NCBI RefSeq assembly: GCF_016861605.1
Contig: NZ_BOLM01000003.1
Span: 62,001-126,000, forward strand
Length of the DNA: 64,000 nt
Direction of reading: 5' to 3'
Source of the DNA: Levilactobacillus wangkuiensis
GTDB taxonomy: Bacteria > Bacillota > Bacilli > Lactobacillales > Lactobacillaceae
Part shown: positions 1 to 64,000 of the stretch, piece after piece
Layout: each line of letters starts with the position of its first letter
Numbering within the stretch: the stretch's first letter is position 1
Made by a program: the position numbers and the translations under genes
The notes under the pieces: model-generated
What the model saw: the letters and a program-made list of their open reading frames with translations, nothing else
Databases searched by the model: none
Told to the model about the DNA's origin: nothing

Positions 1-118
1 GCAAACTCACCGCACTGGAGGTGTAAACGGTCAGGTCTAACTGACTATTTTGGCTTAATTGACGGACAAAATTTTGACTGGCAGCATCGAGGGCACCAGC
101 GAGTAAGAGTCGTTTCAA
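1..118 (-). CDS. NAD(P)-binding oxidoreductase, N-terminal fragment (runs off window)
   Basis: Only the first 39 codons are in the window; the gene continues past the left edge. It begins with TTG at 118-116, about nine bases after an AAAGGAAG ribosome-binding site on the minus strand. The start reads MKRLLLAGALDAASQNFVRQL, a beta strand followed by a glycine-containing turn and a helix. That matches the start of a Rossmann fold as in NmrA/SDR-type NAD(P)-binding proteins, although the usual GxxGxxG is degenerate here (GALDAAS). The family call is inferred from this short stretch; substrate and pathway cannot be judged. Confidence 0.55.
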   Translation of the reverse strand, partial: MKRLLLAGALDAASQNFVRQLSQNSQLDLTVYTSSAVSL

Positions 119-732
119 GGTCGTAACTTCCTTTCATTCATGTATCGATTTAAGCGCTGGTCATTTTCTTAGCGTATTAGCTGACCAGCGAATATGTGCG
201 TCTTCAAGTGATTGGGTGTGGTTGAAATCCCACAGTGACGCCCGTTATTGGTCTCTTTTAAGCAACCAATCATGCGATGTCCCTAACCCAATGTAAATGA
301 TTATAAAGGGTTACAGTAGGTCGAAGGCAACCCCTATTTTAAAAAAATTCTGAGCGAATAAATAAGCAATTACTTATTAAAAACTCATAAAAATATGTTA
401 TTGTGTCGAAATACCCTGCAGGCCTGACACAACAACGATACGGTTACGTCCCGAATCCGTTTACACTAGAAGATTATCAACAGAAGGAATAGTTATCTTT
501 TGGTAAATGTAACTCTTTCATGTACAATAGACCTAACTGCGAAACGAAAAACCGAATACGACCGGTCTCCAGGCTGCCCGTCTTGACGTGTGCTCCCGGC
601 ACACCGATCGTTATTTTTGTACGCGGACTAAGCTGTGTCGTCCAGGCCTCCGGGCTTACTCGTTACAGTTTATCACTACCTACAGGCCACACGAGTTTAA
701 CCACCGACACATTCGTCGCCGCCTTAAACTAG

Positions 733-826
733 TGCCAGCCACAGGGAGAATAAAAATAGGCTCAGCCGTGGGAATTATCTTAGCGGCGATTTTTGCTGCT
801 TAGATAATTGCTATCTTTGAGACGCC
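733..826 (-). repeat. Fragment of type-2 structured intergenic repeat
   Basis: The sequence aligns with one half of the copies at 47643 and 50513. It shares CTCAGCCGTGGGA, an AT-rich inverted repeat (ATTATCTTAGC against GCTTAGATAAT) and TCTTTGAGAC. The other half is missing or too diverged to recognise, so it looks like a decayed copy. Strand is given as the orientation used for all copies (5' end marked by the CTGTGGG box). Confidence 0.5.
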
Positions 827-930
827 CTGGCAGTCCTATCATCATTCTGTCTTAACCCGTCCAACCACGCAGACCACCGAACACGGTCGCGTGATCACCG
901 TTCACTCACCCCCATAAAAATCAACCTGTT

Positions 931-1126
931 GGGTGAGCGACCAGAGGCGGATCAAGGTGCCCTGCTGTGTCGAGAATATAAGCTGAACGCCTTTCTCAGC
1001 TTATATTCTGGGACGACCTTGGAAACACGCGCTTCACAGCGTGGTTTCAAGGCGAGACGCCAGACCGCTTCTCAGGCTGGCGTCGGTCCCCATAGCAGGG
1101 CACCTTGAATCCGCCGGCGGGAGCGG
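931..1126 (-). repeat. Type-1 structured intergenic repeat
   Basis: Near-complete copy. The closing stem pairs 950-970 with 1093-1114 (GGCGGATCAAGGTGCC with GGCACCTTG-A-ATCCGCC, one bulged A). Internal hairpins include a long AT-rich one, AGAATATAAGCTGA with TCAGCTTATATTCT. It lies 57 bp before opuCA, and the element's 5' end faces that gene. I see no promoter between the repeat and opuCA, so it may sit in the opuC leader as the complementary strand (inference). Confidence 0.85.
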
Positions 1127-1182
1127 GCTTAACGCCACATTTGTTAATTTTTTTGCAACACCATCATACAGGAGGTTAATCT

Positions 1183-2391
1183 ATGCTACTTTCAATGGAA
1201 CATCTACGTAAGGAATATCCCAATGGCAAGATTGCCGTCGACGACTTCAATTTGCAAGTCGGCCGCGGTGAATTTATTGCGTTCATCGGGACGTCCGGCT
1301 CGGGGAAGACCACGACCATGCGGATGATTAACCGCATGCTGAAACAAACGTCCGGGACCATCAAGATCAACGACAAAGATATTTCTAAAATGGACCCGGT
1401 CAAGCTCCGGCGGTCCATCGGCTATGTCATCCAAAACATTGGCCTGATGCCCCACATGACCATTCAAGAAAACATCGAAATGGTGCCCAAACTCCTCGGC
1501 TGGTCCAAGGAAAAGCGGGCCGAACAAGCCCACAAGATGATTGAGCTGGCCCAACTGCCCGACGACATGCTGAAACGCTACCCCGGCGAACTTTCCGGTG
1601 GGCAACAGCAACGGATCGGCGTTGTGCGGGCCCTAGCCGCCGACCAAGAGATCATTTTAATGGATGAACCCTTCGGTGCCCTCGACCCCATCACGCGGGA
1701 ATCGCTGCAGGATCTGGTCAAGCATTTACAAGAAGACCTGGGTAAGACCTTCATCTTCGTAACCCACGACATGGACGAGGCGCTACATCTAGCCACCAAG
1801 GTCGTCATCATGAGCCAAGGCAAGCAGGTCCAGGTCGACACGCCCGAAAATATCTTGCGTCACCCGGCCAACGACTTCGTCACCAACCTGATCGGTGAGG
1901 AACGACTGATCCGGGCCCAACCAAACATTTTATCCGTTAGCCAAATCATGTTAAAGAACCCCGTTTCCATCACACCCGACAAGACCGTCGACGATGCCAT
2001 CGAACTGATGCATGACCGGCGAGTTGATACGCTGCTGGTCACCGACGACGCCGGCGTACTCCAGGGTTACGTTGACCTGGAAGACATCAACCGGATCACC
2101 GACCCCCACACGGCCGTGGGTGATTTCACCAACCGGCAAGTCTTCTTTGTGAAGGCCGACTCGCTGATTGGCGATACCGTCGACCGGATTCTGAAACAAG
2201 GAGTTAAAAACGTCCCCGTGGTCGACAAGGACAAGCACCTGGTCGGCATCGTCACCCGGACGGCGCTGGTCGACATCGTCTACGATGCCCTGCGTGGCGC
2301 GCCCGAAGCTAATGAAGAACCGGCCTCACCGATCAACGCGGATATCCACGCCGCTGCGACCCACGATGAAGGGGGCGAAATCCCACAATGA
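1183..2391 (+). CDS. opuCA: Osmolyte ABC transporter ATP-binding protein OpuCA
   Basis: This is the ATPase of an OpuC-type importer for glycine betaine, carnitine or choline, acting at the inner face of the membrane during osmotic stress. The 402-residue protein has Walker A GTSGSGKT near residue 38, the signature LSGGQQQR, Walker [12 protein letters not shown] and the switch histidine in VTHD. Two CBS domains follow from about residue 250 to 370; in this family they sense ionic strength or cyclic dinucleotides. The start has AGGAGG at 1170-1175. It overlaps opuCB by four bases and heads a four-gene operon in the standard opuCABCD order. The exact substrate cannot be told from sequence. Confidence 0.93.
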
Positions 2392-3014
2392 TGCATTTTC
2401 TAGCAACTTATGGGACCCAACTGATCGCCAAGACTGGCCAACACCTGTACATCTCGGCGGCCGCCCTGGCCCTTGGGGTCATCGTGGCCGTGCCACTGGG
2501 CATCCTGTTGACGCGGATGAAACATGGCGCCAACTTTGTCATTACCCTGGCCGGCGTGCTGCAAACGATTCCGGCCATGGCGTTGTTAGCCATGATGATT
2601 CCCCTCTTCGGCATTGGCTCGACGCCCGCCATCGTGGCCCTGTTCATTTACTCCCTGCTGCCCATTTTGCGCAACACTTATTTGGGCATGCAAGGGGTCT
2701 CCCCGACCGTGCGTGACGCGGCCAAAGGTATGGGCATGACCTGGTGGCAAATGATGATTCAGGCCGAGATTCCCTTAGCCGCACCGGTCATCATGGCCGG
2801 TATCCGGCTGTCCGCGACCTACGTGATTGCGTGGGCCACCCTGGCGTCCTACATCGGTGCCGGTGGTCTGGGGGATTTCATTTTCAACGGACTGAACCTG
2901 TACCGCTCTGACCTGATTCTTGGCGGCTCGATTCCCGTTATCCTGTTGGCGCTTCTCGTCGACTATTTATTGGGTAAAGTGGAAACGGCCGTCACGCCAC
3001 GCCAATTACGATAG
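2388..3014 (+). CDS. opuCB: Osmolyte ABC transporter permease OpuCB
   Basis: One of the two membrane channel subunits of the OpuC importer. The 208-residue protein has about five or six hydrophobic segments and the binding-protein-dependent permease loop (DAAKGMGMT...[14 protein letters not shown]) that docks on the ATPase. Start and stop overlap with opuCA (ATGA), indicating translational coupling. An adjacent ATG three bases on is an equally possible start. Its partner is OpuCD, which shares the motifs [20 protein letters not shown] and SLLPI. Confidence 0.92.
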
Positions 3015-3023
3015 GAGGCCGCT

Positions 3024-3956
3024 ATGCGAAAACAGTTACGCAAATGGCTCGCTGCCTTTCTCGTTGCGGTCGTCCTCCTGCCTTTGGGCGGGTGCGCGCT
3101 GCCGGGACTGTCTGGCTCGGGCAATAACACCGTGCGAATCGCGTCACAGAATACCACGGAACAACAGATCATGGCCTACGTCATTGCAGGAATGATTGGT
3201 CACTATACAAACTTAAACACGACGATCATCAATAACCTGGGATCCGGGAACGTCAGCTTCAACGCCCTGAAAAACAAGCAGGCGGACATCTCATCCATCC
3301 GCTTCAACGGGACCGACCTGACGACCATTTTGAATGAAAAATTTGAGCGGGACCCCGCCAAGGTCAAAGCGACCGTCACGCGTGAATTTCAGCAACGTTA
3401 CCAGATGACTTATTTCAAATCATACGGTTTCGCCGACACCTACGCCTGGATGGTCAAGCCAGCCTTCGCGAAGAAACACCACCTGAAGACCGTCAGTGAC
3501 CTGCAAAAACTGGCTCCCACTATGAAAGTCGGGATCGACCAAATTTGGCAAAACCGTCAAGGCGACGGGTACCCGGCCTTTCAGAAGATGTACGGCTATA
3601 GCTTCGGCACGGTGCTGCCCATGCAGACCGGGTTGCTCTACGACGCCTTATCCGCCGACAAGATGGACGCCATTCTAGGCTACTCCACCGACGGCCGGGT
3701 CGCCAGCTATCATTTGAAACTGCTGAAGGACGACAAGAACTTCTTCCCACCCTACGATGCGAGTCCCGTCGCCACCGATGCTATTTTGAAACAGCATCCC
3801 GAACTACGCAGCGTGCTGAATCGTTTGGTCGGCAAGGTTTCGCTACAGACCATGCAAAAATTAAACTACCAAGTCGACGACCAACTGGAAGAACCCCAGA
3901 CGGTTGCCAACAATTTCTTGAAAGAACACCACTACTTTGAAGGGGGGAACGACTAG
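3024..3956 (+). CDS. opuCC: Osmolyte-binding lipoprotein OpuCC
   Basis: The extracellular substrate-binding component of the importer. A lipoprotein signal peptide ends in the lipobox LGGC, with Cys24 as the lipidation site, so the mature protein is tethered to the outer membrane leaflet. The remaining sequence (310 residues in all) is a glycine betaine/OpuAC-type binding fold, including TEQQIMAYVIAGMI near its start and the DAILGYSTDGR segment typical of OpuCC/ProX proteins. It begins nine bases after opuCB with a GGAGG site and ends two bases before opuCD. Choice between betaine, carnitine and choline is not visible. Confidence 0.92.
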   Translation: MRKQLRKWLAAFLVAVVLLPLGGCALPGLSGSGNNTVRIASQNTTEQQIMAYVIAGMIGHYTNLNTTIINNLGSGNVSFNALKNKQADISSIRFNGTDLTTILNEKFERDPAKVKATVTREFQQRYQMTYFKSYGFADTYAWMVKPAFAKKHHLKTVSDLQKLAPTMKVGIDQIWQNRQGDGYPAFQKMYGYSFGTVLPMQTGLLYDALSADKMDAILGYSTDGRVASYHLKLLKDDKNFFPPYDASPVATDAILKQHPELRSVLNRLVGKVSLQTMQKLNYQVDDQLEEPQTVANNFLKEHHYFEGGND

Positions 3957-3958
3957 TT

Positions 3959-4621
3959 ATGAAAGACATGGGTTTACTCAGTCAGCTAGTTTATTACTTT
4001 AGCCACAACGGGATGTACGTCCTCAGTCAATTTAACCAAACGTTCCTCGTTTCCATCTACGGGGTGCTGCTGGGCGCCATCGTCGGGATTCCCCTGGGCA
4101 TTTGGATTTCCCAGTACCGGCGCCTCTCGCCCGTCATTATTGGTATTGCCAACGTGATCCAAACGATTCCGTCACTGGCGATGCTGTCCATCTTGATGCT
4201 AGGCCTGGGCTTGGGGCAGACCACGGTCATCGTGACCGTCTTCCTCTACTCCCTGCTGCCCATCATTAAAAACACCTACACCGGTATGCTGAGCGTTGAC
4301 GCCGACGTGCTGGATGCCGGGAAGGGCATGGGGATGACCCGCTTTCAGGTCATGATGACCATCCGGATTCCCCTATCGCTATCAGTGATCATCGCTGGGA
4401 TTCGCAACGCCTTAGTCATCGGTATCGGGATCACCGTTATCGGCTCATTCATCGGTTCCGGTGGGCTCGGGGACATCATCGTCCGCGGGACCAACGCCAC
4501 GAATGGTGGGGCGATTATCCTGGCCGGGGCATTGCCAACGGCTTTGATGGCGATTATCACGGACCTGGTCCTCTCCTTCATCGAAAAGCGCCTGACGCCT
4601 AAGACTTCTTCTGAACGGTAG
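3959..4621 (+). CDS. opuCD: Osmolyte ABC transporter permease OpuCD
   Basis: Second permease subunit (220 residues), homologous to OpuCB and completing the transporter. It has several membrane-spanning segments and the coupling loop DAGKGMGMTRFQVMMTIRIPLSLSVIIAG. Its start is two bases after the opuCC stop, consistent with one polycistronic mRNA. Nine bases after its stop a type-1 repeat begins, followed by a terminator hairpin at 4962-5004, so the repeat probably lies in the operon's 3' untranslated region. Confidence 0.92.
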   Translation: MKDMGLLSQLVYYFSHNGMYVLSQFNQTFLVSIYGVLLGAIVGIPLGIWISQYRRLSPVIIGIANVIQTIPSLAMLSILMLGLGLGQTTVIVTVFLYSLLPIIKNTYTGMLSVDADVLDAGKGMGMTRFQVMMTIRIPLSLSVIIAGIRNALVIGIGITVIGSFIGSGGLGDIIVRGTNATNGGAIILAGALPTALMAIITDLVLSFIEKRLTPKTSSER

Positions 4622-4629
4622 TATTGGTT

Positions 4630-4850
4630 TGGGTCAAGTGCGTGTAAACTTGGCCGCCTGCGGCTTCCAGGACTACGCCTGCTGTGGGGCCGGTTTCCGC
4701 CTGTGGTGCGGGCTCCCACCTCAACTTTGAGCCCTGCGAGAACCGTGCAGGTCTCAAAGGTTGTCCCAGTCTGTAAGCCGGCACAAGACGCCGACCAACA
4801 GACTCGACACAGCCGTCTCCGTCCTGGCTTCCTCCGGCTCAGATTGTGAC
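4630..4850 (+). repeat. Type-1 structured intergenic repeat (variant b)
   Basis: This copy shares CCTGCTGTGGGGCCGG, CAACTTTGAG...CTCAAAGGTTG and CGACACAGC with the other type-1 copies, but has a different closing stem (GGCCGCCTGCGGCTTCCAGGA with TCCTGGCTTCCTCCGGCTC) and an arm GTAAGCCGGC...GCCGAC. It is closest to the copy at 40935. It starts nine bases after the opuCD stop in the same orientation and precedes the terminator at 4962-5004. Confidence 0.85.
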
Positions 4851-4961
4851 ACCAATCTAACGTTGGTTTGGCGAAGTCTTAGGCGGCAGCCGTGGTCGTG
4901 GTCAGTTTGCTAGTGTGATGGGCTCGATGGCTGTCACGCTGGTTATTTGTTTCGATAATTT

Positions 4962-5004
4962 TAGCGCCACCTGCTTCGGTTAACCCGAGGTGGGTGGCGC
5001 TTTT
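4962..5004 (+). terminator. Rho-independent terminator of opuC operon
   Basis: AGCGCCACC pairs with GGTGGCGCT, with an inner CGGGTTAACCCG-like pairing, followed by TTTTC. It is the first T-tailed hairpin after opuCD and lies downstream of the repeat. Confidence 0.8.
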
Positions 5005-5197
5005 CTATTGTCCGTAATTGACTTAACTCCCCAGCCACCTTTGCGGGCAATCAATGCTATACTGTGTAAAGTAATATTCGTAGGTGTCAATGACTATCGA
5101 CGCCATATGTTAGTTAAATGCTGCCTGAACAACCCCCACACCCGGCCAAAGTACCAACCATCCCTTAATTTTCCTTTGGGGTCGGTGCACAACTCTC

Positions 5198-5384
5198 AGC
5201 CGGAGTCAGCTAGGTGCGAAGTCCCGTGTCGGTGGTTGTTAGGGCGAGTGGTCTTCTCGGCCTTACAGCACGGGCTGTGGTCGAGACTTACGGGTTTCAG
5301 TAAGACTTGACCGCAAGGCCGAAGACCGCCCTTCGGCTTCGGGCGTGCCTCATGGGACGAGAGCACCTAGCTGACGCAGGCGGT
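5198..5384 (-). repeat. Type-3 structured intergenic repeat
   Basis: A divergent member of the same architecture. A perfect 13-bp closing stem (GTCAGCTAGGTGC with GCACCTAGCTGAC) encloses a CCGTGTCGG box, a GGTCTTCTCGGCCTT/AAGGCCGAAGACC stem and further hairpins. Primary sequence is largely different from types 1 and 2, but the boxes fall in the same order. It ends 46 bp before the transporter start; a TGCTATACT extended -10-like sequence lies upstream near 5050-5058. Confidence 0.65.
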
Positions 5385-5429
5385 AAAGTTAGAACCAACC
5401 ACAAAACGGAAAATCAAGGAGATGATTGG

Positions 5430-6758
5430 GTGGAGCGGTTACGGCAAGCGGGCATCGACTTTTCCGTCGGTACCCTGAACTTTCTAGCAAATATTGGCCT
5501 CATGTTACCCTACATTTTAATGTTATTGAAGTACCAGGAAACGCAGAGCGAGACGTATCTGATTGCCCTGGTGGCCTTCTACATTTCGCGGGCGGCCAGC
5601 ATTTTTTATACCAAACGCTTAAATCTGCGGTCGAGCACCTACCTCATCGTGAGTCTGGTGCTGGGCGCGCTGGGCAGCTTAATCTTTGCCCTAACAAATG
5701 CGGTGGGTTGGCTCGTTATCGGCAGCCTGTTGTGGGGCTACAGTGCCGCCACGATTTGGCCGTACTTTTTGACTCTCAAGCTGCACCTCAGTCAGTCGAG
5801 TGAATTTAAAATGAAGCGGCTGTACTGGCTCATCTTCCTGGGGCTCGGCGTGATGCTGGCCATCGATCTGGCGGCCGGGTGGAGCTATACGCTGACCTTT
5901 AGCGTGCTGGCACTGCTCTACTTGGGTGCCCTGCCCGGCGGTATTTTGCTGGACAACTTTACCAACGATTTCTACCAGAACCGGCCAACGCATCCCCACG
6001 GTCTCCAACAGGGCTGGCGCTGGGCATTGTCTCTGATTGGCTTCGCGGCCATTGCCTTACTGACGACGTTACGGAAGGCCGCGCTGAACCTGCCAAATGG
6101 GTTGGTGCTCGCCATCATCGGTGTGGCGCTGGTGATTCTAGCCATCGAGCTGTACGGCGACCGCCACGTGCTGCCCAACTACAAGATTCGCCTGTTAAAT
6201 CGGGGCTTCCTGATGAGCCTGGTGCTGCTATTTAGCGGGTTCTTCGCCTACTTCTACTTTGGGCATGCGGGGATGTACGTGGTCTTTGCGCTGTACCTCG
6301 TCGGGTTTGAGACCGGTTATCCCCTCTTTAATAAACTGGGACGTGGGTCGACCAAACGGGCGCTACGGCTCAGTCAGGTGAGTTTGCTGGCGGGGCACGT
6401 GCTCTTGCTGATTCCATGGCGCTGGTCCTACGTGGTGGGAATTTTACTGATTACCCTGTACGTCGGTTACGACAACCCGACCATCAACGCTACCCTGTAT
6501 GGCGCGCCGGAGATTGACCACGATATGGCCATCGTTCACAAATACCGCTTCTCCACGTACGGCGGCCTGTTGTGCCAACTGGTCATGTTTGGCCTGTTGG
6601 TGGCGGTGAGCGCGGGTGCCCATTTATCAATCCTGTCATTCTTCAAACCCAGTGATGCCAGTCATTTCTGGCTGTATACCCTATCTATGAGCTGGCCGTT
6701 AACGCTGGCCTCGTTGGGCATTTCGCTGGGAAATATTTTGCACGAACCTAAGGGGTAG
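5430..6758 (+). CDS. Polytopic membrane transporter, MFS-like
   Basis: A 442-residue membrane protein with roughly 12 hydrophobic segments and short charged loops. It resembles major-facilitator proteins, but I see no family-specific motif and no substrate can be named. The reading frame is open further upstream to 5307, but that part lies inside the structured repeat. I therefore choose GTG at 5430, which has AAGGAG at 5417-5422 with normal spacing and begins MERLRQAGIDFSV. A terminator overlaps its stop codon. It stands alone after the opuC operon. Confidence 0.75.
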   Translation: MERLRQAGIDFSVGTLNFLANIGLMLPYILMLLKYQETQSETYLIALVAFYISRAASIFYTKRLNLRSSTYLIVSLVLGALGSLIFALTNAVGWLVIGSLLWGYSAATIWPYFLTLKLHLSQSSEFKMKRLYWLIFLGLGVMLAIDLAAGWSYTLTFSVLALLYLGALPGGILLDNFTNDFYQNRPTHPHGLQQGWRWALSLIGFAAIALLTTLRKAALNLPNGLVLAIIGVALVILAIELYGDRHVLPNYKIRLLNRGFLMSLVLLFSGFFAYFYFGHAGMYVVFALYLVGFETGYPLFNKLGRGSTKRALRLSQVSLLAGHVLLLIPWRWSYVVGILLITLYVGYDNPTINATLYGAPEIDHDMAIVHKYRFSTYGGLLCQLVMFGLLVAVSAGAHLSILSFFKPSDASHFWLYTLSMSWPLTLASLGISLGNILHEPKG

Positions 6759-6778
6759 CCGGTTGGCTGTCCCTTTTT
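6750..6778 (+). terminator. Terminator overlapping transporter stop codon
   Basis: AAGGGG-T-AGCC pairs with GGCT-GT-CCCTT around a GGTT loop and is followed by TTTTTAA. The stop codon TAG lies within the left arm. Confidence 0.75.
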
Positions 6779-6884
6779 AATTGCTATCGTCTACGCCATT
6801 CAGTATGTAATTTCATCGAACAATTTGGCGCATTTCACTAGCTTTAGTTTTAGCCGTTAACCCCCATCATATCAAGCTTTCACT

Positions 6885-6921
6885 ATCACCCACCGCGAGT
6901 CATTACGGTGGGTGATTTTTC
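6885..6921 (+). terminator. Hairpin with T-run upstream of first DUF5776 gene
   Basis: ATCACCCACCG pairs with CGGTGGGTGAT, followed by TTTTT. A close copy sits at 8805-8843 after the next gene, so the spacer was duplicated together with the gene. It may end read-through from the transporter or be a duplicated 3' end of an ancestral DUF5776 gene. Confidence 0.7.
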
Positions 6922-7004
6922 ACAATGCCAATCAGTTACTATCCAACAGATTAGGTGCTACGCTTAACTTGTGAATTATCGCACTTGAGAAGGAGTGACT
7001 TCTG

Positions 7005-8726
7005 ATGAAAGGAAAAACATTTAGAGCATTTTGCTTCAGCGTACTTAGTTTCATTGTCTTGCTTACTGGGTTTTTACTGATTAACACGACTACTGTTCAG
7101 GCAGCAACGACGATTGATATGAACCAAACCGTTGACCAAGTCCTTCCCGATAATGGGTCGAACGATGAACAAATCGTCAAAAAAGCCTTGCTTAGCGCCA
7201 ACTCCAAAACAAAAATCGAGTCCACCATGACCCTGACCCAGGTTCAGGAAAACAAACCTCAAATTACGATTGATCAGCCATTGACGGACTATACCCCACT
7301 CCTTAAGATTGCTTGCACACTTAACGGACTAACTTTAACCCATCAAAGTAGCCTGAGTGGCAGTACTGCTGAGACCAAAGATAACCTTCCCAACCTCATT
7401 TCTACTCTGTTAACCAATCATCCAACCTATTCGCCGGTTGAATTTTTAAATTTAAATCAGGACAACTTATCAAATTATGACCTTTCCGCGCTTTTAGATA
7501 CTGCTAACCAGTTTAAATTTAGCACAGCGCATCTAATCCTCAGCCTCTACCAAAATAACATCAGCGATTTTTCTCCTTGGATGGACTATAAGGATTCACC
7601 GGGAGACAATAAGCCAATTTATAGCTTAATTGCCCCTAGCTCGCCGGAAGCCGAAGCACCCGTACTGACTGCACAACTCACTGGCACTACGGTCAAGATG
7701 CCATTTACAACACTCCGCGAACTTACGACACCATTTACCGATCCAAGTAGTATGGGAACTGCCACTTTTCACGGCGGGACAATTGCTTTCAAAGTTAACA
7801 ATGGCCCAGACTTCTTTGACGACCCAAGTAATTTTGACAGCACCGGTAGGCTCATCTCCGGAAAAACCGTTCCCGCAACAACATTCCTAGAGGCACTAGC
7901 TAATTCTCCATTTGATCTCCAAAAAATCGATACCATTGACGCTCAGGGTGATGGTTACCATGAGCCAATACCTGCCAATGTGTTGGCATTCTACCAAGAC
8001 GCACTGGCGGCCTCAAATTCAGAGGATACACTGCTACCACCGGCAGACCCAAACAGCCTCACCATCACCAACGTGCCTGCCAACAGCACCGTCCTGCACC
8101 TTCGCGTGTTAGTCTATCCCGAGCCAGAAGACAAGCCAGCAATAACGTATATTCAAAACTATACGGTTAAACTTCACCCGACTTCGAGTGCCGCTACAAC
8201 TACACCAACCACAGACTCCTCATCTAAGGACACTGCCCCAATCGTCTCACAGCCAGACAAAGCTCAACCAGAGAACAAGGTTGTCTACACCACCAAGAAA
8301 ATTGGCCTCTACAAATCCCCAACCTTTACCAGTAAAGATCGCGTTTGCTGGTACAATCAGGCGACTCGGACGAATCGGCCCATGTTCAAGGTCATCGGCT
8401 ACGCCCGCTCTAAGAACGGTCTACTCCGCTACAAGGTCAAGGACGTGACACCGAACGCCAAGACGTACGGTCAAATCGGCTACATCACAGCCAACGACAG
8501 TTTTGCCGGTAACGCCTACTACCAGACAAAGGCTAAGAAAATCAAGGTGCTTCGTGGCCTCAACAGCTATAAGACCCAAGCCCTCACTGGCAAGAAAGTC
8601 CACTACCGCAAGAACCAGGTCATCCGGGTGAAGAAGCTAGTCACCCACAACCTGACCACGCGGTACCAGTTGCCCAATGGCCGCTATGTTTCGGCTAACA
8701 AACGACTGGTCATTCAGGTGGAGTAA
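7005..8726 (+). CDS. Secreted surface protein with C-terminal DUF5776 repeats
   Basis: A 573-residue exported protein. An N-terminal signal peptide (about residues 1-33, cleavage near VQA-AT) precedes a region with weak leucine-rich-like periodicity (residues 100-200). A Thr/Ser/Pro linker near 400-425 leads to about 150 residues of DUF5776 (KKIGLYKSPTF..., RPMFKVIGYARSKNG, YKVKDVTPN, LTTRYQLPNGRYVSANK). DUF5776 is a basic repeat common in lactobacillary surface proteins and thought to bind cell-wall polymer (family knowledge; ligand not proven). AAGGAG precedes the ATG. It is paralogous to the next gene, with nearly identical C-termini and diverged N-termini. No sortase motif or membrane anchor is present. 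Confidence 0.8.
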   Translation: MKGKTFRAFCFSVLSFIVLLTGFLLINTTTVQAATTIDMNQTVDQVLPDNGSNDEQIVKKALLSANSKTKIESTMTLTQVQENKPQITIDQPLTDYTPLLKIACTLNGLTLTHQSSLSGSTAETKDNLPNLISTLLTNHPTYSPVEFLNLNQDNLSNYDLSALLDTANQFKFSTAHLILSLYQNNISDFSPWMDYKDSPGDNKPIYSLIAPSSPEAEAPVLTAQLTGTTVKMPFTTLRELTTPFTDPSSMGTATFHGGTIAFKVNNGPDFFDDPSNFDSTGRLISGKTVPATTFLEALANSPFDLQKIDTIDAQGDGYHEPIPANVLAFYQDALAASNSEDTLLPPADPNSLTITNVPANSTVLHLRVLVYPEPEDKPAITYIQNYTVKLHPTSSAATTTPTTDSSSKDTAPIVSQPDKAQPENKVVYTTKKIGLYKSPTFTSKDRVCWYNQATRTNRPMFKVIGYARSKNGLLRYKVKDVTPNAKTYGQIGYITANDSFAGNAYYQTKAKKIKVLRGLNSYKTQALTGKKVHYRKNQVIRVKKLVTHNLTTRYQLPNGRYVSANKRLVIQVE

Positions 8727-8804
8727 GTCATTTCACCTAACTAGCCTAAGCGCTTAAATCCCTTTGTCTGAACACCAACAAAGCCTACGCCATCAAGCTT
8801 TCAT

Positions 8805-8843
8805 AATCACCCACCCTGTATCATTTTGGCGGGTGATTTTTCA
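8805..8843 (+). terminator. Terminator between duplicated DUF5776 genes
   Basis: ATCACCCACC pairs with GGCGGGTGAT, followed by TTTTT. It is homologous to the hairpin at 6885-6921, including the flanking ATCAAGCTTTCA. Confidence 0.8.
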
Positions 8844-8936
8844 TGTCCACAATCTATTCACTAGTCTTACCTCCCCTTCCACTTAGCTGGTATGCTTAGT
8901 TTGTAGCTAACTGCACATGATAAGGAGTGAATTCCA

Positions 8937-10661
8937 ATGAAAGGAAACCTATTTAGAACATTTTGCCTCAGTATACTTAGCACAATTGTCCTGTTAACCA
9001 GCCTGGTGCTGGTTAACCCTGCCTCGGCACAAGCCGCAACACCCCCGACCGACGCTGCCACTAGCCTTGATTTGAACCAGACCATTGACCAAGCCTTTCC
9101 CAACTACCAAACAGATCAAAACGAAGCCATCGTCAGAGATGCCCTGCTTAACGCAGAATATCCGTATCCATATACCGGTCAAATCGACAGTACCAGTACC
9201 TTGAAGGACGTACAAAACAGCGTTCCCCGTGTCATCATCACCAAATCAATGACGAATTATGCGCCACTCATTAAAGTAGTCGGTCTCGCTCGCTCATTAC
9301 GCCTAGCCAATCAGTTACAGTTGTCTGAAGATAATCTTTACGATATCACACAAAGCCTCATGATTAACCGTACCGACATTGGTTCCCTTGAATTTCCCAA
9401 TGATGACCTAACTGATACAGATTTAGAGATGCTTATAGGCCTAGCAAAAAAATATACGCCCAATCAACAAAGTGATTATATTAGTCTGCTTGACCTCAGC
9501 CATAACAAACTTAGTAATTTCAATTCCTGGGCAGCTTTCAAAAATTCAGACGACAAGAACGTCATCGGCGCATTGAACGCGCCCATGCAAGATTCTGAAA
9601 CTACGGCTATCCTACCCGCACAGAACTTAACTGGCACAAGCATTAAGATTCCCTTCACGGATCTTCCGGAAATAACGACTAATTTTGCCGACTCGTATAG
9701 TGACGAATACACACTGGTTAATGCATCGCTCACCTCTAATAAAGACTTTTTTGATAAGGCTGATAATTTTGATAATCAAGACAGAATTATTATTAATTTA
9801 GTAACTGATCAGCTTTCTCGTGATGATACCAATAACTCCTCAGACACAGACTTTTCAGATATGTACACTATTGTCTTAAGTCCAGATACCTATACACAAA
9901 CGTTAAACATATCAACACTGCGTGACCTGCTGTCTGATTACGACCCACAAGACTATGTTTTACCAGCCGATACGACTCACCTCACAATCAATAATATTCC
10001 AGCAGGCAGCCACCAACTCACCCTTAAGATTGCCAACCTTGTTTACTTAACCTACCCCCAGATGTGGACCACCTACGTTCAGAATTACACGATTCCATTG
10101 AAATCACCTGCTACAAGCAATACTGTCACCAGTGTCGAATCTAACGAATCCAGTGAATCCACAACCGTCAATACGCCAACCCCAGTGGCAGACAAGGCCC
10201 AGTCAGAAAGCAAAGTCGTCTACGCCACTAAGAAAATTGGCCTCTACAAATCCCCAACCTTCACCAACCAAGCTCGCATTCGCTGGTACACCAAGGCTAA
10301 ACGGACGAACCGGCCCATGTTCAAGGTCATCGGCTACGCCCGCTCCAAGAATGGTGTGCTCCGCTATAAGGTCAAGGACGTGACACCGAACACCAAGACG
10401 AACGGCCAAACCGGCTACATCACGACTAAAGACAGCTTTGTCAGCCACGACTACTACCAGACTCAGGCGAAGAAGATCAAGGTGCTTCGCGGCCTCAACA
10501 GCTATAAAACCAAGGCCCTCACCGGCAAAAAGATCCACTACCGTAAGCACCAAGTCATCCAGGTCAAAAAGCTCGTCACCCACAACCTAACCACGCGGTA
10601 TCAGTTGCCCAATGGTTGCTACGTTTCGGCTAACAAACGACTGGTTATCCAAGTCAAATAG
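8937..10661 (+). CDS. Secreted surface protein with C-terminal DUF5776 repeats (paralogue)
   Basis: This 574-residue tandem paralogue of the preceding gene has the same layout: signal peptide ending near AQAAT, a 300-residue variable region, a Ser/Thr-rich linker near 395-415 and the DUF5776 tail. It includes a leucine-rich-like stretch (ISLLDLSHNKLSNFNSW) recalling internalin-type repeats. The first residues (MKGNLFRTFCLSILS) and the ribosome-binding region are nearly the same as in the upstream gene. Such diversification over a constant wall-binding tail suggests different external ligands, which is inference. A terminator follows at 10671. Confidence 0.8.
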   Translation: MKGNLFRTFCLSILSTIVLLTSLVLVNPASAQAATPPTDAATSLDLNQTIDQAFPNYQTDQNEAIVRDALLNAEYPYPYTGQIDSTSTLKDVQNSVPRVIITKSMTNYAPLIKVVGLARSLRLANQLQLSEDNLYDITQSLMINRTDIGSLEFPNDDLTDTDLEMLIGLAKKYTPNQQSDYISLLDLSHNKLSNFNSWAAFKNSDDKNVIGALNAPMQDSETTAILPAQNLTGTSIKIPFTDLPEITTNFADSYSDEYTLVNASLTSNKDFFDKADNFDNQDRIIINLVTDQLSRDDTNNSSDTDFSDMYTIVLSPDTYTQTLNISTLRDLLSDYDPQDYVLPADTTHLTINNIPAGSHQLTLKIANLVYLTYPQMWTTYVQNYTIPLKSPATSNTVTSVESNESSESTTVNTPTPVADKAQSESKVVYATKKIGLYKSPTFTNQARIRWYTKAKRTNRPMFKVIGYARSKNGVLRYKVKDVTPNTKTNGQTGYITTKDSFVSHDYYQTQAKKIKVLRGLNSYKTKALTGKKIHYRKHQVIQVKKLVTHNLTTRYQLPNGCYVSANKRLVIQVK

Positions 10662-10670
10662 CGTCGACCA

Positions 10671-10702
10671 AGTCAGCCCACACACCGTGAGCTGACTTTT
10701 TT
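10671..10702 (+). terminator. Rho-independent terminator
   Basis: AGTCAGC pairs with GCTGACT around a CCACACACCGTGA loop, followed by TTTTTT, directly after the second DUF5776 gene. Confidence 0.85.
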
Positions 10703-10867
10703 GGCGACTAGTTATGCAAATTAATCAATTCATAATTTAACCATCCGCTAGGGTAAAACGAAAATCAGCCTCACTTAAGGCCTGGCAGTATCGATAACCC
10801 GGCTGCCATGATATGATGTTTTCTGAATGAAGCGCTTACATAGTAAACTAGAAAGGCGGCGTTCCGC

Positions 10868-12883
10868 ATGCTAAATTCCTTCCGTCCCATAATTCTATGC
10901 CTCACCGGCTGTTTACTCGGCACCGCCACAGCCACGCTGCCACCCGTTCACGCCCAATCGACCTCCAGTGCAACGCAGACTCGTGAGATTCCCGCGGCTG
11001 ACACCCTAACCATTCGGGAGGCCTTTAAACATGACATCTACCTCCAGGCAGACATCGTCCGCACCCTCCAGCGGTATAGTTACGACGAGGTCACGGCCGA
11101 CTCACCCGTGAGCGTAACCGCAAACTTCGGCCTTTACACCCCCCTGATTCTCAGCAATCCCCGTATCCGCGACTACCAGGACCTCCGCCACCTCGCCGCC
11201 TACCCCCGGTCCGTACGAATTTCTAATCAAACGCATCTTGCTGGCGCTGGCTTGCAGCAAGTGATTGTGGCCCTTAACCAGTTGCCAGCTGAGGCCAATA
11301 GCTCGTTTTTACTTTATCGTGACCAGCTGACCGACGCGGATCTGGCTGTGCTGGTTGATTATTTGAAAACACTGCCGTCGGACGGTGACACCCTGCCCGT
11401 TCACACCCTTAATCTGAGTGAAAATCAAATCGACGACCTGACCCCCGTAGCCGACCTCGCCGACAGCACGCGCCCTGGTGGTCGGATCATCCGAACGTTG
11501 GTGGCTTGGGGGCAGTCGCGCCACTTGAACCCACTCCCGGCACAACGCGTCGTTCACAACCAACTCACACTAAAAGCCGATGACCTATTACCGCTGCGGC
11601 TTTACCACCACACCCCGTCGGAGCCTTTCGACGATCCTAGATTCCAAATGGCTGCGTTTCGCGTCCATCCGGAGCTGAACGAAGACGGGCTCCACGCGCT
11701 AACAACGGATACGTTTGTGCCAAACGCACTGACAGCTCAAGAGATGGGCCAGCCTGTCCTACAGTACGACGACATTCCCATGGTCCAACCGGCGCCCAAA
11801 CTGACGATTGATGAAGGGGCAAAAACGGTGAGTGGCTTAGCTAATTTTGGTGTGCTCGATTATCAGAACGCGACCCCCTTAGCTTACCGCCGCTGGCTGT
11901 CGCCGACCGAACAAGCCAGTAGCCTCAGTAGTCTGGCAACGGCCGGCTACTCGGCCACCGACAGTTTTCGTGCCGACCCGCAGATCACCAACATCCCCTC
12001 GGGCACGCCGTCCATCCAGGTGCGCGCGGCCTTTCGTTACATGTACAGCGAGACGTTCCGCGGCTTCACGCAGGACTACACCATCCCCCTGACCTGGCCG
12101 GACACCTCGACGTCCAGTAGCTCGGACGGAAGTTCAAGTAGCGACGCCAGTTCCGGCGGTAGCACGAGTGCCAGTCGGCCCTCCCTCAGCTCGGGCGGCG
12201 CTGGCGACGGTGGTGTGCCCGCGGGAACGGTGGTCACGGCTACCCGAAAGATTGGGCTGTACACGGATACGGCTTTCAAACGCGCCACCCGCCAACACTG
12301 GTATCGCCGCCAGCCCCGCGTCTATCAGCCGATGTTCAAAGTCACCGGCTACGCGCGCTCGGTCCACGGCACGCCGCGATACCTGGTCAAGGACGTCAAC
12401 CACCACTCGAAAACGGCGGGCAAGACCGGTTACATCACAGCCAACCGTAAATTTGTGACGCCGACTTACTACCGGCAAGCGGCCAAGCAGGTGACGGTGA
12501 TCAATCCGCGCGGTGTGAATGCGTACCGCCACCGCGGATTGACGGGCAAAGTTGCCCACTACCGTCAGGGTCAAACGCTGCGGGTGAAGAAGCTGGTCAA
12601 ACACAACCTGACTACGCGGTATGTCCTCACGAATGGCCGCTACATCACGGCAAATAAGAAATTGGTACAGAATGGGCGGGTTGCCATGCCAAAGAAGCTT
12701 AAGGCTAAGACCGCTATCAACCGGTATCGTGATGTGAACTTTACTCGTCGGCAGAAACATTTCCGCAATGGCACCACGTTCACCGTGAAGGGTTGGGACT
12801 TCAGCGTTCATGGGACTAAGCGTTATCGCGTGGCTCATGGGTATGTGACGGCCAACCGCCACTACGTCAAAACCATCCATTAA
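10868..12883 (+). CDS. Large secreted surface protein with DUF5776 repeats
   Basis: A 671-residue exported protein. The signal peptide (about 1-30, VHAQS) is followed by a region related to that of the two upstream genes, including TLNLSENQIDDLTPVADL, which resembles a leucine-rich repeat. A low-complexity Ser/Gly linker sits near 415-450, then three DUF5776-type units occupy the last 215 residues, one more than in its neighbours. GC content is clearly higher than in the two preceding paralogues, so this is an older or differently derived copy. It converges with the next gene across a shared terminator. Probably wall-associated through the basic repeats. Confidence 0.8.
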   Translation: MLNSFRPIILCLTGCLLGTATATLPPVHAQSTSSATQTREIPAADTLTIREAFKHDIYLQADIVRTLQRYSYDEVTADSPVSVTANFGLYTPLILSNPRIRDYQDLRHLAAYPRSVRISNQTHLAGAGLQQVIVALNQLPAEANSSFLLYRDQLTDADLAVLVDYLKTLPSDGDTLPVHTLNLSENQIDDLTPVADLADSTRPGGRIIRTLVAWGQSRHLNPLPAQRVVHNQLTLKADDLLPLRLYHHTPSEPFDDPRFQMAAFRVHPELNEDGLHALTTDTFVPNALTAQEMGQPVLQYDDIPMVQPAPKLTIDEGAKTVSGLANFGVLDYQNATPLAYRRWLSPTEQASSLSSLATAGYSATDSFRADPQITNIPSGTPSIQVRAAFRYMYSETFRGFTQDYTIPLTWPDTSTSSSSDGSSSSDASSGGSTSASRPSLSSGGAGDGGVPAGTVVTATRKIGLYTDTAFKRATRQHWYRRQPRVYQPMFKVTGYARSVHGTPRYLVKDVNHHSKTAGKTGYITANRKFVTPTYYRQAAKQVTVINPRGVNAYRHRGLTGKVAHYRQGQTLRVKKLVKHNLTTRYVLTNGRYITANKKLVQNGRVAMPKKLKAKTAINRYRDVNFTRRQKHFRNGTTFTVKGWDFSVHGTKRYRVAHGYVTANRHYVKTIH

Positions 12884-12885
12884 CT

Positions 12886-12929
12886 AAAAACGAGATGACC
12901 GGCCGCTTCAGACCAATCATCTCGTTTTT
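12886..12929. terminator. Bidirectional terminator between convergent genes
   Basis: AAAAACGAGATGA pairs with TCATCTCGTTTTT. The A-run on one side and T-run on the other serve both the upstream plus-strand gene and the downstream minus-strand gene. Confidence 0.9.
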
Positions 12930-12937
12930 GCATACAC

Positions 12938-14116
12938 TTATTTTTTAACAACTAACGTTTTGTTCGCCGTCACGTAACGTCCATCGGTTAAGACTAACCG
13001 CGTCGTTAAATGATAATGCCGAATGGCTTTTATCTTCAGTACCGTTCCCCGTTTGAAATGCTGTAGACGCTGGCCACTCAAATCAGCTTGACAATATGCA
13101 TTGACCCCCAAGGGATTCAACACCCGAACGCGCCGTGGTTTAACGCGGAAATAGGTGTTGGTCATGTCACTATCGCTCGCCGTCACGTAGCCCGTCAGGC
13201 CGGCCGTCTTGGAGTGATGATTCACATCACGGACCCGATACCGCAAGACACCAGAAGCGTTCCGTCGGTACCCCATTACCACAAACTGAGGCCACTGATT
13301 CCGTGGGCGTTTGGTATACCAGTGCAGGCGGGTTTGCCGATTAAAATTGACCGTACGGTAGAGGCCAATCTTTTTAAACGCCGATACCGCCTGACCCTTA
13401 GGAACGACTTTGACCGGATCAGTTGGCGCTGGGGTCGATGGTGTGGGTGTAACTGTCGTTGGTGGCGTGGTGACCGCTGTACCACCGCCGTTCTCCGCTG
13501 GCACCTTCTTCTGGTAAATGTACGTGAACTCACCTGGCTTGGTGGCATCCGTTCGGGCTAAGTCATAACCAGCAATGGGTAAGACCGCCTTTTTCAACTC
13601 AGCGGTAAAATCGAAAGCTACCGTCACGTTCTCTGGTGCCCGTAAAGCCTTTCCCGCAGTATCTACAAAGTTAATGGTTAATTTCTGCATATCAGGTACA
13701 ACCTGATTAGGATCCATAGAAAAACGGAACCTAACATCACTATCCCTAACCCAATCATGCGTACTAACTCGCCAGCTTTGGGAACCATCCATGAGATTCA
13801 GTTTTTCTGAATTCACGAACCAATCCGTTCCCTGCCCTAAGGCGCGTCCATCAATCAATTCATCTTCATCATTATAAAGATGAGTCACGTATTTTGTATT
13901 TTCTATTTCAATCACTGGAGTCGTGACGTACCCGCCAGTCGCATCCTCAACGACCACCTGACTACCAGATGTCGTTTCTTGCGGTTGCTCCGATGAATCC
14001 TCCCCCGTGACAACGTCACCGTGCGCGACAACTGTTTTCCCCACTACTATCAACAAAACGACTCCCACTAAAACACTAACCAGAATTCCCTTAATTCCAG
14101 TCTTCACGACTCCCAC
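12938..14116 (-). CDS. Secreted MucBP-like / DUF5776 surface protein
   Basis: A 392-residue exported protein. A hydrophobic signal or anchor segment covers residues 8-30. A MucBP-like unit lies near 150-215 (LTINFVDTAGKAL...VAFDFT...AGYDLARTDATKPGEFTYIYQKK), the fold seen in mucin-binding proteins. A Thr/Pro linker follows, then two DUF5776 units to the C-terminus. No sortase motif is present. It is the only one of the four DUF5776 genes on the minus strand and shares a terminator with its convergent neighbour. The MucBP call is from pattern; binding to mucin is not shown. Confidence 0.75.
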   Translation of the reverse strand: MGVVKTGIKGILVSVLVGVVLLIVVGKTVVAHGDVVTGEDSSEQPQETTSGSQVVVEDATGGYVTTPVIEIENTKYVTHLYNDEDELIDGRALGQGTDWFVNSEKLNLMDGSQSWRVSTHDWVRDSDVRFRFSMDPNQVVPDMQKLTINFVDTAGKALRAPENVTVAFDFTAELKKAVLPIAGYDLARTDATKPGEFTYIYQKKVPAENGGGTAVTTPPTTVTPTPSTPAPTDPVKVVPKGQAVSAFKKIGLYRTVNFNRQTRLHWYTKRPRNQWPQFVVMGYRRNASGVLRYRVRDVNHHSKTAGLTGYVTASDSDMTNTYFRVKPRRVRVLNPLGVNAYCQADLSGQRLQHFKRGTVLKIKAIRHYHLTTRLVLTDGRYVTANKTLVVKK

Positions 14117-14214
14117 TTCCTATGCCAAAATGATTGGGTCAAGTCATGACGTTTTATAAAAATAATTATCATCACTGACTTTATATACCCGGAATGATTA
14201 TCCCCAGTATAACG

Positions 14215-14258
14215 CAAAAAGGACCAAGCCAGTCAAATATCTCAGCTAAACCTGGTCC
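14215..14258 (-). terminator. Terminator of the Crp/Fnr regulator
   Basis: On the minus strand GGACCA pairs with TGGTCC and is followed by TTTTTGC, just after the regulator's stop codon. Confidence 0.75.
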
Positions 14259-14267
14259 AAATCAGTT

Positions 14268-14918
14268 TCACTCCACCAACAAGGTCACACGCTTCCCGAC
14301 AATCTCCAACAGCCCGTCCGCCACCAACTGGCCCAGCTGGCGACTCAACGTTTCTGGCGTGATGCCGAGGAAACTGGCGAGCTCCTTTTTCTTCACGGGC
14401 AAATCGAAGACCGTGGCCTGTTGCGCCTGGCCAATCTGCTGGAGGTAGGCCAGCACCCGGTTTTTCGCCGTCAGGTTGCCCGTTAACGCGCTCACCGACT
14501 CCAGCTCGGTCAAGCGGTCGCCCAGGATATTCAGGAGGTTAAACGCCACGTCTGGCTCCCGGCGCAGGAGGTCCTGAAAGTCCGCGCGGCCAATCGAACA
14601 GATTCGCGTATCCTCCAAGGCCTCGGCGTAGTTGAAGTGCTGGCGCTTGGCAAACAGCGCGGCTTCACTGTCGATGGTCCCGGCCCGCAGCATGTACAGC
14701 ACCTTCTCCTTGCCGTTTTCGTTGAGCTGATACACCTTGACCCGCCCGGAATCGACGATCATCATCCGGTCCAGCTGACTGGTCGGGTCATAGAGCACCG
14801 TGCCCTTCTTGAATAGCTGCTGGTGCACGGAAATCTTGGCAAGCTCCGCAATGGCAGCGTCATCCAGCCCCTTGAAAATGGGGGCACTCCGCACACATTT
14901 AACTGGCGAATGCGTCAT
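14268..14918 (-). CDS. Crp/Fnr family transcriptional regulator
   Basis: A 216-residue transcription factor: cyclic-nucleotide-binding beta-roll (about residues 15-130), dimer helix, then a winged helix-turn-helix (KKELASFLGITPETLSRQLGQL), where the ETLSR recognition helix matches the FNR E--SR signature for TTGAT half-sites. One cysteine lies near the N-terminus (SPVKCVRSAPIF), too few for a full iron-sulfur cluster as in E. coli FNR. The ATG at 14918 is preferred over an upstream in-frame ATG because it has AAAGGAG about nine bases ahead. It is divergent from the 15019 gene with a perfect FNR box between, so it probably regulates that unit. Confidence 0.88.
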   Translation of the reverse strand: MTHSPVKCVRSAPIFKGLDDAAIAELAKISVHQQLFKKGTVLYDPTSQLDRMMIVDSGRVKVYQLNENGKEKVLYMLRAGTIDSEAALFAKRQHFNYAEALEDTRICSIGRADFQDLLRREPDVAFNLLNILGDRLTELESVSALTGNLTAKNRVLAYLQQIGQAQQATVFDLPVKKKELASFLGITPETLSRQLGQLVADGLLEIVGKRVTLLVE

Positions 14919-14946
14919 CTTTTTTCGCTCCTTTTTTGGTATTTTC

Positions 14947-14960
14947 TTGATATTTATCAA
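14947..14960. promoter_or_regulatory. FNR/FLP box (TTGAT-N4-ATCAA)
   Basis: The palindrome TTGATATTTATCAA is a perfect match to the FNR-family consensus. A -10 candidate TATACT lies at 14983-14988 with no recognisable -35, placing the expected start near 14995. The box centre is then at about -41.5, the class II activator position. This suggests direct activation of the 15019 gene by the divergent regulator; binding itself is inferred. Confidence 0.75.
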
Positions 14961-15018
14961 TTTTTATTTCTTAAAACCATTATATACTAAACCCATCAAT
15001 TCGAGGAGGTCATTTCAT

Positions 15019-15573
15019 ATGAAAATCTATCAAGCAACTATCGTGCCACTCAACGAACAGGTCATCGGGACCGCGGCCCACGGGACGGCGCTGTTCACCA
15101 TCAACGGGGACACCCTGACCATTAATATTGAAATGTTTGACACCCCGGCCAACCTGCAACACTGGGAACATTTCCACGGCTTCCCGGATGGCAAGGCCGC
15201 TGATATCGCCACGAGCGCGCAGGACATGAACCACGATGGCTTCGTGGACCTCCCCGAGACGGGCGCGGTTTCCGGGACCACCATGGTGCCGTTCAACGAC
15301 GCGCCCCACGAGATGGACATCCCCAACGACGCCTACCCCGTGGCGGACGCGAACGGCTACTTCGCCTACACCAAGGTCGTGCCGCTGGCGAAGCTGGATG
15401 AAAAATTTAAGGCCACCTTTAACGATAGCGAGTTGGCGCTCGACAAGCGGGTCATCTACATCCACGGTGTGACGGACGATGTCGTCCTGCCAGACACGGT
15501 TGCCGGTGCGGTCGGCCACTACTCCACCCACGTCACCCTGCCGATTGCGGTCGGTAAGATTGTGACGCTGTGA
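15019..15573 (+). CDS. Conserved protein of unknown function, putative FNR target
   Basis: A 184-residue cytoplasmic protein without signal peptide or membrane segments. It has a His-rich stretch (HWEHFHGF near residue 47), a DxNxDG calcium-loop-like motif (DMNHDGFVDL near 68) and a second histidine motif (YIHGV near 152). The pattern of histidine-glycine motifs recalls CHRD or Cu/Zn-superoxide-dismutase-like beta proteins, but I cannot assign a function. A strong GAGGAGG precedes the ATG. The FNR box upstream suggests expression under low oxygen or redox stress. The next small gene overlaps its stop codon. Confidence 0.7.
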   Translation: MKIYQATIVPLNEQVIGTAAHGTALFTINGDTLTINIEMFDTPANLQHWEHFHGFPDGKAADIATSAQDMNHDGFVDLPETGAVSGTTMVPFNDAPHEMDIPNDAYPVADANGYFAYTKVVPLAKLDEKFKATFNDSELALDKRVIYIHGVTDDVVLPDTVAGAVGHYSTHVTLPIAVGKIVTL

Positions 15574-15722
15574 TGGGCGGTAAGAAAAGGGGCGCCATCG
15601 TGGCAACCGCCTACTACGCGGTGATCCTGTTGCTGGTGGCGTTTCACTTGGACATGCTGGCAATGTGGGGCATGGCTGTGGGGATGCTGGTTGGCGCGGG
15701 ATTGCAGTTGGTTCGGCGATAA
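15573..15722 (+). CDS. Small two-helix membrane protein (49 aa)
   Basis: The start codon overlaps the preceding stop (TGATG), so it is probably translated by coupling. The 49-residue product begins MGGKKRGAIVATAYYAVILL. It has a first hydrophobic helix (about 8-24), a short turn with HLD, then a second helix (about 28-45) and an Arg-Arg end. The positive N-terminus is typical of a small integral membrane protein. No family is recognised. Sharing the FNR-controlled transcript suggests a role with the 15019 product. Confidence 0.6.
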   Translation: MGGKKRGAIVATAYYAVILLLVAFHLDMLAMWGMAVGMLVGAGLQLVRR

Positions 15723-15730
15723 TAGATTTA

Positions 15731-15770
15731 TGGGAGTCACTCTGGTCTAGTTGGACTGGGGTGATTTTTT
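15731..15770 (+). terminator. Terminator after the FNR-linked pair
   Basis: AGTCACTC-TGGTC pairs imperfectly with GGACT-GGGGTGA, followed by seven T residues. Confidence 0.65.
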
Positions 15771-15796
15771 TCGGTTGACTGAATTTTTGCAATAAA

Positions 15797-15841
15797 ATAA
15801 CCCCGCCGACTCACCATGAATGGTTGGCCGAAGAGGTTATC
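15797..15841 (-). terminator. Terminator of csc operon 1
   Basis: On the minus strand ATAACC...GGTTAT encloses an inner CTTCGGCC/GAGTCGG pairing and is followed by TTTTATT. It lies 15 bp after the cscC stop. Confidence 0.65.
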
Positions 15842-15855
15842 GTTATGCATCATAT

Positions 15856-17466
15856 TTAATTACCCTTAGGCGCATCGGACAGAGTCCACGTCATCGATCC
15901 GCTGTATTCATTATCTGACCCACCAGCATAAACGTTGGGGTTAGCCTGCAGGTAAACGCCAGCCGGCACGGAACTTCCGGTATAAGAACCACCCTTCTGA
16001 TTCCAGTCACTAGCCAAATCATCCGTGCTAGTAGACCGGTTACCCGAAGCCACTTGCACAGCATTGCCTGCATCTAATGACGTGACAGTGCCTTTACCAT
16101 CCGCATAGACCACGTGACCACTAAATGTGTGCCCCGCGGCATCGGTTAAGGTAGAAGCCTGCGCCGTCAGGTACCAAGGTGAACCAGTTGCCCGTGAATC
16201 TGAAACGTCGACGTTGTATTTTCCAGGTGCATATAAAGTCTGCGTTGAAGGAACGGCTAAGTTTACACCATTACCAAATACCAACTGAGAGATTGTTGTG
16301 AACTGCATATTTCCCAGTCCACGAGTGACATTGATAGTTGCTGGATCGGTTGATTTGTCACCAGCAGTATCACTCGCGTTAATTTGAACGGCTTGTGTAT
16401 CCCCACCAGCTAACGTCGATAAGTCACTTGCTGTATCAAAGGCTAGTCCATCACCACTTGCAGTTAAAGCTGTAGACGAATTTTGTTTTGTCACCACTAA
16501 ATTCGACTGCTTTGCCAGCCAAGTAGCAATATCTGAAGAGCTCTTGCCCTTGATGTTTGCATCCCAGTCATCTGGACTAACGGTCAGGTTAGATGTTGCT
16601 GGTGTAATTGTTAAGGGCACTGAATCAACAACATTTGCAGTCGCAGACTTAGTATCACCAAAATCATTGCTCTCTGTCACTGTGATAGTTCCAACATTCA
16701 ACATATCTGTTCCCAAGGAAATGGTGTAAGTTCCATCAGAATTAACAACTGCTGAATGATTCCCATCAACACCCGTAAGTGTAACTGTTGTGTTAGGCTC
16801 AGCCGTCCCAGTAATTTCACGGTTAGCAATGGGCACATCATTTCCGTCATTGATTGTGACATTAGCCATTGCAGAAATTGCAGAATTACTTCCGGTTAAA
16901 GTTAAATCTTTATACGAATTATACCAAATCTGATCCCCAGAATAACGCGTCGCCTGATAGGAAAACCCAATATAAATTGGCAGTTTAGGATCACTTCCTA
17001 AATTCTTAAGGTTCACTGGTATCGTAATGTAACCGCTTGGAGGTGTTGCTGTCTTATTTCCTGAGGACAGCGTCCACAATTTCGGTGATGATTGCAATGA
17101 CACCATTTTATTGTCATTGTATGTTAAAACATCCGCGTAAAATTTAACATATTGCGCACCGGCCCACGTTTTACTAATCGTTGCTGACCCGGAGAACGCG
17201 ACGTAAATATTCTTCGTATTTTTAGTAATCCGTCCACCATCGACGCCATCTGCTGTTACAGTGTCTAATGTGGGATAAGAAGAACCCAGCTCCTTACTAT
17301 CCCCATCGATAAAATTCGGGTCCTGACTGAAAGCCCCAGCTTTTGCTGCATCAGGACCTTTAAGGTCAGTACCTGGTTGTGCATGAGCTATATCCACCTG
17401 CATGCCCAATCCAACAGCAGCGAGTAGCAGCAAACCAAGCTGTAGTAAAATTTTCTTCAACTTCAT
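15856..17466 (-). CDS. cscC: Large WxL-domain surface protein (CscC), csc operon 1
   Basis: A 536-residue exported protein, last gene of the first csc operon. The signal peptide ends near AHAQP. A beta-rich central region contains an Ig-like unit (ITGTAEPNTTVTLTG...). The C-terminal WxL domain carries the paired motifs SPWYLTAQ and GSMTWTLSD. WxL domains bind peptidoglycan non-covalently (family knowledge) and CscC-type proteins are proposed to form the exposed part of an extracellular complex with CscA, CscB and CscD. It starts seven bases after cscD. Paralogues at 20660 and 25452 share the order of segments but differ strongly in sequence. Confidence 0.85.
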   Translation of the reverse strand: MKLKKILLQLGLLLLAAVGLGMQVDIAHAQPGTDLKGPDAAKAGAFSQDPNFIDGDSKELGSSYPTLDTVTADGVDGGRITKNTKNIYVAFSGSATISKTWAGAQYVKFYADVLTYNDNKMVSLQSSPKLWTLSSGNKTATPPSGYITIPVNLKNLGSDPKLPIYIGFSYQATRYSGDQIWYNSYKDLTLTGSNSAISAMANVTINDGNDVPIANREITGTAEPNTTVTLTGVDGNHSAVVNSDGTYTISLGTDMLNVGTITVTESNDFGDTKSATANVVDSVPLTITPATSNLTVSPDDWDANIKGKSSSDIATWLAKQSNLVVTKQNSSTALTASGDGLAFDTASDLSTLAGGDTQAVQINASDTAGDKSTDPATINVTRGLGNMQFTTISQLVFGNGVNLAVPSTQTLYAPGKYNVDVSDSRATGSPWYLTAQASTLTDAAGHTFSGHVVYADGKGTVTSLDAGNAVQVASGNRSTSTDDLASDWNQKGGSYTGSSVPAGVYLQANPNVYAGGSDNEYSGSMTWTLSDAPKGN

Positions 17467-17472
17467 CTTAGC

Positions 17473-17934
17473 TCACTCCCTCTCCCGTAATAGGCGTGCT
17501 TGCCGATAAACTGTGACCGACAAGATTAGGACAATTAACAATAACAACCCGAAAATACTGGTTAAAAACATCCGCGATTCACTGGTCTGTGGTAACCGAC
17601 CGGCAATCAAATCAGCAGAGCCAGCCTTCACAACCGTAGCCACCGCCGCGGCCGGTGAGGCCTTTTTATTGCCGGTTGTCGTTGCTTGATCATCTTGTGT
17701 CTGATTCTTAATAGAAGGTTTCTTGCCATTCGGAATGGTGTCAGAACCTTCATCGGCACCGGCGCCCATTCCTGAGCCGTCCAGCTTGGCCGCATTCGGA
17801 TTAGCATGAATTGTGACAGCTGTTCCGGTATTGCCGCCCGTACCACCAACTGTGGTGGCGAGCGCTGGCGTTCCCGCGCCAAGGCCAATTAAAACTGTCA
17901 AAACGAGAACCAGTCGCATGAATATTCTTTTCAT
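17473..17934 (-). CDS. cscD: Small sortase-anchored protein (CscD), csc operon 1
   Basis: A 153-residue protein with signal peptide (cleavage near ALATT), low-complexity Gly/Asn/Lys region and a sorting signal: LPQTSE near residue 114, hydrophobic span, and basic tail RQARLLRERE. LPQTxE is the sortase motif typical of several lactobacilli. It is presumably linked covalently to peptidoglycan and holds the csc complex at the wall. ATG at 17934 is chosen over an upstream in-frame start because AAAGGAGG lies nine bases ahead. Confidence 0.85.
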   Translation of the reverse strand: MKRIFMRLVLVLTVLIGLGAGTPALATTVGGTGGNTGTAVTIHANPNAAKLDGSGMGAGADEGSDTIPNGKKPSIKNQTQDDQATTTGNKKASPAAAVATVVKAGSADLIAGRLPQTSESRMFLTSIFGLLLLIVLILSVTVYRQARLLRERE

Positions 17935-17964
17935 GACCAGCGCCCTCCTTTCGTACACAGCAGC

Positions 17965-19020
17965 CTATTCCTTGTTATCCTCATCATCCCGACGACGGCG
18001 ACGAATCAGGTACATAATCAATAGAATCAGTAAAATTAAAATCAACATGGCCAAGGCACCCAAGCCAATCAAGAGCCAGATGTTCACACCCGGATCATCG
18101 ACCGAGTCCTTGTTATACTTACTAGCTTGTGCACGGGTAATCGTGAAGTTGCGGTCAAACACCCAGGTTCGATTCGTATTCTTCACCACCATGTGCAAGT
18201 GATAATTACCAACCGCCAACTTGGTCTTCCCATAGAGCATGGGGTAGCTAAAACCAGTGTTAGGGGCCATCTGAACATTTTCCTTGGTGAAGTGGCCCAC
18301 CGTCTTGCCGCCATCACGGTTAGTAATCGTGGTGGTCATGTTCAAGTTAGGCACGATGATGGCCGTAGGGTTCCGCAAATTAGCGATGACGCCACGGTGG
18401 TAATTACTGATGCCAGCGCCGACCTTGCCCAATTTCAAATCAGGGTTCGGAAGCTTACCCACGGTGTAGGCCATCCCCACCACGTACGCATACTTGTTGG
18501 TAATGTTGTTGGCCCCTTTAACGCTACCGGTCACCTTACGATCGACCCGTTCAAAGTACCAGCCACCGAGAATGGCGCCGTTAAAGTTGCTCTTGGGCAT
18601 CTTAACCTTGACCGTCACAACCTTGGACCCTTTAGCAGGAACCGTCACAACCTGTTTGCCTTGTAGCTTACTAATATCGCTCATCTTGTAACGTAACGAT
18701 GGGTCATAACTCTTCGCGGCACTCATATAGTTGATTGCACCCGATGACCCCGTCCAGGCGGTATTCACCTGGGACTTAACGCGAATATTTTGATTCGTCA
18801 CGTTGTAAATCCGCGTTTGGAGCGTCTCCGTTTGACCCGGCTTCATGGCCAGATCAAAGAATGATTTGTTCTTATCAATCTGATTCTGTGGAATTTTGGC
18901 TTCCACGCTATAACCAATATCATTGGCCACAGCGGCCTTTGAAATCACTGGGACTGACAACCCCAGCATCACACTGAAAATTGCGAGTACCATGAGTTGA
19001 AGCTTCTTAAATCCTGACAT
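17965..19020 (-). CDS. cscA: DUF916/DUF3324 membrane-anchored protein (CscA), csc operon 1
   Basis: A 351-residue protein with signal peptide, an N-terminal DUF916 domain (peptidoglycan-binding in the WxL-partner family), a DUF3324 domain (around 170-300, AYVVGMAYTVGK...) and one C-terminal membrane helix followed by the basic tail RRRRRDDEDNKE. By family knowledge it pairs with WxL proteins and holds them at the cell surface. It follows cscB across a hairpin at 19089-19123 and shares the operon with cscD and cscC. About 60-70% of positions look the same in the paralogues at 22832 and 27801 (estimate by eye). Confidence 0.87.
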   Translation of the reverse strand: MSGFKKLQLMVLAIFSVMLGLSVPVISKAAVANDIGYSVEAKIPQNQIDKNKSFFDLAMKPGQTETLQTRIYNVTNQNIRVKSQVNTAWTGSSGAINYMSAAKSYDPSLRYKMSDISKLQGKQVVTVPAKGSKVVTVKVKMPKSNFNGAILGGWYFERVDRKVTGSVKGANNITNKYAYVVGMAYTVGKLPNPDLKLGKVGAGISNYHRGVIANLRNPTAIIVPNLNMTTTITNRDGGKTVGHFTKENVQMAPNTGFSYPMLYGKTKLAVGNYHLHMVVKNTNRTWVFDRNFTITRAQASKYNKDSVDDPGVNIWLLIGLGALAMLILILLILLIMYLIRRRRRDDEDNKE

Positions 19021-19088
19021 CCTTACACCTCTGCCTTACCCTAGTTAGACTTTGTCGTATCAATCTCATGATACTACATATGTAGGCG

Positions 19089-19123
19089 AAAAAGGTGCTC
19101 ATCTCTAAACAATGGACACCTTC
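19089..19123 (-). terminator. Intra-operon hairpin between cscB and cscA, operon 1
   Basis: On the minus strand AAGGTGTCCAT pairs with ATGAGCACCTT and is followed by TTTTTCG. It is equivalent to hairpins at 23959 and 28950. A partial terminator would make cscB the most abundant product of the operon (inference). Confidence 0.7.
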
Positions 19124-19139
19124 ACTCGCAATCAAACAA

Positions 19140-19937
19140 TTATTTAATTGAATCTGAGGAAGTTGGGGTGTTGCTTAAGCTCCAAGTTAAGTTACCGTTG
19201 TAAGTCCCGGACTTGGCGTTAGGCGCCACGTTGTTCAGGGCAATCTTGTCAGTCCCTAATTGGAAAGCAGTGGCACCGGCACCATGGTCAGCAGCTGCGG
19301 TGTAGATGGTAGCTGGCGCGTTCGTCGCACCATCAGTAGCTAAGCTAACGTTGTTGGCAGTAATGCCAGCGTTGTCCGCAGAGTTGGTAATGGTTGTGTC
19401 ACCATTGTTAGTGCCGGCAACACCAGTACCAAAGTCAACCGTGGCACCCTTCAAAACATCTTTACTTGCATTAGTCATTTGAGAACTCTGAACCTGAACT
19501 GACCAACCGGCGTTCGTCCCACGAGAGTCACCAACTTCAGTGACGAAGTTGGCGTTAGGCGTGCCATCCTTCATGAAGGTGCTTTCTGTGATGGTCTTAA
19601 CTGGAATGGTTTGTGCTTTACTGATTGATGAAGTCGTTTCTTCAAAGGTCATGTCCTTCGTAACGTACAGGAAGGTTAATGGACCACTAACTTTAGCACC
19701 GTTATCTGCTGGATTGCTAGGACTCGTTGAATCTGTTGGATCCGTATTAGTTGCAGGATTCGATGGATCAGTTGGATCAACAGGATTAGTCATGTTAGCT
19801 GGCGCATCAATTTGAACGTGCGTAGCAGTATTCCCAGTCGAAGTTGGATCAGTTGTGTCCGCATTGGCAGCAACTGGTGCAACTGTCCCCAACAACAATG
19901 CACTGGCTAATACGATTGTACTTAATGTCTTCTTCAT
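19140..19937 (-). CDS. cscB: WxL-domain protein (CscB), csc operon 1
   Basis: First gene of csc operon 1. The 265-residue exported protein has a signal peptide (MKKTLSTIVLASALLLG..., cleavage near ANA-DT), a Pro/Asp/Asn-rich segment with repeated PTDP/NPVDP motifs (about 45-80), then a WxL domain with NAGWSVQVQSS and GNLTWSLSN. Mature proteins of this class coat the wall by binding peptidoglycan. The first 25 residues are nearly the same as in the cscB of operon 2, pointing to recent duplication. A strong promoter and a ~180-nt leader precede it. Confidence 0.87.
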   Translation of the reverse strand: MKKTLSTIVLASALLLGTVAPVAANADTTDPTSTGNTATHVQIDAPANMTNPVDPTDPSNPATNTDPTDSTSPSNPADNGAKVSGPLTFLYVTKDMTFEETTSSISKAQTIPVKTITESTFMKDGTPNANFVTEVGDSRGTNAGWSVQVQSSQMTNASKDVLKGATVDFGTGVAGTNNGDTTITNSADNAGITANNVSLATDGATNAPATIYTAAADHGAGATAFQLGTDKIALNNVAPNAKSGTYNGNLTWSLSNTPTSSDSIK

Positions 19938-20117
19938 AAATAAAGCACCCCTTAGATTGATCTTTTACGGATTCCCAAAACACTGTGACAGACAACACAT
20001 CTTATGGGTCGTCATGACTTTCGGTAAGAAGATGAGCACCTCAATCATTAAGACCAGTTGTGGAAAAGCAACTCCCCCTAGAAGGATGTTACGCTTCACT
20101 AACTATGTAACAAAGCT

Positions 20118-20146
20118 ATTATAAGTCCAAATAGTTCAGTTGTAAA
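20118..20146 (-). promoter_or_regulatory. Promoter of csc operon 1
   Basis: On the minus strand TTTACA (20146-20141), a 17-bp spacer and TATAAT (20123-20118). Downstream, GCTTTGTTACATAGTTAGT is conserved in operons 1 and 2, with most of it also in operon 3. The leader to cscB is about 175 nt long and partly conserved between operons. Confidence 0.85.
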
Positions 20147-20275
20147 CCATTTTCTTGCATATATTTTAAAAAGATTAATCGATTGATAAAAGTTAAGTGA
20201 ATTACCGTACTTTAGGCATTTATAGCCTATTTAGCGGCACTATTCCACCTGTTTATCGTTTATACAAACTAGCCA

Positions 20276-20600
20276 CTAAAACGATTGTGGATAGCGCTTT
20301 CTAAATTCCGTTAGGTCATCAATCGTATAGGGCCGTTTGCTTTCAATCCATAGTTTTACACCTTTATCGGCTAAAGTCACACTGGCTAATCAGTGGGTAT
20401 GGCGACGACTATTGACGTTATGGTGATAGTATCCCGCTTCAACCAGAAATTATTGTCTGACGTTCAGGCTGGGATGGCTGTCCATAACTGCACCGATAAC
20501 AGGCAATCAAATTCTCAATGGTGATTTCCAGCCAGAATCGGATCAACCTGATTTCCACCAATTTTAATCGACAGTTCAATAGTAAACTTAACAAAAAAAC
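20276..20600 (-). pseudogene. Decayed coding remnant of unknown family
   Basis: Minus-strand translation gives clear protein-like pieces, broken by two in-frame stops and at least one frameshift. The pieces read KFTIELSIKIGGNQVDPILAG, then PVIGAVMDSHPSLNVRQ-stop-FLVEAGYYHHNVNSRRHTH-stop-LASVTLADKGVKL, ending ...TEFRKRYPQSF-stop. No start codon or ribosome-binding site is evident. The family is not recognised. It lies in the spacer between csc operons 1 and 2, as expected for a gene displaced by, or left over from, operon duplication. Confidence 0.5.
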
Positions 20601-20638
20601 GTCCCAACAAGTTGGCCATAAATCCTTGTTGAGGCGTT
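20597..20638 (-). terminator. Terminator of csc operon 2
   Basis: On the minus strand AACGCCTCAACAAG pairs with CTTGTTGGGACGTT, followed by TTTTT, 22 bp after the cscC stop of operon 2. Confidence 0.85.
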
Positions 20639-20659
20639 CATTAAATTTAGTTTAGCCCT

Positions 20660-22330
20660 TTAATCAGGCGTGTTGTTCAACCACCACGTAATGTTGCCAT
20701 CGTAATTTGCTTGCTGGCCGCCACCCGCGTAAATATTGTTGGGTTGTGCTTGCAAATACATGCCTGCTGGTGCAGTCGATCCATTTCCCGGGTACTGTTG
20801 ACCAGAATGCGCCCAAGCACTAGCGACATTAGTATCATCACTTGACCGCGTTCCAGACGTTATTTTAGCCAAACTACCATCCAGGATTTGATTTTGCCCA
20901 TTACCATCTGCGTAAACCAGATTCAGGGTATGGCCACTACCATCCGTCAGCGGCGTTGCTTGCACTGCCAAGTACCAAGGCGAACCTTTCGCCCGCGTAT
21001 CAGAAATGTGGACGCTATAGGCGCCTGCATCTGAACCATCCGCGTTCAAGCTCCCATTGGGTGCAATCAAAGTCGACTGATTTGGAATCCGTAACGGCTG
21101 ACTCTTACTACCAAATTCCAGTGACGTATACGTCCCAAACTGGAGCTGACCAGCACTCCGCAACACATTAACCGTCGCGTCACTCGTACTCGTATCACCG
21201 GCCGAGTCCTTGGCGTTAATCGCCACACTCGTGTTACCGCCAGCCATCACTGAGCTCAATGTGTCCGCCGTTGTACTGGTATTAAAAGTCAGATCGTCCT
21301 TCGTTTTCGTTAACGCCGTTGTGTCACCTTGCTTGGTGACGGTCAACCCAGCTTTATCAGCCAGCCAATCGGCAATATCCGCCGATGATTTACCCGTAAT
21401 ATGCTCGGTCCACTCATCTGGCGACACACTTACAGTCGACGTCCCTGGCGAAATCGCCAGTGGTGTTGCATCACTAACGTTAGCCGTTGCTGATTTGGTA
21501 TCGCCAAATTCATCGCTCTCGGTCACCTTCACACTTGACGTATCTCCTAGACTCTTAAGCGTTGCTGTACCGAGGCTAATGCTGTAATTGCCATTAGTAT
21601 CAACCGTCGCCGTATATTTATCATCCGGAATAGATTCCCCAGACAGCGTGACCGTCGCACCAGGTTCACCGGTACCCGTAATCGTTGCACTAGACGAAGG
21701 CAGGTCTGCCCCTTTATTAATCGTGACATCCGCCATTTTAGAAACAGCGTCACTGGCAGCGGTCAGCTCCATATCCCCATAGTGAACCCACTCCGTACTT
21801 GAGGGGGCCACGTATGAAAAGCCAATGTAGATTGGTAGAGGAATCTTCGTCCCTAATTGAGACAAATCGACGTTGATCGTTGTCGCAACCGTATTCGTGA
21901 AAATAAATCCTGTCGTTGGCGGTGTGGCCGTCTGACCAGAATTGGTAATCGTCCAGGGCGTCGGTGTTGAAGTTGCTAACGACTTCGGCTTGCCGTCTAC
22001 CATGGCAATCACATCGGTATAGAACGTCCCATACTTCCCTTTAGTTGTGGTTGCCGTCCCATCATACATAATCTTAAACTGTGTTGTCTTGTTTGTGATT
22101 CGGCCATTAACCACCCCATTCGCAGATACATCGCCTATATTAGGGTAAGACGAAGTCCCAAAGGGAACACTATCGCCTTTAGCCAAAACGAAGTCGGTAT
22201 TTCTGCCGTAAACGCCTGAATCTGTGGTTATTGGGGTCAAGGTATCTGCCCGCGCCACTTGCATGCCAGTCGCAAGTCCCGCAAATGCGAGTAGCAAAAC
22301 CAGTTGTTCTAAAACCTTCTTGACCTTCAT
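20660..22330 (-). CDS. cscC: Large WxL-domain surface protein (CscC), csc operon 2
   Basis: A 556-residue paralogue of the operon 1 CscC. It has a signal peptide ending near ARADT, an Ig-like unit (ITGTGEPGATVTLSGE near 215), conserved blocks KSSADIADWLADKAGLTVTK and VLRSAGQLQFGT, and a C-terminal WxL domain with SPWYLAVQ and GNITWWLNN. Here the second motif is WWL. It starts nine bases after cscD and ends the second operon. Likely the large extracellular subunit of the second complex. Confidence 0.85.
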   Translation of the reverse strand: MKVKKVLEQLVLLLAFAGLATGMQVARADTLTPITTDSGVYGRNTDFVLAKGDSVPFGTSSYPNIGDVSANGVVNGRITNKTTQFKIMYDGTATTTKGKYGTFYTDVIAMVDGKPKSLATSTPTPWTITNSGQTATPPTTGFIFTNTVATTINVDLSQLGTKIPLPIYIGFSYVAPSSTEWVHYGDMELTAASDAVSKMADVTINKGADLPSSSATITGTGEPGATVTLSGESIPDDKYTATVDTNGNYSISLGTATLKSLGDTSSVKVTESDEFGDTKSATANVSDATPLAISPGTSTVSVSPDEWTEHITGKSSADIADWLADKAGLTVTKQGDTTALTKTKDDLTFNTSTTADTLSSVMAGGNTSVAINAKDSAGDTSTSDATVNVLRSAGQLQFGTYTSLEFGSKSQPLRIPNQSTLIAPNGSLNADGSDAGAYSVHISDTRAKGSPWYLAVQATPLTDGSGHTLNLVYADGNGQNQILDGSLAKITSGTRSSDDTNVASAWAHSGQQYPGNGSTAPAGMYLQAQPNNIYAGGGQQANYDGNITWWLNNTPD

Positions 22331-22338
22331 CTCGAAAC

Positions 22339-22800
22339 TTAATTCCTCTCCCTGAGCCGACGTGCTTGCTGATAAACCAGCATGGCTAACATGACGACCA
22401 TTAATAACAGCATGCCGAACAAGCTCACCAAAAATAATTGTGACTCACTCGTTTGTGGCAACCGACCCGCGACCAAGTCAGCTGAGCCAGATTTAACCGC
22501 CGTAACAACGGCCCCTGGGACAGTCTGCTTGTTCCCCGTCTTGGATCCAGTTTTCTTTGATGCGGCTGGCTGGGAACCGGTTAGCCGATCGCCATCCGCC
22601 CCGGTTATGGGTGTTTGCCCACTGGGAATTTGATCCACCAGGTCAGCTAACCGCTGTTGCTGGGGGTTGCCAATAATATGAACCCCCATCTGCGTCGTCC
22701 CACCGGTTCCGCCAACCGTCGTGGCGAGTGCAGGCGTACCAACGCCGACCCCCACAACCAGTGTGACAGCCAAGATGACGCTCATGATTAACTTTTTCAT
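22339..22800 (-). CDS. cscD: Small sortase-anchored protein (CscD), csc operon 2
   Basis: A 153-residue protein with signal peptide (cleavage near ALATT), linker rich in Gly/Lys/Thr and sorting signal LPQTSE, hydrophobic span and tail RRLRERN. ATG at 22800 is chosen because GAGGAGG stands nine bases upstream; the longer in-frame version would run into the cscA 3' end. Role as wall anchor of the second csc complex is inferred from the family. Confidence 0.85.
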   Translation of the reverse strand: MKKLIMSVILAVTLVVGVGVGTPALATTVGGTGGTTQMGVHIIGNPQQQRLADLVDQIPSGQTPITGADGDRLTGSQPAASKKTGSKTGNKQTVPGAVVTAVKSGSADLVAGRLPQTSESQLFLVSLFGMLLLMVVMLAMLVYQQARRLRERN

Positions 22801-22831
22801 CACCCACGCCCTCCTCTCAGGCCGAACGTGC

Positions 22832-23890
22832 TTATTTTTCAGTATCTTCTTCATCCCGACGACGGCGACGAATCAGGTAGATAATCAACAAGATTAATAG
22901 AATCAATAACAGCATGACTAACGCACCGATCCCAATGAGTAACCACATATTCATCCCGGGATTGTCCACGGAACTGCGGTTGTACTTGTTGGCTTGGGCC
23001 TTGGTAATCGTGAAGTCACGGTCAAATACCCAGGTTCGATCCGTATTCTTCACGACCATGTGCAGATGGTAGTATCCCGCCTTTAAAGGTGTCTTACCAT
23101 AAAGCATCGGGTAGCCAAATGTCGTGTTTGGGGCCATTTGGACATTCGATTGTTTCAGTTGCTTCACAACTTTGCCACCATCCCGATTGGTAATGGTGGT
23201 GTTCATCTTCAAGTTAGGCACAATTGTTGCCGTTGGGTTCCGCAGGTTCGCAATCACACCGCGGTGATAGTTACTGAGACCAGCACCCACCTTGCCTAAG
23301 GTCAAATTACCACTGGGAACCTTGCCCAGAACGTATTCCATGCCGACCACGTAAGCGTACTTATTCCGAACGTTATTAGCGCCTTTGACGTTGCCAGTCA
23401 CCTTGGTGTCGGTCCGTTCAAAGTACCAGGCACCCAGAACCAAGCCATTAAACCCAGACATTTGGGGTAGCGTGGCTTTAGCAGTCACTACTTTAGACCC
23501 ATGAGCTGGAATCGTGACGGTCTTCTGGCCCTGCACCTTCGTCAACTCACTCATCTTGTACTTCAATGAAGAATCGTAAGTCTTAGTTGGGTTAACGTAA
23601 TCAATCGCCCCACCAGAGTTGGTCCAAGCCGTATGAATCGCAGACTTCACTTTGATCTCTTGATTTGTCACGTTAAAAATCTTGGTATGCAGCGTTTGCG
23701 TTTGGCCCGACTTCATTTTCAACTCGAAAAAGGAGTTGCGCTTGTCAATCTGGTTCTTCGGCAACTGGGCCGCCACACTGTACCCGATGTTATTTTGTGC
23801 CGCAGCGTTGGCCTTAACCGTCGCTAGACCACCCATAAGCACACCAAAAACTGCGAGAAAAATTAGTTGAAACTTCTTGAACTTTGTCAT
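22832..23890 (-). CDS. cscA: DUF916/DUF3324 membrane-anchored protein (CscA), csc operon 2
   Basis: A 352-residue protein with signal peptide (KANAAAQ), DUF916 and DUF3324 domains, one C-terminal membrane helix (MWLLIGIGALVMLLLILLIL) and a basic tail RRRRRDEEDTEK. The conserved block GLSNYHRGVIANLRNPTA is shared with the other two CscA paralogues. It lies between cscB (after a hairpin at 23959) and cscD. Expected to retain the WxL proteins of its operon at the cell surface. Confidence 0.87.
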   Translation of the reverse strand: MTKFKKFQLIFLAVFGVLMGGLATVKANAAAQNNIGYSVAAQLPKNQIDKRNSFFELKMKSGQTQTLHTKIFNVTNQEIKVKSAIHTAWTNSGGAIDYVNPTKTYDSSLKYKMSELTKVQGQKTVTIPAHGSKVVTAKATLPQMSGFNGLVLGAWYFERTDTKVTGNVKGANNVRNKYAYVVGMEYVLGKVPSGNLTLGKVGAGLSNYHRGVIANLRNPTATIVPNLKMNTTITNRDGGKVVKQLKQSNVQMAPNTTFGYPMLYGKTPLKAGYYHLHMVVKNTDRTWVFDRDFTITKAQANKYNRSSVDNPGMNMWLLIGIGALVMLLLILLILLIIYLIRRRRRDEEDTEK

Positions 23891-23958
23891 ACTTTCACCC
23901 CTGATTTACCCTAGTTAAATACTTAACTCATTAATTTCATAATACGCCATATGTAAAT

Positions 23959-23994
23959 AAAAAAGGTGTTCATTTTATCCAATGGACACCTTTT
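23959..23994 (-). terminator. Intra-operon hairpin between cscB and cscA, operon 2
   Basis: On the minus strand AAAAGGTGTCCATTG pairs with the AATGAACACCTTTT arm, followed by TTATTT. Same position and near-identical arms as in operons 1 and 3. Confidence 0.7.
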
Positions 23995-24014
23995 CTCGTA
24001 AATAACACATTTTT

Positions 24015-24815
24015 TTAGTTAGCAGGTGTGGTAACTGGGGCAGTCACTGGAGTATCAGATAAGGCCCAAGTTAACGTCCCGTCGTAAGTCCCGGCGGCGG
24101 TGTTCCCACCGACATTGGCTAATTTAATGTTCGTTGGATCGAGTTGGAATGAGGTTGACCCAGCACCGAAGCCCTTTTCAGCATTGTAAATAGTTTTTGC
24201 GGTAGCTGTCGTGGTTGGCACACTAACCGTGTAAGCTGAGATTCCTGCTGAGTTACCAGTAGCACCTGCGGCATCACCAGAGTTCTTGATGGTCGTCGTA
24301 TCGCCAGCACCGTTGAAATCAACCGTGGCACCCTTCAAAGCAACGTTCGTATCTTTATCCGTCATTGGTGAGCTAGAAACGCTGACAGACCAACCGGCGT
24401 TAGATGCACGCGTGTCAGAGATTTCAGTAACGAAGTTAGGGTTGGCTTGCGCATCAGTAGCGGCACTGAAAGTATCTGTACTGATCTTGTCAACATCGAT
24501 GTCAGGCTGAGTAGCAGTGGTAACAGCTTGAACAGACTTGAAAGCCATGTCCTTGGTTACGTATAAGAAGCTTAATGGACCATCACTGTTCGTAGCACCG
24601 TTATTACCATCAGGTGTGGTGGCAGAACCGCCGGCATCCGTATCTGGCTTGTTTGGATCAACTGGGTTGGTCTTGTTGTCTGGTGCCGTGAAAGTCGCAT
24701 GCGTTTCGGTCGTACCTTTAGTTCCATCGACGGCTGCGGCATGAGCAGCAACTGGTGCAACAGTCCCCAACAATAATGCACTGGCTAATACGATTGTACT
24801 TAATGTCTTCTTCAT
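24015..24815 (-). CDS. cscB: WxL-domain protein (CscB), csc operon 2
   Basis: A 266-residue exported protein heading csc operon 2. The signal peptide is the same as that of operon 1 up to about residue 24 (AAHA). It has a short NPVDPNKPDTD segment and the WxL domain with NAGWSVSVSSS and GTLTWALSD, plus a Thr/Pro tail. The 5' end of the gene and its leader are almost identical to operon 1, whereas the body has diverged. Predicted to bind peptidoglycan and join CscA. Confidence 0.87.
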   Translation of the reverse strand: MKKTLSTIVLASALLLGTVAPVAAHAAAVDGTKGTTETHATFTAPDNKTNPVDPNKPDTDAGGSATTPDGNNGATNSDGPLSFLYVTKDMAFKSVQAVTTATQPDIDVDKISTDTFSAATDAQANPNFVTEISDTRASNAGWSVSVSSSPMTDKDTNVALKGATVDFNGAGDTTTIKNSGDAAGATGNSAGISAYTVSVPTTTATAKTIYNAEKGFGAGSTSFQLDPTNIKLANVGGNTAAGTYDGTLTWALSDTPVTAPVTTPAN

Positions 24816-24986
24816 AAATAAAGCACCCCTTAGATTTATCTTTTAATAAATTCCCAAAACAATGCAACAAGCTTATGGGTCTCGCTGATCTCAGTAAAAG
24901 CCTAAGCACCTCAACCATTGCGGCCAGTTGGATAAACGCAACGCCCCTGAAAAGGTGTTACGATTCACTAACTATGTAACAAAGCT

Positions 24987-25015
24987 ATTATAAGGCCAAT
25001 TGATTTCGTTGTAAA
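24987..25015 (-). promoter_or_regulatory. Promoter of csc operon 2
   Basis: On the minus strand TTTACA (25015-25010), 17-bp spacer, TATAAT (24992-24987). The following 20 bases match operon 1. No gene is seen between here and the operon 3 terminator at 25361; that ~350-bp spacer holds nothing else I can identify. Confidence 0.85.
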
Positions 25016-25360
25016 CAATTTTTGTGCTTATATTTTAAAAAATATTAATCAGATGATAAAATCAGCCCAAATACTGTGTTTAAAGCGTTTATACTATGTT
25101 TTTAACAACTATCAAAGATGCTTATTGTTTGCAAAAATAGCCATATGGTCGACTGTGGACAAGGGGCCATAACCCCTAACAGCCCTACAATCGTACAGGG
25201 CTATCAGCATTCTAGCAATAGCCTGTTCCAAATAGCTGATTACGCTAAATTAGCTAAAAAGGTAATTAAACTAATAAACGCTACTTTATATTCGTTACGA
25301 ACTCAAAAAATGGTGTCCACTGACGACCACCATCTTTACTGTCATTTTTGAAAAAACAAA

Positions 25361-25406
25361 AATCACCCGAGTCCTTGTCATAGCCGGCAAAAGGACTCGG
25401 GTGATT
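25361..25406 (-). terminator. Terminator of csc operon 3
   Basis: AATCACCCGAGTCCTT pairs perfectly with AAGGACTCGGGTGATT and is followed on the minus strand by TTTGTTTTTTC. Confidence 0.9.
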
Positions 25407-25451
25407 CAGGACTTATTTAGCTGACTTTACTCCAACTCACGCTGACTCAGT

Positions 25452-27308
25452 TTATCCAAGAGCATTGTTAACGGGTAAACTGCTTGAACTGCTCGTTGAA
25501 CTATCGCTAGCTGGGCTACTAATAGCAGTATTACCACCGGATTCAGAGCTCTCACTTCCATGTTCCTTAGCATAATCCGCGCTAATATCCGTGCTAGCAA
25601 CAGAACCGGGTGCATTTGTCAGCTCCCAATAGATTGTGCCTTGGTACGTTGTCGTATTACTACCCGAAAAGATTGTCGGCATCGCATCCAGGTACATCCC
25701 TGTAGCCGGCTGATTCAGCGTCTGTGTCGTTGTTGACCAACCGTCCGTCGCGTTCACGTCCTGAGTAACTGAACGGTCACGGGCACCTGCAGAAACTGCC
25801 ACAGCAGAAGCCATTGATTCGCGGTTGCCGTCAGTGTCAACGTACACCATATGACCATCTAGCTTCCGTTGATTTCCATCAGTAGAAGTTAAGTCCGTTG
25901 TCTGGGCCAAAACGGTCCACTGTGTGCCTGAGGCTTGTGTATCATGTACTAACACTTGTGGCAGTGTTTTAGGTGCAATCAATGTTTCCTTAGATGGTAC
26001 ACTGATTGCGCCAAAGTCCATCTCGTTATCAACATGACTCAGGTAAAGCTCACCCGCATTCCGTTTAAGGGTAATATCAGCCGTACTTGTCGTCCCAACA
26101 CCATCTGAATTTGTCGCCCCAATTTTAACGGTTAGACTACCATCGTTGGCCAGTCCAGCAAGCTGCGTTGCAATATCAGTCTGATCAGACTTCAGCGTCA
26201 CCTTGCTTAAATCATATGGCGTTCCCAGATAAGAAACGGTAACCCCGGCCTGTTTAGCAATCCAGTTTAATACCTGGTTGTCGGATGACATGCCTTGCAA
26301 GTCCTCCAAGGTATCTGGATCGATGTCTAGGCTATTCGTAGGCGGCGTAATTTTCAGCGCCGGATTAATTGTCGCTCCAGCAGTTGCGTGATCACCCATG
26401 TCATTATATTCAGTTACCCCAAGGGTAGTTGTTCCCGTATCGGGCATGCTGACTAAATTTCCAATATAATCTGGAAAATCAATTTCAAATGTTCCATCTG
26501 CACTAACGTTATCGCCAGAATAGTCCGTATCCTCGTTACCCTTGGTCAAGGTCGCGGCAATCTTTAGCCCCGGATACCCGACTCCTGTAACTTTCTTGTC
26601 CGACGCCATGATGTTCTTAATATTCCCTGTACCTGTTGCTTTAAATGTCGAATTGATATACATCTTAGGATCAAACAGCCAGTCGGTCCCTTTCCAGGTA
26701 GTTTCAAGCGCATCATCTTCAGTGATTCTGGCATAAACTAAATAATCCGTTTTCGTTGAGTTGGTATAGGTAATGGCAAAACCCAGAGATAAGGGGAGCA
26801 AAGTATAGAGCTTTGACAAATTGACATCAATCTCATAATAATCACCCGACGTCGTCACACTAGGAACAGCAGATCCACTAATCAAATCAGTTCCCACAGC
26901 AAAAGGTTTAGCATCTCCAGCTGGTGCATTGGGATCCATATTAGATCGCATAACCTCTGGCTTGATGCTTTTAATCTTGCTGGTCGCACCACTAGCCATG
27001 CCAAAACTTCCAGACACCTGTAGATAGATTTTAGTCGTGCTCATTGTAATTCTATTTGTGCCTGATAGTCCGTTGGCCGCAACGACTCCCAACTTGGGCC
27101 TTGTTGGAACCGACCAAGTCGGCTCTATCTGTCCCATGTACATCGCACCTTTATCTGACCTCGCCGAATAGTAGGCACTAGCAGTATTTACCGGTTTAGC
27201 ACCCGCTGGCATCGTTGCGGCATTGGCTGAACAATTCCCAACCAAGCTGAATCCCAACACCACGGTCAGCAGTAAGCCAAGTTGCATGATGAATTTACGA
27301 AACTTCAT
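25452..27308 (-). CDS. cscC: Large WxL-domain surface protein (CscC), csc operon 3
   Basis: The longest and most divergent CscC (618 residues). Signal peptide (cleavage near ANAAT; a cysteine in VGNCSANA is probably not a lipobox), a diverged beta-rich region, the block IAKQAGVTVSYLG, and a WxL domain with GTQWTVLAQ and GTIYWELTN. After the WxL domain it has a unique 45-residue tail rich in Ser/Glu (ESSESGGN...SSTSSSSSLP), absent from the other two CscC. The tail could be an extended linker or interaction site. It starts seven bases after cscD. Confidence 0.83.
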   Translation of the reverse strand: MKFRKFIMQLGLLLTVVLGFSLVGNCSANAATMPAGAKPVNTASAYYSARSDKGAMYMGQIEPTWSVPTRPKLGVVAANGLSGTNRITMSTTKIYLQVSGSFGMASGATSKIKSIKPEVMRSNMDPNAPAGDAKPFAVGTDLISGSAVPSVTTSGDYYEIDVNLSKLYTLLPLSLGFAITYTNSTKTDYLVYARITEDDALETTWKGTDWLFDPKMYINSTFKATGTGNIKNIMASDKKVTGVGYPGLKIAATLTKGNEDTDYSGDNVSADGTFEIDFPDYIGNLVSMPDTGTTTLGVTEYNDMGDHATAGATINPALKITPPTNSLDIDPDTLEDLQGMSSDNQVLNWIAKQAGVTVSYLGTPYDLSKVTLKSDQTDIATQLAGLANDGSLTVKIGATNSDGVGTTSTADITLKRNAGELYLSHVDNEMDFGAISVPSKETLIAPKTLPQVLVHDTQASGTQWTVLAQTTDLTSTDGNQRKLDGHMVYVDTDGNRESMASAVAVSAGARDRSVTQDVNATDGWSTTTQTLNQPATGMYLDAMPTIFSGSNTTTYQGTIYWELTNAPGSVASTDISADYAKEHGSESSESGGNTAISSPASDSSTSSSSSLPVNNALG

Positions 27309-27314
27309 TTTGAC

Positions 27315-27770
27315 TCACTCCTTCTCCTGTAGCTGGCGTGCTTGATGGTAAATAATCGCCACTAAAATCAACACAATCAATAGTAGAATACCCACTAAAT
27401 CAGCTAGTAAAGATTGGACTTCACTCGTCTGCGGCAAGCGTCCGGCTAGAACATCGGACGCTGCGGCCTTCAATGCCGTGACACCAGCCTTCTTACCCGG
27501 ATTGGCGTTATCTGCCGTACTGCCACCAGCGCCATCCCGCCGCAAGTCATGACCATGAGTCGCCGTAGTCGCCGCCCCAGAAGTCTTCGTTGGCGTTTTG
27601 CCATTTGGAATCTTATCATCGGAAATCCGAGTTGTGGGATTTCCCGTAAAGGTAATGCCCACCTGCGTTTCACCCCGACTAACCACGTTGTCAGCGAGCG
27701 CTGATGTCCCCATGCCTAGACCAAAAGCCATCGTGAGCACCAACACTAGTTGCATGATGAGTTTCTTCAT
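27315..27770 (-). CDS. cscD: Small sortase-anchored protein (CscD), csc operon 3
   Basis: A 151-residue protein: signal peptide (SALAD), linker, LPQTSE sorting signal, hydrophobic span and basic tail RQLQEKE. AAAGGAGG precedes ATG 27770; a second in-frame ATG two codons upstream is possible but less well spaced. Presumed covalent wall anchor of the third complex. Confidence 0.85.
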   Translation of the reverse strand: MKKLIMQLVLVLTMAFGLGMGTSALADNVVSRGETQVGITFTGNPTTRISDDKIPNGKTPTKTSGAATTATHGHDLRRDGAGGSTADNANPGKKAGVTALKAAASDVLAGRLPQTSEVQSLLADLVGILLLIVLILVAIIYHQARQLQEKE

Positions 27771-27800
27771 GATCAACGCCCTCCTTTCCAGGCAGACTCG

Positions 27801-28865
27801 TTAGTCCTCGGCTTGTTCTTCTTGCTTCTTCTTGTTCCGCCGAATCAGGTAAATGATCAGTAAAATCAAGAGAATCAGAATCAGCATACCCAGAGCCCCT
27901 AAGGCCAGCACTAGCCACAAACTGATGCCGGAGCTTTCAACCGATCCACGGTTAAACTTGGCCGCTTGAGCCGCCGTAATCGTAAAGTTACGGTCAAAGA
28001 CCCAGGTCCGGTCCGTATTTTTGACGACCATGTGCAGGTGATAATGACCCGCCTTCAATTCTTCCTTCCCAAAGTACATCGGGTAGCGGAAGGTCGTGTT
28101 CGGAGCCATCTGAACGTTTTTCTTAGTTGCTTGCTTGATAACTTTGCCGCCGTCACGGTCGGTAATCGTCGTCTTCATGTTTAAATTAGGAATGATCACC
28201 ACCGTTGGGTTCCGCAGATTTGCGAACACCCCACGGTGATAGTCACCTAGCCCAGCGGCAACCTTGCCCAATTTCATATCGGGGTTAGGCGTCGTGTTGC
28301 CCATCGTGTATTTCATCCCAACCACGTAGGAATAACTGTTCCGCAGGTTGCTGGCACCCTTGACGTCACCGGTGACCTTACTGTCGACTCGTTTGAAATA
28401 CCAGCCACCCAAAATAACGCCTTTGAAGGACGTCTTTGGCATCTGAACCTTCGCCGTGACAACCTTAGAGCTCCCGGCCGGAATCGTCAGCGTGGACTTA
28501 CCTTGAATCTTACTGATATCGCTCATCTTGTAACGGAGTGAGGAGTCAAATGAACTGGCTGGCTTCACGTATTCGATGGCACCGGCACTGCTGGTCCAGG
28601 CCGTATGAATCGCGGTCTTTACCTGAATATCCTGATTGGTTACGTTGTAGACGCGAACCTTTAGGTATTCCGTTTGGTTTGAAGCCATTTTCAAATCAAA
28701 GAACGAGTTCTTCTTGTTGATCTGGTTCTTGGGAATCGACGCCTTCACGCTATACCCGACTTCGTTTTCCCCGGCCGCATTGGCCACCTTCGTGAATCCC
28801 AAACCACCTAAAATCAAACTAAAAACTGCTAAAACGAGAAATTGAATCTTCTTAAACCCTTGCAT
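27801..28865 (-). CDS. cscA: DUF916/DUF3324 membrane-anchored protein (CscA), csc operon 3
   Basis: A 354-residue protein with signal peptide (NAAGE), DUF916, DUF3324, C-terminal helix (LWLVLALGALGMLILILLIL) and basic tail RRNKKKQEEQAED. It shows the same conserved YHRGVFANLRNPTVVIIPN block as its paralogues. It follows cscB across the hairpin at 28950. Predicted partner of the operon 3 WxL proteins. Confidence 0.87.
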   Translation of the reverse strand: MQGFKKIQFLVLAVFSLILGGLGFTKVANAAGENEVGYSVKASIPKNQINKKNSFFDLKMASNQTEYLKVRVYNVTNQDIQVKTAIHTAWTSSAGAIEYVKPASSFDSSLRYKMSDISKIQGKSTLTIPAGSSKVVTAKVQMPKTSFKGVILGGWYFKRVDSKVTGDVKGASNLRNSYSYVVGMKYTMGNTTPNPDMKLGKVAAGLGDYHRGVFANLRNPTVVIIPNLNMKTTITDRDGGKVIKQATKKNVQMAPNTTFRYPMYFGKEELKAGHYHLHMVVKNTDRTWVFDRNFTITAAQAAKFNRGSVESSGISLWLVLALGALGMLILILLILLIIYLIRRNKKKQEEQAED

Positions 28866-28949
28866 CTCTACACCCCTGACTACCCTAGTTAGTTTTTATC
28901 TATGATGATTATTGCTATGTGTTGGTTATAACCGTGTTATGTAAGGTAA

Positions 28950-28986
28950 AAAGGTGCTCATCCATAAACCAATGAACACCCTCTAC
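28950..28986 (-). terminator. Intra-operon hairpin between cscB and cscA, operon 3
   Basis: On the minus strand AGGGTGTTCAT pairs with ATGAGCACCTT and is followed by TTTTACC. Third instance of the conserved cscB-cscA hairpin, with slightly weaker pairing. Confidence 0.65.
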
Positions 28987-28998
28987 CATATAAGAAAC

Positions 28999-29772
28999 TT
29001 ATTTAGCTGGGGTATCACTCAGCGTCCAGTTGATGTCGCCAGAGTAGGTCACACCACTCTTAGTGTTAGCTGGAATCGAAGCTAATTGGACGTCGCCTGG
29101 GTCCATTTGGAAGGTCGTGGTCAACATCCCACTACCAGCCTTAGCACCGTAGATTGGTTGCGTCGAGGTACCATCAGTGGTCATGCCGCTAACAGCACTT
29201 TGGGTAATCCCACTTTCAGTATCGGAAGAACTCTTAATAGTGGCAGCTTTCTTACTGTTCAAATTAAGCACAGCCCCGGTCAGTGTGTTGGACTTATCAG
29301 AAGTGGCATCAGCCTTGCCGCCAACCGTCATTGGGTCAGCACTCAAGCTGATTGACCAACCAGCGTTTGTCCCACGAGTATCCGTGACTTCAGTCAACAG
29401 ATTGGTGTTCTCTGCAATAGCAGTACCAGTCCCAGAGGTCCGGCTGTTATCAACCTTTTCAGCCGTAGCATCTTGGGTAGCCGTTGAAACGTCATGTGAC
29501 CCAAAGTCAATGCCCTTAGAAACGTAGAGCAAAGCCAAATCGCCGGCAGGATTAGTGGTATCAACCCCACCCTTGTCACCTGGGTCCGGCTTGGTTGGAT
29601 CAGTTGGGTCAACTGGGTCGGTCGTAGCCTTTGGCTTGTTAAATGAAATTGAACCTACCGTCTTACCAGTCATCTGACCAGTGTCCCCGGTAGCCGCATT
29701 GGCCGTAATTGGTGCCACAGCACCTAACAACAAAGCGCTGGCTAATAAAATACTACTAATTGATTTCTTCAT
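28999..29772 (-). CDS. cscB: WxL-domain protein (CscB), csc operon 3
   Basis: A 257-residue exported protein heading csc operon 3. Signal peptide (MKKSISSILLASALLLG..., TANA), an acidic TTDPVDPTDPTKPDP segment near 50-70, and the WxL domain with NAGWSISLSAD and GDINWTLSD. More diverged from the other two CscB than they are from each other, so operon 3 is probably the older branch of the duplication. Confidence 0.87.
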   Translation of the reverse strand: MKKSISSILLASALLLGAVAPITANAATGDTGQMTGKTVGSISFNKPKATTDPVDPTDPTKPDPGDKGGVDTTNPAGDLALLYVSKGIDFGSHDVSTATQDATAEKVDNSRTSGTGTAIAENTNLLTEVTDTRGTNAGWSISLSADPMTVGGKADATSDKSNTLTGAVLNLNSKKAATIKSSSDTESGITQSAVSGMTTDGTSTQPIYGAKAGSGMLTTTFQMDPGDVQLASIPANTKSGVTYSGDINWTLSDTPAK

Positions 29773-29960
29773 GAAGAATACACCCCTCTTGTATTTGTTA
29801 TCTGCATGGTTCCCACATAATTAAGCACCATATGCTAGTTGTTGCCTTAATCCTTAACGGGCTTACGTTCCCAAGTAACGGATGCACCCATTCTGGCTAA
29901 CAATTCGGCACCAGAATAGCGCCCAACTGCGTTACAATCAACTAACTATGTAACAACGAC

Positions 29961-29989
29961 AGTATATGTCAAAATAGCCTGCGTGTAAA
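29961..29989 (-). promoter_or_regulatory. Promoter of csc operon 3
   Basis: On the minus strand TTTACA (29989-29984), 17-bp spacer, TATACT (29966-29961), then TACATAGTTAGT as in operons 1 and 2. The leader to cscB is about 185 nt. Confidence 0.82.
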
Positions 29990-30106
29990 CCTTTTCTGTT
30001 AAAATATATTCAACTTTTTTAAAGTTAACTTAAAAACGTTGAAACGCCGGTATTTAGGCTGTTATAGCCATTCTGAATGTTTTATACAATGTCTAATAGG
30101 CACTTT

Positions 30107-30137
30107 ATTGGACAACAAAGTCCCTTAGTTGTCCAAT
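30107..30137. repeat. 10-bp perfect inverted repeat
   Basis: ATTGGACAAC and GTTGTCCAAT with an 11-base spacer, 120 bp upstream of the csc operon 3 promoter. No T-run follows on either strand, so it is more like an operator than a terminator. Otherwise the spacer 30000-30320 appears empty. Confidence 0.4.
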
Positions 30138-30320
30138 CAACGAGACTATTCGTTATAATCACGATAAACGCCGGCATGCCGTGAATAGTGCGCCAATCAA
30201 TGGTGAACAATCATTTATACTATATTTTCATGAAAGAAACCCTATAAACTATTGCTGGAGTAATTACAGTCAAATTGTATTGGTTTCTCATATTCTGTAT
30301 AAACATTTACAGGCAAATAA

Positions 30321-30360
30321 AAAAGCCAGATCAACGGTATCTCCCGTCAACACTGGCTTC
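30321..30360 (-). terminator. Terminator of the 30365 gene
   Basis: On the minus strand AGCCAGTGTTGACGG pairs with CCGTTGATCTGGCT, followed by TTTTTTA, directly after the stop codon. Confidence 0.85.
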
Positions 30361-30364
30361 TAAA

Positions 30365-31894
30365 CTATTCATCTAGTAATTTCCGAACCAACGATTGTGT
30401 AACACTTTCACGTTTTTCGCGCGCATCGGCCCGCCGCAGGGCAACCTGCTGGAGCGCCGACAGCGTGGCCGCTTCAGCCCCGTCTGGCAAGGCATACAGG
30501 CGATGATAGGCCCGTTTGATCTGGTCAAATTCAGTATTCTCGTGAACCAGTCCCCGAAGTTGGGTGGTCGTCACATGATTTTTCTTGGCTGGCACCCAGT
30601 CATTTGCGGGTTGAACCGCCAGACGCTGCGTGAACGCCTGCCGCAATTCCGCCGGCCAAGTGGCTGGCAACGCCTCCCCCGCCGTTAGCTGGTCCCGCAA
30701 GGTCTCACAGTCTCGGTAAACGCTCGCCGGCACCTGTTGACCCTCCCAGGAGTGTTGGAGCTTAGCCAAGCTCGCCGTCCGTTCCGCTGGTGTCAGGTCA
30801 AAGCCAATCGCCGCGTTAAACAGATCATCCCACCAATCACGTTGGCGTTGGTTGGCACGCTGCCGACTGGCCCGGTTCAAATCCGCCACCAGGTACCGTG
30901 GCACGATTTGGAGCCGCGCCGCCTGAATCTGACCGGTTCTGGCAAATTCCGTAGCCATCACCCCTAGTTGATAGGAGTTGACCAGTTTCTTCAAACTTGC
31001 CGGCATGGTGAGTGCCGCGACTTTTTCCTTAAACGCAGTCAGCGGCAAGTGGCGCGTAATCAAGTCAGCCACCTGCCGTAAATAGCTTCGGTACGGTGCC
31101 GACGCCCGCAATTCCTGGACCGCCGTACTTTCTTGGTGCTCGGCGTGTTGCCAAGCCGCCTGCGCCTCTTCTTCGGCCAACTGTTTCTCCCGTTCAGCTC
31201 GACGTTGAGCGGCCTGCTGGGTGGCCGTGGCGGCTTCCTGGTCAATCCCCGTCAGGACGTCATATTCCGTCAGGTACGGCTTTAACTGGGTTTCCGGCAA
31301 GGTCGTTTGAGGGCGTTTCAAATACCCCGTCACCGTATCCTTGGTCCCGTGTCGCACCCAGTGCTGGCGCCGTTGGTGGGTTTGGGGCAGGTTAGGCAAA
31401 GCCTCTGGGTCCCATAAAATTTCTGGCACCTGTGGATAATGGGCAGTCAAATCGTCATATTGGGCGACCGCGTGGATGTTGTCCTCGGTAGTGATGGTCA
31501 TCAGGTACTGCATTTCATCACTCATGAACTTCTTCACGCACTCGGAACCCACGATGATCTTGTGGCCGTCCTTGCGCAACACCACGTGGTATTCGTAGCG
31601 CACCGGCTTGTGGCAAAGCGCACAGTGCCGCCAATCCAGCCGGTTATTGCTGGGATTGATCACGTACGGCGAGTCCGCCAATAATTTCCACGCCTCGCTG
31701 CTCTGAACTAGCCAGTCGACCCGCTGCTCCAGCAAGGCCTCTCGCGCCGAGCGGGGTAGAAAATCACTGCTGTCCTTAATCGTGGGGTGGTCGCGCAGCA
31801 GTGGCATCAGTCGGGTCAATCCCGGCAACGCCAGTGCGCGCTGACTCAGTTGTAGGAACCGGTTCTCGGCCGGCGTCAAAATGGTGGTTGCCAT
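30365..31894 (-). CDS. Uncharacterised protein with possible zinc-binding cysteines
   Basis: A 509-residue soluble protein I do not recognise. Residues about 90-130 contain CALCHKP and, 25 residues later, IVGSECVKKFM: two cysteine pairs or half-pairs that could bind zinc. Around 225-265 is a highly charged Gln/Glu/Arg helix, probably coiled coil. The C-terminal half is helical with many Arg/Gln. No signal peptide. It is followed by its own terminator and preceded by a type-1 repeat, and appears monocistronic. Function unknown; a nucleic-acid or protein-interaction role is only a guess. Confidence 0.75.
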   Translation of the reverse strand: MATTILTPAENRFLQLSQRALALPGLTRLMPLLRDHPTIKDSSDFLPRSAREALLEQRVDWLVQSSEAWKLLADSPYVINPSNNRLDWRHCALCHKPVRYEYHVVLRKDGHKIIVGSECVKKFMSDEMQYLMTITTEDNIHAVAQYDDLTAHYPQVPEILWDPEALPNLPQTHQRRQHWVRHGTKDTVTGYLKRPQTTLPETQLKPYLTEYDVLTGIDQEAATATQQAAQRRAEREKQLAEEEAQAAWQHAEHQESTAVQELRASAPYRSYLRQVADLITRHLPLTAFKEKVAALTMPASLKKLVNSYQLGVMATEFARTGQIQAARLQIVPRYLVADLNRASRQRANQRQRDWWDDLFNAAIGFDLTPAERTASLAKLQHSWEGQQVPASVYRDCETLRDQLTAGEALPATWPAELRQAFTQRLAVQPANDWVPAKKNHVTTTQLRGLVHENTEFDQIKRAYHRLYALPDGAEAATLSALQQVALRRADAREKRESVTQSLVRKLLDE

Positions 31895-32023
31895 GCGTAA
31901 CGTCCTTTCATCTAAAATTCGCGTTCTTTTAGTCTACCATAACTCGCCGCAAAATAGGGAACGTACGTTTATTTTTTCTTTCGCCTTCGGGATGGTGAAA
32001 ACTGAGCCGAAACGCGGTCGCAT

Positions 32024-32209
32024 CCGTTCCCGCCGGCGGGCTCAAAGCGCCCTGCTGTGGGGCCGGCTCCAGCCAAAGGTCGGGCTTCCACCTCAACTTT
32101 ATGCCTGAGAGGCGGTCACAAAGGTTGTCCCATGGGCTAAGCTGAGGAAATCACTCAGCTAAGGCCATCGACACAGCTGGTCGCTTTGGCCCGCCGCTGG
32201 TCACTCACA
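32024..32209 (+). repeat. Type-1 structured intergenic repeat with outer stem
   Basis: Core closes with GGCGGGCTCAAAG against CTTTGGCCCGCC. Flanking it, GGGATGGTGAAAACTGAGC (31990-32008) can pair with GCTCATTTTCATCATCCC (32222-32239), an outer stem shared with the type-2 copies. The copy therefore links the two subtypes. It begins 130 bp from the start of the 30365 gene, pointing away from it. Confidence 0.85.
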
Positions 32210-32347
32210 TCGACCCTGTCAGCTCATTTTCATCATCCCTGCCGCTGACACAGGTTTCACCCACAATCCTACTTCCCATCTGCGCACGGATGGATTATTG
32301 CCAGCTGAAATTCTGACTGGTTTCACCACTACGAATGTCCTAACCAT

Positions 32348-32396
32348 GTAAAATAGACCGCTCATTTCACAAATACCCAGTGAGATGAACGGCCTA
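32348..32396 (-). terminator. Terminator after SDR gene
   Basis: On the minus strand GGCCGTTCATCTCAC pairs with GTGAAATGAGCGGTC, followed by TATTTT. Confidence 0.8.
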
Positions 32397-32414
32397 CCTA
32401 ACACACATATTCAC

Positions 32415-33137
32415 TTACAAAGTCGGTCGCAAAACAATTTCATTGATATCCACATTCGCCGGTTGCTCAATGGCAAAGACCACCGAGGCCGCAATATCCT
32501 CAGGCCGCAGTTTTGGGACCGATTCCAGGTTAGCGTTGCGCTGGTCCGCAAAGAACCCAGTCTTCACAAATGCTGGAGAAACCATCATGGTCCTGATGTG
32601 CGCTCCGGCTTCTTCCGCGCGAACCCCATCCATAATGGCCCGCACGCTAAATTTAGTGCTGGCGTAAACCGTATTATTTTGCCCGACCTGATGGCCAGCC
32701 GTTGAATCAGTCGCAATGATCTGGCCGCCCCGCTGTTTTTCCATGACCGGAATCGCCGAAGCCAGGCCGTACAAGACCCCCTTCACGTTGATGTCGATCA
32801 TTCTTTCCCATTCATCGACCCGGATCTCATTCATTGGCGCAAAGCTCATCACGCCAGCGTTCAAGTCTAAAACATCAATCCGGCCATATTCGGCTAAAGC
32901 AAAATCAATCAACGCCTGAACCTCATCCCGGTTACTGACATCGGTCACTTTAAAAATCGCCTGACCACCCGCTTGGTGAATGGCTGCCGCCGTGGCTTGC
33001 AGGTCCGCTTCCTTACGCGCAGCCAACACGACGCGATGCCCATGACTCGCGGCCAATAATGCCGTTGCTTGACCAATGCCACTAGTTGCGCCCGTAATAA
33101 TAATCGTCTTTGCTTGTTCCAAACCCATTCGCCTCAT
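32415..33137 (-). CDS. Short-chain dehydrogenase/reductase
   Basis: A 240-residue classical SDR. The NAD(P) site TGATSGIGQA lies near residue 16, the structural motif LDLNAG near 96, and the catalytic Ser and YxxxK motif (TDSTAGHQVGQNNTVYASTK) near 143-162. R37/K38 in VLAARKEADL suggest NADP(H) preference. Substrate unknown. Two ATGs compete for the start (33137 and 33128); neither has an ideally placed ribosome-binding site, and the shorter form lacks only MRR. It follows the tautomerase gene by 14 bp on the same strand, so the two probably share a transcript. Confidence 0.85.
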   Translation of the reverse strand: MRRMGLEQAKTIIITGATSGIGQATALLAASHGHRVVLAARKEADLQATAAAIHQAGGQAIFKVTDVSNRDEVQALIDFALAEYGRIDVLDLNAGVMSFAPMNEIRVDEWERMIDINVKGVLYGLASAIPVMEKQRGGQIIATDSTAGHQVGQNNTVYASTKFSVRAIMDGVRAEEAGAHIRTMMVSPAFVKTGFFADQRNANLESVPKLRPEDIAASVVFAIEQPANVDINEIVLRPTL

Positions 33138-33151
33138 TCGTTAAGTTAAAG

Positions 33152-33544
33152 TTACTTCAGTTTTCCGTTCATAAACTGTGCCTCACCGTTGCCAAAGCTC
33201 CAGTCCGCCCGTGTATTCCCCACGATATTGATCATCACATCAGCGGGGGCAACACCAGCGCCAGCCTCGAGTTCCTTTACCAGCCGCGCGTAGAAGCGTT
33301 GCTTATCGTCCTCGGCGCGGGGGCTGGAGGTCAGACTGAACATCAGGAACTGATCCGTCCGGTCGAAGCCCAAGCCAACGTCTTGAATGATCATTTCTTC
33401 CGGGTCGTGCTGGGTCACGATTTGGTACCGGTCTCGGGGCAACAAGTGTAGCTCTTCCGTCGCCACCTGATAGGAAATATCCAGAATTTTTTTGATCTCG
33501 GCTTTACTGCGACCTCTAAACATATCAATCCGCATTAATGGCAT
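33152..33544 (-). CDS. Tautomerase family protein
   Basis: A 130-residue enzyme-like protein of the tautomerase superfamily (Tautomerase_2 type). After removal of the initiator Met, Pro1 of MPLMRIDMFRGRS would be the catalytic base. The family-typical segments RYQIVTQHDPEEMI and EDWSFGNG-like ADWSFGNGEAQ are present. I set the start at 33544, where AAAGGAG precedes the ATG; a longer in-frame version would bury Pro1. Substrate unknown; similar proteins act on small keto or unsaturated acids. Likely cotranscribed with the downstream SDR. Confidence 0.85.
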   Translation of the reverse strand: MPLMRIDMFRGRSKAEIKKILDISYQVATEELHLLPRDRYQIVTQHDPEEMIIQDVGLGFDRTDQFLMFSLTSSPRAEDDKQRFYARLVKELEAGAGVAPADVMINIVGNTRADWSFGNGEAQFMNGKLK

Positions 33545-33730
33545 CGTAAAAACTCCTTTTTTTAATTTCATTTTCACCCTGAATCTTACCACGGGTGGCT
33601 TCAATAACTGATTTACGTGACTCGCGCCATCTCATCCGACGTGGCGCGCTAACAACAGAACCTAGTTTACTGCGAAACGGTGCCTAATAACTTGATAATT
33701 GTCAATTCCAGGCCGTTTCTGCCACTTTAA

Positions 33731-33770
33731 ATAAAATCCGCCGTCCCCACACTCCCGGACAGCGGATTCC
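33731..33770 (-). terminator. Terminator of the UvrA-like gene
   Basis: On the minus strand AATCCGCTGTCC pairs with GGGACGGCGGATT, followed by TTATTT. Confidence 0.8.
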
Positions 33771-33778
33771 CACAAATT

Positions 33779-36049
33779 TTAATTTTCGGCGATCCAGCGC
33801 TTCAACGCCACCCCGGTCCGCGAATCGGCCACGTTGACGGACTCACGCGGCGTGCCGCTGTACTGGATGTGACCGCCGTAGCGCCCGGCATCCGGGCCGA
33901 CGTCGATCAACCAGTCGGCCTGACCAATCACGGCGAGGTTGTGCTCGATGATGATCAGCGAGTTGCCGGCCGCGACCAGCTCATTGAACAGTTTCAACAG
34001 GCGCGCGGTATCCTGCAAATGCAGGCCGGCCGTGGGTTCATCCAGCAGGTAAATGGTGCCCCGCTTACCCAACTCGACCGCTAATTTCAGCCGTTGGAGT
34101 TCCCCACCGGACAGTGTCGTCAGGGGTTGGGCCAACGTCAGGTAACCCAGGCCCACGCGGTCCAGATTGGCCAACTGACTGGCCAGCTTCGGCGTGTCCT
34201 GGAAGAAGGCCGTCGCCGCCTTGACCGACAGCTGTAGCACCGCCGCGATGTTCTTGCCCTGATAGGTATACTGCAGGGCTTCCTCGCTGTAGCGCTGGCC
34301 GTGACACAGCTCACAGGTCTGCACGACCGGGTCCATGAACGCCATGTTGGTAATCGTGACGCCCTTCCCCTTACACCGCGGGCAGGCGCCCTTGCCGTTA
34401 TAGCTGAACAGGCTGGTACCAACCCGATTGTTGGCGTCACTAAAGAGCTTGCGAATCTCATCCAAAATGCCCAGATAGGTGGCCGGTGTCGAGCGAATGT
34501 TGATGCCCACGGGCGCTTGGGCCAGGTCGATATAGTCCTCCGTGAGCTGCGACTTCAACGCCGTGACTAGTGAAGACTTCCCGGACCCGGCGACCCCCGA
34601 GATGACGGTCATCACGCCCAGTGGGACATCCACGTCCACGTTTTGTAAGTTGTTCTGCGTGACGTGTCGTAAGGCTAAATGCCCGGTTGGCTGCCGTTCC
34701 GTGCCCCAATGATGGGCCTGGCGCAACCATTTGCCGGTCAGCGAATCCGAGGCTAGCAGCTCCGGATAGGTCCCGGTAAATGTGACGGTCCCGCCGCCCT
34801 TACCGGCTAACGGCCCCATTTCAACCACGTAATCCGCGAAGTCGATCATCGCCGGATTATGTTCGACCACCAAAATGGTGTTGCCTTTATCCTTCAACCG
34901 GGTCAACGCCTGCTTGACCAACTGAATGTCGTGCGGATGTAACCCGACGCTGGGTTCATCTAAAATGTAGACCATATCGACCAAGGCGCTGGTCAGGTAT
35001 TTGGCAATCTTGATCCGTTGGGCTTCCCCACCAGACAGCGAACTGGTGCCGCGGTCCAGCGTCAGGTAGCCCAGGCCGATGTCGACCAACGACTGAATCT
35101 TGGTGCTAAGTTCTCGCACCACGTCGGCGGCCAGCGGTTCGGTGATGCCCTGCAGAAACGCCAGCACATGGCGCAGGTCCATTGCCGTGACCTCGGCAAT
35201 GTTGTGGCCGTTGAGGTAGTTGGTCAGGACTTCCGGCTTCAGCCGCGTGCCCTGGCAAACGGGACACGGCTTGCGCGTCACAATTTCCGCAATGGCCTCG
35301 CGGTGGTGTTCGGCTTCCTTCTTGCCAATCACGGAGCGGCGAATCCGCGGCACAACGCCCTCATACAGCGCCGTGCGAGGAAAGCCCTCGCCGGGATGGT
35401 CCAGCTTCTGTTGCGGCGCATGCATCAGTAGCTCGTATTCTTCGTCCGTGTAATCCTTGATTGGCTTGTCGTCGTCAAACAGCCCGCTGGTCGCGTACCG
35501 CCGCCAACGCCAGGTGTCTGGGCCAAAGCTAACAAACGTGATGGCGCCCTGATTTAACGATTTTTCGGGGTCAATCAGCTTGCTTTCATCAATGTCGTCC
35601 ACGTATCCCAGGCCCTGGCAGGCCGGACACATCCCCTGTGGCAGGTTGAACGAGAAGCTGTCGGAATAGCCGATGAAGGGCTTACCGATTCGTGAAAATA
35701 ACAGCCGCATCAACGAATAGATCCCGGTGTACGTCGCCAGCGTCGACCGGGCATTCTTCCCCAGCCGCTGTTGAGCGATGACGATGGCGACCGGCAAATG
35801 TTCAATGTCGCCGACGTGCGGTTGGCCATATTTGGGCAAATACTGTTGCGTGAAACTGGGGAACGTCTCGTTCAGTTCCCGCCGCGAGGCCGCCGCAATC
35901 GTATCGAACACCAGTGAGGACTTACCGGACCCCGATAGCCCGACAAACACCGTCGTCTGGTACTTGGGCACCCGCAGGTTTACGTGCTGCAGGTTGTTTT
36001 GCGTGGCATCCTTGATGTCAATGAAGCCTTGCTTGAAAGTTGGTTGCAT
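33779..36049 (-). CDS. Short UvrA-like ATPase (UvrA2 type)
   Basis: A 756-residue member of the UvrA branch of ABC ATPases, about 200 residues shorter than true UvrA (~950). It has two ATPase modules: Walker A GLSGSGKSS and GVAGSGKSS, signatures SSLSGGEAQRIK and TLSGGELQRLK, Walker B VYILDEPSVGLH and IYLLDEPTAGLH. It also has two CxxC zinc modules (CPACQGLGY, CPVCQGTR, CPRCKGKG, CELCHGQR). The size fits UvrA2/DrrC-like proteins lacking the UvrB-interaction region, linked to tolerance of DNA-binding drugs rather than standard repair (family knowledge). ATG 36049 is preferred over 36067 because GGGGAAG precedes it. Monocistronic, with a type-1 repeat 88 bp upstream. Confidence 0.88.
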   Translation of the reverse strand: MQPTFKQGFIDIKDATQNNLQHVNLRVPKYQTTVFVGLSGSGKSSLVFDTIAAASRRELNETFPSFTQQYLPKYGQPHVGDIEHLPVAIVIAQQRLGKNARSTLATYTGIYSLMRLLFSRIGKPFIGYSDSFSFNLPQGMCPACQGLGYVDDIDESKLIDPEKSLNQGAITFVSFGPDTWRWRRYATSGLFDDDKPIKDYTDEEYELLMHAPQQKLDHPGEGFPRTALYEGVVPRIRRSVIGKKEAEHHREAIAEIVTRKPCPVCQGTRLKPEVLTNYLNGHNIAEVTAMDLRHVLAFLQGITEPLAADVVRELSTKIQSLVDIGLGYLTLDRGTSSLSGGEAQRIKIAKYLTSALVDMVYILDEPSVGLHPHDIQLVKQALTRLKDKGNTILVVEHNPAMIDFADYVVEMGPLAGKGGGTVTFTGTYPELLASDSLTGKWLRQAHHWGTERQPTGHLALRHVTQNNLQNVDVDVPLGVMTVISGVAGSGKSSLVTALKSQLTEDYIDLAQAPVGINIRSTPATYLGILDEIRKLFSDANNRVGTSLFSYNGKGACPRCKGKGVTITNMAFMDPVVQTCELCHGQRYSEEALQYTYQGKNIAAVLQLSVKAATAFFQDTPKLASQLANLDRVGLGYLTLAQPLTTLSGGELQRLKLAVELGKRGTIYLLDEPTAGLHLQDTARLLKLFNELVAAGNSLIIIEHNLAVIGQADWLIDVGPDAGRYGGHIQYSGTPRESVNVADSRTGVALKRWIAEN

Positions 36050-36136
36050 CTTCTCTTCCCCTCTCATGGTTTTGGGCTAACGCTGTGTCATGGCCTTTGG
36101 AAAATGGTGAAAACTGCGCCGGTACGCGGTGCTGTC

Positions 36137-36320
36137 CGTTCCCGGCGGCTGGCTCAAAGCGCCCTGCTGTGGGGCCGGTTCCAGCCTGAAGAGCGGGCTT
36201 CCACCTCGACTTTGAGCCAAAGTGCGGTCTCAAAGGTCGTCCCGTGGGCTAAACTGAGAAAACCACTCAGTTAAGACCACCGACACAGCTGATCACTTTG
36301 GCCCGCCTCTGGTCACTCAC
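36137..36320 (+). repeat. Type-1 structured intergenic repeat
   Basis: Core boxes CCCTGCTGTGGGG, CGACTTTGAGCC...GGTCTCAAAGGTCG and CGACACAGCTG are present, with an AACTGAG/CTCAGTT arm. A weak outer stem extends to AATGGTGAAAA (36103) and TTATTTTCAGCAATT (36337). It lies 88 bp from the uvrA2 start. The remaining spacer to yagU (36360-36600) holds no recognisable feature. Confidence 0.85.
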
Positions 36321-36626
36321 ATCGACCGCGTTGGCTTATTTTCAGCAATTCTACGGCTGACGTGGCGTTAGTCTGTACTCAATTCATGGATAACTCTTTA
36401 ACTGATTTGACGACAGACTGTCTTGTAATGTTAGTCAGATAATTGCTTCCCCTGTCATCGGCGCTACCGTTTCACCTTACCATATTCTAAAATTTTGTGC
36501 GGGGATAGCGACGTTAGATTTTCTTTCATCATTTTGTTCCAAAATCCACAAACAAATCTGCCCCAATCCCATCCCCGAAAGGCTATAATTTAGGGCGTAG
36601 CAACTATTCCGAAGGAGGAATCTTCC

Positions 36627-37151
36627 ATGTCTCTTTTTAAACGTCATCCATTGAATCTCCGCGCAGCCGTCATCGCTGGCGGCGCGGCCGGGATTGTTTC
36701 CGGCTTAGTTAAGCTCGGCTGGGAAAACGTCCTGCCACCCCGCACCGAGGAGCGCAACGCCACCAACCCACCCCAGCGTTTGCTGGAACAATTCGGCATC
36801 CCTGCTAAGGTAACGCACGCCACCTACACCTACTCCGGCCAACAATTGCCGTGGGTCAGCTACGTGATTCACTTTGGCTTCTCGACCACGTTTGCCGTAC
36901 TTTACCAAATCATCGGTGAGAAGATTCCGGCCGTGAAAAAGGACGCTGGCACTTGGTTTGGCCTCGCCATCTGGGTCGCCTTCCATCTCGGCATCATGCC
37001 AGCCATGGGCACCGTTCCCGCCGCTGAGGACCAACCCACGGAGGAACACGTGTCCGAATCGCTGGGCCACATCGTGTGGATGGTCACGAATGATCTGGTG
37101 GGGGCGGAGGTCTACCGCCGTCTAACCCGCGAAAGCCAACGCTGTAAATAA
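36627..37151 (+). CDS. yagU: YagU-family inner-membrane protein (DUF1440)
   Basis: A 174-residue membrane protein with about four hydrophobic segments (AAVIAGGAAGIVSGLVKLGWE, VSYVIHFGFSTTFAVLYQII, WFGLAIWVAFHLGIMPAMG, GHIVWMVTNDLVGAEVYRRL). The KLGWENVLPPR segment is characteristic of the DUF1440/YagU family. The E. coli member is linked to acid resistance, but the molecular role is not known. GAAGGAGG precedes the ATG. A variant repeat begins nine bases after the stop. Confidence 0.8.
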   Translation: MSLFKRHPLNLRAAVIAGGAAGIVSGLVKLGWENVLPPRTEERNATNPPQRLLEQFGIPAKVTHATYTYSGQQLPWVSYVIHFGFSTTFAVLYQIIGEKIPAVKKDAGTWFGLAIWVAFHLGIMPAMGTVPAAEDQPTEEHVSESLGHIVWMVTNDLVGAEVYRRLTRESQRCK

Positions 37152-37159
37152 ACTGCTTG

Positions 37160-37365
37160 TCGGCCGGGGATTCCGGCTGCGGCAGGTCAAGGATTTCGAC
37201 GCTGGTGGGGCAGCCCTGAAGCCTGCAGTACGGTCTTCAGGGCAACTTCCAGCCGACAAATCACGTCTGGAAGGTTGGCCCGTGTTCTAAGGTCGAGCTA
37301 AAATCGCTCGATCTAAGAACACCGACACCAGGTCTCATCCTTGCCTGCCTCCGCCGCCATCCCCT
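37160..37365 (+). repeat. Type-1 structured intergenic repeat (variant c)
   Basis: Same architecture, diverged sequence: closing stem GGATTCCGGCTGCGGCAGG with CCTGCCTCCGCCG region, CTTCCAGCC, CACGTCTGGAAGG, GTGTTCTAAGGTCGAGC with GCTCGATCTAAGAACAC, and CGACACCAGG in place of CGACACAGC. It starts nine bases after the yagU stop and precedes the terminator at 37534. Confidence 0.7.
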
Positions 37366-37533
37366 ACACTGGCGTTTAGTTACGCTGCGGTTTCTGGTTT
37401 CTCTTATATTACGTATTAAAATCGTTTCGCTGGTTCGGTTAGCACTTACGTATCCTTTGGTCCCTATGACCGCTTCCGCTGACTGAACCTTTTTTGATAC
37501 AACTATTTATGTGGCGCCAGCATCTCGACAACA

Positions 37534-37578
37534 AAAAACGGTGTGACCGAGAAATTTCTCAAGGTCACACCGTTTTTA
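37534..37578. terminator. Bidirectional terminator
   Basis: AAAAACGGTGTGACC pairs with GGTCACACCGTTTTT. It can stop plus-strand transcripts from yagU and minus-strand transcripts from marR. Confidence 0.85.
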
Positions 37579-37593
37579 ATTTTACGCAGTCAA

Positions 37594-37619
37594 AAGGACG
37601 TGGAATGCCCACGCCTTTT
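37594..37619 (-). terminator. Terminator immediately after marR-type gene
   Basis: On the minus strand AAAAGGCGTGGG pairs with CCACGTCCTTTT around an ATT-containing loop; it lies about 20 bp after the stop codon. Confidence 0.65.
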
Positions 37620-37637
37620 CAACAGTTTACTTATTTA

Positions 37638-38168
37638 CTAGTGATTCGTGTGGCTCCGGTTGGAGTTCCGGCGCTTGTCGTGCAGACTGTCGAAGCCGAC
37701 GAACCCGGCAGCGACGGCCCGTTCGTTAGCTTGGTGAAGCACGCGAATGAAGCGTTCGGCTTCGTCCTTGCCACCGAAAAATTCTAACCAACGGTGGAAC
37801 CGTTCGTCAGTGGCTTGGGAGAGGTTCCGTTGAACCCGGCTCCCGGCAGCCGTCAAGGTAATGTACTTCACCCGACGGTCGTTAGGGTCAACCTTTTGCA
37901 TCACGTAGTTTTCTTTCAACAAAACGTTGACCTGGCGAGCAATGGCACTCTTGGAGACGCCTTCTAATTTAGCGAGTTCAACCAAAGTCTGGCCGTTCTT
38001 GCTTCGGGCGACATTGTCCATGACCATAAACGCTTCGAAGGTGAGGTTATACTTCTGCGTAGGGATGGAGACAAAGTCACCAATATATTTGAAAATGTGC
38101 ATGTAAAGATCGTCAAATTCTTTTTTCAGTTCAGCTTCGGTTACAGCCTCATTAGTCGATTCTGTCAT
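37638..38168 (-). CDS. MarR family transcriptional regulator
   Basis: A 176-residue winged-helix regulator. Helix-turn-helix LVELAKLEGVSKSAIARQVNVLL near residue 65-88, wing DPNDRRVKYITLTAAGSRV near 100-118, helical dimerisation ends. The DxRxxxxxLT motif is the MarR hallmark. I start at ATG 38168 (MTESTNEAVTEAELK). AAGGAG stands about 13 bases upstream, which is long, but the upstream extension has an un-protein-like composition. Ligand and targets unknown; no operator is evident next to it and no adjacent efflux gene hints at its target. Confidence 0.88.
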   Translation of the reverse strand: MTESTNEAVTEAELKKEFDDLYMHIFKYIGDFVSIPTQKYNLTFEAFMVMDNVARSKNGQTLVELAKLEGVSKSAIARQVNVLLKENYVMQKVDPNDRRVKYITLTAAGSRVQRNLSQATDERFHRWLEFFGGKDEAERFIRVLHQANERAVAAGFVGFDSLHDKRRNSNRSHTNH

Positions 38169-38414
38169 TATCAGTCCATTACTCCTTCTAGTCCAGCGCC
38201 AGGCGCTGTCATTTATGTCCTTTGATTGCGCACAGCTACGGGTCTTAATTCTAGCTGATGAAATTCCGCCCGTCACCGGTCAGCTTTTCCCAAATGGACA
38301 ACCCTCCGTACATTTTACCATGAAATTAAGTTATCCAGTAGTATTTAAAAATTGGGTTTTAAAAAGCGAACGGATGTTCTATAATGAAATTAATCTTATT
38401 TCATCAAGGACGTG

Positions 38415-38666
38415 ATGATTATCATGCAACGTGTTAGCCAGCCAATTAAGCACCTACTCCAACTAGCCTATCAAAACAATCAAGTGACCACGCTAATATT
38501 CAATAACGTTACGTATACGGGAACCGTCGACTACGTTTCAGCTTCCACCGTTTACCTCGGTTTAGCCGCGGGCCATTCTCGGGAAATTCCCCTGACCGGG
38601 ATCAGCCAAGTGCGCTTACACCAATTACAATCTTGGTGGCATCTCTACGAGGGCTCTCGTCAGTAA
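38415..38666 (+). CDS. Small beta-rich protein, possibly Sm-like or YolD-like
   Basis: An 83-residue protein starting at ATG 38415 (AAGGA four bases upstream; ATG 38424 is an alternative). After a basic helix (QRVSQPIKHLLQLAYQNNQ) it shows a regular strand pattern, TTLIFNNVTYTGTVDYVSASTVYL and REIPLTGISQVRL. Five short strands ending in an I-xx-V strand resemble Sm/LSm barrels and the YolD-like family. I cannot decide between them. No partner gene such as umuC lies nearby. Possible RNA- or DNA-linked function is a guess. Confidence 0.6.
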   Translation: MIIMQRVSQPIKHLLQLAYQNNQVTTLIFNNVTYTGTVDYVSASTVYLGLAAGHSREIPLTGISQVRLHQLQSWWHLYEGSRQ

Positions 38667-38943
38667 CTTCTTCTAGTATCGCCTCTCCCCAGCAAAAAAT
38701 AAACCCCTTTTTGCTAAATTGTTGGCTTTTTCTTTACAATTCAAAGAAAACGCTGTCTTCATTTAATCCGTCTGGCTTTTTCGGCAATCCGCAAATTCCG
38801 AAAAAGTCCCTTTTAAGTTAGTCCTAGTCTACCTAGATTATAAACCCTCACGGCCCAAAAAATTGACCACAGTTTAAGTGAACTGGTAACAATTAGAAAG
38901 TTACATAGATTGATTAATTGAGTGGCCTAAACCAATTGCCCTA
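38667..38943. other. Intergenic region, AT-rich
   Basis: Between the small beta-rich gene and the DUF4097 terminator there is no credible frame. CAATCCGCAAATTCCG and similar short repeats around TTCGG are present but form no clear hairpin with a T-run. Confidence 0.4.
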
Positions 38944-38992
38944 AAAAATCCGTGCACAGTCAATTAGATTGACTATCCACGGATTTTTTTAA
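38944..38992 (-). terminator. Terminator of the padR-DUF4097 operon
   Basis: AAAATCCGTG, AGTCAAT and ATTGACT, ACGGATTTT pair around a short TAG loop; on the minus strand T residues follow. Confidence 0.85.
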
Positions 38993-38998
38993 GGCATT

Positions 38999-40471
38999 CT
39001 AACTTAAACGAATACTACCAGAGCTGGCTTGAATGGTCACACGGTGTTCAGCGTTCTCCCCCACAGTGCCAATCTTGTGGTGGTGGTCATCGAGGCTTAA
39101 TTTCGCCTCTTCTGGCACCTTGACGCTAGCGCTCCAATTCTTCGCGTCAAATTGGTAGTCCGTCAGTAACGGCATCTGCAAGGTGGCACTGCCGCTACCA
39201 CTCTCGACGGACACGTCGCTGGTCAGGCCCGTCAGCTGTAAATTCACGCTGCCGTTGCCGGTACTGAAGATCCCCCCGCCGTTCACGTTTCGCCCGCGAA
39301 TGGTGCCGTTGGCCGTGGCCGCGTGCACCTGCCCCGTGACGCCATCCAGCTTGATGGCCCCATTGTGATTCCGCAGGTCGGCGTTCCCGACGTGATCGGC
39401 GATTCGGACCGCGCCGTTACTAGACTCAACGCGCACATCCCCGGCACCCTCACGCACCGTGACGCTCCCGTTCTTGCTAAATAAATCGGTGGTGGCCGTC
39501 ACCTGGTCGAGCCGTACGGAGCCGTTGGTCGAGTGCATTTTCAACTGCTTCAGGTGGTCGTCGAAGGCCCGCACACTGCCGTTCGTGGCGTGCGCATCGA
39601 CGGCTAAGTCGGCCCGCAAGTCGCTGATTTCCAAGCTGCCGTTGCCGGCGTGAACCAGAACCTTGCCCGCTAAGCTAACTGGTAGGAAAATCTCAGTCCG
39701 GGCATGAAGTGGCCACAACCGCGGCCGGTCGCCCTGCTTGATGACCAACAAGTTGCCGTGCCGGGCTGCCCGCAGGTAGTAACGGCTGTTGTCGCGGCTC
39801 ATGTACTCGTTGACCACAATTTTATCAGCGCTGGCCGGCCCCAATTTGATAGCGGCATCGCGGTAGTTAATGTCGAGTTCATTGATGTCTTCGATGGCAA
39901 ATGATTGCGTGTTGACCAACCGCAGGGATTCGACATAGGTCCGCCGGGGCCGCTCGCCGTTGATTTTGACGTCGTCGCCGTCCACGTCGACCAAGCCATC
40001 GGCCACCGTCACGTGGTCCCCATCGACCTGGACCAATTTGCCAAGATCAACCTTATCATTGTCCCCGTCGACCAGCACGTGGTCGCCCCAGGTCACCTTG
40101 TCGCCGTGAATTTGCAGCTTACCAATTTGGACGCGGGATTCATCACCGGTGTTGTCGATGTGGATGGTTTCACCGTCGCTGTCTTGGTCAGAACCGGACG
40201 CGGTCGTGTCGTCACGCTCCGTGGTGTCGGCATTTTTAGTGGTACCCTCATCGTCAGCCACTTCCTTGAGTAGCGTATCGATGTCCCCCAGTTGGTCCAT
40301 GGCCTCGTCGATGGCGCTGGTTGGGTCCTGGCCCTGATTGACTTTATCCGTGACAGCCTCGGTCAGGTCACCGACCAACTCCTCTTTCAACTCGGTCAGT
40401 GCGCGTGACGGTTGGTATTGGCTGAATAGTTGGTCCAGCCGGGTGCGAATTTCCATTGTGATATCGTCCAT
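38999..40471 (-). CDS. HAAS-domain / DUF4097 beta-repeat protein
   Basis: A 490-residue protein. Residues 1-60 form the helical HAAS (DUF1700-like) domain, then an acidic, low-complexity linker (80-105), a short repeat run DGDKVTWGDHVLVDGDNDKVDLGKLVQVDGDHV, and from about 210 a long DUF4097 beta-helix-like repeat (GSLEISDLRADLAVDAHATNGSVRA..., NGSVRLDQVTA, NGAVRIADHVG, NGAIKLDGVTG). It lies directly after padR (2-bp gap), the usual PadR-HAAS-DUF4097 module of Firmicutes, thought to respond to envelope stress. No transmembrane helix is obvious, so it may be cytoplasmic or a peripheral partner. Confidence 0.85.
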   Translation of the reverse strand: MDDITMEIRTRLDQLFSQYQPSRALTELKEELVGDLTEAVTDKVNQGQDPTSAIDEAMDQLGDIDTLLKEVADDEGTTKNADTTERDDTTASGSDQDSDGETIHIDNTGDESRVQIGKLQIHGDKVTWGDHVLVDGDNDKVDLGKLVQVDGDHVTVADGLVDVDGDDVKINGERPRRTYVESLRLVNTQSFAIEDINELDINYRDAAIKLGPASADKIVVNEYMSRDNSRYYLRAARHGNLLVIKQGDRPRLWPLHARTEIFLPVSLAGKVLVHAGNGSLEISDLRADLAVDAHATNGSVRAFDDHLKQLKMHSTNGSVRLDQVTATTDLFSKNGSVTVREGAGDVRVESSNGAVRIADHVGNADLRNHNGAIKLDGVTGQVHAATANGTIRGRNVNGGGIFSTGNGSVNLQLTGLTSDVSVESGSGSATLQMPLLTDYQFDAKNWSASVKVPEEAKLSLDDHHHKIGTVGENAEHRVTIQASSGSIRLS

Positions 40472-40473
40472 GC

Positions 40474-40827
40474 TTAGTCTTCCTCCTCAGTAATCTTGCC
40501 TGTGATCAGATCATCAATAATTGGCTTGGCCACGCGCCAGGCCGCCGTGTTCACCTGCAACATTTCCGTGCCGGTTGCCGTAATGTGATAGTACTTGCGC
40601 CGTGATCCCTGTGACTCATCGCCCCAGTAATCCGTCAACGCGCCGTTCTTTTTTAATCGCCGAAAGACCGTGTACAGCGTGGCTTCGTTCAATTCATAAT
40701 GGCCATCGCTAAGCGCCTTCACCTGCTTAGCCACCTGATAGCCGTAACTATCCCCCTGCTGAAGGATGTTTAAAATAATCGTATCCGTATGGCCCCGGAT
40801 TAAATCTTTGGAAATAACCTCAGCCAT
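40474..40827 (-). CDS. PadR family transcriptional regulator
   Basis: A 117-residue winged-helix repressor: GHTDTIILNILQQGDSYGYQVAKQVKAL is the PadR start, followed by the recognition region LNEATLYTVFRRLKKNGALTDYWG and wing GSRRKYYHITATG. Small (PadR-s1) subtype. It is the first gene of a two-gene operon with the HAAS/DUF4097 protein and probably represses this operon. The operator was not found by eye. Confidence 0.9.
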   Translation of the reverse strand: MAEVISKDLIRGHTDTIILNILQQGDSYGYQVAKQVKALSDGHYELNEATLYTVFRRLKKNGALTDYWGDESQGSRRKYYHITATGTEMLQVNTAAWRVAKPIIDDLITGKITEEED

Positions 40828-40934
40828 GCTGCCACTTCCTTTTCTGTTTTGATGAGACTACTGTATCACGTACTACTGTGTGTGTCAAAGTAATTTATCT
40901 GAAATAGTAAAATTCTTGTTTGGTGCTGGTTGTG

Positions 40935-41138
40935 GAGGATTGGCCGCCTGCGGCTTCCAGGACTACGCCTGCTGTGGGGCCCGGTTCCGGCCTGAGGAAC
41001 GGTCCTCCACCTCGCTTTGAAACCTCGCTGAAGTTCGCGAGTTTCCAAAGTCGTCCCAGGCTGTAAGCCGGCTAAGAAACGCCGACTAACACCCTCGACA
41101 CAGCTGGCTCCGTCCTGGCTTCCTCCGGCTCAGGTTGT
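40935..41138 (+). repeat. Type-1 structured intergenic repeat (variant b)
   Basis: Very close to the copy at 4630, including the closing stem GGCCGCCTGCGGCTTCCAGGA with TCCTGGCTTCCTCCGGCTC. Core boxes CCTGCTGTGGGGCC and CGACACAGCTGG are present; the middle hairpin here is CTTTGAAACC...GGTTTCCAAAG-like instead of CTTTGAG. It is 108 bp from the padR start, pointing away. Confidence 0.85.
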
Positions 41139-41187
41139 GCGTTGAATTTTACGATTTCAGCTAATTCGCTTTGGGTTTGGTTAGGCA

Positions 41188-41390
41188 ATTCGCCTCCGGG
41201 ATGGTGAAAATGAACCGGAACGCTGTGGGCGCCCGTCTGGAGCCAAAGAGCGGTCTCCAGACTTACTTTGAGCCTCACAACCCGAGTCTCAAAGATAGCA
41301 GTTGCCTAAGTGGCCAAGCCCGCCGCTAAGGCAACTCCCACGGCTAAGCTCATTTTCACCATCCCTGCGGCTAACACTGGTTTAACCCGC
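41188..41390 (+). repeat. Type-2 structured intergenic repeat
   Basis: Outer stem GGGATGGTGAAAATGA pairs perfectly with TCATTTTCACCATCCC. Inside are CGCTGTGGGCGCC, GTCTGGAGCC...GGTCTCCAGAC, CTTTGAG...CTCAAAG, AGTTGCCTAAGTGG and TTAGGCAACT-like arms and CCCACGGCT. It lies 50 bp after the type-1 copy, in the same orientation. Confidence 0.85.
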
Positions 41391-41424
41391 ACCAAATCCA
41401 TAGCTACCTTCCCACTCCACGACA

Positions 41425-41455
41425 AAAACGCTCAGCAAGTTTCTACTGAGCGTCA
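41425..41455 (-). terminator. Terminator downstream of cdd and its repeat
   Basis: On the minus strand ACGCTCAG pairs with CTGAGCGT, followed by TTTTGT. The type-1 copy at 41627 lies between cdd and this terminator. Confidence 0.85.
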
Positions 41456-41626
41456 CATTCTAAGTATTCAAAAATTTAAGCTAACCTAACAGTTCGTGGT
41501 TATCCACTAGACACAAGCAATCACGCCTCAACTCAATCTTCAATGGATGGAGCTGGCCCTAGTCGCAGGAAAAAGTGAAAAGGACAAAACCAAGCTCCTT
41601 GAACTAACCGTAAATGCCCACATCCG

Positions 41627-41812
41627 TGTCAGCGACCAGAGGCGGGTCAAGGTTCCCGGCTGTGTCGGTGGTCTTGGCTGGAGTTCTTTTCCAGCCTAGC
41701 CCACGGGACAACCTTTGAGACCGCACTTTGGCTCAAAGTTGAGGTGGAAGCCCGCTTCACAGGCTGGAACCGGCCCCATAGCAGGGCACCTTGAACCCGC
41801 CGTCGGGAGCGA
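41627..41812 (-). repeat. Type-1 structured intergenic repeat
   Basis: Closing stem GGCGGGTCAAGGT with ACCTTGAACCCGCC; core boxes as in the other copies. It begins 24 bp after the cdd stop in the cdd reading direction and ends well before the terminator at 41455. Confidence 0.87.
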
Positions 41813-41835
41813 ACTTCGGATGGACCCGTTTACGA

Positions 41836-42228
41836 TTAGTTCAAGTCGACGAAGGCGCCGGGGAGGATGCCCTCAACCGTGGTCTCCGTGAAAGCACCCT
41901 TCTGGTTGGTCAGGTAGATCGGCGCATCGGCATCAAAGAATTCGGAAATAACCTGACGGCAAATCCCACAAGGGGCAATTGGACCGTCCGTGTTCCCGGT
42001 CACCAGCAAAGCCGTGAAGTGTTTTTCACCCGCAGCGATACCGGAGAAGATTGCCGTCCGTTCGGCACAGTTGGTGGCACCGTACGAAGCGTTTTCAATG
42101 TTACAGCCACCGTAAATCTTGCCGCTGGCACCGACCGCTGCTGCTCCAACGTGGAAATGCGAGTATGGGGTGTACGCCTTGTCGAGCATGTCAGTTGCGA
42201 CCTTTAACAATTCTTGTTTATCAGCCAT
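41836..42228 (-). CDS. cdd: Cytidine deaminase
   Basis: A 130-residue homotetrameric-type enzyme converting (deoxy)cytidine to (deoxy)uridine in pyrimidine salvage. The substrate loop PYSHFHVGAAA is at about 20-30, the catalytic NCAERTAIF (Cys zinc ligand, Glu proton shuttle) near 53, and the second zinc pair PCGICRQ near 87-93. Length matches the family. ATG 42228 has GAAGGAGG seven bases ahead; the longer frame is spurious. It is monocistronic with a repeat in the presumed 3' untranslated region. Confidence 0.95.
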   Translation of the reverse strand: MADKQELLKVATDMLDKAYTPYSHFHVGAAAVGASGKIYGGCNIENASYGATNCAERTAIFSGIAAGEKHFTALLVTGNTDGPIAPCGICRQVISEFFDADAPIYLTNQKGAFTETTVEGILPGAFVDLN

Positions 42229-42497
42229 GATGAATCCTCCTTCGTTAATAAAACGGTTTACGTCTTCATTGTTACATATTTTCACTGAAAACGCTACCAT
42301 TTGAACGAATTTTCTTGGGGTTTACTTAATTTTTTCCTAAACGGCCGCCTAAACGGGCTAACGCTGGGGTCCACTATGCTAGAATTGACCACAGATATCC
42401 GCAACTTGAATTTAGCGGTCGCCGTGGGTGGTGGTCATCCTGCCTGCCCCAGAATCGATTGGCCCCTAATCCTAATTAACCAAGGAGAAATAACTTC

Positions 42498-43082
42498 ATG
42501 AAAGTGTTACGCAGTGTTTTTAGTTGGATCATCCCCATTTTAGTGGCGCTCGTCTTAGTGGTGCTGGTGCGGACCTTCCTGTTTGAGGTCGTCAAGGTTT
42601 CGGGGGACTCCATGGAACCCAACCTCGTCGACCAGGAGCGGATGGTCGTGGTCAAGCCGCTTAAGTTAAAACGCCTCAGCGTGATTGTCTTCGACGCTTA
42701 CGGCGAGGATCCCGCTGCGGCCAAGAACACCAACTACGTCAAACGCGTGATTGGCCTGCCCGGCGACAAGGTCGTCAGCCAAAATGGCTACATTTACGTC
42801 AATAATAAAAAAATCAATCAGTCCTTCATCAACCAGAATGAGCGGACCACGGGAACCGGCGATTGGACACTGAGTTCCCTGGCACAAAAGGGCAACTGGA
42901 CCTACAAGGGCAACCGGGTGCCTAAGGGGCACTACTTCGTCCTGGGCGACCACCGCAGCGTTTCCGAGGACGGCCGGGCCTGGGGCTACGTCAGTGCCAA
43001 CAAGGTGATGGGTGTCGTCAAAGTGCCCTTCTGGCAAGGAACCACTGAACATCGAACCAATGTGAATAGCTTGGCAAGTTAA
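42498..43082 (+). CDS. lepB: Signal peptidase I
   Basis: A 194-residue membrane-anchored serine protease that cleaves signal peptides from exported proteins, such as the many surface proteins in this window. One N-terminal membrane helix (about 10-29), then box B SGDSMEPNL with catalytic Ser38, box D YVKRVIGLPGD with catalytic Lys82, and box E GDHRSVSEDGR. AAGGAG precedes the ATG. A bidirectional terminator separates it from the next, opposite gene. Confidence 0.95.
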   Translation: MKVLRSVFSWIIPILVALVLVVLVRTFLFEVVKVSGDSMEPNLVDQERMVVVKPLKLKRLSVIVFDAYGEDPAAAKNTNYVKRVIGLPGDKVVSQNGYIYVNNKKINQSFINQNERTTGTGDWTLSSLAQKGNWTYKGNRVPKGHYFVLGDHRSVSEDGRAWGYVSANKVMGVVKVPFWQGTTEHRTNVNSLAS

Positions 43083-43092
43083 TTTCGCCGAC

Positions 43093-43137
43093 AAAAAATG
43101 ACAGCCACAATCAGCGATGATTGAGCTGCCATTTTTG
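43093..43137. terminator. Bidirectional terminator after lepB
   Basis: AAAAATGACAGCCACAATCA pairs with TGATTGAGCTGCCATTTTT, with A- and T-runs on either side. Confidence 0.9.
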
Positions 43138-43146
43138 TTTGGTTTG

Positions 43147-43317
43147 CTAATCTTCTGGATGCTCCAAAAAGGCAAAAAATTCTTCTACGCTACTAAACGT
43201 CGTGACGCGTCCCGCTTTCACATCAGCGAGCGCCTCCTCTAACTCTGTCAGTTTTTCGTGGTCTTGATCAGTTGATTCTGGTTGGGGATGGTTATTTTGT
43301 GCGTCTACCTCTGTCAC
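43147..43317 (-). CDS. Small antitoxin-like protein (56 aa)
   Basis: It starts with GTG at 43317, six bases after GAGGAGG. The 56-residue acidic product starts with a disordered half (TEVDAQNNHPQPESTDQDH) and ends LTELEEALADVKAGRVTTFSSVEEFFAFLE. The EALxDVKxGRV...SVEEF pattern is typical of the C-terminal toxin-binding half of RelB/Phd-like antitoxins, but no DNA-binding half and no toxin gene are present. It could be a remnant or an orphan antitoxin; function uncertain. It lies between lepB and ohyA, oriented like ohyA. Confidence 0.6.
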   Translation of the reverse strand: MTEVDAQNNHPQPESTDQDHEKLTELEEALADVKAGRVTTFSSVEEFFAFLEHPED

Positions 43318-43398
43318 GATGGGCCTCCTCGATGACTGTATTGGGGATAATCTAACATCCTTGGCGCAACAAGACTAGCCAGGCCCTTCAATTTCCAA

Positions 43399-43434
43399 CA
43401 AAAAAGGAGCCAACCCAATCAGGTCGGTTCCTTC
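43399..43434 (-). terminator. Terminator of ohyA
   Basis: On the minus strand AAGGAACCGACC pairs with GGGTTGGCTCCTT, followed by TTTTTG. The spacer to the ohyA stop carries nothing else. Confidence 0.8.
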
Positions 43435-43525
43435 ATTTCCAGGGTAAAGGCGTTGTGCCCACAACATAAGCGATGGCCGTCGCAAGGAGGACTGCCCCAC
43501 TTAACCGGCCCCTACCCCTAATTAT

Positions 43526-45220
43526 TTAGCTAAACATTCTTCTCGTTGCCTTCAACAATGTCTTCGGATCCTTGTCATACCGTGGCGTGTCGACTAAGTT
43601 ATCCATCGAGATGCCCGTGAAGTGGTAAGCAGCAATTTCACCCGAACGAACGGCGCTTTGTTCCGTGAAGATCATTTGGTAAGGCTGTTCCGCAAATTCA
43701 CCCGTGAAGGCCAAGTTCGTGGAGTGTGCCGGAATGACTTCTGGCCGGTCGGTCTTAGCCCGGTTGTTGAACAGAGCTGAGGCGTATGGCATGTAGACCG
43801 GAATGTTGTTGATGATGCTGTCCATGATTTCTGGTTCCTTGCTCTTAATGTTAACGGGACCAGGGTCGACCTTGGACAGTTGCCCAATCAGTTCTTGCGC
43901 CATTTCCTTACCGGTCATCTTGATGTACTGCTTGTGGACGAATTCACCCGTCCGGCGTGGGTACAGGAAGTAGCCCCAGATAACGGATTCGTTTGGCTTC
44001 TGGGTGGTAAAGTGTGGCTGGTGGTGAACCACGATGGACATGTTCACATCCTTCTGGCCCAGTGGCGTGATTGGCGTCGTGGACAGGAAGGAGTTCAACG
44101 CGTTCCCAGGAACTTGCGTGGTGATCCGGGTAATTTCGTTCAACAGCAGGTGGTTCTTCGTGGTCAACGTGAAGCTGACCCATTCGGAATTCTTCCGGTC
44201 GTTAAAGAACTTGTCTGGCGTCCCCAGGTTGTAGAAGCGTTCCGTGGCTTTCTTCCAGAGGGCGGCACTGATGCCGTATTCCATGTTTTCCCGGGCCGGC
44301 GTGTTGTAGTCCCCCATGGTGGCGGAGTCGGTGATGGAGCCGTTAGTAAAGATCACGGCGGTGTCGTCATCGATGTCGACTAAGTCTTCGCTGTCCGTTT
44401 CCAAATTCTTGATGTGTAAACCGGTAACCGTGATTTCGTCTTGTAAGGCACTGTCCGCAAACTCCCAGTCCGTGACGATGCGGTTATCAATAAAGGTCAC
44501 GCCTTGATCTTTCAAGTAGTTGATCAATGGCAGCATGATACTTTCAAATTGGTTGTAACGGGTCCGGTTGACCCCAACCAGGTGTTCAATTTGCGTGAAT
44601 TCATAAATCATTTGGTGCATGTAACGCCGTAATTCTTGGACGGAGCTTTCAATTCTGAAGGCGAAAGTCGTTTCCCACATGTACCAGAAATTGGTTTGGA
44701 ACATATGCGGATCGTCCTTAAAGTATTCAGCAATCGTGATATTGTCTAGTTTAGTTTCTTCTTCATCTGGCATTAAGACTAACTTGGAGAGTAAGACGCG
44801 GTCCTTGTTGTTCAGACCCAGCTTGCCGCCGTCGATGATGCCCTTGCCACCCTGCAACAGACGCGCCTTGTCGTAGGTCTGGTGATGAGAATCAAAGTCG
44901 TGGGTATCTTCAGCGGCCGTCATCCCGTCCTCAGTAGCGGAAGGAATCCGGTCCAGTAAGTCCATCAAATCAACGTAAGTCCGGTAATTCAGCATCCGGC
45001 CACCACGGGCAACGTACCCCGTTTGGTTGTCTAGAGGATGGTTTTTGTTCCAGTATTCATCATTGAATTCGCTGGTCGTGCCGCCATCGTTGGCCCCATG
45101 CATATCGACCCCGTAGAACGTGATTTGCTTACCGCTCCAATGGGCCTCTTGAATCAGGTAAACCGCTGCGGCCATGTTCCCTAAACCTGCACCGATCATT
45201 ACTGCTTTTGTTTTTACCAT
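43526..45220 (-). CDS. ohyA: Oleate hydratase
   Basis: A 564-residue FAD enzyme (formerly myosin-cross-reactive antigen) that hydrates the cis-9 double bond of oleate or linoleate to the 10-hydroxy acid, protecting membranes from free fatty acids. The FAD-binding GAGLGNMAAAVYL is at the N-terminus, DMHGANDGG and RGGRMLNYRTYVDLMDLL further on, NWFYMWETTFAF-like NFWYMWETTFAF near 175, and FTGEFAEQP near 515. Length fits the family. ATG 45220 follows GGAGGTG. A consensus-like promoter with a palindrome over its -35 lies upstream. Confidence 0.95.
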   Translation of the reverse strand: MVKTKAVMIGAGLGNMAAAVYLIQEAHWSGKQITFYGVDMHGANDGGTTSEFNDEYWNKNHPLDNQTGYVARGGRMLNYRTYVDLMDLLDRIPSATEDGMTAAEDTHDFDSHHQTYDKARLLQGGKGIIDGGKLGLNNKDRVLLSKLVLMPDEEETKLDNITIAEYFKDDPHMFQTNFWYMWETTFAFRIESSVQELRRYMHQMIYEFTQIEHLVGVNRTRYNQFESIMLPLINYLKDQGVTFIDNRIVTDWEFADSALQDEITVTGLHIKNLETDSEDLVDIDDDTAVIFTNGSITDSATMGDYNTPARENMEYGISAALWKKATERFYNLGTPDKFFNDRKNSEWVSFTLTTKNHLLLNEITRITTQVPGNALNSFLSTTPITPLGQKDVNMSIVVHHQPHFTTQKPNESVIWGYFLYPRRTGEFVHKQYIKMTGKEMAQELIGQLSKVDPGPVNIKSKEPEIMDSIINNIPVYMPYASALFNNRAKTDRPEVIPAHSTNLAFTGEFAEQPYQMIFTEQSAVRSGEIAAYHFTGISMDNLVDTPRYDKDPKTLLKATRRMFS

Positions 45221-45260
45221 CAAAAACACCTCCGTAGATTCATGTGCCTTTTACGACTCC

Positions 45261-45297
45261 ATTATGCTTGCTTTGTCATGCATTGTAAAGCGTTTAC
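45261..45297 (-). promoter_or_regulatory. ohyA promoter with overlapping palindrome
   Basis: On the minus strand TTTACA, a 17-bp spacer and CATAAT form the promoter. The palindrome GTAAAGCGTTTAC (45285-45297) covers the -35. It resembles a catabolite-responsive element, one base longer in the centre than the standard consensus, so a different repressor is equally possible. Confidence 0.6.
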
Positions 45298-45452
45298 TTT
45301 GAAAATTAGCCATTTCTAAGAAACGCTAGGAAAGCTTAATCTAACGGCGATTGCAACAGGTCGTGTTACAATTTTCCGGCGAAATTGGACGGTCCAATCT
45401 TGATTGCCGGCTTATCTAAATGATTAGATGTGGGTTAAACTAGTTTCGTTCA

Positions 45453-45651
45453 TCCGCCTCCGGGACGGTGAAAATGAGCCGGGACGCTGTGGGCGCACGT
45501 CCGGAGCCAAAGAGCGGTCTCCGAACTTACTTTGAGCCGCTAAGAACCGCGTCTCAAAGATATCAGTTCCCTAAGTGGCTCTGCCACCAAGGGAACTCCC
45601 ACGGCTGAGCTCATTTTCACCATCCCTGCGGCTCACACTGGTTTAACCCGC
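45453..45651 (+). repeat. Type-2 structured intergenic repeat
   Basis: Outer stem GGGACGGTGAAAATGAGC pairs with GCTCATTTTCACCATCCC (one G-T pair). CGCTGTGGGCGC, GGTCTCCGAAC, CTTTGAGCC...GTCTCAAAG and AGTTCCCTAAGTGG/CCAAGGGAACT are present. The last arm differs from the 41188 copy (TGCC to TCCC) with a matching change in its partner. It points away from ohyA, 233 bp from its start. Confidence 0.87.
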
Positions 45652-45699
45652 AACCGGTCTCAGCAATCGAATTGGGCGCCATTTGCTCAACAGGTCTTG

Positions 45700-45960
45700 G
45701 ACTGATTTCAGCCAGACTAACCGTGATGATTAGCTGGATGTAATCGCTCTGGTTGCCTGTGATTTGGCGATAATCGTTAATTTTCTACGGAATTTTTCGC
45801 AAAAAAAATAGCCTTCCCTGACACTTAGCCAAGTGACGAGAAAGCTGTTGTTCGTCGCCAATATCTCTATCGGAACAGTTCAAAGTCTACCACCTTTGCC
45901 TCACAGTTACCGCGTTGACCCCTTACAAATACTGTAATACCAGCCGGAATGGCTTCAACG
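45700..45960 (+). pseudogene. Degenerate small-toxin-like locus, copy 1
   Basis: A plus-strand frame ends VIALVACDLAIIVNFLRNFSQKK then TAG, followed at once by AGCCTTCCC. It has no usable start codon and is cut by an upstream stop. The ending and downstream context match the second locus at 46078. A hydrophobic span followed by a short basic tail and a hairpin recalls holin-like type I toxins. On the minus strand TTTGTAAGGGGTC and GGTGGTAGACTTTG are shared with copy 2, where an antisense RNA would lie. Interpretation is tentative. Confidence 0.35.
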
Positions 45961-46077
45961 TTTTTATAAGGAAATTTGTAAGACGTCTAGACCAGTTATC
46001 CAACCATTATCTGGTATGCTGGGTCTTGTGAACGTTGCGGGAACGGTGGCTGTTTTGTTTCTTAAGGGGATGGGTCT

Positions 46078-46209
46078 TTGACTAAATCCAACAAAAGAGG
46101 CTTCAGCTTTGGCTACATGGTGTGGCGTAGGTGTGGCGTAGGCGTATCGGTGCTTGCATTGATATTCGCAATCTACAAAGACCATCGTGATCATACTCAA
46201 AAAAAATAA
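46078..46209 (+). CDS. Small membrane ORF, possible mutated type I toxin (43 aa)
   Basis: TTG at 46078 opens a 43-codon frame ending VSVLALIFAIYKDHRDHTQKK, one membrane helix with a polar basic tail. An 11-bp direct duplication (GGTGTGGCGTA twice, 46120-46141) sits just before the helix. Without it, the helix would join another frame that starts ATG at 46069 after AAGG but contains TGA at codon 4. So the locus looks like a small hydrophobic toxin gene hit by a nonsense mutation and a duplication. The following AATAACCTTCCC...GGGGAGGTTATT hairpin is shared in part with copy 1. Translation is unproven. Confidence 0.35.
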   Translation: MTKSNKRGFSFGYMVWRRCGVGVSVLALIFAIYKDHRDHTQKK

Positions 46210-46252
46210 CCTTCCCACGCATCATTTAGGTTAGTAACGGGGAGGTTATTGG
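46204..46252. terminator. Hairpin shared by small-toxin-like locus
   Basis: AATAACCTTCCC pairs with GGGGAGGTTATT. An A-run before the left arm gives a T-run on the minus strand, where the convergent transcript would end. Confidence 0.55.
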
Positions 46253-46407
46253 TGTTCGTTGCTGGCCACGTTTTCGTAACTGAAGCCAGGGAGGGTGGTC
46301 GTGCTGGTACGCGGCGGCCCTTTTTGATTGGCTCAAGTCTACCATGATGTTACGCAAATAGCACGGCGGACCCTTTACAAATTTTGTTATACTGGCTGGC
46401 CACACAA

Positions 46408-46443
46408 AAATGGCGTGGGACCGCATCCCCGCGCCATTTTAAA
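46408..46443 (-). terminator. Terminator of the SLAP-like gene
   Basis: On the minus strand AAAATGGCGCGGGG pairs with CCCACGCCATTTTT; it lies 19 bp after the stop codon. Confidence 0.8.
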
Positions 46444-46461
46444 ACCTACTGAGGTCTTTCC

Positions 46462-47208
46462 TTAGTCAGCCGCCATGAACTTGCCAGCAGTCAACGCAGA
46501 AGCCTTAACCCAGCCTTCCTTAGTGATGTACAGGTAGGCCACGTTCTTCTTGTTTTGCTTGATGGTAATCTTCTTCGTTGCGTAGAAGGTCCTGCTTTCT
46601 GGTAAAACGCCCTTCTTAGCTAAAGTCACTTTGGACTGGTTAGCAGCGAATTTGCCGCTAAAGACAGCTGGTTGGTTCGCCTTAAAGTGGTAAGCGGTCT
46701 TCTTCAAATTCGTTGCCTTTACCAGCGTGTAGGTCTTGCTAGAGATCTTGTCGGCAGCCTTGACCACTTTCTTGCCGTCTGCAGCCATAAATTTACCCGC
46801 AGTCAGTTTGGAAAGGGCGACCCAGCCTTTGACCTTGCCGTTAGCGCTCTTGATGTAAGCGTAAGTGACGTTCTTGGCCTTGGCCGTCTTGGTCGCCTTG
46901 GTTTTCACCACGATCTTCTTGGTTGCGTAGTAAGTGGCGCCACCAGCTAAGGTCCCCTTCTTAGCCATGGTAACTTTGGCTTTGTCGGCCGCAAACGCTG
47001 CGCTATACAGGGCTGGCTTGCCGCTCTTCACGTGGAAGGCCGCCTTCTTGATGGCCTTGCTACTTACCAGCGTCAACGTCGTCTTTTTCGCAGCTACTTT
47101 AGCGGCCGCAAATGCCGTCGTTTCGGCTTGGGCGGGTGCGATGGCGCCTAACCCTAAAGGTAATACCATCGCAGCTGCCGCAGCAATCATTGCAACTTTC
47201 TTCATCAT
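46462..47208 (-). CDS. Secreted Lys/Ala-rich surface protein with two SLAP-like repeats
   Basis: A 248-residue exported protein. Signal peptide MMKKVAMIAAAAAMVLPLG, cleavage near AQAET. The mature part is two ~105-residue repeats, each with K-A-x-F-H/Y-F/V-K-x-x-x-P-A, K-V-T-x-A-K-K-G, FYATKKI/YYATKKI and a closing AGKFMAAD. This basic repeat resembles the SH3b-like wall-binding domains of Lactobacillus S-layer-associated (SLAP) proteins. Likely wall-associated by charge; no sortase motif. Codon use is strongly biased, suggesting high expression. Confidence 0.75.
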   Translation of the reverse strand: MMKKVAMIAAAAAMVLPLGLGAIAPAQAETTAFAAAKVAAKKTTLTLVSSKAIKKAAFHVKSGKPALYSAAFAADKAKVTMAKKGTLAGGATYYATKKIVVKTKATKTAKAKNVTYAYIKSANGKVKGWVALSKLTAGKFMAADGKKVVKAADKISSKTYTLVKATNLKKTAYHFKANQPAVFSGKFAANQSKVTLAKKGVLPESRTFYATKKITIKQNKKNVAYLYITKEGWVKASALTAGKFMAAD

Positions 47209-47544
47209 AACAATTCCCCCCGTAGATTATATGTGAATCCATCTCTGAATTCACTTGGTATCATATCACGCACGGAAAAAAGTGACCGGGATAATCTCCT
47301 AAAAACGACTGAAAAACTGTAAAAATCTGACCCCAACGGTAAATTAAACCAACTAACGTTAAGGGGCGAAAAGGTGGCGGAAATTAAAGACGCCAAATCC
47401 CTGTTAAATCGGTATTCGGCAGTCAGTGAAGTCCCATCATCGCCCAGCGACTTCACTGTTTTTTCGCCGTACAATTTCCCTGAAAACGAACCCATTTTGC
47501 CTCACACACTGCACAAAATTTCAGTGAAAGCTGACCAAAACAAA
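47209..47544. other. Intergenic region upstream of the SLAP-like gene
   Basis: It holds the promoter and leader of the SLAP-like gene, but no clear -35/-10 pair was found. A plus-strand frame from 47374 has no ribosome-binding site and crosses the terminator at 47545, so I do not call it a gene. Confidence 0.4.
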
Positions 47545-47582
47545 ACAGGACGTTCACCCAAAAACATGGGTAAAACGTCCTG
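47545..47582 (-). terminator. Terminator downstream of oatA and its repeat
   Basis: ACAGGACGTT pairs with AACGTCCTGT, with inner CCCA/TGGG, and on the minus strand TTTTGTTTTGG follows. The type-2 copy at 47643 lies between oatA and this hairpin. Confidence 0.85.
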
Positions 47583-47642
47583 TCGTAAAGATCATTTTAT
47601 ATTTAAGAGTTCAAAACGAACGTCCCACAACAAGCTCACAAA

Positions 47643-47829
47643 CCCAAACCAGTCTCAGCCGTGAGGGCGGTAAAAATGAGCCCAGCCGTGGGATTTACGA
47701 TGCGCTAGCAGCGTAAATGGTGTCTTTGAGACTCGCTTCTTGAGGCTCAAAGCAAGTCCAGAGACCGTCCTTTGGCTCTGGGCGTCCTGCCCACAGCGTT
47801 CCGGTCTCATTTTTACCGCCCGGTAAGGC
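47643..47829 (-). repeat. Type-2 structured intergenic repeat
   Basis: Outer stem GGCGGTAAAAATGAG pairs perfectly with CTCATTTTTACCGCC. ATTTACGATGCGCTAGCAGCGTAAAT is an internal palindromic arm. It begins 12 bp after the oatA stop, in oatA direction, and precedes the terminator at 47582-47545. Confidence 0.88.
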
Positions 47830-47840
47830 GTTGCCAGAGA

Positions 47841-49784
47841 CTATTTCGCGTTAGTGACCTTGGTGATGGTCTTGGCGATGAGGGAGGTGTAGTAGCGATT
47901 CCCATGGTCGTTCGGGTGCACGTGGTCGCTAACGAACCAACTACTGTGGTTCTGCGCCGTCGTGTACCAGTCGATCACGTGAACGTTCTTGTACTTGTCC
48001 GCCGTCTTGTTGATTCGGTTGTTCACGGAATTTTGCCATTCACGCGTTGGCACGTGAGCCGTGACCCAGAAAATCTGGCGATTCGGGCCAATGGCGTGCA
48101 CGATTTGGTCAGCCTGCGCTGGCGTCACGTACCCGTTCGTCCCGATGTTGACCAGCACATTTTTGGCGAGCTGACCGCGTTGCGACAAGCTGCTAATGAT
48201 GCCTGGCATGGCATCGGCCTGACGACCCACAGCCCCGTCGACGATGGCGCCTGGGAAGACCTTTTGCAGGTCACCGGAGTCATCCAACAAGACGGAGTCC
48301 CCGACCGCCGTCAATGGCGTTTGCTTACTGGTCATCAACTCATCGGCCGTTAAGAAGTAATACTTCGCCGTCTTCTGGTTGGCCTTGGACATCTTGGAGA
48401 ATGCCACGGCCTTTTCGTGCTTACGTTTGGAAGCCGCCTTGGCTAAGGCCTTCTGCTTCTTGGCGGCCGCTTCGTTCTTCTTCTTAGCTGCGGCAGATCG
48501 TTGCGTAATCGTCTGTTGCAGGGCCGTTGGCTTGGCTGCGGCAGGCTGTTGGACAAAGCCGACTGCCGTTAAGCCAAATAGCAAGGCCGCGACAACGCCC
48601 AAACTGTTGACCAGCCGGTGCGCCCGTGGTTGTTGCAGGTAGCTTGCCACGTCATTGGTGATTTGCCCGTAGTGGTAGTGCCGCATGGGATTTTCGATCC
48701 AGCGGTAACTGATCTCGGTGACCAGCATGATCAGAGCCACTTCAATTAGCGAGTTTAACAACGGATGATTCCCAATGTTGATCCGTGATTCGTAGAAAAT
48801 CATCACGGGGAATTGGTACAGGTAAATGCCGTAGCTTCGTTGGCCAATGTAGCTGAAGGCGCGGTTAGTCAGCACCCGGTTTAAATCACTCCCGGGATGG
48901 GCCACTGTGCCGACCAGGATACCGGACAACACCGTGAACCAGAACATGCCGCCCCGGTACGTGCTAGCCGCTTGGCCATTCATGGTAAAGAACATGTAAA
49001 CTAAAGTCAGTAAGGACAAACCCCCGGCCACATCTAAAATGACCCGATGGGCGGTCGTCACATTTTCATTAAGCTTATGCGCTGGCCACAGAAAGGCCAT
49101 GGCGGTCCCGACCAGAATCGCAAACATCCGTGTGTCCGTCCCGTAGTAAACCCGGTTAGTGTTGGCGGGATCGTACAGCACAGCCATTGCGATTGCTGAG
49201 CAGATGGCGATACCAAACAGAATGGCGGCTGCCCGTGCCCGTTTACGCAGGAACCAGAGGAGTCCCAGCACAACGAACGGCCAGATCAAGTAGAATTGGC
49301 CTTCAATGGACAGCGACCACAGATGGGTAAACGGTGACTCGCCACTGAACCGGTCGAAGTAGGACTGGCCGTGTTTAATTTCAAACCAGTTATACCCGTA
49401 GATCATGTTGGTCAGCACGGTCCCCCGAATATTGGCCAACAAACTCCGCTGAAACAGCGTGATGTACGCCGTGGTTCCCAGTAACATCGTGACTAGCGCG
49501 GGATACAGTCGTTTCAACCGTCGCCCGTAAAAACCTAAAATATTAATGCTATGGGTTGAATCCCATTCTTGTATTAGTAAATAAGTAATTAAATAGCCAG
49601 AAACTACGAAGAAAATGGGAACCCCTAAGTAGCCCCCTTGTAGCGTCGATGGCGCCAGGTGATAGATGATGACCCCCAAAACGGCTAGTGTCCGAATCCC
49701 GTCGAATCCGGTTATGTACCGCCGCTTGCCCGCGCGCCGGTTGCGGATGAGCTCCCGCGTAAGCCGCGTGTAAGATTGATCCAT
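47841..49784 (-). CDS. oatA: OatA-type peptidoglycan O-acetyltransferase
   Basis: A 647-residue membrane enzyme. An acyltransferase-3 domain with about ten membrane helices covers residues 30-370 (start YITGFDGIRTLAVLGVIIYHL, VPIFFVVSGYLITYLL); one more helix and a Lys/Ala-rich linker (430-475) lead to an extracytoplasmic SGNH domain with GDSVLLDD, NIGTNG and DHVHPND. This two-part design is that of OatA, which O-acetylates peptidoglycan and gives lysozyme resistance. ATG 49784 follows AAGGAG; an upstream extension is dismissed. The exact glycan target (MurNAc or GlcNAc) is not decided. Confidence 0.88.
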   Translation of the reverse strand: MDQSYTRLTRELIRNRRAGKRRYITGFDGIRTLAVLGVIIYHLAPSTLQGGYLGVPIFFVVSGYLITYLLIQEWDSTHSINILGFYGRRLKRLYPALVTMLLGTTAYITLFQRSLLANIRGTVLTNMIYGYNWFEIKHGQSYFDRFSGESPFTHLWSLSIEGQFYLIWPFVVLGLLWFLRKRARAAAILFGIAICSAIAMAVLYDPANTNRVYYGTDTRMFAILVGTAMAFLWPAHKLNENVTTAHRVILDVAGGLSLLTLVYMFFTMNGQAASTYRGGMFWFTVLSGILVGTVAHPGSDLNRVLTNRAFSYIGQRSYGIYLYQFPVMIFYESRINIGNHPLLNSLIEVALIMLVTEISYRWIENPMRHYHYGQITNDVASYLQQPRAHRLVNSLGVVAALLFGLTAVGFVQQPAAAKPTALQQTITQRSAAAKKKNEAAAKKQKALAKAASKRKHEKAVAFSKMSKANQKTAKYYFLTADELMTSKQTPLTAVGDSVLLDDSGDLQKVFPGAIVDGAVGRQADAMPGIISSLSQRGQLAKNVLVNIGTNGYVTPAQADQIVHAIGPNRQIFWVTAHVPTREWQNSVNNRINKTADKYKNVHVIDWYTTAQNHSSWFVSDHVHPNDHGNRYYTSLIAKTITKVTNAK

Positions 49785-50512
49785 TTTAATTGCTCCTTCT
49801 CTTTTGAAACCAGTAACTGCCAAGACTGGTCATACTCCCCCGAATGGTGGTACGCCAAGTTGTTTAAGTTGCTAATGTTATTTATGATATTGACTTATTT
49901 TATGGTGATTCACTTGTCAACCAAACTAATTGCCATCCAAGCTGGTCTAATCAGCGGTCATAATCGCGCCAAATTAGCCTTTTTAATTAAACTAATCATA
50001 TAATGTTTACCCCGCGGAAACAATGGTTTTGCGCCATTTAAAGAAAATGTAAAATTTGACATCTTAATCAGCATTTTCACGGGTAAAGCTGCCTGCATGA
50101 AACCAGTCAACTCACCTGCGAGAATCGCAAACCAAGAGTTCCTAAAACAGTTGGGTAAGCCTAAATATTAGCACGAAACCCGATAAATAGCACCCCTTAA
50201 TCGTTCAACGGGGAAGTCAGCTCAGTCCCCAGCCCAACGCTCACGGGAACCCTAGCCACCGCCCACTCGCAAAAAATATTTTGGCTGGTACCAGCATTAA
50301 TTAGGTCAACGAAACAACCGCCTCAGGACGTACGCAAGCTACCGTCAAATACTGACGTTTTTCTGAGGAGAAAGTCCGTTCTTCGCTGCGAACCCGTCAA
50401 AACCAACCTAATTTGCACTGATAGTTAAACGCTTACATGGTATACTGGAAGGAAGCTATTGGCTGAAATTTCATTTGATCATGACTAAAAACAATCAGCC
50501 ACACCATCTGGG
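49785..50512. other. Intergenic region between oatA and add
   Basis: About 730 bp without a credible gene. It holds a nested hairpin at 50321-50368 (separate entry) and the likely add promoter: TGGTATACT (extended -10, 50438-50446) with GTTAAACGCTTACA (50425-50438) just before it, a partial match to the catabolite-responsive element. If this promoter is used, the type-2 repeat at 50513 lies in the add leader. Confidence 0.5.
50321..50392 (+). ncRNA. Nested hairpin structure, unassigned
   Basis: CCTCAG (50321) pairs with CTGAGG (50363), enclosing CGTCA/TGACG followed by TTTTT, then a third hairpin GTTC...GAAC. The T-run inside suggests a terminator that could compete with the outer pairing. 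GAGAAAGTCCG recalls the GAGGAAAGTCC of RNase P RNA, but no other RNase P element is seen. No partner gene is evident. Confidence 0.25.
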
Positions 50513-50700
50513 CTAAACCAGTGTTAGCCGTGAGGGCGGAAAAAATGAGTCCAGCCGTGGGATTTACGGTGCGCTAGCAGCGTAAATAGCGACTTTGAAA
50601 CGCGGTCTTGGCGGTTCAAAGCGAGTCCAGAGACCGCCCTTTGGCTCTGGGCGTCCTGCCCACAGCGTTCCGATCTCATTTTTTCCGCCCGGTAAGGCGC
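50513..50700 (-). repeat. Type-2 structured intergenic repeat
   Basis: Outer stem GGGCGGAAAAAATGAG pairs perfectly with CTCATTTTTTCCGCCC. Compared with the copy at 47643 the T/A pair in the stem became A/T on both arms. It ends 66 bp before add, with its 5' end towards add. Confidence 0.88.
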
Positions 50701-50765
50701 CACCCAACGCCAAAGTTCAGCCCAGAATGGCGTAGTACGCTACATATTGAAGGAGGAGTTCAGCA

Positions 50766-51803
50766 ATGTCCCACGTCAAACCTTTTACTAAAGAAAATGT
50801 CCAACAATACCCCAAGGTTGAATTGCACTGCCACCTCGATGGCTCACTCTCTCTGTCCGCCCTGCGGAAGATGGCCGCTGTCACCGGGGCCGAACTGCCC
50901 GCCGACGATGCCGCGCTTTACGATTTGACCACGGCACCCTTGGAAACGGACAGCCTCATCCAATACCTGAAACGATTCCAAATTGTGACCGACCTGATGC
51001 AAACGCCGGAACAACTGAAGATTGCCGGCTACGACATGGTCGAAACGGCCGCCAAAGATGGTCTCATCTACTTAGAAGCCCGGTTTGCCCCACAAATTTC
51101 CACAGCCAAGGGCCTTTCCGTTGAAGAAGTCATCGCAGCCTTGCTGGACGGCTTACATGCCGGCACCAAACATTTCGGCATCCCCGTCAACGCCATCGTC
51201 TGTGCCATGCGTGATCGCCCACTGGACGAATGCATCGACGTATTCCAGACGGCGGCGAAATTCAAGGACCAGGGTGTGGTCGGCTTAGACTTTGCCGGCG
51301 ATGAATTCAATCACCCAGCTTTGGAAATCGCCCCCGCAGTCAAGGCTGGTCTCAAAACGGGCTTGCCATTCACGCTGCACGCTGGCGAAGCGGGTCCCGT
51401 GGATAACGTGGCGGTCTCTCTGACGTTAGGCGCCAAGCGTATCGGCCACAGCGTACACATGAGTGGCTTCCCAGCAACCATCGAACAAGCCAAGCGCGCG
51501 GGCGCCACGATTGAAATGTGCCCATCCAGCAACGTGCAGACCAAGGCCATCGACGGCTACGAAAACTTCCCGCTGGCAGAGTTCCTCAGTGCCGGTCTGA
51601 AGGTCACGCTAAACACCGACGACCGCACCGTCTCCGATGTTACGTTGACCAGCGAGGTCATGAAGATGCACGAACAATTTGGCCTGAACTGGTCCCTACT
51701 CGAACGGCTCACGCTAAACGCCATCGACGGCGCCTTCATCCCCGAAGACCAAAAGGAACAGCTCCGCGCCAAGGTCAGGGCGGCAGAAACCGTCACGGCT
51801 TAG
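50766..51803 (+). CDS. add: Adenosine deaminase
   Basis: A 345-residue zinc-dependent purine salvage enzyme converting adenosine to inosine. KVELHCHLDGSLS has the first two metal-binding histidines, FTLHAGEAG has the third with the catalytic Glu, RIGHSVHM the fourth, and NTDDRTVSD the metal-binding Asp pair. Length and motif order match the family. AGGAGGAG precedes the ATG. It is followed by its own terminator and is monocistronic. The leader probably contains the type-2 repeat. Confidence 0.95.
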   Translation: MSHVKPFTKENVQQYPKVELHCHLDGSLSLSALRKMAAVTGAELPADDAALYDLTTAPLETDSLIQYLKRFQIVTDLMQTPEQLKIAGYDMVETAAKDGLIYLEARFAPQISTAKGLSVEEVIAALLDGLHAGTKHFGIPVNAIVCAMRDRPLDECIDVFQTAAKFKDQGVVGLDFAGDEFNHPALEIAPAVKAGLKTGLPFTLHAGEAGPVDNVAVSLTLGAKRIGHSVHMSGFPATIEQAKRAGATIEMCPSSNVQTKAIDGYENFPLAEFLSAGLKVTLNTDDRTVSDVTLTSEVMKMHEQFGLNWSLLERLTLNAIDGAFIPEDQKEQLRAKVRAAETVTA

Positions 51804-51826
51804 GTATTAAATGATATGAAACGATT

Positions 51827-51858
51827 AGGGCACGCCGGTAAATTTAGGCGTGCCTTTC
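51827..51858 (+). terminator. Terminator of add
   Basis: GGGCACGCC pairs with GGCGTGCCT around GGTAAATTTA, followed by TTCC. Confidence 0.75.
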
Positions 51859-52029
51859 CTATTGAGCCAAAAGCGCCAACCTACGGCTAGACAGCCGTTG
51901 AATGGTATACTCAAGTTAACGTAATTATTGTTTAGCAAACCTACAGTAATTTTTTGCTAGCGAGATAAATTTAACCACCCAACCACCAACTCACCAGCCA
52001 TCCACGACCACGTCTTTCAAATTAACGCG

Positions 52030-52212
52030 GCTGTGAGTGACCAGAAGCGGATCAAGTTGCCCAGCTGTGTCGGTGGCCTTGACTGGCGTTCTGTGCCAGC
52101 CTAGCCCACGGGACGACCTTTGAGACCGCCCTTCGGCTCAAAGTCTAGGCGGAATCCCGCTTTTCAGGCTGGAGCCGACCCCATAGCAAGGCAACTTGAA
52201 TCCGCCGGCGAA
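52030..52212 (-). repeat. Type-1 structured repeat, array unit 1
   Basis: Closing stem GCGGATCAAGTTGCC with GGCAACTTG-A-ATCCGC. Internal arm GGCTGG/CCAGCC-like (GACTGGCGTTCTGTGCCAGCC). Middle hairpin GACGACCTTTGAG...CTCAAAGTC. Confidence 0.88.
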
Positions 52213-52277
52213 ATGTAACCCGCCCAACCACCAACACACCTACCACCCACGACTACGTCTTTAAAAATTAACGCGGC

Positions 52278-52458
52278 CGTGAGTGACCAGAGGCGGGCCA
52301 AACCGGCCAGCTGTGTCGGTGGCCTTGGCTGGCGTTCTGTGCCAACCTAGACCACGGGGCAACCTTTGAGACCGCCCCTCAGGCTCAAAGTTGAGGTGGA
52401 AGCCCGTCCTTTGGCTGGAGCCGACCCCATAGCAGGCCGGTTTGAGCCCGCCGGCGAA
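52278..52458 (-). repeat. Type-1 structured repeat, array unit 2
   Basis: Closing stem changed on both arms: GGCGGGCCAAACCGGCC with GGCCGGTTTGA-GCCCGCC. The change from CAAGTTGCC to CAAACCGGCC is matched exactly on the opposite arm, which is strong evidence that the pairing is kept. Confidence 0.88.
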
Positions 52459-52519
52459 ATTTAACACCCAACCACCAACACACCAGCCATCCACGACCAC
52501 GTCTTTCAAATTAACACAA

Positions 52520-52704
52520 CGTGAGTGACCAGAGGCAGATCAAGTTGCCCAGCTGTGTCGGTGGCCTTGGCTGGAGTTTTATTCCAGCCTAGCCCACGGG
52601 ACGACCTTTGAGACCGCCCTTCGGCTCAAAGTCGAGCTGGAAGCCCGCCTCTCAGGCTGGAAGCGGCCCCATAGCAGGGCAACTTGAATCCGCCGCCGGG
52701 AACG
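52520..52704 (-). repeat. Type-1 structured repeat, array unit 3
   Basis: Closing stem ATCAAGTTGCC with GGCAACTTG-A-AT; internal arm GGCTGGAGTTTTATTCCAGCC. Its 5' end is 47 bp from the recombinase-like gene. Confidence 0.88.
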
Positions 52705-52750
52705 CAATGAAACTAGCAAAGTAAATTTTAAAAGAAAGTGAGGCGGTTGG

Positions 52751-53575
52751 ATGCCGCAAGAATACCCCTACCAAGACGCCTTCAACCGGTTACTAACCGA
52801 CCGGGCCATGGCCGAAGCCACGCGCGACGAATACACGACCACGCTGAAGGATTTCTTCCATTACTTAGAGAACTTCAACCCAACTTATCAGAAGACCCAC
52901 CGCGTGCGTGATCTCCAAACGCAGGACGTCGAGCAGTACCTCAGCATGTTGCTCACCGCCCGCCAAATCCAGAATCAGACCTACAACAAGGTGTTGTCCC
53001 ACCTGAACATTTATTTCAAATTTTTGTTCTCGCACCGCTGGACGCCCTACTTGCCAACGCTGGACCTTAAAAGCAAGCCCAAGCAAGCGCCGCAACCGGT
53101 CAACTATCGCTGGGTTGACGACCTGACCGACTACCTCGCCGATGAGCGGCTCCACATTTATACGCGTCTGACCCTCCTGCTGGTGTCACAGGGCTATCCC
53201 GTGCAAAGCTTCCTCAAGCCCGGCGTGACGGAAAAAATCGATACCCACGATTGGCCAGCTACCGTCCAGCCCTTTCTCAAGGCCTTTCGGGACTTCATCG
53301 ACCCGCTTCAGCAGCGGTTTCTTTGTGACGACTGGTTTCTCAAGCAACGGGCCGCGGCCGACCCCCATTTGACGTTGCCGGGCCTCCACAAGTATTTGAA
53401 ACCGGACGAAGCGGTCATTGGCTTTGCCCTCAGCCCTACCGTCCTCTATCAAGGTTACTTAGTTAACTATCTCCGGCGCCACCCGCAAAAGACCGACAGA
53501 GAGGTCACCGCGGCGTTGAACCTGCCACCGGACTCCATCGATTATTACCGCCGATTGAGCCAACGGGCTGATTAG
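52751..53575 (+). CDS. Tyrosine-recombinase-like protein lacking catalytic residues
   Basis: A 274-residue protein. Residues about 8-95 form a core-binding (SAM-like) domain of integrases (ATRDEYTTTLKDFFHYLENFN..., TQDVEQYLSMLLTARQIQNQTYNKVLSHLNIYFKFLFSHR). The C-terminal part has the helical feel of the catalytic domain, but I find neither the first Arg in its usual LLLxTGLRxSE setting, the HxxR box, nor a nucleophilic Tyr after it. The segment LTLLLVSQGYPVQSF stands where the Arg box belongs. It is probably a DNA-binding relative without recombinase activity. GTGAGG precedes the ATG. Standing next to the repeat array is suggestive but not proof of a link. Confidence 0.7.
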   Translation: MPQEYPYQDAFNRLLTDRAMAEATRDEYTTTLKDFFHYLENFNPTYQKTHRVRDLQTQDVEQYLSMLLTARQIQNQTYNKVLSHLNIYFKFLFSHRWTPYLPTLDLKSKPKQAPQPVNYRWVDDLTDYLADERLHIYTRLTLLLVSQGYPVQSFLKPGVTEKIDTHDWPATVQPFLKAFRDFIDPLQQRFLCDDWFLKQRAAADPHLTLPGLHKYLKPDEAVIGFALSPTVLYQGYLVNYLRRHPQKTDREVTAALNLPPDSIDYYRRLSQRAD

Positions 53576-53590
53576 CCCAAGATTTTTTCA
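53563..53590 (+). terminator. Terminator overlapping the recombinase-like gene end
   Basis: GGGCT pairs with AGCCC across GATT, then AAGATTTTTTC. The stem is short; the stop codon lies in it. Confidence 0.55.
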
Positions 53591-53638
53591 TTAAACTATT
53601 TATAATAGAGGTAAGACTAGATTTTGGGGGAATCACTG

Positions 53639-54493
53639 ATGAAAAAGAAATGGTGGCTACTGGGGAGCTGTCTGGCGTTAGTGGCCGTAATTTTGGGGAC
53701 GGTCACGCTCACCCAGTTTCGCAAGACAAACGTTCAAACGGCACCGGCGACGCACAACCGGGTACCGCAGGAAGATGTTTCCGCAACTGAGGTCACGGTA
53801 AAAAAGCCCGAACCCTGGATCAAACTCAAGCATCCTTTGAAATTGCCAATCCTGATGTACCATAGCGTGGCAACCGGCAATCAACTACGGGTGCCCAAGA
53901 AACAGGTCGTGGCGGAGCTGACCTATTTGGAAAAGCACCACTATGAAACGCTGACCACGGCGCAAGCCATTCGCGCGTTGACCACGAATACCGTGCCGCA
54001 GAAAAAAGTCGTCTGGATTACGCTGGACGACGCCTACAAGGATAATCAGAAAATTTTGCCAACGTTGAAAAAGTACCATCAACACGTAACCATCAACGCC
54101 ATCACGGGCTTCACCCACAAGGCCAACCACCTGTCCCTGGCGCAAATGAAGGCGCTCAAGGCGACCGGCCGCGTGGACTTTGCCAGCCACACGGTCCAGC
54201 ACCTGAACCTGAATAGTTTATCAGCCACGCAACAACGACAAGAGCTGGTGAATTCTAAGCGTTGGCTCGACCGCGAACTCAATCAGGATACGCAAATGCT
54301 GTGCTACCCGGCTGGCCGTGCCAACAAGATCACGCACCGTTTGGCTAAGCAGGCGGGATATAAGCTCGCATTGACCACCCAGGAGGGATTCGCCCAGATG
54401 TCCGAGGGCCGCTACAACCTGTCACGGCTGCGAATCTCGCCGGGCATGACGACGGCCACGTTTGCCGACTTGATTCAGGTCACGAACTCTTAA
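53639..54493 (+). CDS. Membrane-anchored polysaccharide deacetylase
   Basis: A 284-residue protein with N-terminal membrane anchor (KKKWWLLGSCLALVAVILGTVTL) and an extracellular NodB-type domain: LPILMYHSV near 75, ITLDDAYKDN near 127 (metal/catalytic Asp pair), FASHTVQHLNL near 180 (metal histidines) and CYPAGRAN near 220. Such enzymes remove acetyl groups from wall glycans (family knowledge); the substrate here is unknown. ATG 53639 follows GGGGGAA; TTG 53624 is in frame but lacks a site. A type-1 repeat begins 21 bp after the stop. Confidence 0.88.
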   Translation: MKKKWWLLGSCLALVAVILGTVTLTQFRKTNVQTAPATHNRVPQEDVSATEVTVKKPEPWIKLKHPLKLPILMYHSVATGNQLRVPKKQVVAELTYLEKHHYETLTTAQAIRALTTNTVPQKKVVWITLDDAYKDNQKILPTLKKYHQHVTINAITGFTHKANHLSLAQMKALKATGRVDFASHTVQHLNLNSLSATQQRQELVNSKRWLDRELNQDTQMLCYPAGRANKITHRLAKQAGYKLALTTQEGFAQMSEGRYNLSRLRISPGMTTATFADLIQVTNS

Positions 54494-54513
54494 GGCAAAT
54501 AGATGAGCCTTTT

Positions 54514-54698
54514 CGTTCCCGGCGGTGGGCTCAAAGCGCCCTGCTGTGGGGTCGGTTCCAGCCTGTGGAGCGGGCTTCCACCTCGACTTTGAGCCAAAGG
54601 ACGGTCTCAAAGGTCGTCCCATGGGCTAAGCTGAGAAAAGCCGCTCAGCTAAGACCATCGACACAGCTGGACACTTTGGCCCACCTCTGGTCACTTAC
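54514..54698 (+). repeat. Type-1 structured intergenic repeat
   Basis: Closing stem GGTGGGCTCAAAG with CACTTTGGCCCACC: the central pair is T-A here and C-G in the copy at 32024, a compensatory change. It begins 21 bp after the deacetylase stop in the same direction. Confidence 0.88.
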
Positions 54699-54786
54699 AC
54701 GGATCACTTTTTTCCTAAATATTGTGTTTCTTCCGAACGGGGTTCAATTGTCCGTTCAGATGTTTGATAAAATGTAAGCGTACCCA

Positions 54787-54815
54787 TTGTCAGCTTTATC
54801 ACTTCGGCGTACAAT
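54787..54815 (+). promoter_or_regulatory. Promoter of the 30-aa membrane peptide
   Basis: TTGTCA (54787-54792), 17-bp spacer, TACAAT (54810-54815). ATGTAAGCGTACCCA immediately upstream is a partial match to a catabolite-responsive element. Confidence 0.8.
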
Positions 54816-54851
54816 GAAGTTAGTTAAAACGTGCACAAGGAGGTCAACATT

Positions 54852-54944
54852 ATGGGGAGCTTAGCCACATTATTAACCTGGTCCGCAATGATTGTTTTGA
54901 TTGGTGCCGAGATTGTTCGGGGAATTTTTATGTTTCGTGGGTAA
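54852..54944 (+). CDS. 30-residue membrane peptide
   Basis: A 30-codon gene that begins MGSLATLLTWSAMIVLIGAE and ends EIVRGIFMFRG. One hydrophobic helix covers about residues 4-20, and the C-terminal part is amphipathic with two Arg. It has everything expected of a real gene: a near-consensus promoter, AAGGAGGT at 54837-54844 with seven-base spacing, and a terminator directly after the stop. I do not recognise the peptide. A small regulator of a membrane complex or a type I toxin are possible; no antisense promoter was seen. Confidence 0.7.
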   Translation: MGSLATLLTWSAMIVLIGAEIVRGIFMFRG

Positions 54945-54961
54945 CTTAAATTGAAGTTAAG

Positions 54962-55002
54962 TCAAAAGGAAGAAGCCAAGTCGGCCTCTTCCTTTTTTTG
55001 TG
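54962..55002 (+). terminator. Terminator of the 30-aa peptide gene
   Basis: GGAAGAAGCC pairs with GGCCTCTTCC around AAGTC, followed by TTTTTTT. Confidence 0.9.
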
Positions 55003-55027
55003 ATCAACGCTAACTAGCGTCAATCCT

Positions 55028-55132
55028 TATAGCTTGCACTTACGGTAGCAACTCTCCATTTTTATCGCCCACACTTACGGTAGTGGCTCACCATTTTTAT
55101 AGCTTGCACTTGCGGCAGCAACTCTCCAATTT
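55028..55132. repeat. Three tandem 35-bp repeats
   Basis: Units begin TATAGCTTGCACTTACGG, TATCGCCCACACTTACGG and TATAGCTTGCACTTGCGG at 55028, 55063 and 55098, with exact 35-bp period; each ends in CTCTCCATTTT or a variant. Units 1 and 3 are closest. Not CRISPR-like: no spacer sequences between units. The remainder of the spacer up to 55250 is empty. Confidence 0.8.
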
Positions 55133-55250
55133 TAACTATCTGTAGAATACCGAATCCGCGTGGCAAAGTAAAGCATCCTGATTCCTTACTACACCTGCCC
55201 CATCAGCCATTCAACTCAAAAATAGTTGGCAACCTCTTTAATTTGTCGCG

Positions 55251-55279
55251 TTGACAGGCTTGTCACCTCCTAATAGAAT
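55251..55279 (+). promoter_or_regulatory. Promoter of the L,D-transpeptidase gene
   Basis: TTGACA (55251-55256), 17-bp spacer, TAGAAT (55274-55279); transcription would start about 25 bp before the start codon. Confidence 0.85.
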
Positions 55280-55308
55280 GATAATGTATTCTACAAGGAG
55301 GAATTCCA

Positions 55309-55842
55309 TTGAACAAGGTAAAAATTATCATCACGACCCTTTTGGCCATTGTTGGTCTGCTGGGTGGCGTTGGGACCAACGCTGTCACTGCCACGGCCAG
55401 CACCACTCCCAGCTGGAAACAGCCATCCGAGAGCAAGGCGTACCCCAATTTGAAGAAATATAAGCACGCCTACCTCAAGGTCTCCATCGCCAAGCAACGC
55501 GTCTACGTGAAGACCAGCAAGCACCGGGTGCTCTACACCATGGTCTGCTCGACCGGGAAGAAATCATCCCCGACCCCGACCGGCACCTTTCACATCCAGA
55601 ACCGCGGCAAGCACTTCTACAACGCCAGCTCTAAGGAAGGCGCCAACTACTGGACGTCCTTCAAGGACTGGGGGACCTACCTGTTCCACTCCGTTCCCGT
55701 CAACGTGCACGGCAAGTACGTCGTCAGCGAGGCCCACAAGCTGGGCAAACGCGCCAGTCATGGCTGCGTGCGCCTGAGCGTTGCCGATGCCCACTGGATC
55801 TACAGCCATGTGCCTGCTGGGATAAAGGTTGTTATTCGCTAA
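55309..55842 (+). CDS. Secreted L,D-transpeptidase (YkuD domain)
   Basis: A 177-residue exported protein starting with TTG after AAGGAGG. The signal peptide ends near TATAST. The mature part is one YkuD domain: YLKVSIAKQRVYVKT at the start, TPTGTFHIQNRG, YLFHSVPVN, and the catalytic motif SHGCVRLS near 155, with the Cys as nucleophile. Such enzymes cross-link or remodel peptidoglycan; the substrate strand cannot be told. Own promoter and terminator; monocistronic. Confidence 0.92.
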   Translation: MNKVKIIITTLLAIVGLLGGVGTNAVTATASTTPSWKQPSESKAYPNLKKYKHAYLKVSIAKQRVYVKTSKHRVLYTMVCSTGKKSSPTPTGTFHIQNRGKHFYNASSKEGANYWTSFKDWGTYLFHSVPVNVHGKYVVSEAHKLGKRASHGCVRLSVADAHWIYSHVPAGIKVVIR

Positions 55843-55852
55843 GAACCAAATC

Positions 55853-55893
55853 AAAAGAGTTTAGCCCACCTCACACTGGCTAAACTCTTTTAT
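55853..55893 (+). terminator. Terminator of the L,D-transpeptidase gene
   Basis: AAAAGAGTTTAGCC pairs with GGCTAAACTCTTTT, followed by ATTTTTG. Confidence 0.92.
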
Positions 55894-56013
55894 TTTTGAA
55901 TCCTGTTTTGCGACGACAGACGCACCTTTAACCGCATTATAATATGGTATACTGAACTTATTCTAGTCTAAAATTACTGATAGGACCCGTTTGCGTCCCA
56001 TCATTGAAGGGAG

Positions 56014-56316
56014 TTGCGCACACAATATAATAACTTTAGAAATTCATTCGAACTCGAAAATCTTTATACTGTAGATAAGCGGATTCGTAACCAATCTGGG
56101 GCCTTCTTAATGCCGATACTTCTCTCAGATCCGGCAACCGTGCAAGATAAGATTCAACACCTGATTCAGTTACGGATCAGTATTCCAGGCAAGAAGAAAG
56201 CGCAAGTGCTAAAGGACCTGGATGTGATTGGCATCAATCTGGCATTTATCTACCCCGATTTATCCAATGCCGCCCAATATCTGAAAGATCCTCGTTTGCA
56301 TGACGATTTGAATTAA
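56014..56316 (+). pseudogene. C-terminal fragment of an FRG-domain protein
   Basis: The 100-codon frame can start at TTG 56014 after GAAGGGAG. It reads FELENLYTVDKRIRNQSGAFLM then ISIPGKKKAQVLKDLDVIGINLAFIYPDLSNAAQYL. The RIRNQSGAF motif and the final GINxxxxYPDLxxxAxYL are the C-terminal half of the FRG domain, while the N-terminal part with the F-R-G motif is absent. FRG proteins occur in defence or toxin settings (family knowledge). It is probably the remnant of a full-length gene; whether the fragment is translated is unknown. It marks the left edge of an AT-rich accessory patch. Confidence 0.7.
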
Positions 56317-56479
56317 GAATTTTAGTAATCTGAGGAGCCTAATTTTTAGATAATAGACATTATCATTAAATACATCTATTAGATTAGCTAATCTTCCTTA
56401 ATTTTCGCTCTCAGAAGGCCAATATCTTGATCTTGTACTTAACTAAAATCAATCTGTTTTTTACAATCGTCCAATCTGA
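56317..56479. other. AT-rich spacer without gene
   Basis: All frames are closed. The inverted-looking TTAGATAATAGACATTATC and repeated TTAGATTAGCTAATC are AT-rich and have no clear function. Confidence 0.4.
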
Positions 56480-56839
56480 GCAATTGACCTTAATGATCTC
56501 CCGGTTACCACGGTCAATCCAATCTACACCCACCGAAAGAACCTAGTCCAAATCAAGTTTGACCCAACGACACAAACGGTGAACGAGTTAGTCACCACTC
56601 TCTTTGGGCATGACCCAAATCATAATCGTAAGCGTCTTCTGTTGAACCTCTTGGGACATGACAATGACTTCAACTTAACGGTCGAAGACCTAACAGATTC
56701 ATTTGCGACAAACGAGCGCGAGGAGTTAACCGACGATGATGTCGACTCGACAAATCAACAATCCGAAATAGAATTAAAGAATGACGAGTTAGACATCGAC
56801 GAAACTGACAGTTTGCAAATTAAAGATGTCGTCATCTAA
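56480..56839 (+). pseudogene. C-terminal fragment of an unknown protein
   Basis: A frame open from 56480, just after a stop, reads AIDLNDLPVTTVNPIYTH..., IKFDPTTQTVNELVTTLFGHD, LLNLLGHDNDFNLTVEDLTDSF and an acidic tail (EELTDDDVDSTNQQSEIELKND). It has no ATG or ribosome-binding site at the front; a GTG at 56579 opens the last 86 codons. The regular protein-like character before this GTG suggests a 5'-truncated gene. Family not recognised. Confidence 0.5.
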
Positions 56840-57142
56840 CGTCCCTGACAAACCACAGGGGTATTACACCCGACACCTTCGTGTCATTTCTTCAATCATC
56901 ACCCTATGCACTGCGTCACCCACTCCAAATTAGTGACATGTAAAGTTCTCACGAACACCATCACGTTCATGACTATCTTTACTACATAAATAATCAACAA
57001 TGGGTTTGCAACAGAACCAACACGCGGTATGATAACTTTGTTGCTAAATGAGAACAACATCAAACGGAGCAACGAACCAATGAATCAAACACCAAAACAA
57101 AATTTGATAATAGTGAAACAAAAATCGAAAGGATGATTTAAA
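56840..57142. other. Intergenic region upstream of the Lys-rich secreted protein
   Basis: Contains several direct AAC/CAA-rich stretches and the leader of the 57143 gene. No clear promoter pair was found. AAAGGATG sits before the ATG. Confidence 0.4.
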
Positions 57143-57871
57143 ATGTTTAAGAGTAAATCGATGAAGCACAAGTTAATTATGTCAGTTATGGTAGCGTCAG
57201 CAACGTTAGGCTTAGCGCTAGTTGTTCCAACGTTTACTGGTTCTAACAACGATGTAACCGCGTCGGCTGCTGGTAAGTATGTATATAACGGTAAGACTTA
57301 TAAAACTGAAAAAGCGATGTTTGCAGCTGCCGATGCTGATGACCCAGCATCAGTTAAAAAGACGATTGCTCAAGATAAGAAAGATGATGACGCTTATAAT
57401 AAAGAAGCTAATAAAAAAGCAACTGCTTCAGCAACGTATAACGCACCAGCAAAGAAGACTACTTCTAAAAAGAAGGTAACTAAGAAGGTAGTCAAGAAGA
57501 CCAATAAGAAGAAAGCAACTAAGAAGTACGCTTACAAGGTTTCTAAGTTAACTTCGAAGAAGACCAAGTCTAACAAGTACGTCAAGGTTACCGGTAAAGT
57601 AAGCGTAAGCACTAAAGCGTTAGCAGCAAAGCATCACGCAAAATGGGCTCGTATTACTACCTACAAGGGTTACAAGTATGTACGTCTCAACAAGCACAAC
57701 AACTTCAAGGCTACTATCAAGGCTCCAAAAGCTAAGAATACTTGGGCCAAAGCAGGGTATTACACCAAGAACATGAAGCACGGTAAGGTCGTTAAGAAGC
57801 ATGGTAAGATTGTCTACACTTTCCACTTACTCTCAGCCTCTAAGAAGGTAAGCGTTAAGGCTTACAAGTAA
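57143..57871 (+). CDS. Secreted lysine-rich protein
   Basis: A 242-residue exported protein. Signal peptide about 1-42 (MKHKLIMSVMVASATLGLALVV..., SASAA). A short YVYNGKTYKTEKAMFAAADAD unit resembles a small surface-protein motif, followed by an extremely basic stretch (KKTTSKKKVTKKVVKKTNKKKATKK, about 110-135), then a beta-rich domain of ~110 residues (KYVKVTGKVSVSTKAL...YKYVRLNKHNNFKATIKAPKAKNTW). The high positive charge would bind teichoic acids. Codon use is more AT-rich than in the flanking core genes, consistent with acquisition. No family recognised. Confidence 0.7.
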   Translation: MFKSKSMKHKLIMSVMVASATLGLALVVPTFTGSNNDVTASAAGKYVYNGKTYKTEKAMFAAADADDPASVKKTIAQDKKDDDAYNKEANKKATASATYNAPAKKTTSKKKVTKKVVKKTNKKKATKKYAYKVSKLTSKKTKSNKYVKVTGKVSVSTKALAAKHHAKWARITTYKGYKYVRLNKHNNFKATIKAPKAKNTWAKAGYYTKNMKHGKVVKKHGKIVYTFHLLSASKKVSVKAYK

Positions 57872-57905
57872 TACCGACACAAATTAATAGTCACCATCAT
57901 GTTAC

Positions 57906-57940
57906 CGAAGAGCCTGCAAATATTTTGCAGACTCTTTTTT
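57906..57940 (+). terminator. Terminator of the Lys-rich protein gene
   Basis: AAGAGCCTGCAAA pairs with TTTGCAGACTCTT, followed by TTTTAT. Confidence 0.88.
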
Positions 57941-58092
57941 ATGCGTTCTAAGTAACGAAGAACTAACACAATGTACATTGATGGGCTTTGATATTGGACC
58001 GATTGGGGTATTAAACCAATCAATACAGAATGTTGAGGTGTACTTATGATAAATAAATATAAACAAAATAACAGAGAAGAGAGGTTTTAGGT

Positions 58093-60084
58093 ATGTCACA
58101 TAAACTACCAGTGTTAGCCATAACCTTAGCAACATTAGGAGTTACTGGGTTATCAATGATGCAATCATCAGTTCAAGCAAATGCAAGTTCTTTTAATGAT
58201 GTAAGAAAAGGTAATTCGACATATACAACATTTTATTCAGAACTAGCGAAAAATGGTTTTGCTACACGTCATTCACGTCATATTGATTTTGCAAAGGCTC
58301 CCGACCCATATTTTAATCCAGTATGGAAAAAAGGTAAGACAAAAGCGTATAAAGTACGTGGTACTACAATGAGTACGTACTATGATGGTGGTCCTGGATT
58401 TAGTGCTAACGGAAATCAAGGTACTTTCTACCGGTTAAGTAGTAACCCTGCAATTCGTTATACATATGTTGGTACTTTCCGTGGTAAGAAAGTCGATATG
58501 ATTATTCAGATGGGTGGGTATAAAGGCGAACCGCTAAAGAAAACAGTTGGTGGTACTCATGTTTCATACAAAAATCAAGCTATTGTATTTATGACGAATA
58601 AATTTGGTATAGCTACACCTAAGTCACGAAATACTCAAGGTAAGGCATATAGAAATGGTAAGATTTATAAGAATATTAGTATGAATGATTCAGCTTCTCA
58701 TGCTGACATTACTATCCGTATTGTTAATCATGGTACTAATACAAATGTTAAAGCGGATGCCGACCATACTATTGGACTAGGATTTATGGAAATGGAACCA
58801 GCATACCTTAAGGCAGCTGGCGGTCGTCATTACACATTGGGACAACGAGTAATGACTTATTCAAATCCAACTGAAGTTGGTAATTATACAACAAAAGCTG
58901 GTAAGTCTAACATTGACCGTGAGTTTGGTGAGTTTGGGGTATTGAAACTTAAAGATGACACCCACTTTCCTGAAAACTATTTCAACCATGACTATACCGA
59001 CTTTGACGGACCAAAGACTCGTAATTCAGCATTAGCTGTATATAAAACATCAGAGATTGGTGTAAGTTGGCGTGGTCATGCGCCGTGGACAGATTTGCTT
59101 GATATTAGCGGTATGAAGCTACCTCAAAAGAAAGCTCCCAAGCAACCTGCTCCCAAGAAGTACGTTGGTCCTCAATCTTCAAATCCAAAAACTTACAAAG
59201 CAACATCATCAGCTCTAGCTGATTATACAAAGTCCTTCTCTTGGAGAATTGTACAAAAAACAAAAGCTGCTAAATTCTCTGGTAAAGGGTATACCATCAC
59301 CGATACATTACCAGGCGGAACTACAATTTCATCAGCTACAGCACCTTCTGGTTGGTCCAAGTCTGTATCAGGTAATAAGATTACATTTAAGGCAACCAAG
59401 AACGTTTATAAGAAGTCTAATGCTAAGACTTATAGTTTTATAGTGACAACAACAACTACAAAGTCTCAAGCTATGCATCATACTAGTTTCAACAACCATG
59501 TCACATCACGGCGTAAAATCTCAAAATCTAAGTGGCAGACAAAAAACTCAAACACAGCAAAGTGGACGTTGAAGAACGAAGAAATCAAGGGGTATTTCAT
59601 TGATTTTGACCATCACGACTATGCCGTTGCTAAGGGTTATGACATCTTCACACCTAAACAAATTTATAATTCAGGTGTAACGTCAGGTCAAAAGACGATT
59701 GTACCAAAAGCAGAAGTAGTAGCGCCAGATAATGGTAAGTTATACAAACTTGTTCATGGTCCTAAGGATGGGACATACGCAACCCCATCAGAAATGAAGT
59801 GGACTTCAGCTAGAATCAAGATTGTTAACAACTATTCAACTGGTGTTAGAACTATCGGGTATACCAAAAAGGGTAAACCAATTACAGAAACTTACCGATA
59901 CGTTTCATCTCAGTCGTTCCCCAATGGTAATGACAAGCAAATCCACTACTGGTACTACAGAACTAAGTGGTACCATCAAGTTGGTCACGCTAAGCAAGGC
60001 ACCGACCCTAACCCTTACACCGATTCAACCGACCCTGATGGTGATTTAATTAAGGCCGATGGTAATCAGGGTGAGTTCTACTAA
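58093..60084 (+). CDS. Large secreted adhesin-like protein
   Basis: A 663-residue exported protein with signal peptide (cleavage near VQANA). The first ~320 residues form an unassigned beta-rich domain (TYYDGGPGFSANGNQGTFYRLSS..., ADHTIGLGFMEMEPAYL). After a Lys/Pro linker (PQKKAPKQPAPKK) a second domain near 365-460 (FSWRIVQKTKAAKF...YTITDTLPGGTTISS) resembles the isopeptide-forming or DUF11-like domains of adhesins. The C-terminal 180 residues are unassigned. It has no sortase motif and ends DPDGDLIKADGNQGEFY, so it may be secreted or 3'-truncated. It is the most AT-rich gene of the window, indicating recent transfer. Confidence 0.7.
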   Translation: MSHKLPVLAITLATLGVTGLSMMQSSVQANASSFNDVRKGNSTYTTFYSELAKNGFATRHSRHIDFAKAPDPYFNPVWKKGKTKAYKVRGTTMSTYYDGGPGFSANGNQGTFYRLSSNPAIRYTYVGTFRGKKVDMIIQMGGYKGEPLKKTVGGTHVSYKNQAIVFMTNKFGIATPKSRNTQGKAYRNGKIYKNISMNDSASHADITIRIVNHGTNTNVKADADHTIGLGFMEMEPAYLKAAGGRHYTLGQRVMTYSNPTEVGNYTTKAGKSNIDREFGEFGVLKLKDDTHFPENYFNHDYTDFDGPKTRNSALAVYKTSEIGVSWRGHAPWTDLLDISGMKLPQKKAPKQPAPKKYVGPQSSNPKTYKATSSALADYTKSFSWRIVQKTKAAKFSGKGYTITDTLPGGTTISSATAPSGWSKSVSGNKITFKATKNVYKKSNAKTYSFIVTTTTTKSQAMHHTSFNNHVTSRRKISKSKWQTKNSNTAKWTLKNEEIKGYFIDFDHHDYAVAKGYDIFTPKQIYNSGVTSGQKTIVPKAEVVAPDNGKLYKLVHGPKDGTYATPSEMKWTSARIKIVNNYSTGVRTIGYTKKGKPITETYRYVSSQSFPNGNDKQIHYWYYRTKWYHQVGHAKQGTDPNPYTDSTDPDGDLIKADGNQGEFY

Positions 60085-60272
60085 ATCGATAATTCTTCAG
60101 GATCAACACGGCAGTTGGGTTTGACTTGAGTTTGGGGTATTCACAGCGCTTTGCTCCGCTTCAATGATCTCCTCATCCCCACAATCCAACTCGTTCCCCT
60201 ATCCCCCACCCCCTAACTACGGTAAACTAGAGGTAATTGCCTCACCACAGTCACTCACAAAGGAGTTTATCT

Positions 60273-62024
60273 ATGCTTTTAGTTGCACTATTTGGTACCC
60301 TGACCGCACTGGGCATGACCATTCTGGCCTGCATTCAGCGGCCCACCCGCTGGCAGTTACTGGTCAGCACCTACGTGATCTTTTACCTGGTCGCGCTAGG
60401 CATCGTCTTCAGCTCACTTCCCAGCAAGACGCCCGCCAGCCTGATTGGCATGAACCTGATCTACGGCATCCTCTACCTGCCCCTGCTCCTCATCAGCAGT
60501 CCCCAGGCCAAGGTGGAAGTCGAGCGGAAGGCCAAACGCCCGCGTAATCTTTTTGAACAGAATTTTAATTTTCGCCTGCCACGCATCAATTTTGGCACAA
60601 AACTGGCCGCTGGTGTGCTGGCTGTTTTAGTCGTCCTCGGCCTGTTCGGATCCTTACAAACCCGCTTTGGCGTCAAGGCCGTCTACAATTCTCTGCGCAT
60701 CAAGACGGTGAAAACGGCGCCCCTGCTGGACAAGAACGCCACGCCGATTGCCATTTCGCCCAAGACCGTTCGTAACAAGATGAACAAGGCGATGAGCACC
60801 GTGCCCAACACCTCCTACTACAAGCTGGGCGACCTGCAAACGCAAGTCGTGAAGGGCAAGACCGTCTACATCGCGCCGGTCGAGTTCGATGGCTTCTGGC
60901 GCTGGCAACGGGCCCGCAACACGCCAGGATACTTCATCATCGACGCCACCAACGTTAACGCCGAACCCCACTTCGTTAAGCAATCCATGAAATACACCCC
61001 GAGCGCCTACCTCTTCGACGACGCGCAACGGGTCATTTACAACCGCTTCCCCAGCTGGGTTCAGGAAGGCCAACCCCAACTCGAGGTCAATGACCAGGGT
61101 GAACCCTTCTTCATCCAAACCGTCTACAAGGCCCGCGGCGTTTCCCGGCGAATCAACTACCGCAGCCTCCACGTGGTCGTGTTAAACGCCAAGACCGGCG
61201 CCACCCACCTCTACACGGCGGCCGGTGCGCCCGCATTTATCAACGAATCGATTGCCTCCTCGACGGCCGCGGAAATGAACCAGATTTTCGGTCGTTACGG
61301 CAACGGGTTCTTCAACGCCTACTTCAACAAGACCGGCGTCAAGCTCCCCAACAGCAACGGGACCGAGGATGGTGTCACCCCCGTCGCCGACAAGCACGGC
61401 AACATTTCCTACTTCAACGACTTCACCTCGCCCAAGACCAGCGCCGACTCGACCATGGGTTACTCCATGATCGACGCACGGACCGGGACACTGACCTACT
61501 ACACCGGTAAAAATATCGGGGTCATGGACAGTGATGGGGCCAAAAAGATTGCGGAAAAGGAATATGTCGCCCAGAAATGGTCGGCCACGATGCCAATTAT
61601 GTACAACATCGACGGCACGCCGACCTGGGTTGTTTCCCTGCTAGACTCCACCGGGGCCTTCCGGAGCTACGCCTACATCAAGGCGGCCGACCAGAGCGTC
61701 AAGGCCTATGCCACTACGGCGGCCCAGGCGCTGGACCAATACCGCGTGCAACTCGCTGCGGCCGGCTCAACGGCCAGTTCCACCGCCACCAAGCTGACCA
61801 AGGTCAACGGGATTGTCACCCGAGTCGCCATCGTGCCCAACGGCAGTACCCAAAGCGTGCTGTTCGCCATCAAGGGCAACGATTACCTCTGGTCGGTCGG
61901 CACCGGCGACTACCCCAAAGCGGCACTCCTCAAGGCCGGCGACCAGGTCAAACTGACCGCCAACGTCAACAAGCAGGCCAAGACCGGGACCGTGCAGTCG
62001 TTTAAGAATGAGACGTTTAAATAG
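60273..62024 (+). CDS. Multi-helix membrane protein of unknown function
   Basis: A 583-residue protein. The first 90 residues hold three membrane helices (LLVALFGTLTALGMTILAC, WQLLVSTYVIFYLVALGIVF, SLIGMNLIYGILYLPLLLI), then a cytoplasmic loop, a fourth helix near 115-135 and a large extracytoplasmic part of about 440 residues with PepSY-like features (GYSMIDARTGTLTYYTGKN, DGTPTWVVSLLDSTG). A final OB-like segment (VNGIVTRVAIVPNG...) closes it. ATG 60273 follows AAAGGAG; an upstream in-frame extension lacks a site. High GC contrasts with the preceding patch, marking its right border near 60.1 kb. Confidence 0.7.
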   Translation: MLLVALFGTLTALGMTILACIQRPTRWQLLVSTYVIFYLVALGIVFSSLPSKTPASLIGMNLIYGILYLPLLLISSPQAKVEVERKAKRPRNLFEQNFNFRLPRINFGTKLAAGVLAVLVVLGLFGSLQTRFGVKAVYNSLRIKTVKTAPLLDKNATPIAISPKTVRNKMNKAMSTVPNTSYYKLGDLQTQVVKGKTVYIAPVEFDGFWRWQRARNTPGYFIIDATNVNAEPHFVKQSMKYTPSAYLFDDAQRVIYNRFPSWVQEGQPQLEVNDQGEPFFIQTVYKARGVSRRINYRSLHVVVLNAKTGATHLYTAAGAPAFINESIASSTAAEMNQIFGRYGNGFFNAYFNKTGVKLPNSNGTEDGVTPVADKHGNISYFNDFTSPKTSADSTMGYSMIDARTGTLTYYTGKNIGVMDSDGAKKIAEKEYVAQKWSATMPIMYNIDGTPTWVVSLLDSTGAFRSYAYIKAADQSVKAYATTAAQALDQYRVQLAAAGSTASSTATKLTKVNGIVTRVAIVPNGSTQSVLFAIKGNDYLWSVGTGDYPKAALLKAGDQVKLTANVNKQAKTGTVQSFKNETFK

Positions 62025-62103
62025 GCCCTTTCTCAATAATCTGAATCGGATTAACGTCAATTGTTTTATCGATTGACAGGAAGACGCAATGAGGTGAGTA
62101 ATC

Positions 62104-62373
62104 ATGGATAAGCAAACAACCCTAACCATTCGTCTCAACCAGGATGTCAAAAAAGCAGCTCTCAAAGTTGTGGCTGATATGGGACTCGACATAGACACGG
62201 TCATCAACTTATTTTTAGCCGAGCTTGTGCGCACCAACCGGTTGCCTTTCAACCCAACCGGACCAGGCTTTCCGACTATTTGGCATGATGATCCACGAGA
62301 AATTGCTACCTTTAACCAAAGCATTGGTTTAGCCGATGACGGGAAAAATTACGGTCATGAGCTATCTGATTAA
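62104..62373 (+). CDS. RelB/DinJ family antitoxin, orphan
   Basis: An 89-residue protein with the ribbon-helix-helix start of RelB/DinJ antitoxins (QTTLTIRLNQDVKKAALKVVADMGLDIDTVINLFLAELVRTNRLPF). The tail is acidic (DDPREIATFNQ...). In a working module a YafQ/RelE-type toxin gene should follow directly; instead a terminator comes 20 bp later. So it is either an orphan antitoxin or the rest of a pair. GAGGTGAGTA precedes the ATG. It could still autorepress or neutralise a toxin encoded elsewhere. Confidence 0.85.
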   Translation: MDKQTTLTIRLNQDVKKAALKVVADMGLDIDTVINLFLAELVRTNRLPFNPTGPGFPTIWHDDPREIATFNQSIGLADDGKNYGHELSD

Positions 62374-62391
62374 CAAATTATCTGAGTATTC

Positions 62392-62432
62392 AAAATGGTG
62401 TCACCCACAAAAATCGGGTGACACCATTTTTA
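62392..62432. terminator. Bidirectional terminator
   Basis: AAAATGGTGTCACCC pairs with GGGTGACACCATTTT. It serves the antitoxin gene and, from the other side, the monooxygenase gene with its repeat. Confidence 0.92.
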
Positions 62433-62530
62433 CGTTAATATTCACACCAATTAAATCATTCATGTGGTCAAGTCACGGTGGGCTAAACCCGTATCAGCCG
62501 CAGAGCTGGGAAAACTGGACTGACTAGGGC

Positions 62531-62715
62531 AGTGTCAGTGACCAGAGGCGAATCAAAGTGCCTGGCTGTGTCGGTGGGCTTGGCTGAGGTATTTTCTCAG
62601 CCTAGCCCACGGGACAACCTTTGAGACCGCCCTTTGGCTCAAAGTTGAGGTGGAAGCCCGCCCTTCGGCTGGAACCGACCCCACAGCAGGGCACTTTGAA
62701 TCCGCCGCCGGGAAC
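62531..62715 (-). repeat. Type-1 structured intergenic repeat
   Basis: Closing stem GGCGAATCAAAGTGCC with GGCACTTTGA-ATCCGCC; CAAAGTGCC/GGCACTTTG replaces the CAAGGTGCC/GGCACCTTG of the 931 copy with a change on both arms. Internal arm GGCTGAGGTATTTTCTCAGCC. It begins 49 bp after the 62764 gene's stop, and the terminator at 62392-62432 follows. Confidence 0.88.
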
Positions 62716-62763
62716 GGAAACGGCCAGGCCCAGTTTTCACCAGCCCAGAGGCAAGTACGCGGT

Positions 62764-63438
62764 TTACTCCGCCGTAAATGCTAGGCCACCGTGATTGACC
62801 AAGGTGTCGCCCGTCAAAACGGTCGCATCCGCCGTCTGAATCAGCGGCTGGGCCGCCGCTTGATACTGCTTGAATCCAGCCGTTTGGCAATGGGCCTTGA
62901 ACGCCGCCAAATCCTGGTAAACCGTGAAAATCACCCACTGATCTGGCGCATCCACAACCTGCCCCACGGCACCGACCTGCAGACCCGGTTCGGCCGCCAT
63001 GGCCGCCTGTAAATACGGCACCACCACTGCCTGATAGGCCGCCGTCTGTCCTGGCTGTACGGTTAATGCCATCAGCTGAATAAAGGCTTCATTCGCCGGA
63101 TTACGGTATAGCGGTTGCGACTGTTCCAGCAGCAATTTGGGCGTCAGGTTCACGACCGTTTGCTGGGTCACAGCCCGTTTAGCTACCGTCTGAAACGCGG
63201 CGAACTGCGGTGAGTGCGCATGGATTTCATAACTGGCAGCATCGCGATACACCTCAATCACCCGGTTGTGCAGTCCGGCCGGGTCCACGTGACTCGTGTA
63301 CATCGCCAACGTCCCCGGTTCATTTTGAATCGACGTCGTTAAATTTTGGGTGCCCACTGCGACAAAGTTTTCCCGTTCCACCGCGGTAATTTCTAACTTG
63401 AATAAGCGAAACAGGGGTACGACTGATTGCTTGGTCAT
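62764..63438 (-). CDS. Double antibiotic-biosynthesis-monooxygenase (ABM) domain protein
   Basis: A 224-residue soluble protein with two ferredoxin-like ABM units: FVAVGTQNLTTSIQNEPGTLAMYTS...VYRDAASYEIHAHSPQFAAF (about 25-85) and AAYQAVVVPYLQAAMAAEPGLQVGAVG...VYQDLAAFKAHCQTAGFKQY (about 130-200). Single ABM proteins are quinol monooxygenases or heme-degrading enzymes, usually dimers; here the two halves are fused. The actual reaction is unknown. It starts 15 bp after the acetyltransferase gene and is probably cotranscribed with it. Confidence 0.8.
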   Translation of the reverse strand: MTKQSVVPLFRLFKLEITAVERENFVAVGTQNLTTSIQNEPGTLAMYTSHVDPAGLHNRVIEVYRDAASYEIHAHSPQFAAFQTVAKRAVTQQTVVNLTPKLLLEQSQPLYRNPANEAFIQLMALTVQPGQTAAYQAVVVPYLQAAMAAEPGLQVGAVGQVVDAPDQWVIFTVYQDLAAFKAHCQTAGFKQYQAAAQPLIQTADATVLTGDTLVNHGGLAFTAE

Positions 63439-63453
63439 CTGCTTGCTCCCTTT

Positions 63454-64000
63454 CTACAGCGACTTGAGTGCGGGCAACGGCTTGATGACGCGCGCGGGCA
63501 CACCAGCCACCACCGTGTTGGCCGGCACATCTTTGGTCACGACCGCCCCGGCACCAACTACGACGTTGTCACCGATGTGCACGCCACCAATCACGGTCAC
63601 GTTGCCACCAATCCACACGTCGCTGCCAATCGTAATCGGCTTGGTCGTCGTAATCAGGTAGCGACTGCCATCCGGCCGCACGCCGAACCGCTGCGTCGCG
63701 TCCAACGAGTGAGCGCCACAGTACAGCTTCACGTCCGGCGCAATAACGACCCGGTCGCCCAGGGTGATACGGTTGGAATCCTGAAACGTACAGTTACCGT
63801 TGATAAATACATCATCGCCAACCGAAATGTGGGCCCCATAGACCGCGCTAAACGCCCCATTGATTACGAAGCGTTGCCCGGTTTTGGCAAAGAATTGTTG
63901 CATGGCATCAGCCCGTTTGGCGGTGTCCTGACTGGTATTGATCACTGAAAGCAGACGCTTCCCCTTGGCAATCATTCCCTGCAGTTCGAGATCCCGGTAA
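63454..64000 (-). CDS. Maltose/galactoside O-acetyltransferase-like protein (5' end off window)
   Basis: At least 181 residues are in the window. The frame stays open to the right edge (YRDLELQG before an internal Met at 63975), so the true start lies outside. The N-terminal Mac-type helix segment precedes a left-handed beta-helix of hexapeptide repeats (ISVGDDVFINGNCTF, RITLGDRVVIAPDVKLYCGAHSLDA, ITIGSDVWIGGNVTVIGGVHIGDNVVVGAGAVVTKDV). His in GAHSLDA is the catalytic base of this family, which transfers acetyl from acetyl-CoA to sugars. The sugar is unknown. First gene of an operon with the ABM protein. Confidence 0.85.
   Translation of the reverse strand, partial: YRDLELQGMIAKGKRLLSVINTSQDTAKRADAMQQFFAKTGQRFVINGAFSAVYGAHISVGDDVFINGNCTFQDSNRITLGDRVVIAPDVKLYCGAHSLDATQRFGVRPDGSRYLITTTKPITIGSDVWIGGNVTVIGGVHIGDNVVVGAGAVVTKDVPANTVVAGVPARVIKPLPALKSL

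Follow-up and report, generated by a model that had tools for sequence, protein, structure and literature searches.

The repeat dispersed between genes of Levilactobacillus wangkuiensis has about an even chance of being a new REP/BOX-like family, that is, palindromic DNA scattered at gene borders in Lactobacillaceae. Its fold is strongly supported by covariation, and its copies are mostly inherited in place.

Copies and fold of the repeat

The window, the whole stretch of 64,000 nucleotides analysed here, had been claimed by a sequence-only reading to hold 17 copies and a fragment. All of these were recovered by cmsearch with a covariance model (R1) built from 38 copies. Eleven of the 17 are among the 38 input copies and so match by construction; the six others (core starts 5205, 37178, 41200, 45464, 47666 and 50535) gave E-values of 8.1e-16 to 0.0056, the weakest being 47666 (E 0.0013) and 50535. 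Nine of the 17 copies lie on the minus strand, which corrects the earlier account. The core spans are:

747–851, minus strand: remnant of another subfamily (E 0.0061), corresponding to the earlier fragment; a full copy in two sister genomes by alignment
946–1118, minus strand: repeat core, 138 bits; a non-homologous patch on the 3' side breaks an older copy, as compared with two sister genomes
4659–4831, plus strand: repeat copy, 116.9 bits; core start 38 bp past the stop of gene 3959–4621
5205–5378, minus strand: repeat copy, convergent with 4659, 47.2 bits
32032–32195, plus strand: repeat copy, 172.7 bits
36144–36307, plus strand: repeat copy with an extra palindromic outer stem, 191.4 bits; flanks inspected
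37178–37349, plus strand: repeat copy of a diverged subfamily, 76.3 bits; full in sister genome G213, internally deleted in G212
40949–41122, plus strand: repeat copy, 103.6 bits
41200–41360, plus strand: repeat copy, GGTGAAAATGA outer-stem subfamily, 43.6 bits
41641–41804, minus strand: repeat copy in convergent orientation with 40949 and 41200, 192.3 bits
45464–45621, plus strand: repeat copy, GGTGAAAATGA outer-stem subfamily, 33.4 bits
47666–47823, minus strand: repeat copy, GGTGAAAATGA outer-stem subfamily, 22.6 bits; counterpart in sister genome G212
50535–50692, minus strand: repeat copy, GGTGAAAATGA outer-stem subfamily, 19.9 bits, E 0.0056
52046–52209, minus strand: first copy of a tandem row of three, 169.2 bits
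52292–52455, minus strand: second copy of the row, 162.1 bits
52534–52697, minus strand: third copy of the row, 188.7 bits
54521–54685, plus strand: repeat copy, 190.1 bits; core start 28 bp past a gene's stop
62547–62709, minus strand: repeat copy, 179.9 bits; core start 54 bp away from a minus-strand gene's stop

The copies had been described as free of open frames. This holds for genes called by our own simple codon-usage predictor (0 of 98 copies lie inside one), but an 82-codon mechanical frame at 52261–52509 spans copy 52292.

The covariation check gave 0.241 for the host copies (alignment A2, 38 rows; shuffled mean 0.107) and 0.474 for the named relatives (A5, 108 rows; shuffled mean 0.147), and none of 500 shuffles scored as high in either set. 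A2 was aligned independently of the model; A5 was aligned to it, which biases that value toward structure. In the named relatives, two-sided changes occur at 50 of 51 pairs. The fold consists of a closing stem, a GGG/CCC helix round hairpins 1 and 2, and hairpin 3. Of the three or four inner hairpins previously placed inside a long closing stem, three were found, two of them within the GGG/CCC helix, but not a fourth.

The repeat had also been characterized by shared boxes in fixed order. The copies fall into several subfamilies: 41200, 45464, 47666 and 50535 lack the CGACACAGC closing and have the closing stem GCTGTGGG...CCCACGGC or its reverse complement. The box GCTGTGGGG alone, with at most one mismatch, is weakly above chance (26 sites against 16.7 expected, with 4 of 100 shuffles reaching 26). 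The tip AGCC(3–9 nt)GGTCT was present in 82/105 host, 54/102 named-relative and 25/45 other-genera copies. For these three sets, shuffling gave 0.45, 0.65 and 0.05, and the opposite strand 0, 1 and 0. The T of this tip is unpaired or mismatched, on one strand only. Paired columns change from genus to genus, but the unpaired or mismatched positions are kept. As single-stranded DNA, both strands fold better than shuffles (z −3.05 and −2.44), and a copy from another genus gave z −8.26.

Abundance, placement and polarity

The window and 397 kb of two host contigs together hold 105 copies, one per 4.4 kb; copy 50535 is below the threshold of this count and therefore excluded. Cores make up 3.7% of the sampled 460.7 kb, a heavy repeat load for a bacterium, and extrapolation gives about 700 copies if the sampled parts of the contigs (C2 and C3) are typical. 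Matches to R1 were found in 44 of 201 genomes and 10 of 40 genera of Lactobacillaceae, with no more than 14 candidates scored in each genome. Copy number is patchy: with up to 132 candidates scored per genome, other genera have 0–34 copies, and congeners that do not belong to the host's group have 2–73. The earlier remark that no named RNA or MITE family was known to have these boxes stood up in Rfam, which was empty for the window (gathering score) and for 341 bases round one copy (E up to 1). No published description was found in the open-access library searched. There were no matches in phages and plasmids with one host copy as query, in plasmids with one Furfurilactobacillus-type copy, or in viral contigs with one exact pattern; a plasmid or phage origin is unsupported by these single-copy or single-pattern searches.

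For comparison we used a named-relative sample (42 of 80 loci among the matches listed, at least 106 stretches, picked by the hairpin-2 pattern) and a sample of four further genera taken around matches. With genes called by the same codon-usage predictor, the repeat has its 5' end closer to a gene than its 3' end in 92/98 host, 75/87 named-relative and 37/43 other-genera copies. About half of the host copies (49/98) are the sole copy of their intergenic region, and polarity holds for 47 of these 49; it is weaker for the sole copies of the named relatives (18/25, p 0.043). Opposite-orientation neighbours less than 700 bp apart are all convergent (20/20, 30/30 and 11/11 in the three sets). Convergent partners are as dissimilar as random copies, so that every place seems to have been filled independently, and we rejected inverted duplication as the origin of the pairs. 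A hidden shared segment at the 3' side was likewise rejected: the recurrent 10-mers past the first ~70 bases are pieces of the partner element. A polarity seen in all three samples calls for a mechanism. It could stem from targeting to gene borders or from selection retaining gene-facing copies, the latter being somewhat likelier.

The position next to genes might point to an RNA element of untranslated regions, which would lie between stop and terminator when sense and between promoter and start codon when antisense; we consider this unlikely, and equally doubtful is the corollary that its fold shields messenger ends or sets read-through. Placement in both senses would require both strands to fold. 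The core starts at a median of 54 bp from the facing stop, and 22 of 44 stop-adjacent host copies are followed by a terminator-like site, as the RNA reading would have it. In 8 of the 44, however, and in 14 of 42 copies from relatives, such a site precedes the element. The 3' flanks are rich in hairpins with z < −2 (27% of 81 segments against 10.6% of 123 segments of control intergenic DNA). At locus 3959–5430, inspection by eye revealed a promoter-like TATACT box between the copies, common to the sister species, with the second copy separating it from the start codon. Strict and softer scans for promoters gave no general position of the element inside 5' untranslated regions; in the softer scan control genes were just modestly above the reverse strand.

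Pairing, inheritance and change

Selection on DNA or on RNA should differ in the tolerance of G.U pairs. In the well-paired columns (filter 0.85) of 252 elements we counted 8683 Watson–Crick pairs, 120 G.U, 156 A.C and 191 others. The G.U:A.C ratio is 53:70 in stop-adjacent and 33:44 in start-adjacent copies (odds ratio 1.01, p = 1.0). G.U is thus not above A.C, whichever strand the adjoining gene transcribes, which favours selection on DNA over RNA and, together with the empty Rfam search, speaks against the element of untranslated regions. Unfiltered counts show G.U in excess (A2 56:21, A4 182:135, A5 190:139), concentrated in few columns: one A2 column contributes 34 of 56, two A5 columns 110 of 190. 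One of these G.U-rich columns may be a true wobble, and the structure prediction allowed G.U, which disfavours A.C. As RNA controls from the same genomes, tRNA stems gave 8 G.U and 0 A.C of 144, and T-box leaders 47:12 unfiltered and an uninformative 0:0 under the 0.85 filter. The counts lean toward DNA or a strand-symmetric constraint, the RNA controls being small. The sequence-only reading had left RNA and mobile DNA undecided; its structured repeat stands, the pairing leans to DNA, and recent mobility is without support. The G.U versus A.C test separates constraint at the DNA level from that at the RNA level and could be applied to other repeat families.

In a sister species, 28 of 32 compared copies occupy the same place (mapping is approximate in the clusters 102949–103641 and 114046–114697). 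The differences inspected are deletions, tandem copies, conversions and swapped content. Locus 5205, for instance, has one, two or three tandem copies across the host and two sister genomes, and hairpins 1–2 of copy 40949 resemble a distant host copy, not the sister-species copy at the same place. Tract exchange among family members was observed, and at host position 146202 two species hold different subfamilies at one place in unchanged orientation. The orthologues of gene 36627–37151 differ between species in their upstream neighbour. Genome G212 carries a repeat copy at 21160. With shared places and differing contents, these two close species open the dynamics of the family to testing.

Perfect pairing and gene-facing polarity would also be expected of a decaying, non-autonomous MITE-like element that has no function now, its pairing maintained by template switching between arms and its polarity a relic of the lost enzyme's target preference. 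In line with such an element, the most similar pairs of unlinked paralogues show discrete units that end abruptly, sister species differ by tandem duplications and by deletions inside copies, and the copy number is uneven. Arm-to-arm correction would erase conserved mismatches, however, so that their conservation across genera counts against it, as do the places shared with sister species and the absence from the searched plasmids, phages and viral contigs. For the target duplications proposed earlier as a check, a small number of paralogue pairs and of differences between sister species was inspected, and these showed neither a target duplication nor a clean empty site. A candidate transposase is also lacking, and we rate this explanation as rather improbable.

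The search for partner enzymes in the host covered Y1 transposases, integron integrases and a XerD-like protein, and revealed no hairpin-binding protein or mobilising enzyme. PF01797, the sole model tried for IS200/IS605-type Y1 transposases, had 0 matches in the host (99.99% completeness) and matches in 23 of 35 congeners. No integron integrase exceeded the curated cut-off; general tyrosine recombinases alone were matched. The XerD-like protein encoded at 52751–53575, beside the triple row, was rejected because its distribution does not follow the repeat: it is present in the repeat-free genome G003, and absent or a weak generic match in the repeat-bearing G021, G049, G176 and G083.

Variable stems with conserved unpaired bases, the exchanged tracts and the swap at 146202 could also be explained by a structured, attC-like recombination site, where units or flanks would be exchanged by a recombinase that works on folded single-stranded DNA. 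Ordinary recombination accounts for the exchange, however, no cassette arrays were seen, and no integrase passed the cut-off; this possibility is very remote.

Proposed role and relation to known systems

Under the REP/BOX-like reading, the unit would act as DNA. A strand exposed during replication or by supercoiling would form the three-armed hairpin, and a putative DNA-hairpin-binding protein could read the unpaired bases of the folded strand. Past spread may have been driven by a putative enzyme, with inheritance chiefly in place today and present-day change through deletion, through duplication in tandem and through sequence copied from other members. A more specific version is possible but less probable than its negation: an element marking gene borders, three-armed and of fixed polarity, whose place is kept through speciation while its content is swapped, and whose folded strand is read by a putative host protein.

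Functional RNAs in general differ from the repeat in the filtered counts of G.U and A.C, the unfiltered counts being opposite. The Lactobacillales RNA motifs outlined in PMC2864571 (Lacto-rpoB, Lacto-usp, Lacto-int and others) are likewise structured intergenic sequences; the repeat differs from that outline by hundreds of copies, the lack of Rfam matches and unfavoured G.U. With integron attC sites, as presented in PMC2727003, it shares the conservation of structure and extrahelical bases above sequence, but it is scattered over the chromosome without cassettes or, in the host, an IntI-family integrase over the cut-off. Most host copies have a GC content of 0.51–0.68 (one 0.45), unlike a typical AT-rich MITE.

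The REP/BIME/REPIN–TnpAREP (RAYT) systems, in the portrayal of PMC8266576, resemble the repeat in their many dispersed intergenic palindromes with inverted neighbours, and in a folded single-stranded DNA with a conserved stem mismatch or bulge. REPIN-like inverted doublets are present in that 61/61 opposite neighbours are convergent, with about half of the host copies single. However, the unit is ~165–190 bp with three arms, where REP is given there as roughly 20–40 bp; it has polarity toward genes; GTAG near the 5' end occurs in only 8/252 copies (3/105, 5/102, 0/45); and the host has no Y1 transposase gene (PF01797). We rejected RAYT/REPIN membership for the lack of this transposase and of GTAG.

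BOX, RUP and SPRITE of Streptococcus pneumoniae, going by their treatment in PMC3049150, are also small, folded, gene-proximal interspersed repeats of Firmicutes that proliferated in the past and move slowly now. The repeat is set apart from BOX, as described there, in that no modular boxA–boxB–boxC build was noticed in it, and in that its 5' end is strictly turned to the gene, a feature which the BOX description in PMC3049150 does not mention; it also differs from all three in being carried by at least 10 genera. In general kind it would, on a judgement that could fall either way, stand with REP/BIME and BOX, though larger and three-armed.

Recovery, fold and range of the repeat

A covariance model of the repeat (R1) was built from 38 host copies. 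It recovered all 17 copies and the fragment described in the sequence-only reading; 11 of the 17 were training copies, and the remaining six were found with E-values from 8.1e-16 to 0.0056. Nine of the 17 lie on the minus strand. The fold consists of a closing stem, a GGG/CCC helix around hairpins 1 and 2, and then hairpin 3. The closing stem proposed earlier is retained, while the 'three or four' inner hairpins are three, two of them inside the GGG/CCC helix. Covariation bore out the proposed structure: two-sided changes occur at 24 of 51 pairs in host copies and, in an alignment fitted to R1, at 50 of 51 pairs among 108 matches from named relatives. Paired cells make up 97.2% in host copies; the figure is 90.4% after shuffling and does not exceed 49.5% with partners slid.

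In 460,662 bases of the 3.136 Mb host genome (the window, which belongs to contig C3, together with 20 stretches from contigs C2 and C3), R1 gave 141 matches. Removal of opposite-strand matches to the same copy left 105 copies, whose cores occupy about 3.7% of the sampled bases. A scan of the whole host genome with R1 gave at least 150 candidates. Among 80 matches listed, the hairpin-2 pattern occurred in named genomes of Levilactobacillus, Furfurilactobacillus and one uncultured 'Lactobacillus' assembly. Of 201 Lactobacillaceae genomes, 44 have R1 matches; these fall in 10 of 40 genera. In a closer scan of 22 selected genomes, the host and its nearest sister genomes (G212 and G213) each had at least 132 copies, six further congeners had 2 to 73, and the others had 0 to 34 (six genomes at zero); the non-host counts are too low because R1 was tuned to the main host subfamily.

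Position and polarity relative to genes

Not one of 98 usable host copies (seven of the 105, at stretch ends, were excluded) lies inside a predicted gene. The repeat is directional: its 5' end is closer to a gene than its 3' end in 92 of the 98, and in 47 of 49 copies alone in their intergenic region. The same holds for 75 of 87 copies in named relatives (single copies, 18 of 25) and 37 of 43 in four other genera. In the host, the 5' end faces a stop in 50 cases and a start in 48; the core lies a median of 54 bp from the stop and 132 bp from the start.

Neighbours less than 700 bp apart are mostly oriented +- (host: +- 20, -- 8, ++ 3, -+ 0; named relatives: 30, 3, 5, 0; other genera: 11, 0, 0, 0). 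Pair partners are not more alike than random copies (medians 0.613 versus 0.622, and 0.591 versus 0.571). Among 30 congener loci fetched for orthologues of the gene at 3959-4621, 18 carry copies downstream; the stop-adjoining copy is directed away from the gene at 16 loci, and all 17 copies farther downstream are directed back.

Further genes of the window are:
33779-36067, minus strand, ABC protein of 762 residues with a match to the UvrA DNA-binding domain
36627-37151, plus strand, DUF1440 protein with repeat copies on either side
43526-45229, minus strand, MCRA family protein (PF06100, 6.3e-159)

The ABC protein is probably a UvrA-like paralogue; the MCRA family also goes by the name oleate hydratase. 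A run of minus-strand genes with a recurring size pattern (12938-30000) is without any repeat copy. A 274-residue protein (52751-53575, plus strand) matches PF13495 (5.9e-9), the SAM-like domain at the N terminus of tyrosine recombinases, and has no match to their catalytic half. It was rejected as a partner of the repeat, as its distribution does not track the repeat.

Change of copies over time

Host and G212 DNA are about 92% identical, and 28 of 32 host copies occupy the same place and orientation in G212. The remaining four were resolved as one actually shared, two internally deleted in G212 and one whose place is occupied there by a truncated, equally oriented member of a different subfamily. 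Eight G212 copies lacked a host match at threshold. Comparison of seven with host DNA, partly by eye, revealed one below threshold in the host (window 50535), one tandem copy, three that are deleted in the host, internally or as a whole, and two places where the host is reduced to end motifs. Across the host and two sister species, one, two and three copies stand in tandem at 5205-5378 of the window and its orthologous loci (L229, L230).

Unlinked host copies are 97.7, 97.5 and 94.5% identical in the closest pairs, with the likeness confined to the unit and ending abruptly at its borders. In one of these pairs, hairpins 1 and 2 match the distant partner, not the copy that the sister species has there; we read this as conversion between copies.

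A proposed DNA-level constraint

Paired columns accept all four Watson-Crick pairs (one example: AU 48, GC 41, UA 6, CG 5, G.U 1). A structure acting as RNA is expected to allow G.U in the transcribed strand, and stop- and start-adjoining copies should differ. Across 252 elements, columns with a Watson-Crick share of 85% or more gave 8683 Watson-Crick, 120 G.U, 156 A.C and 191 other cells; G.U:A.C was 53:70 for stop-adjoining and 33:44 for start-adjoining copies (odds ratio 1.01, p = 1.0). Pointing the other way, unfiltered ratios lean to G.U (56:21, 182:135 and 190:139 in three alignments), an excess stemming largely from a few columns that flank bulges or may hold true wobble pairs. Two small controls gave 8:0 (tRNA stems) and, for the T-box, 47:12 without a filter, 6:3 with the filter at 0.7 and 0:0 with it at 0.85. 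In the most economical account of the repeat, gene borders are selected on or targeted at the level of DNA. This analysis found no function, binding protein or mobilising enzyme for it.

A strand-specific tip, AGCC(3-9)GGTCT, occurs in 82 of 105 host copies, 54 of 102 from named relatives and 25 of 45 from other genera (shuffles: fewer than one expected), and leaves one T unpaired or mismatched. The analogy of REP and attC sites (PMC8266576, PMC2727003) suggests that this T would be read by a protein. In kind the repeat is an ordinary interspersed palindromic repeat; its size, abundance, range and polarity are unusual.
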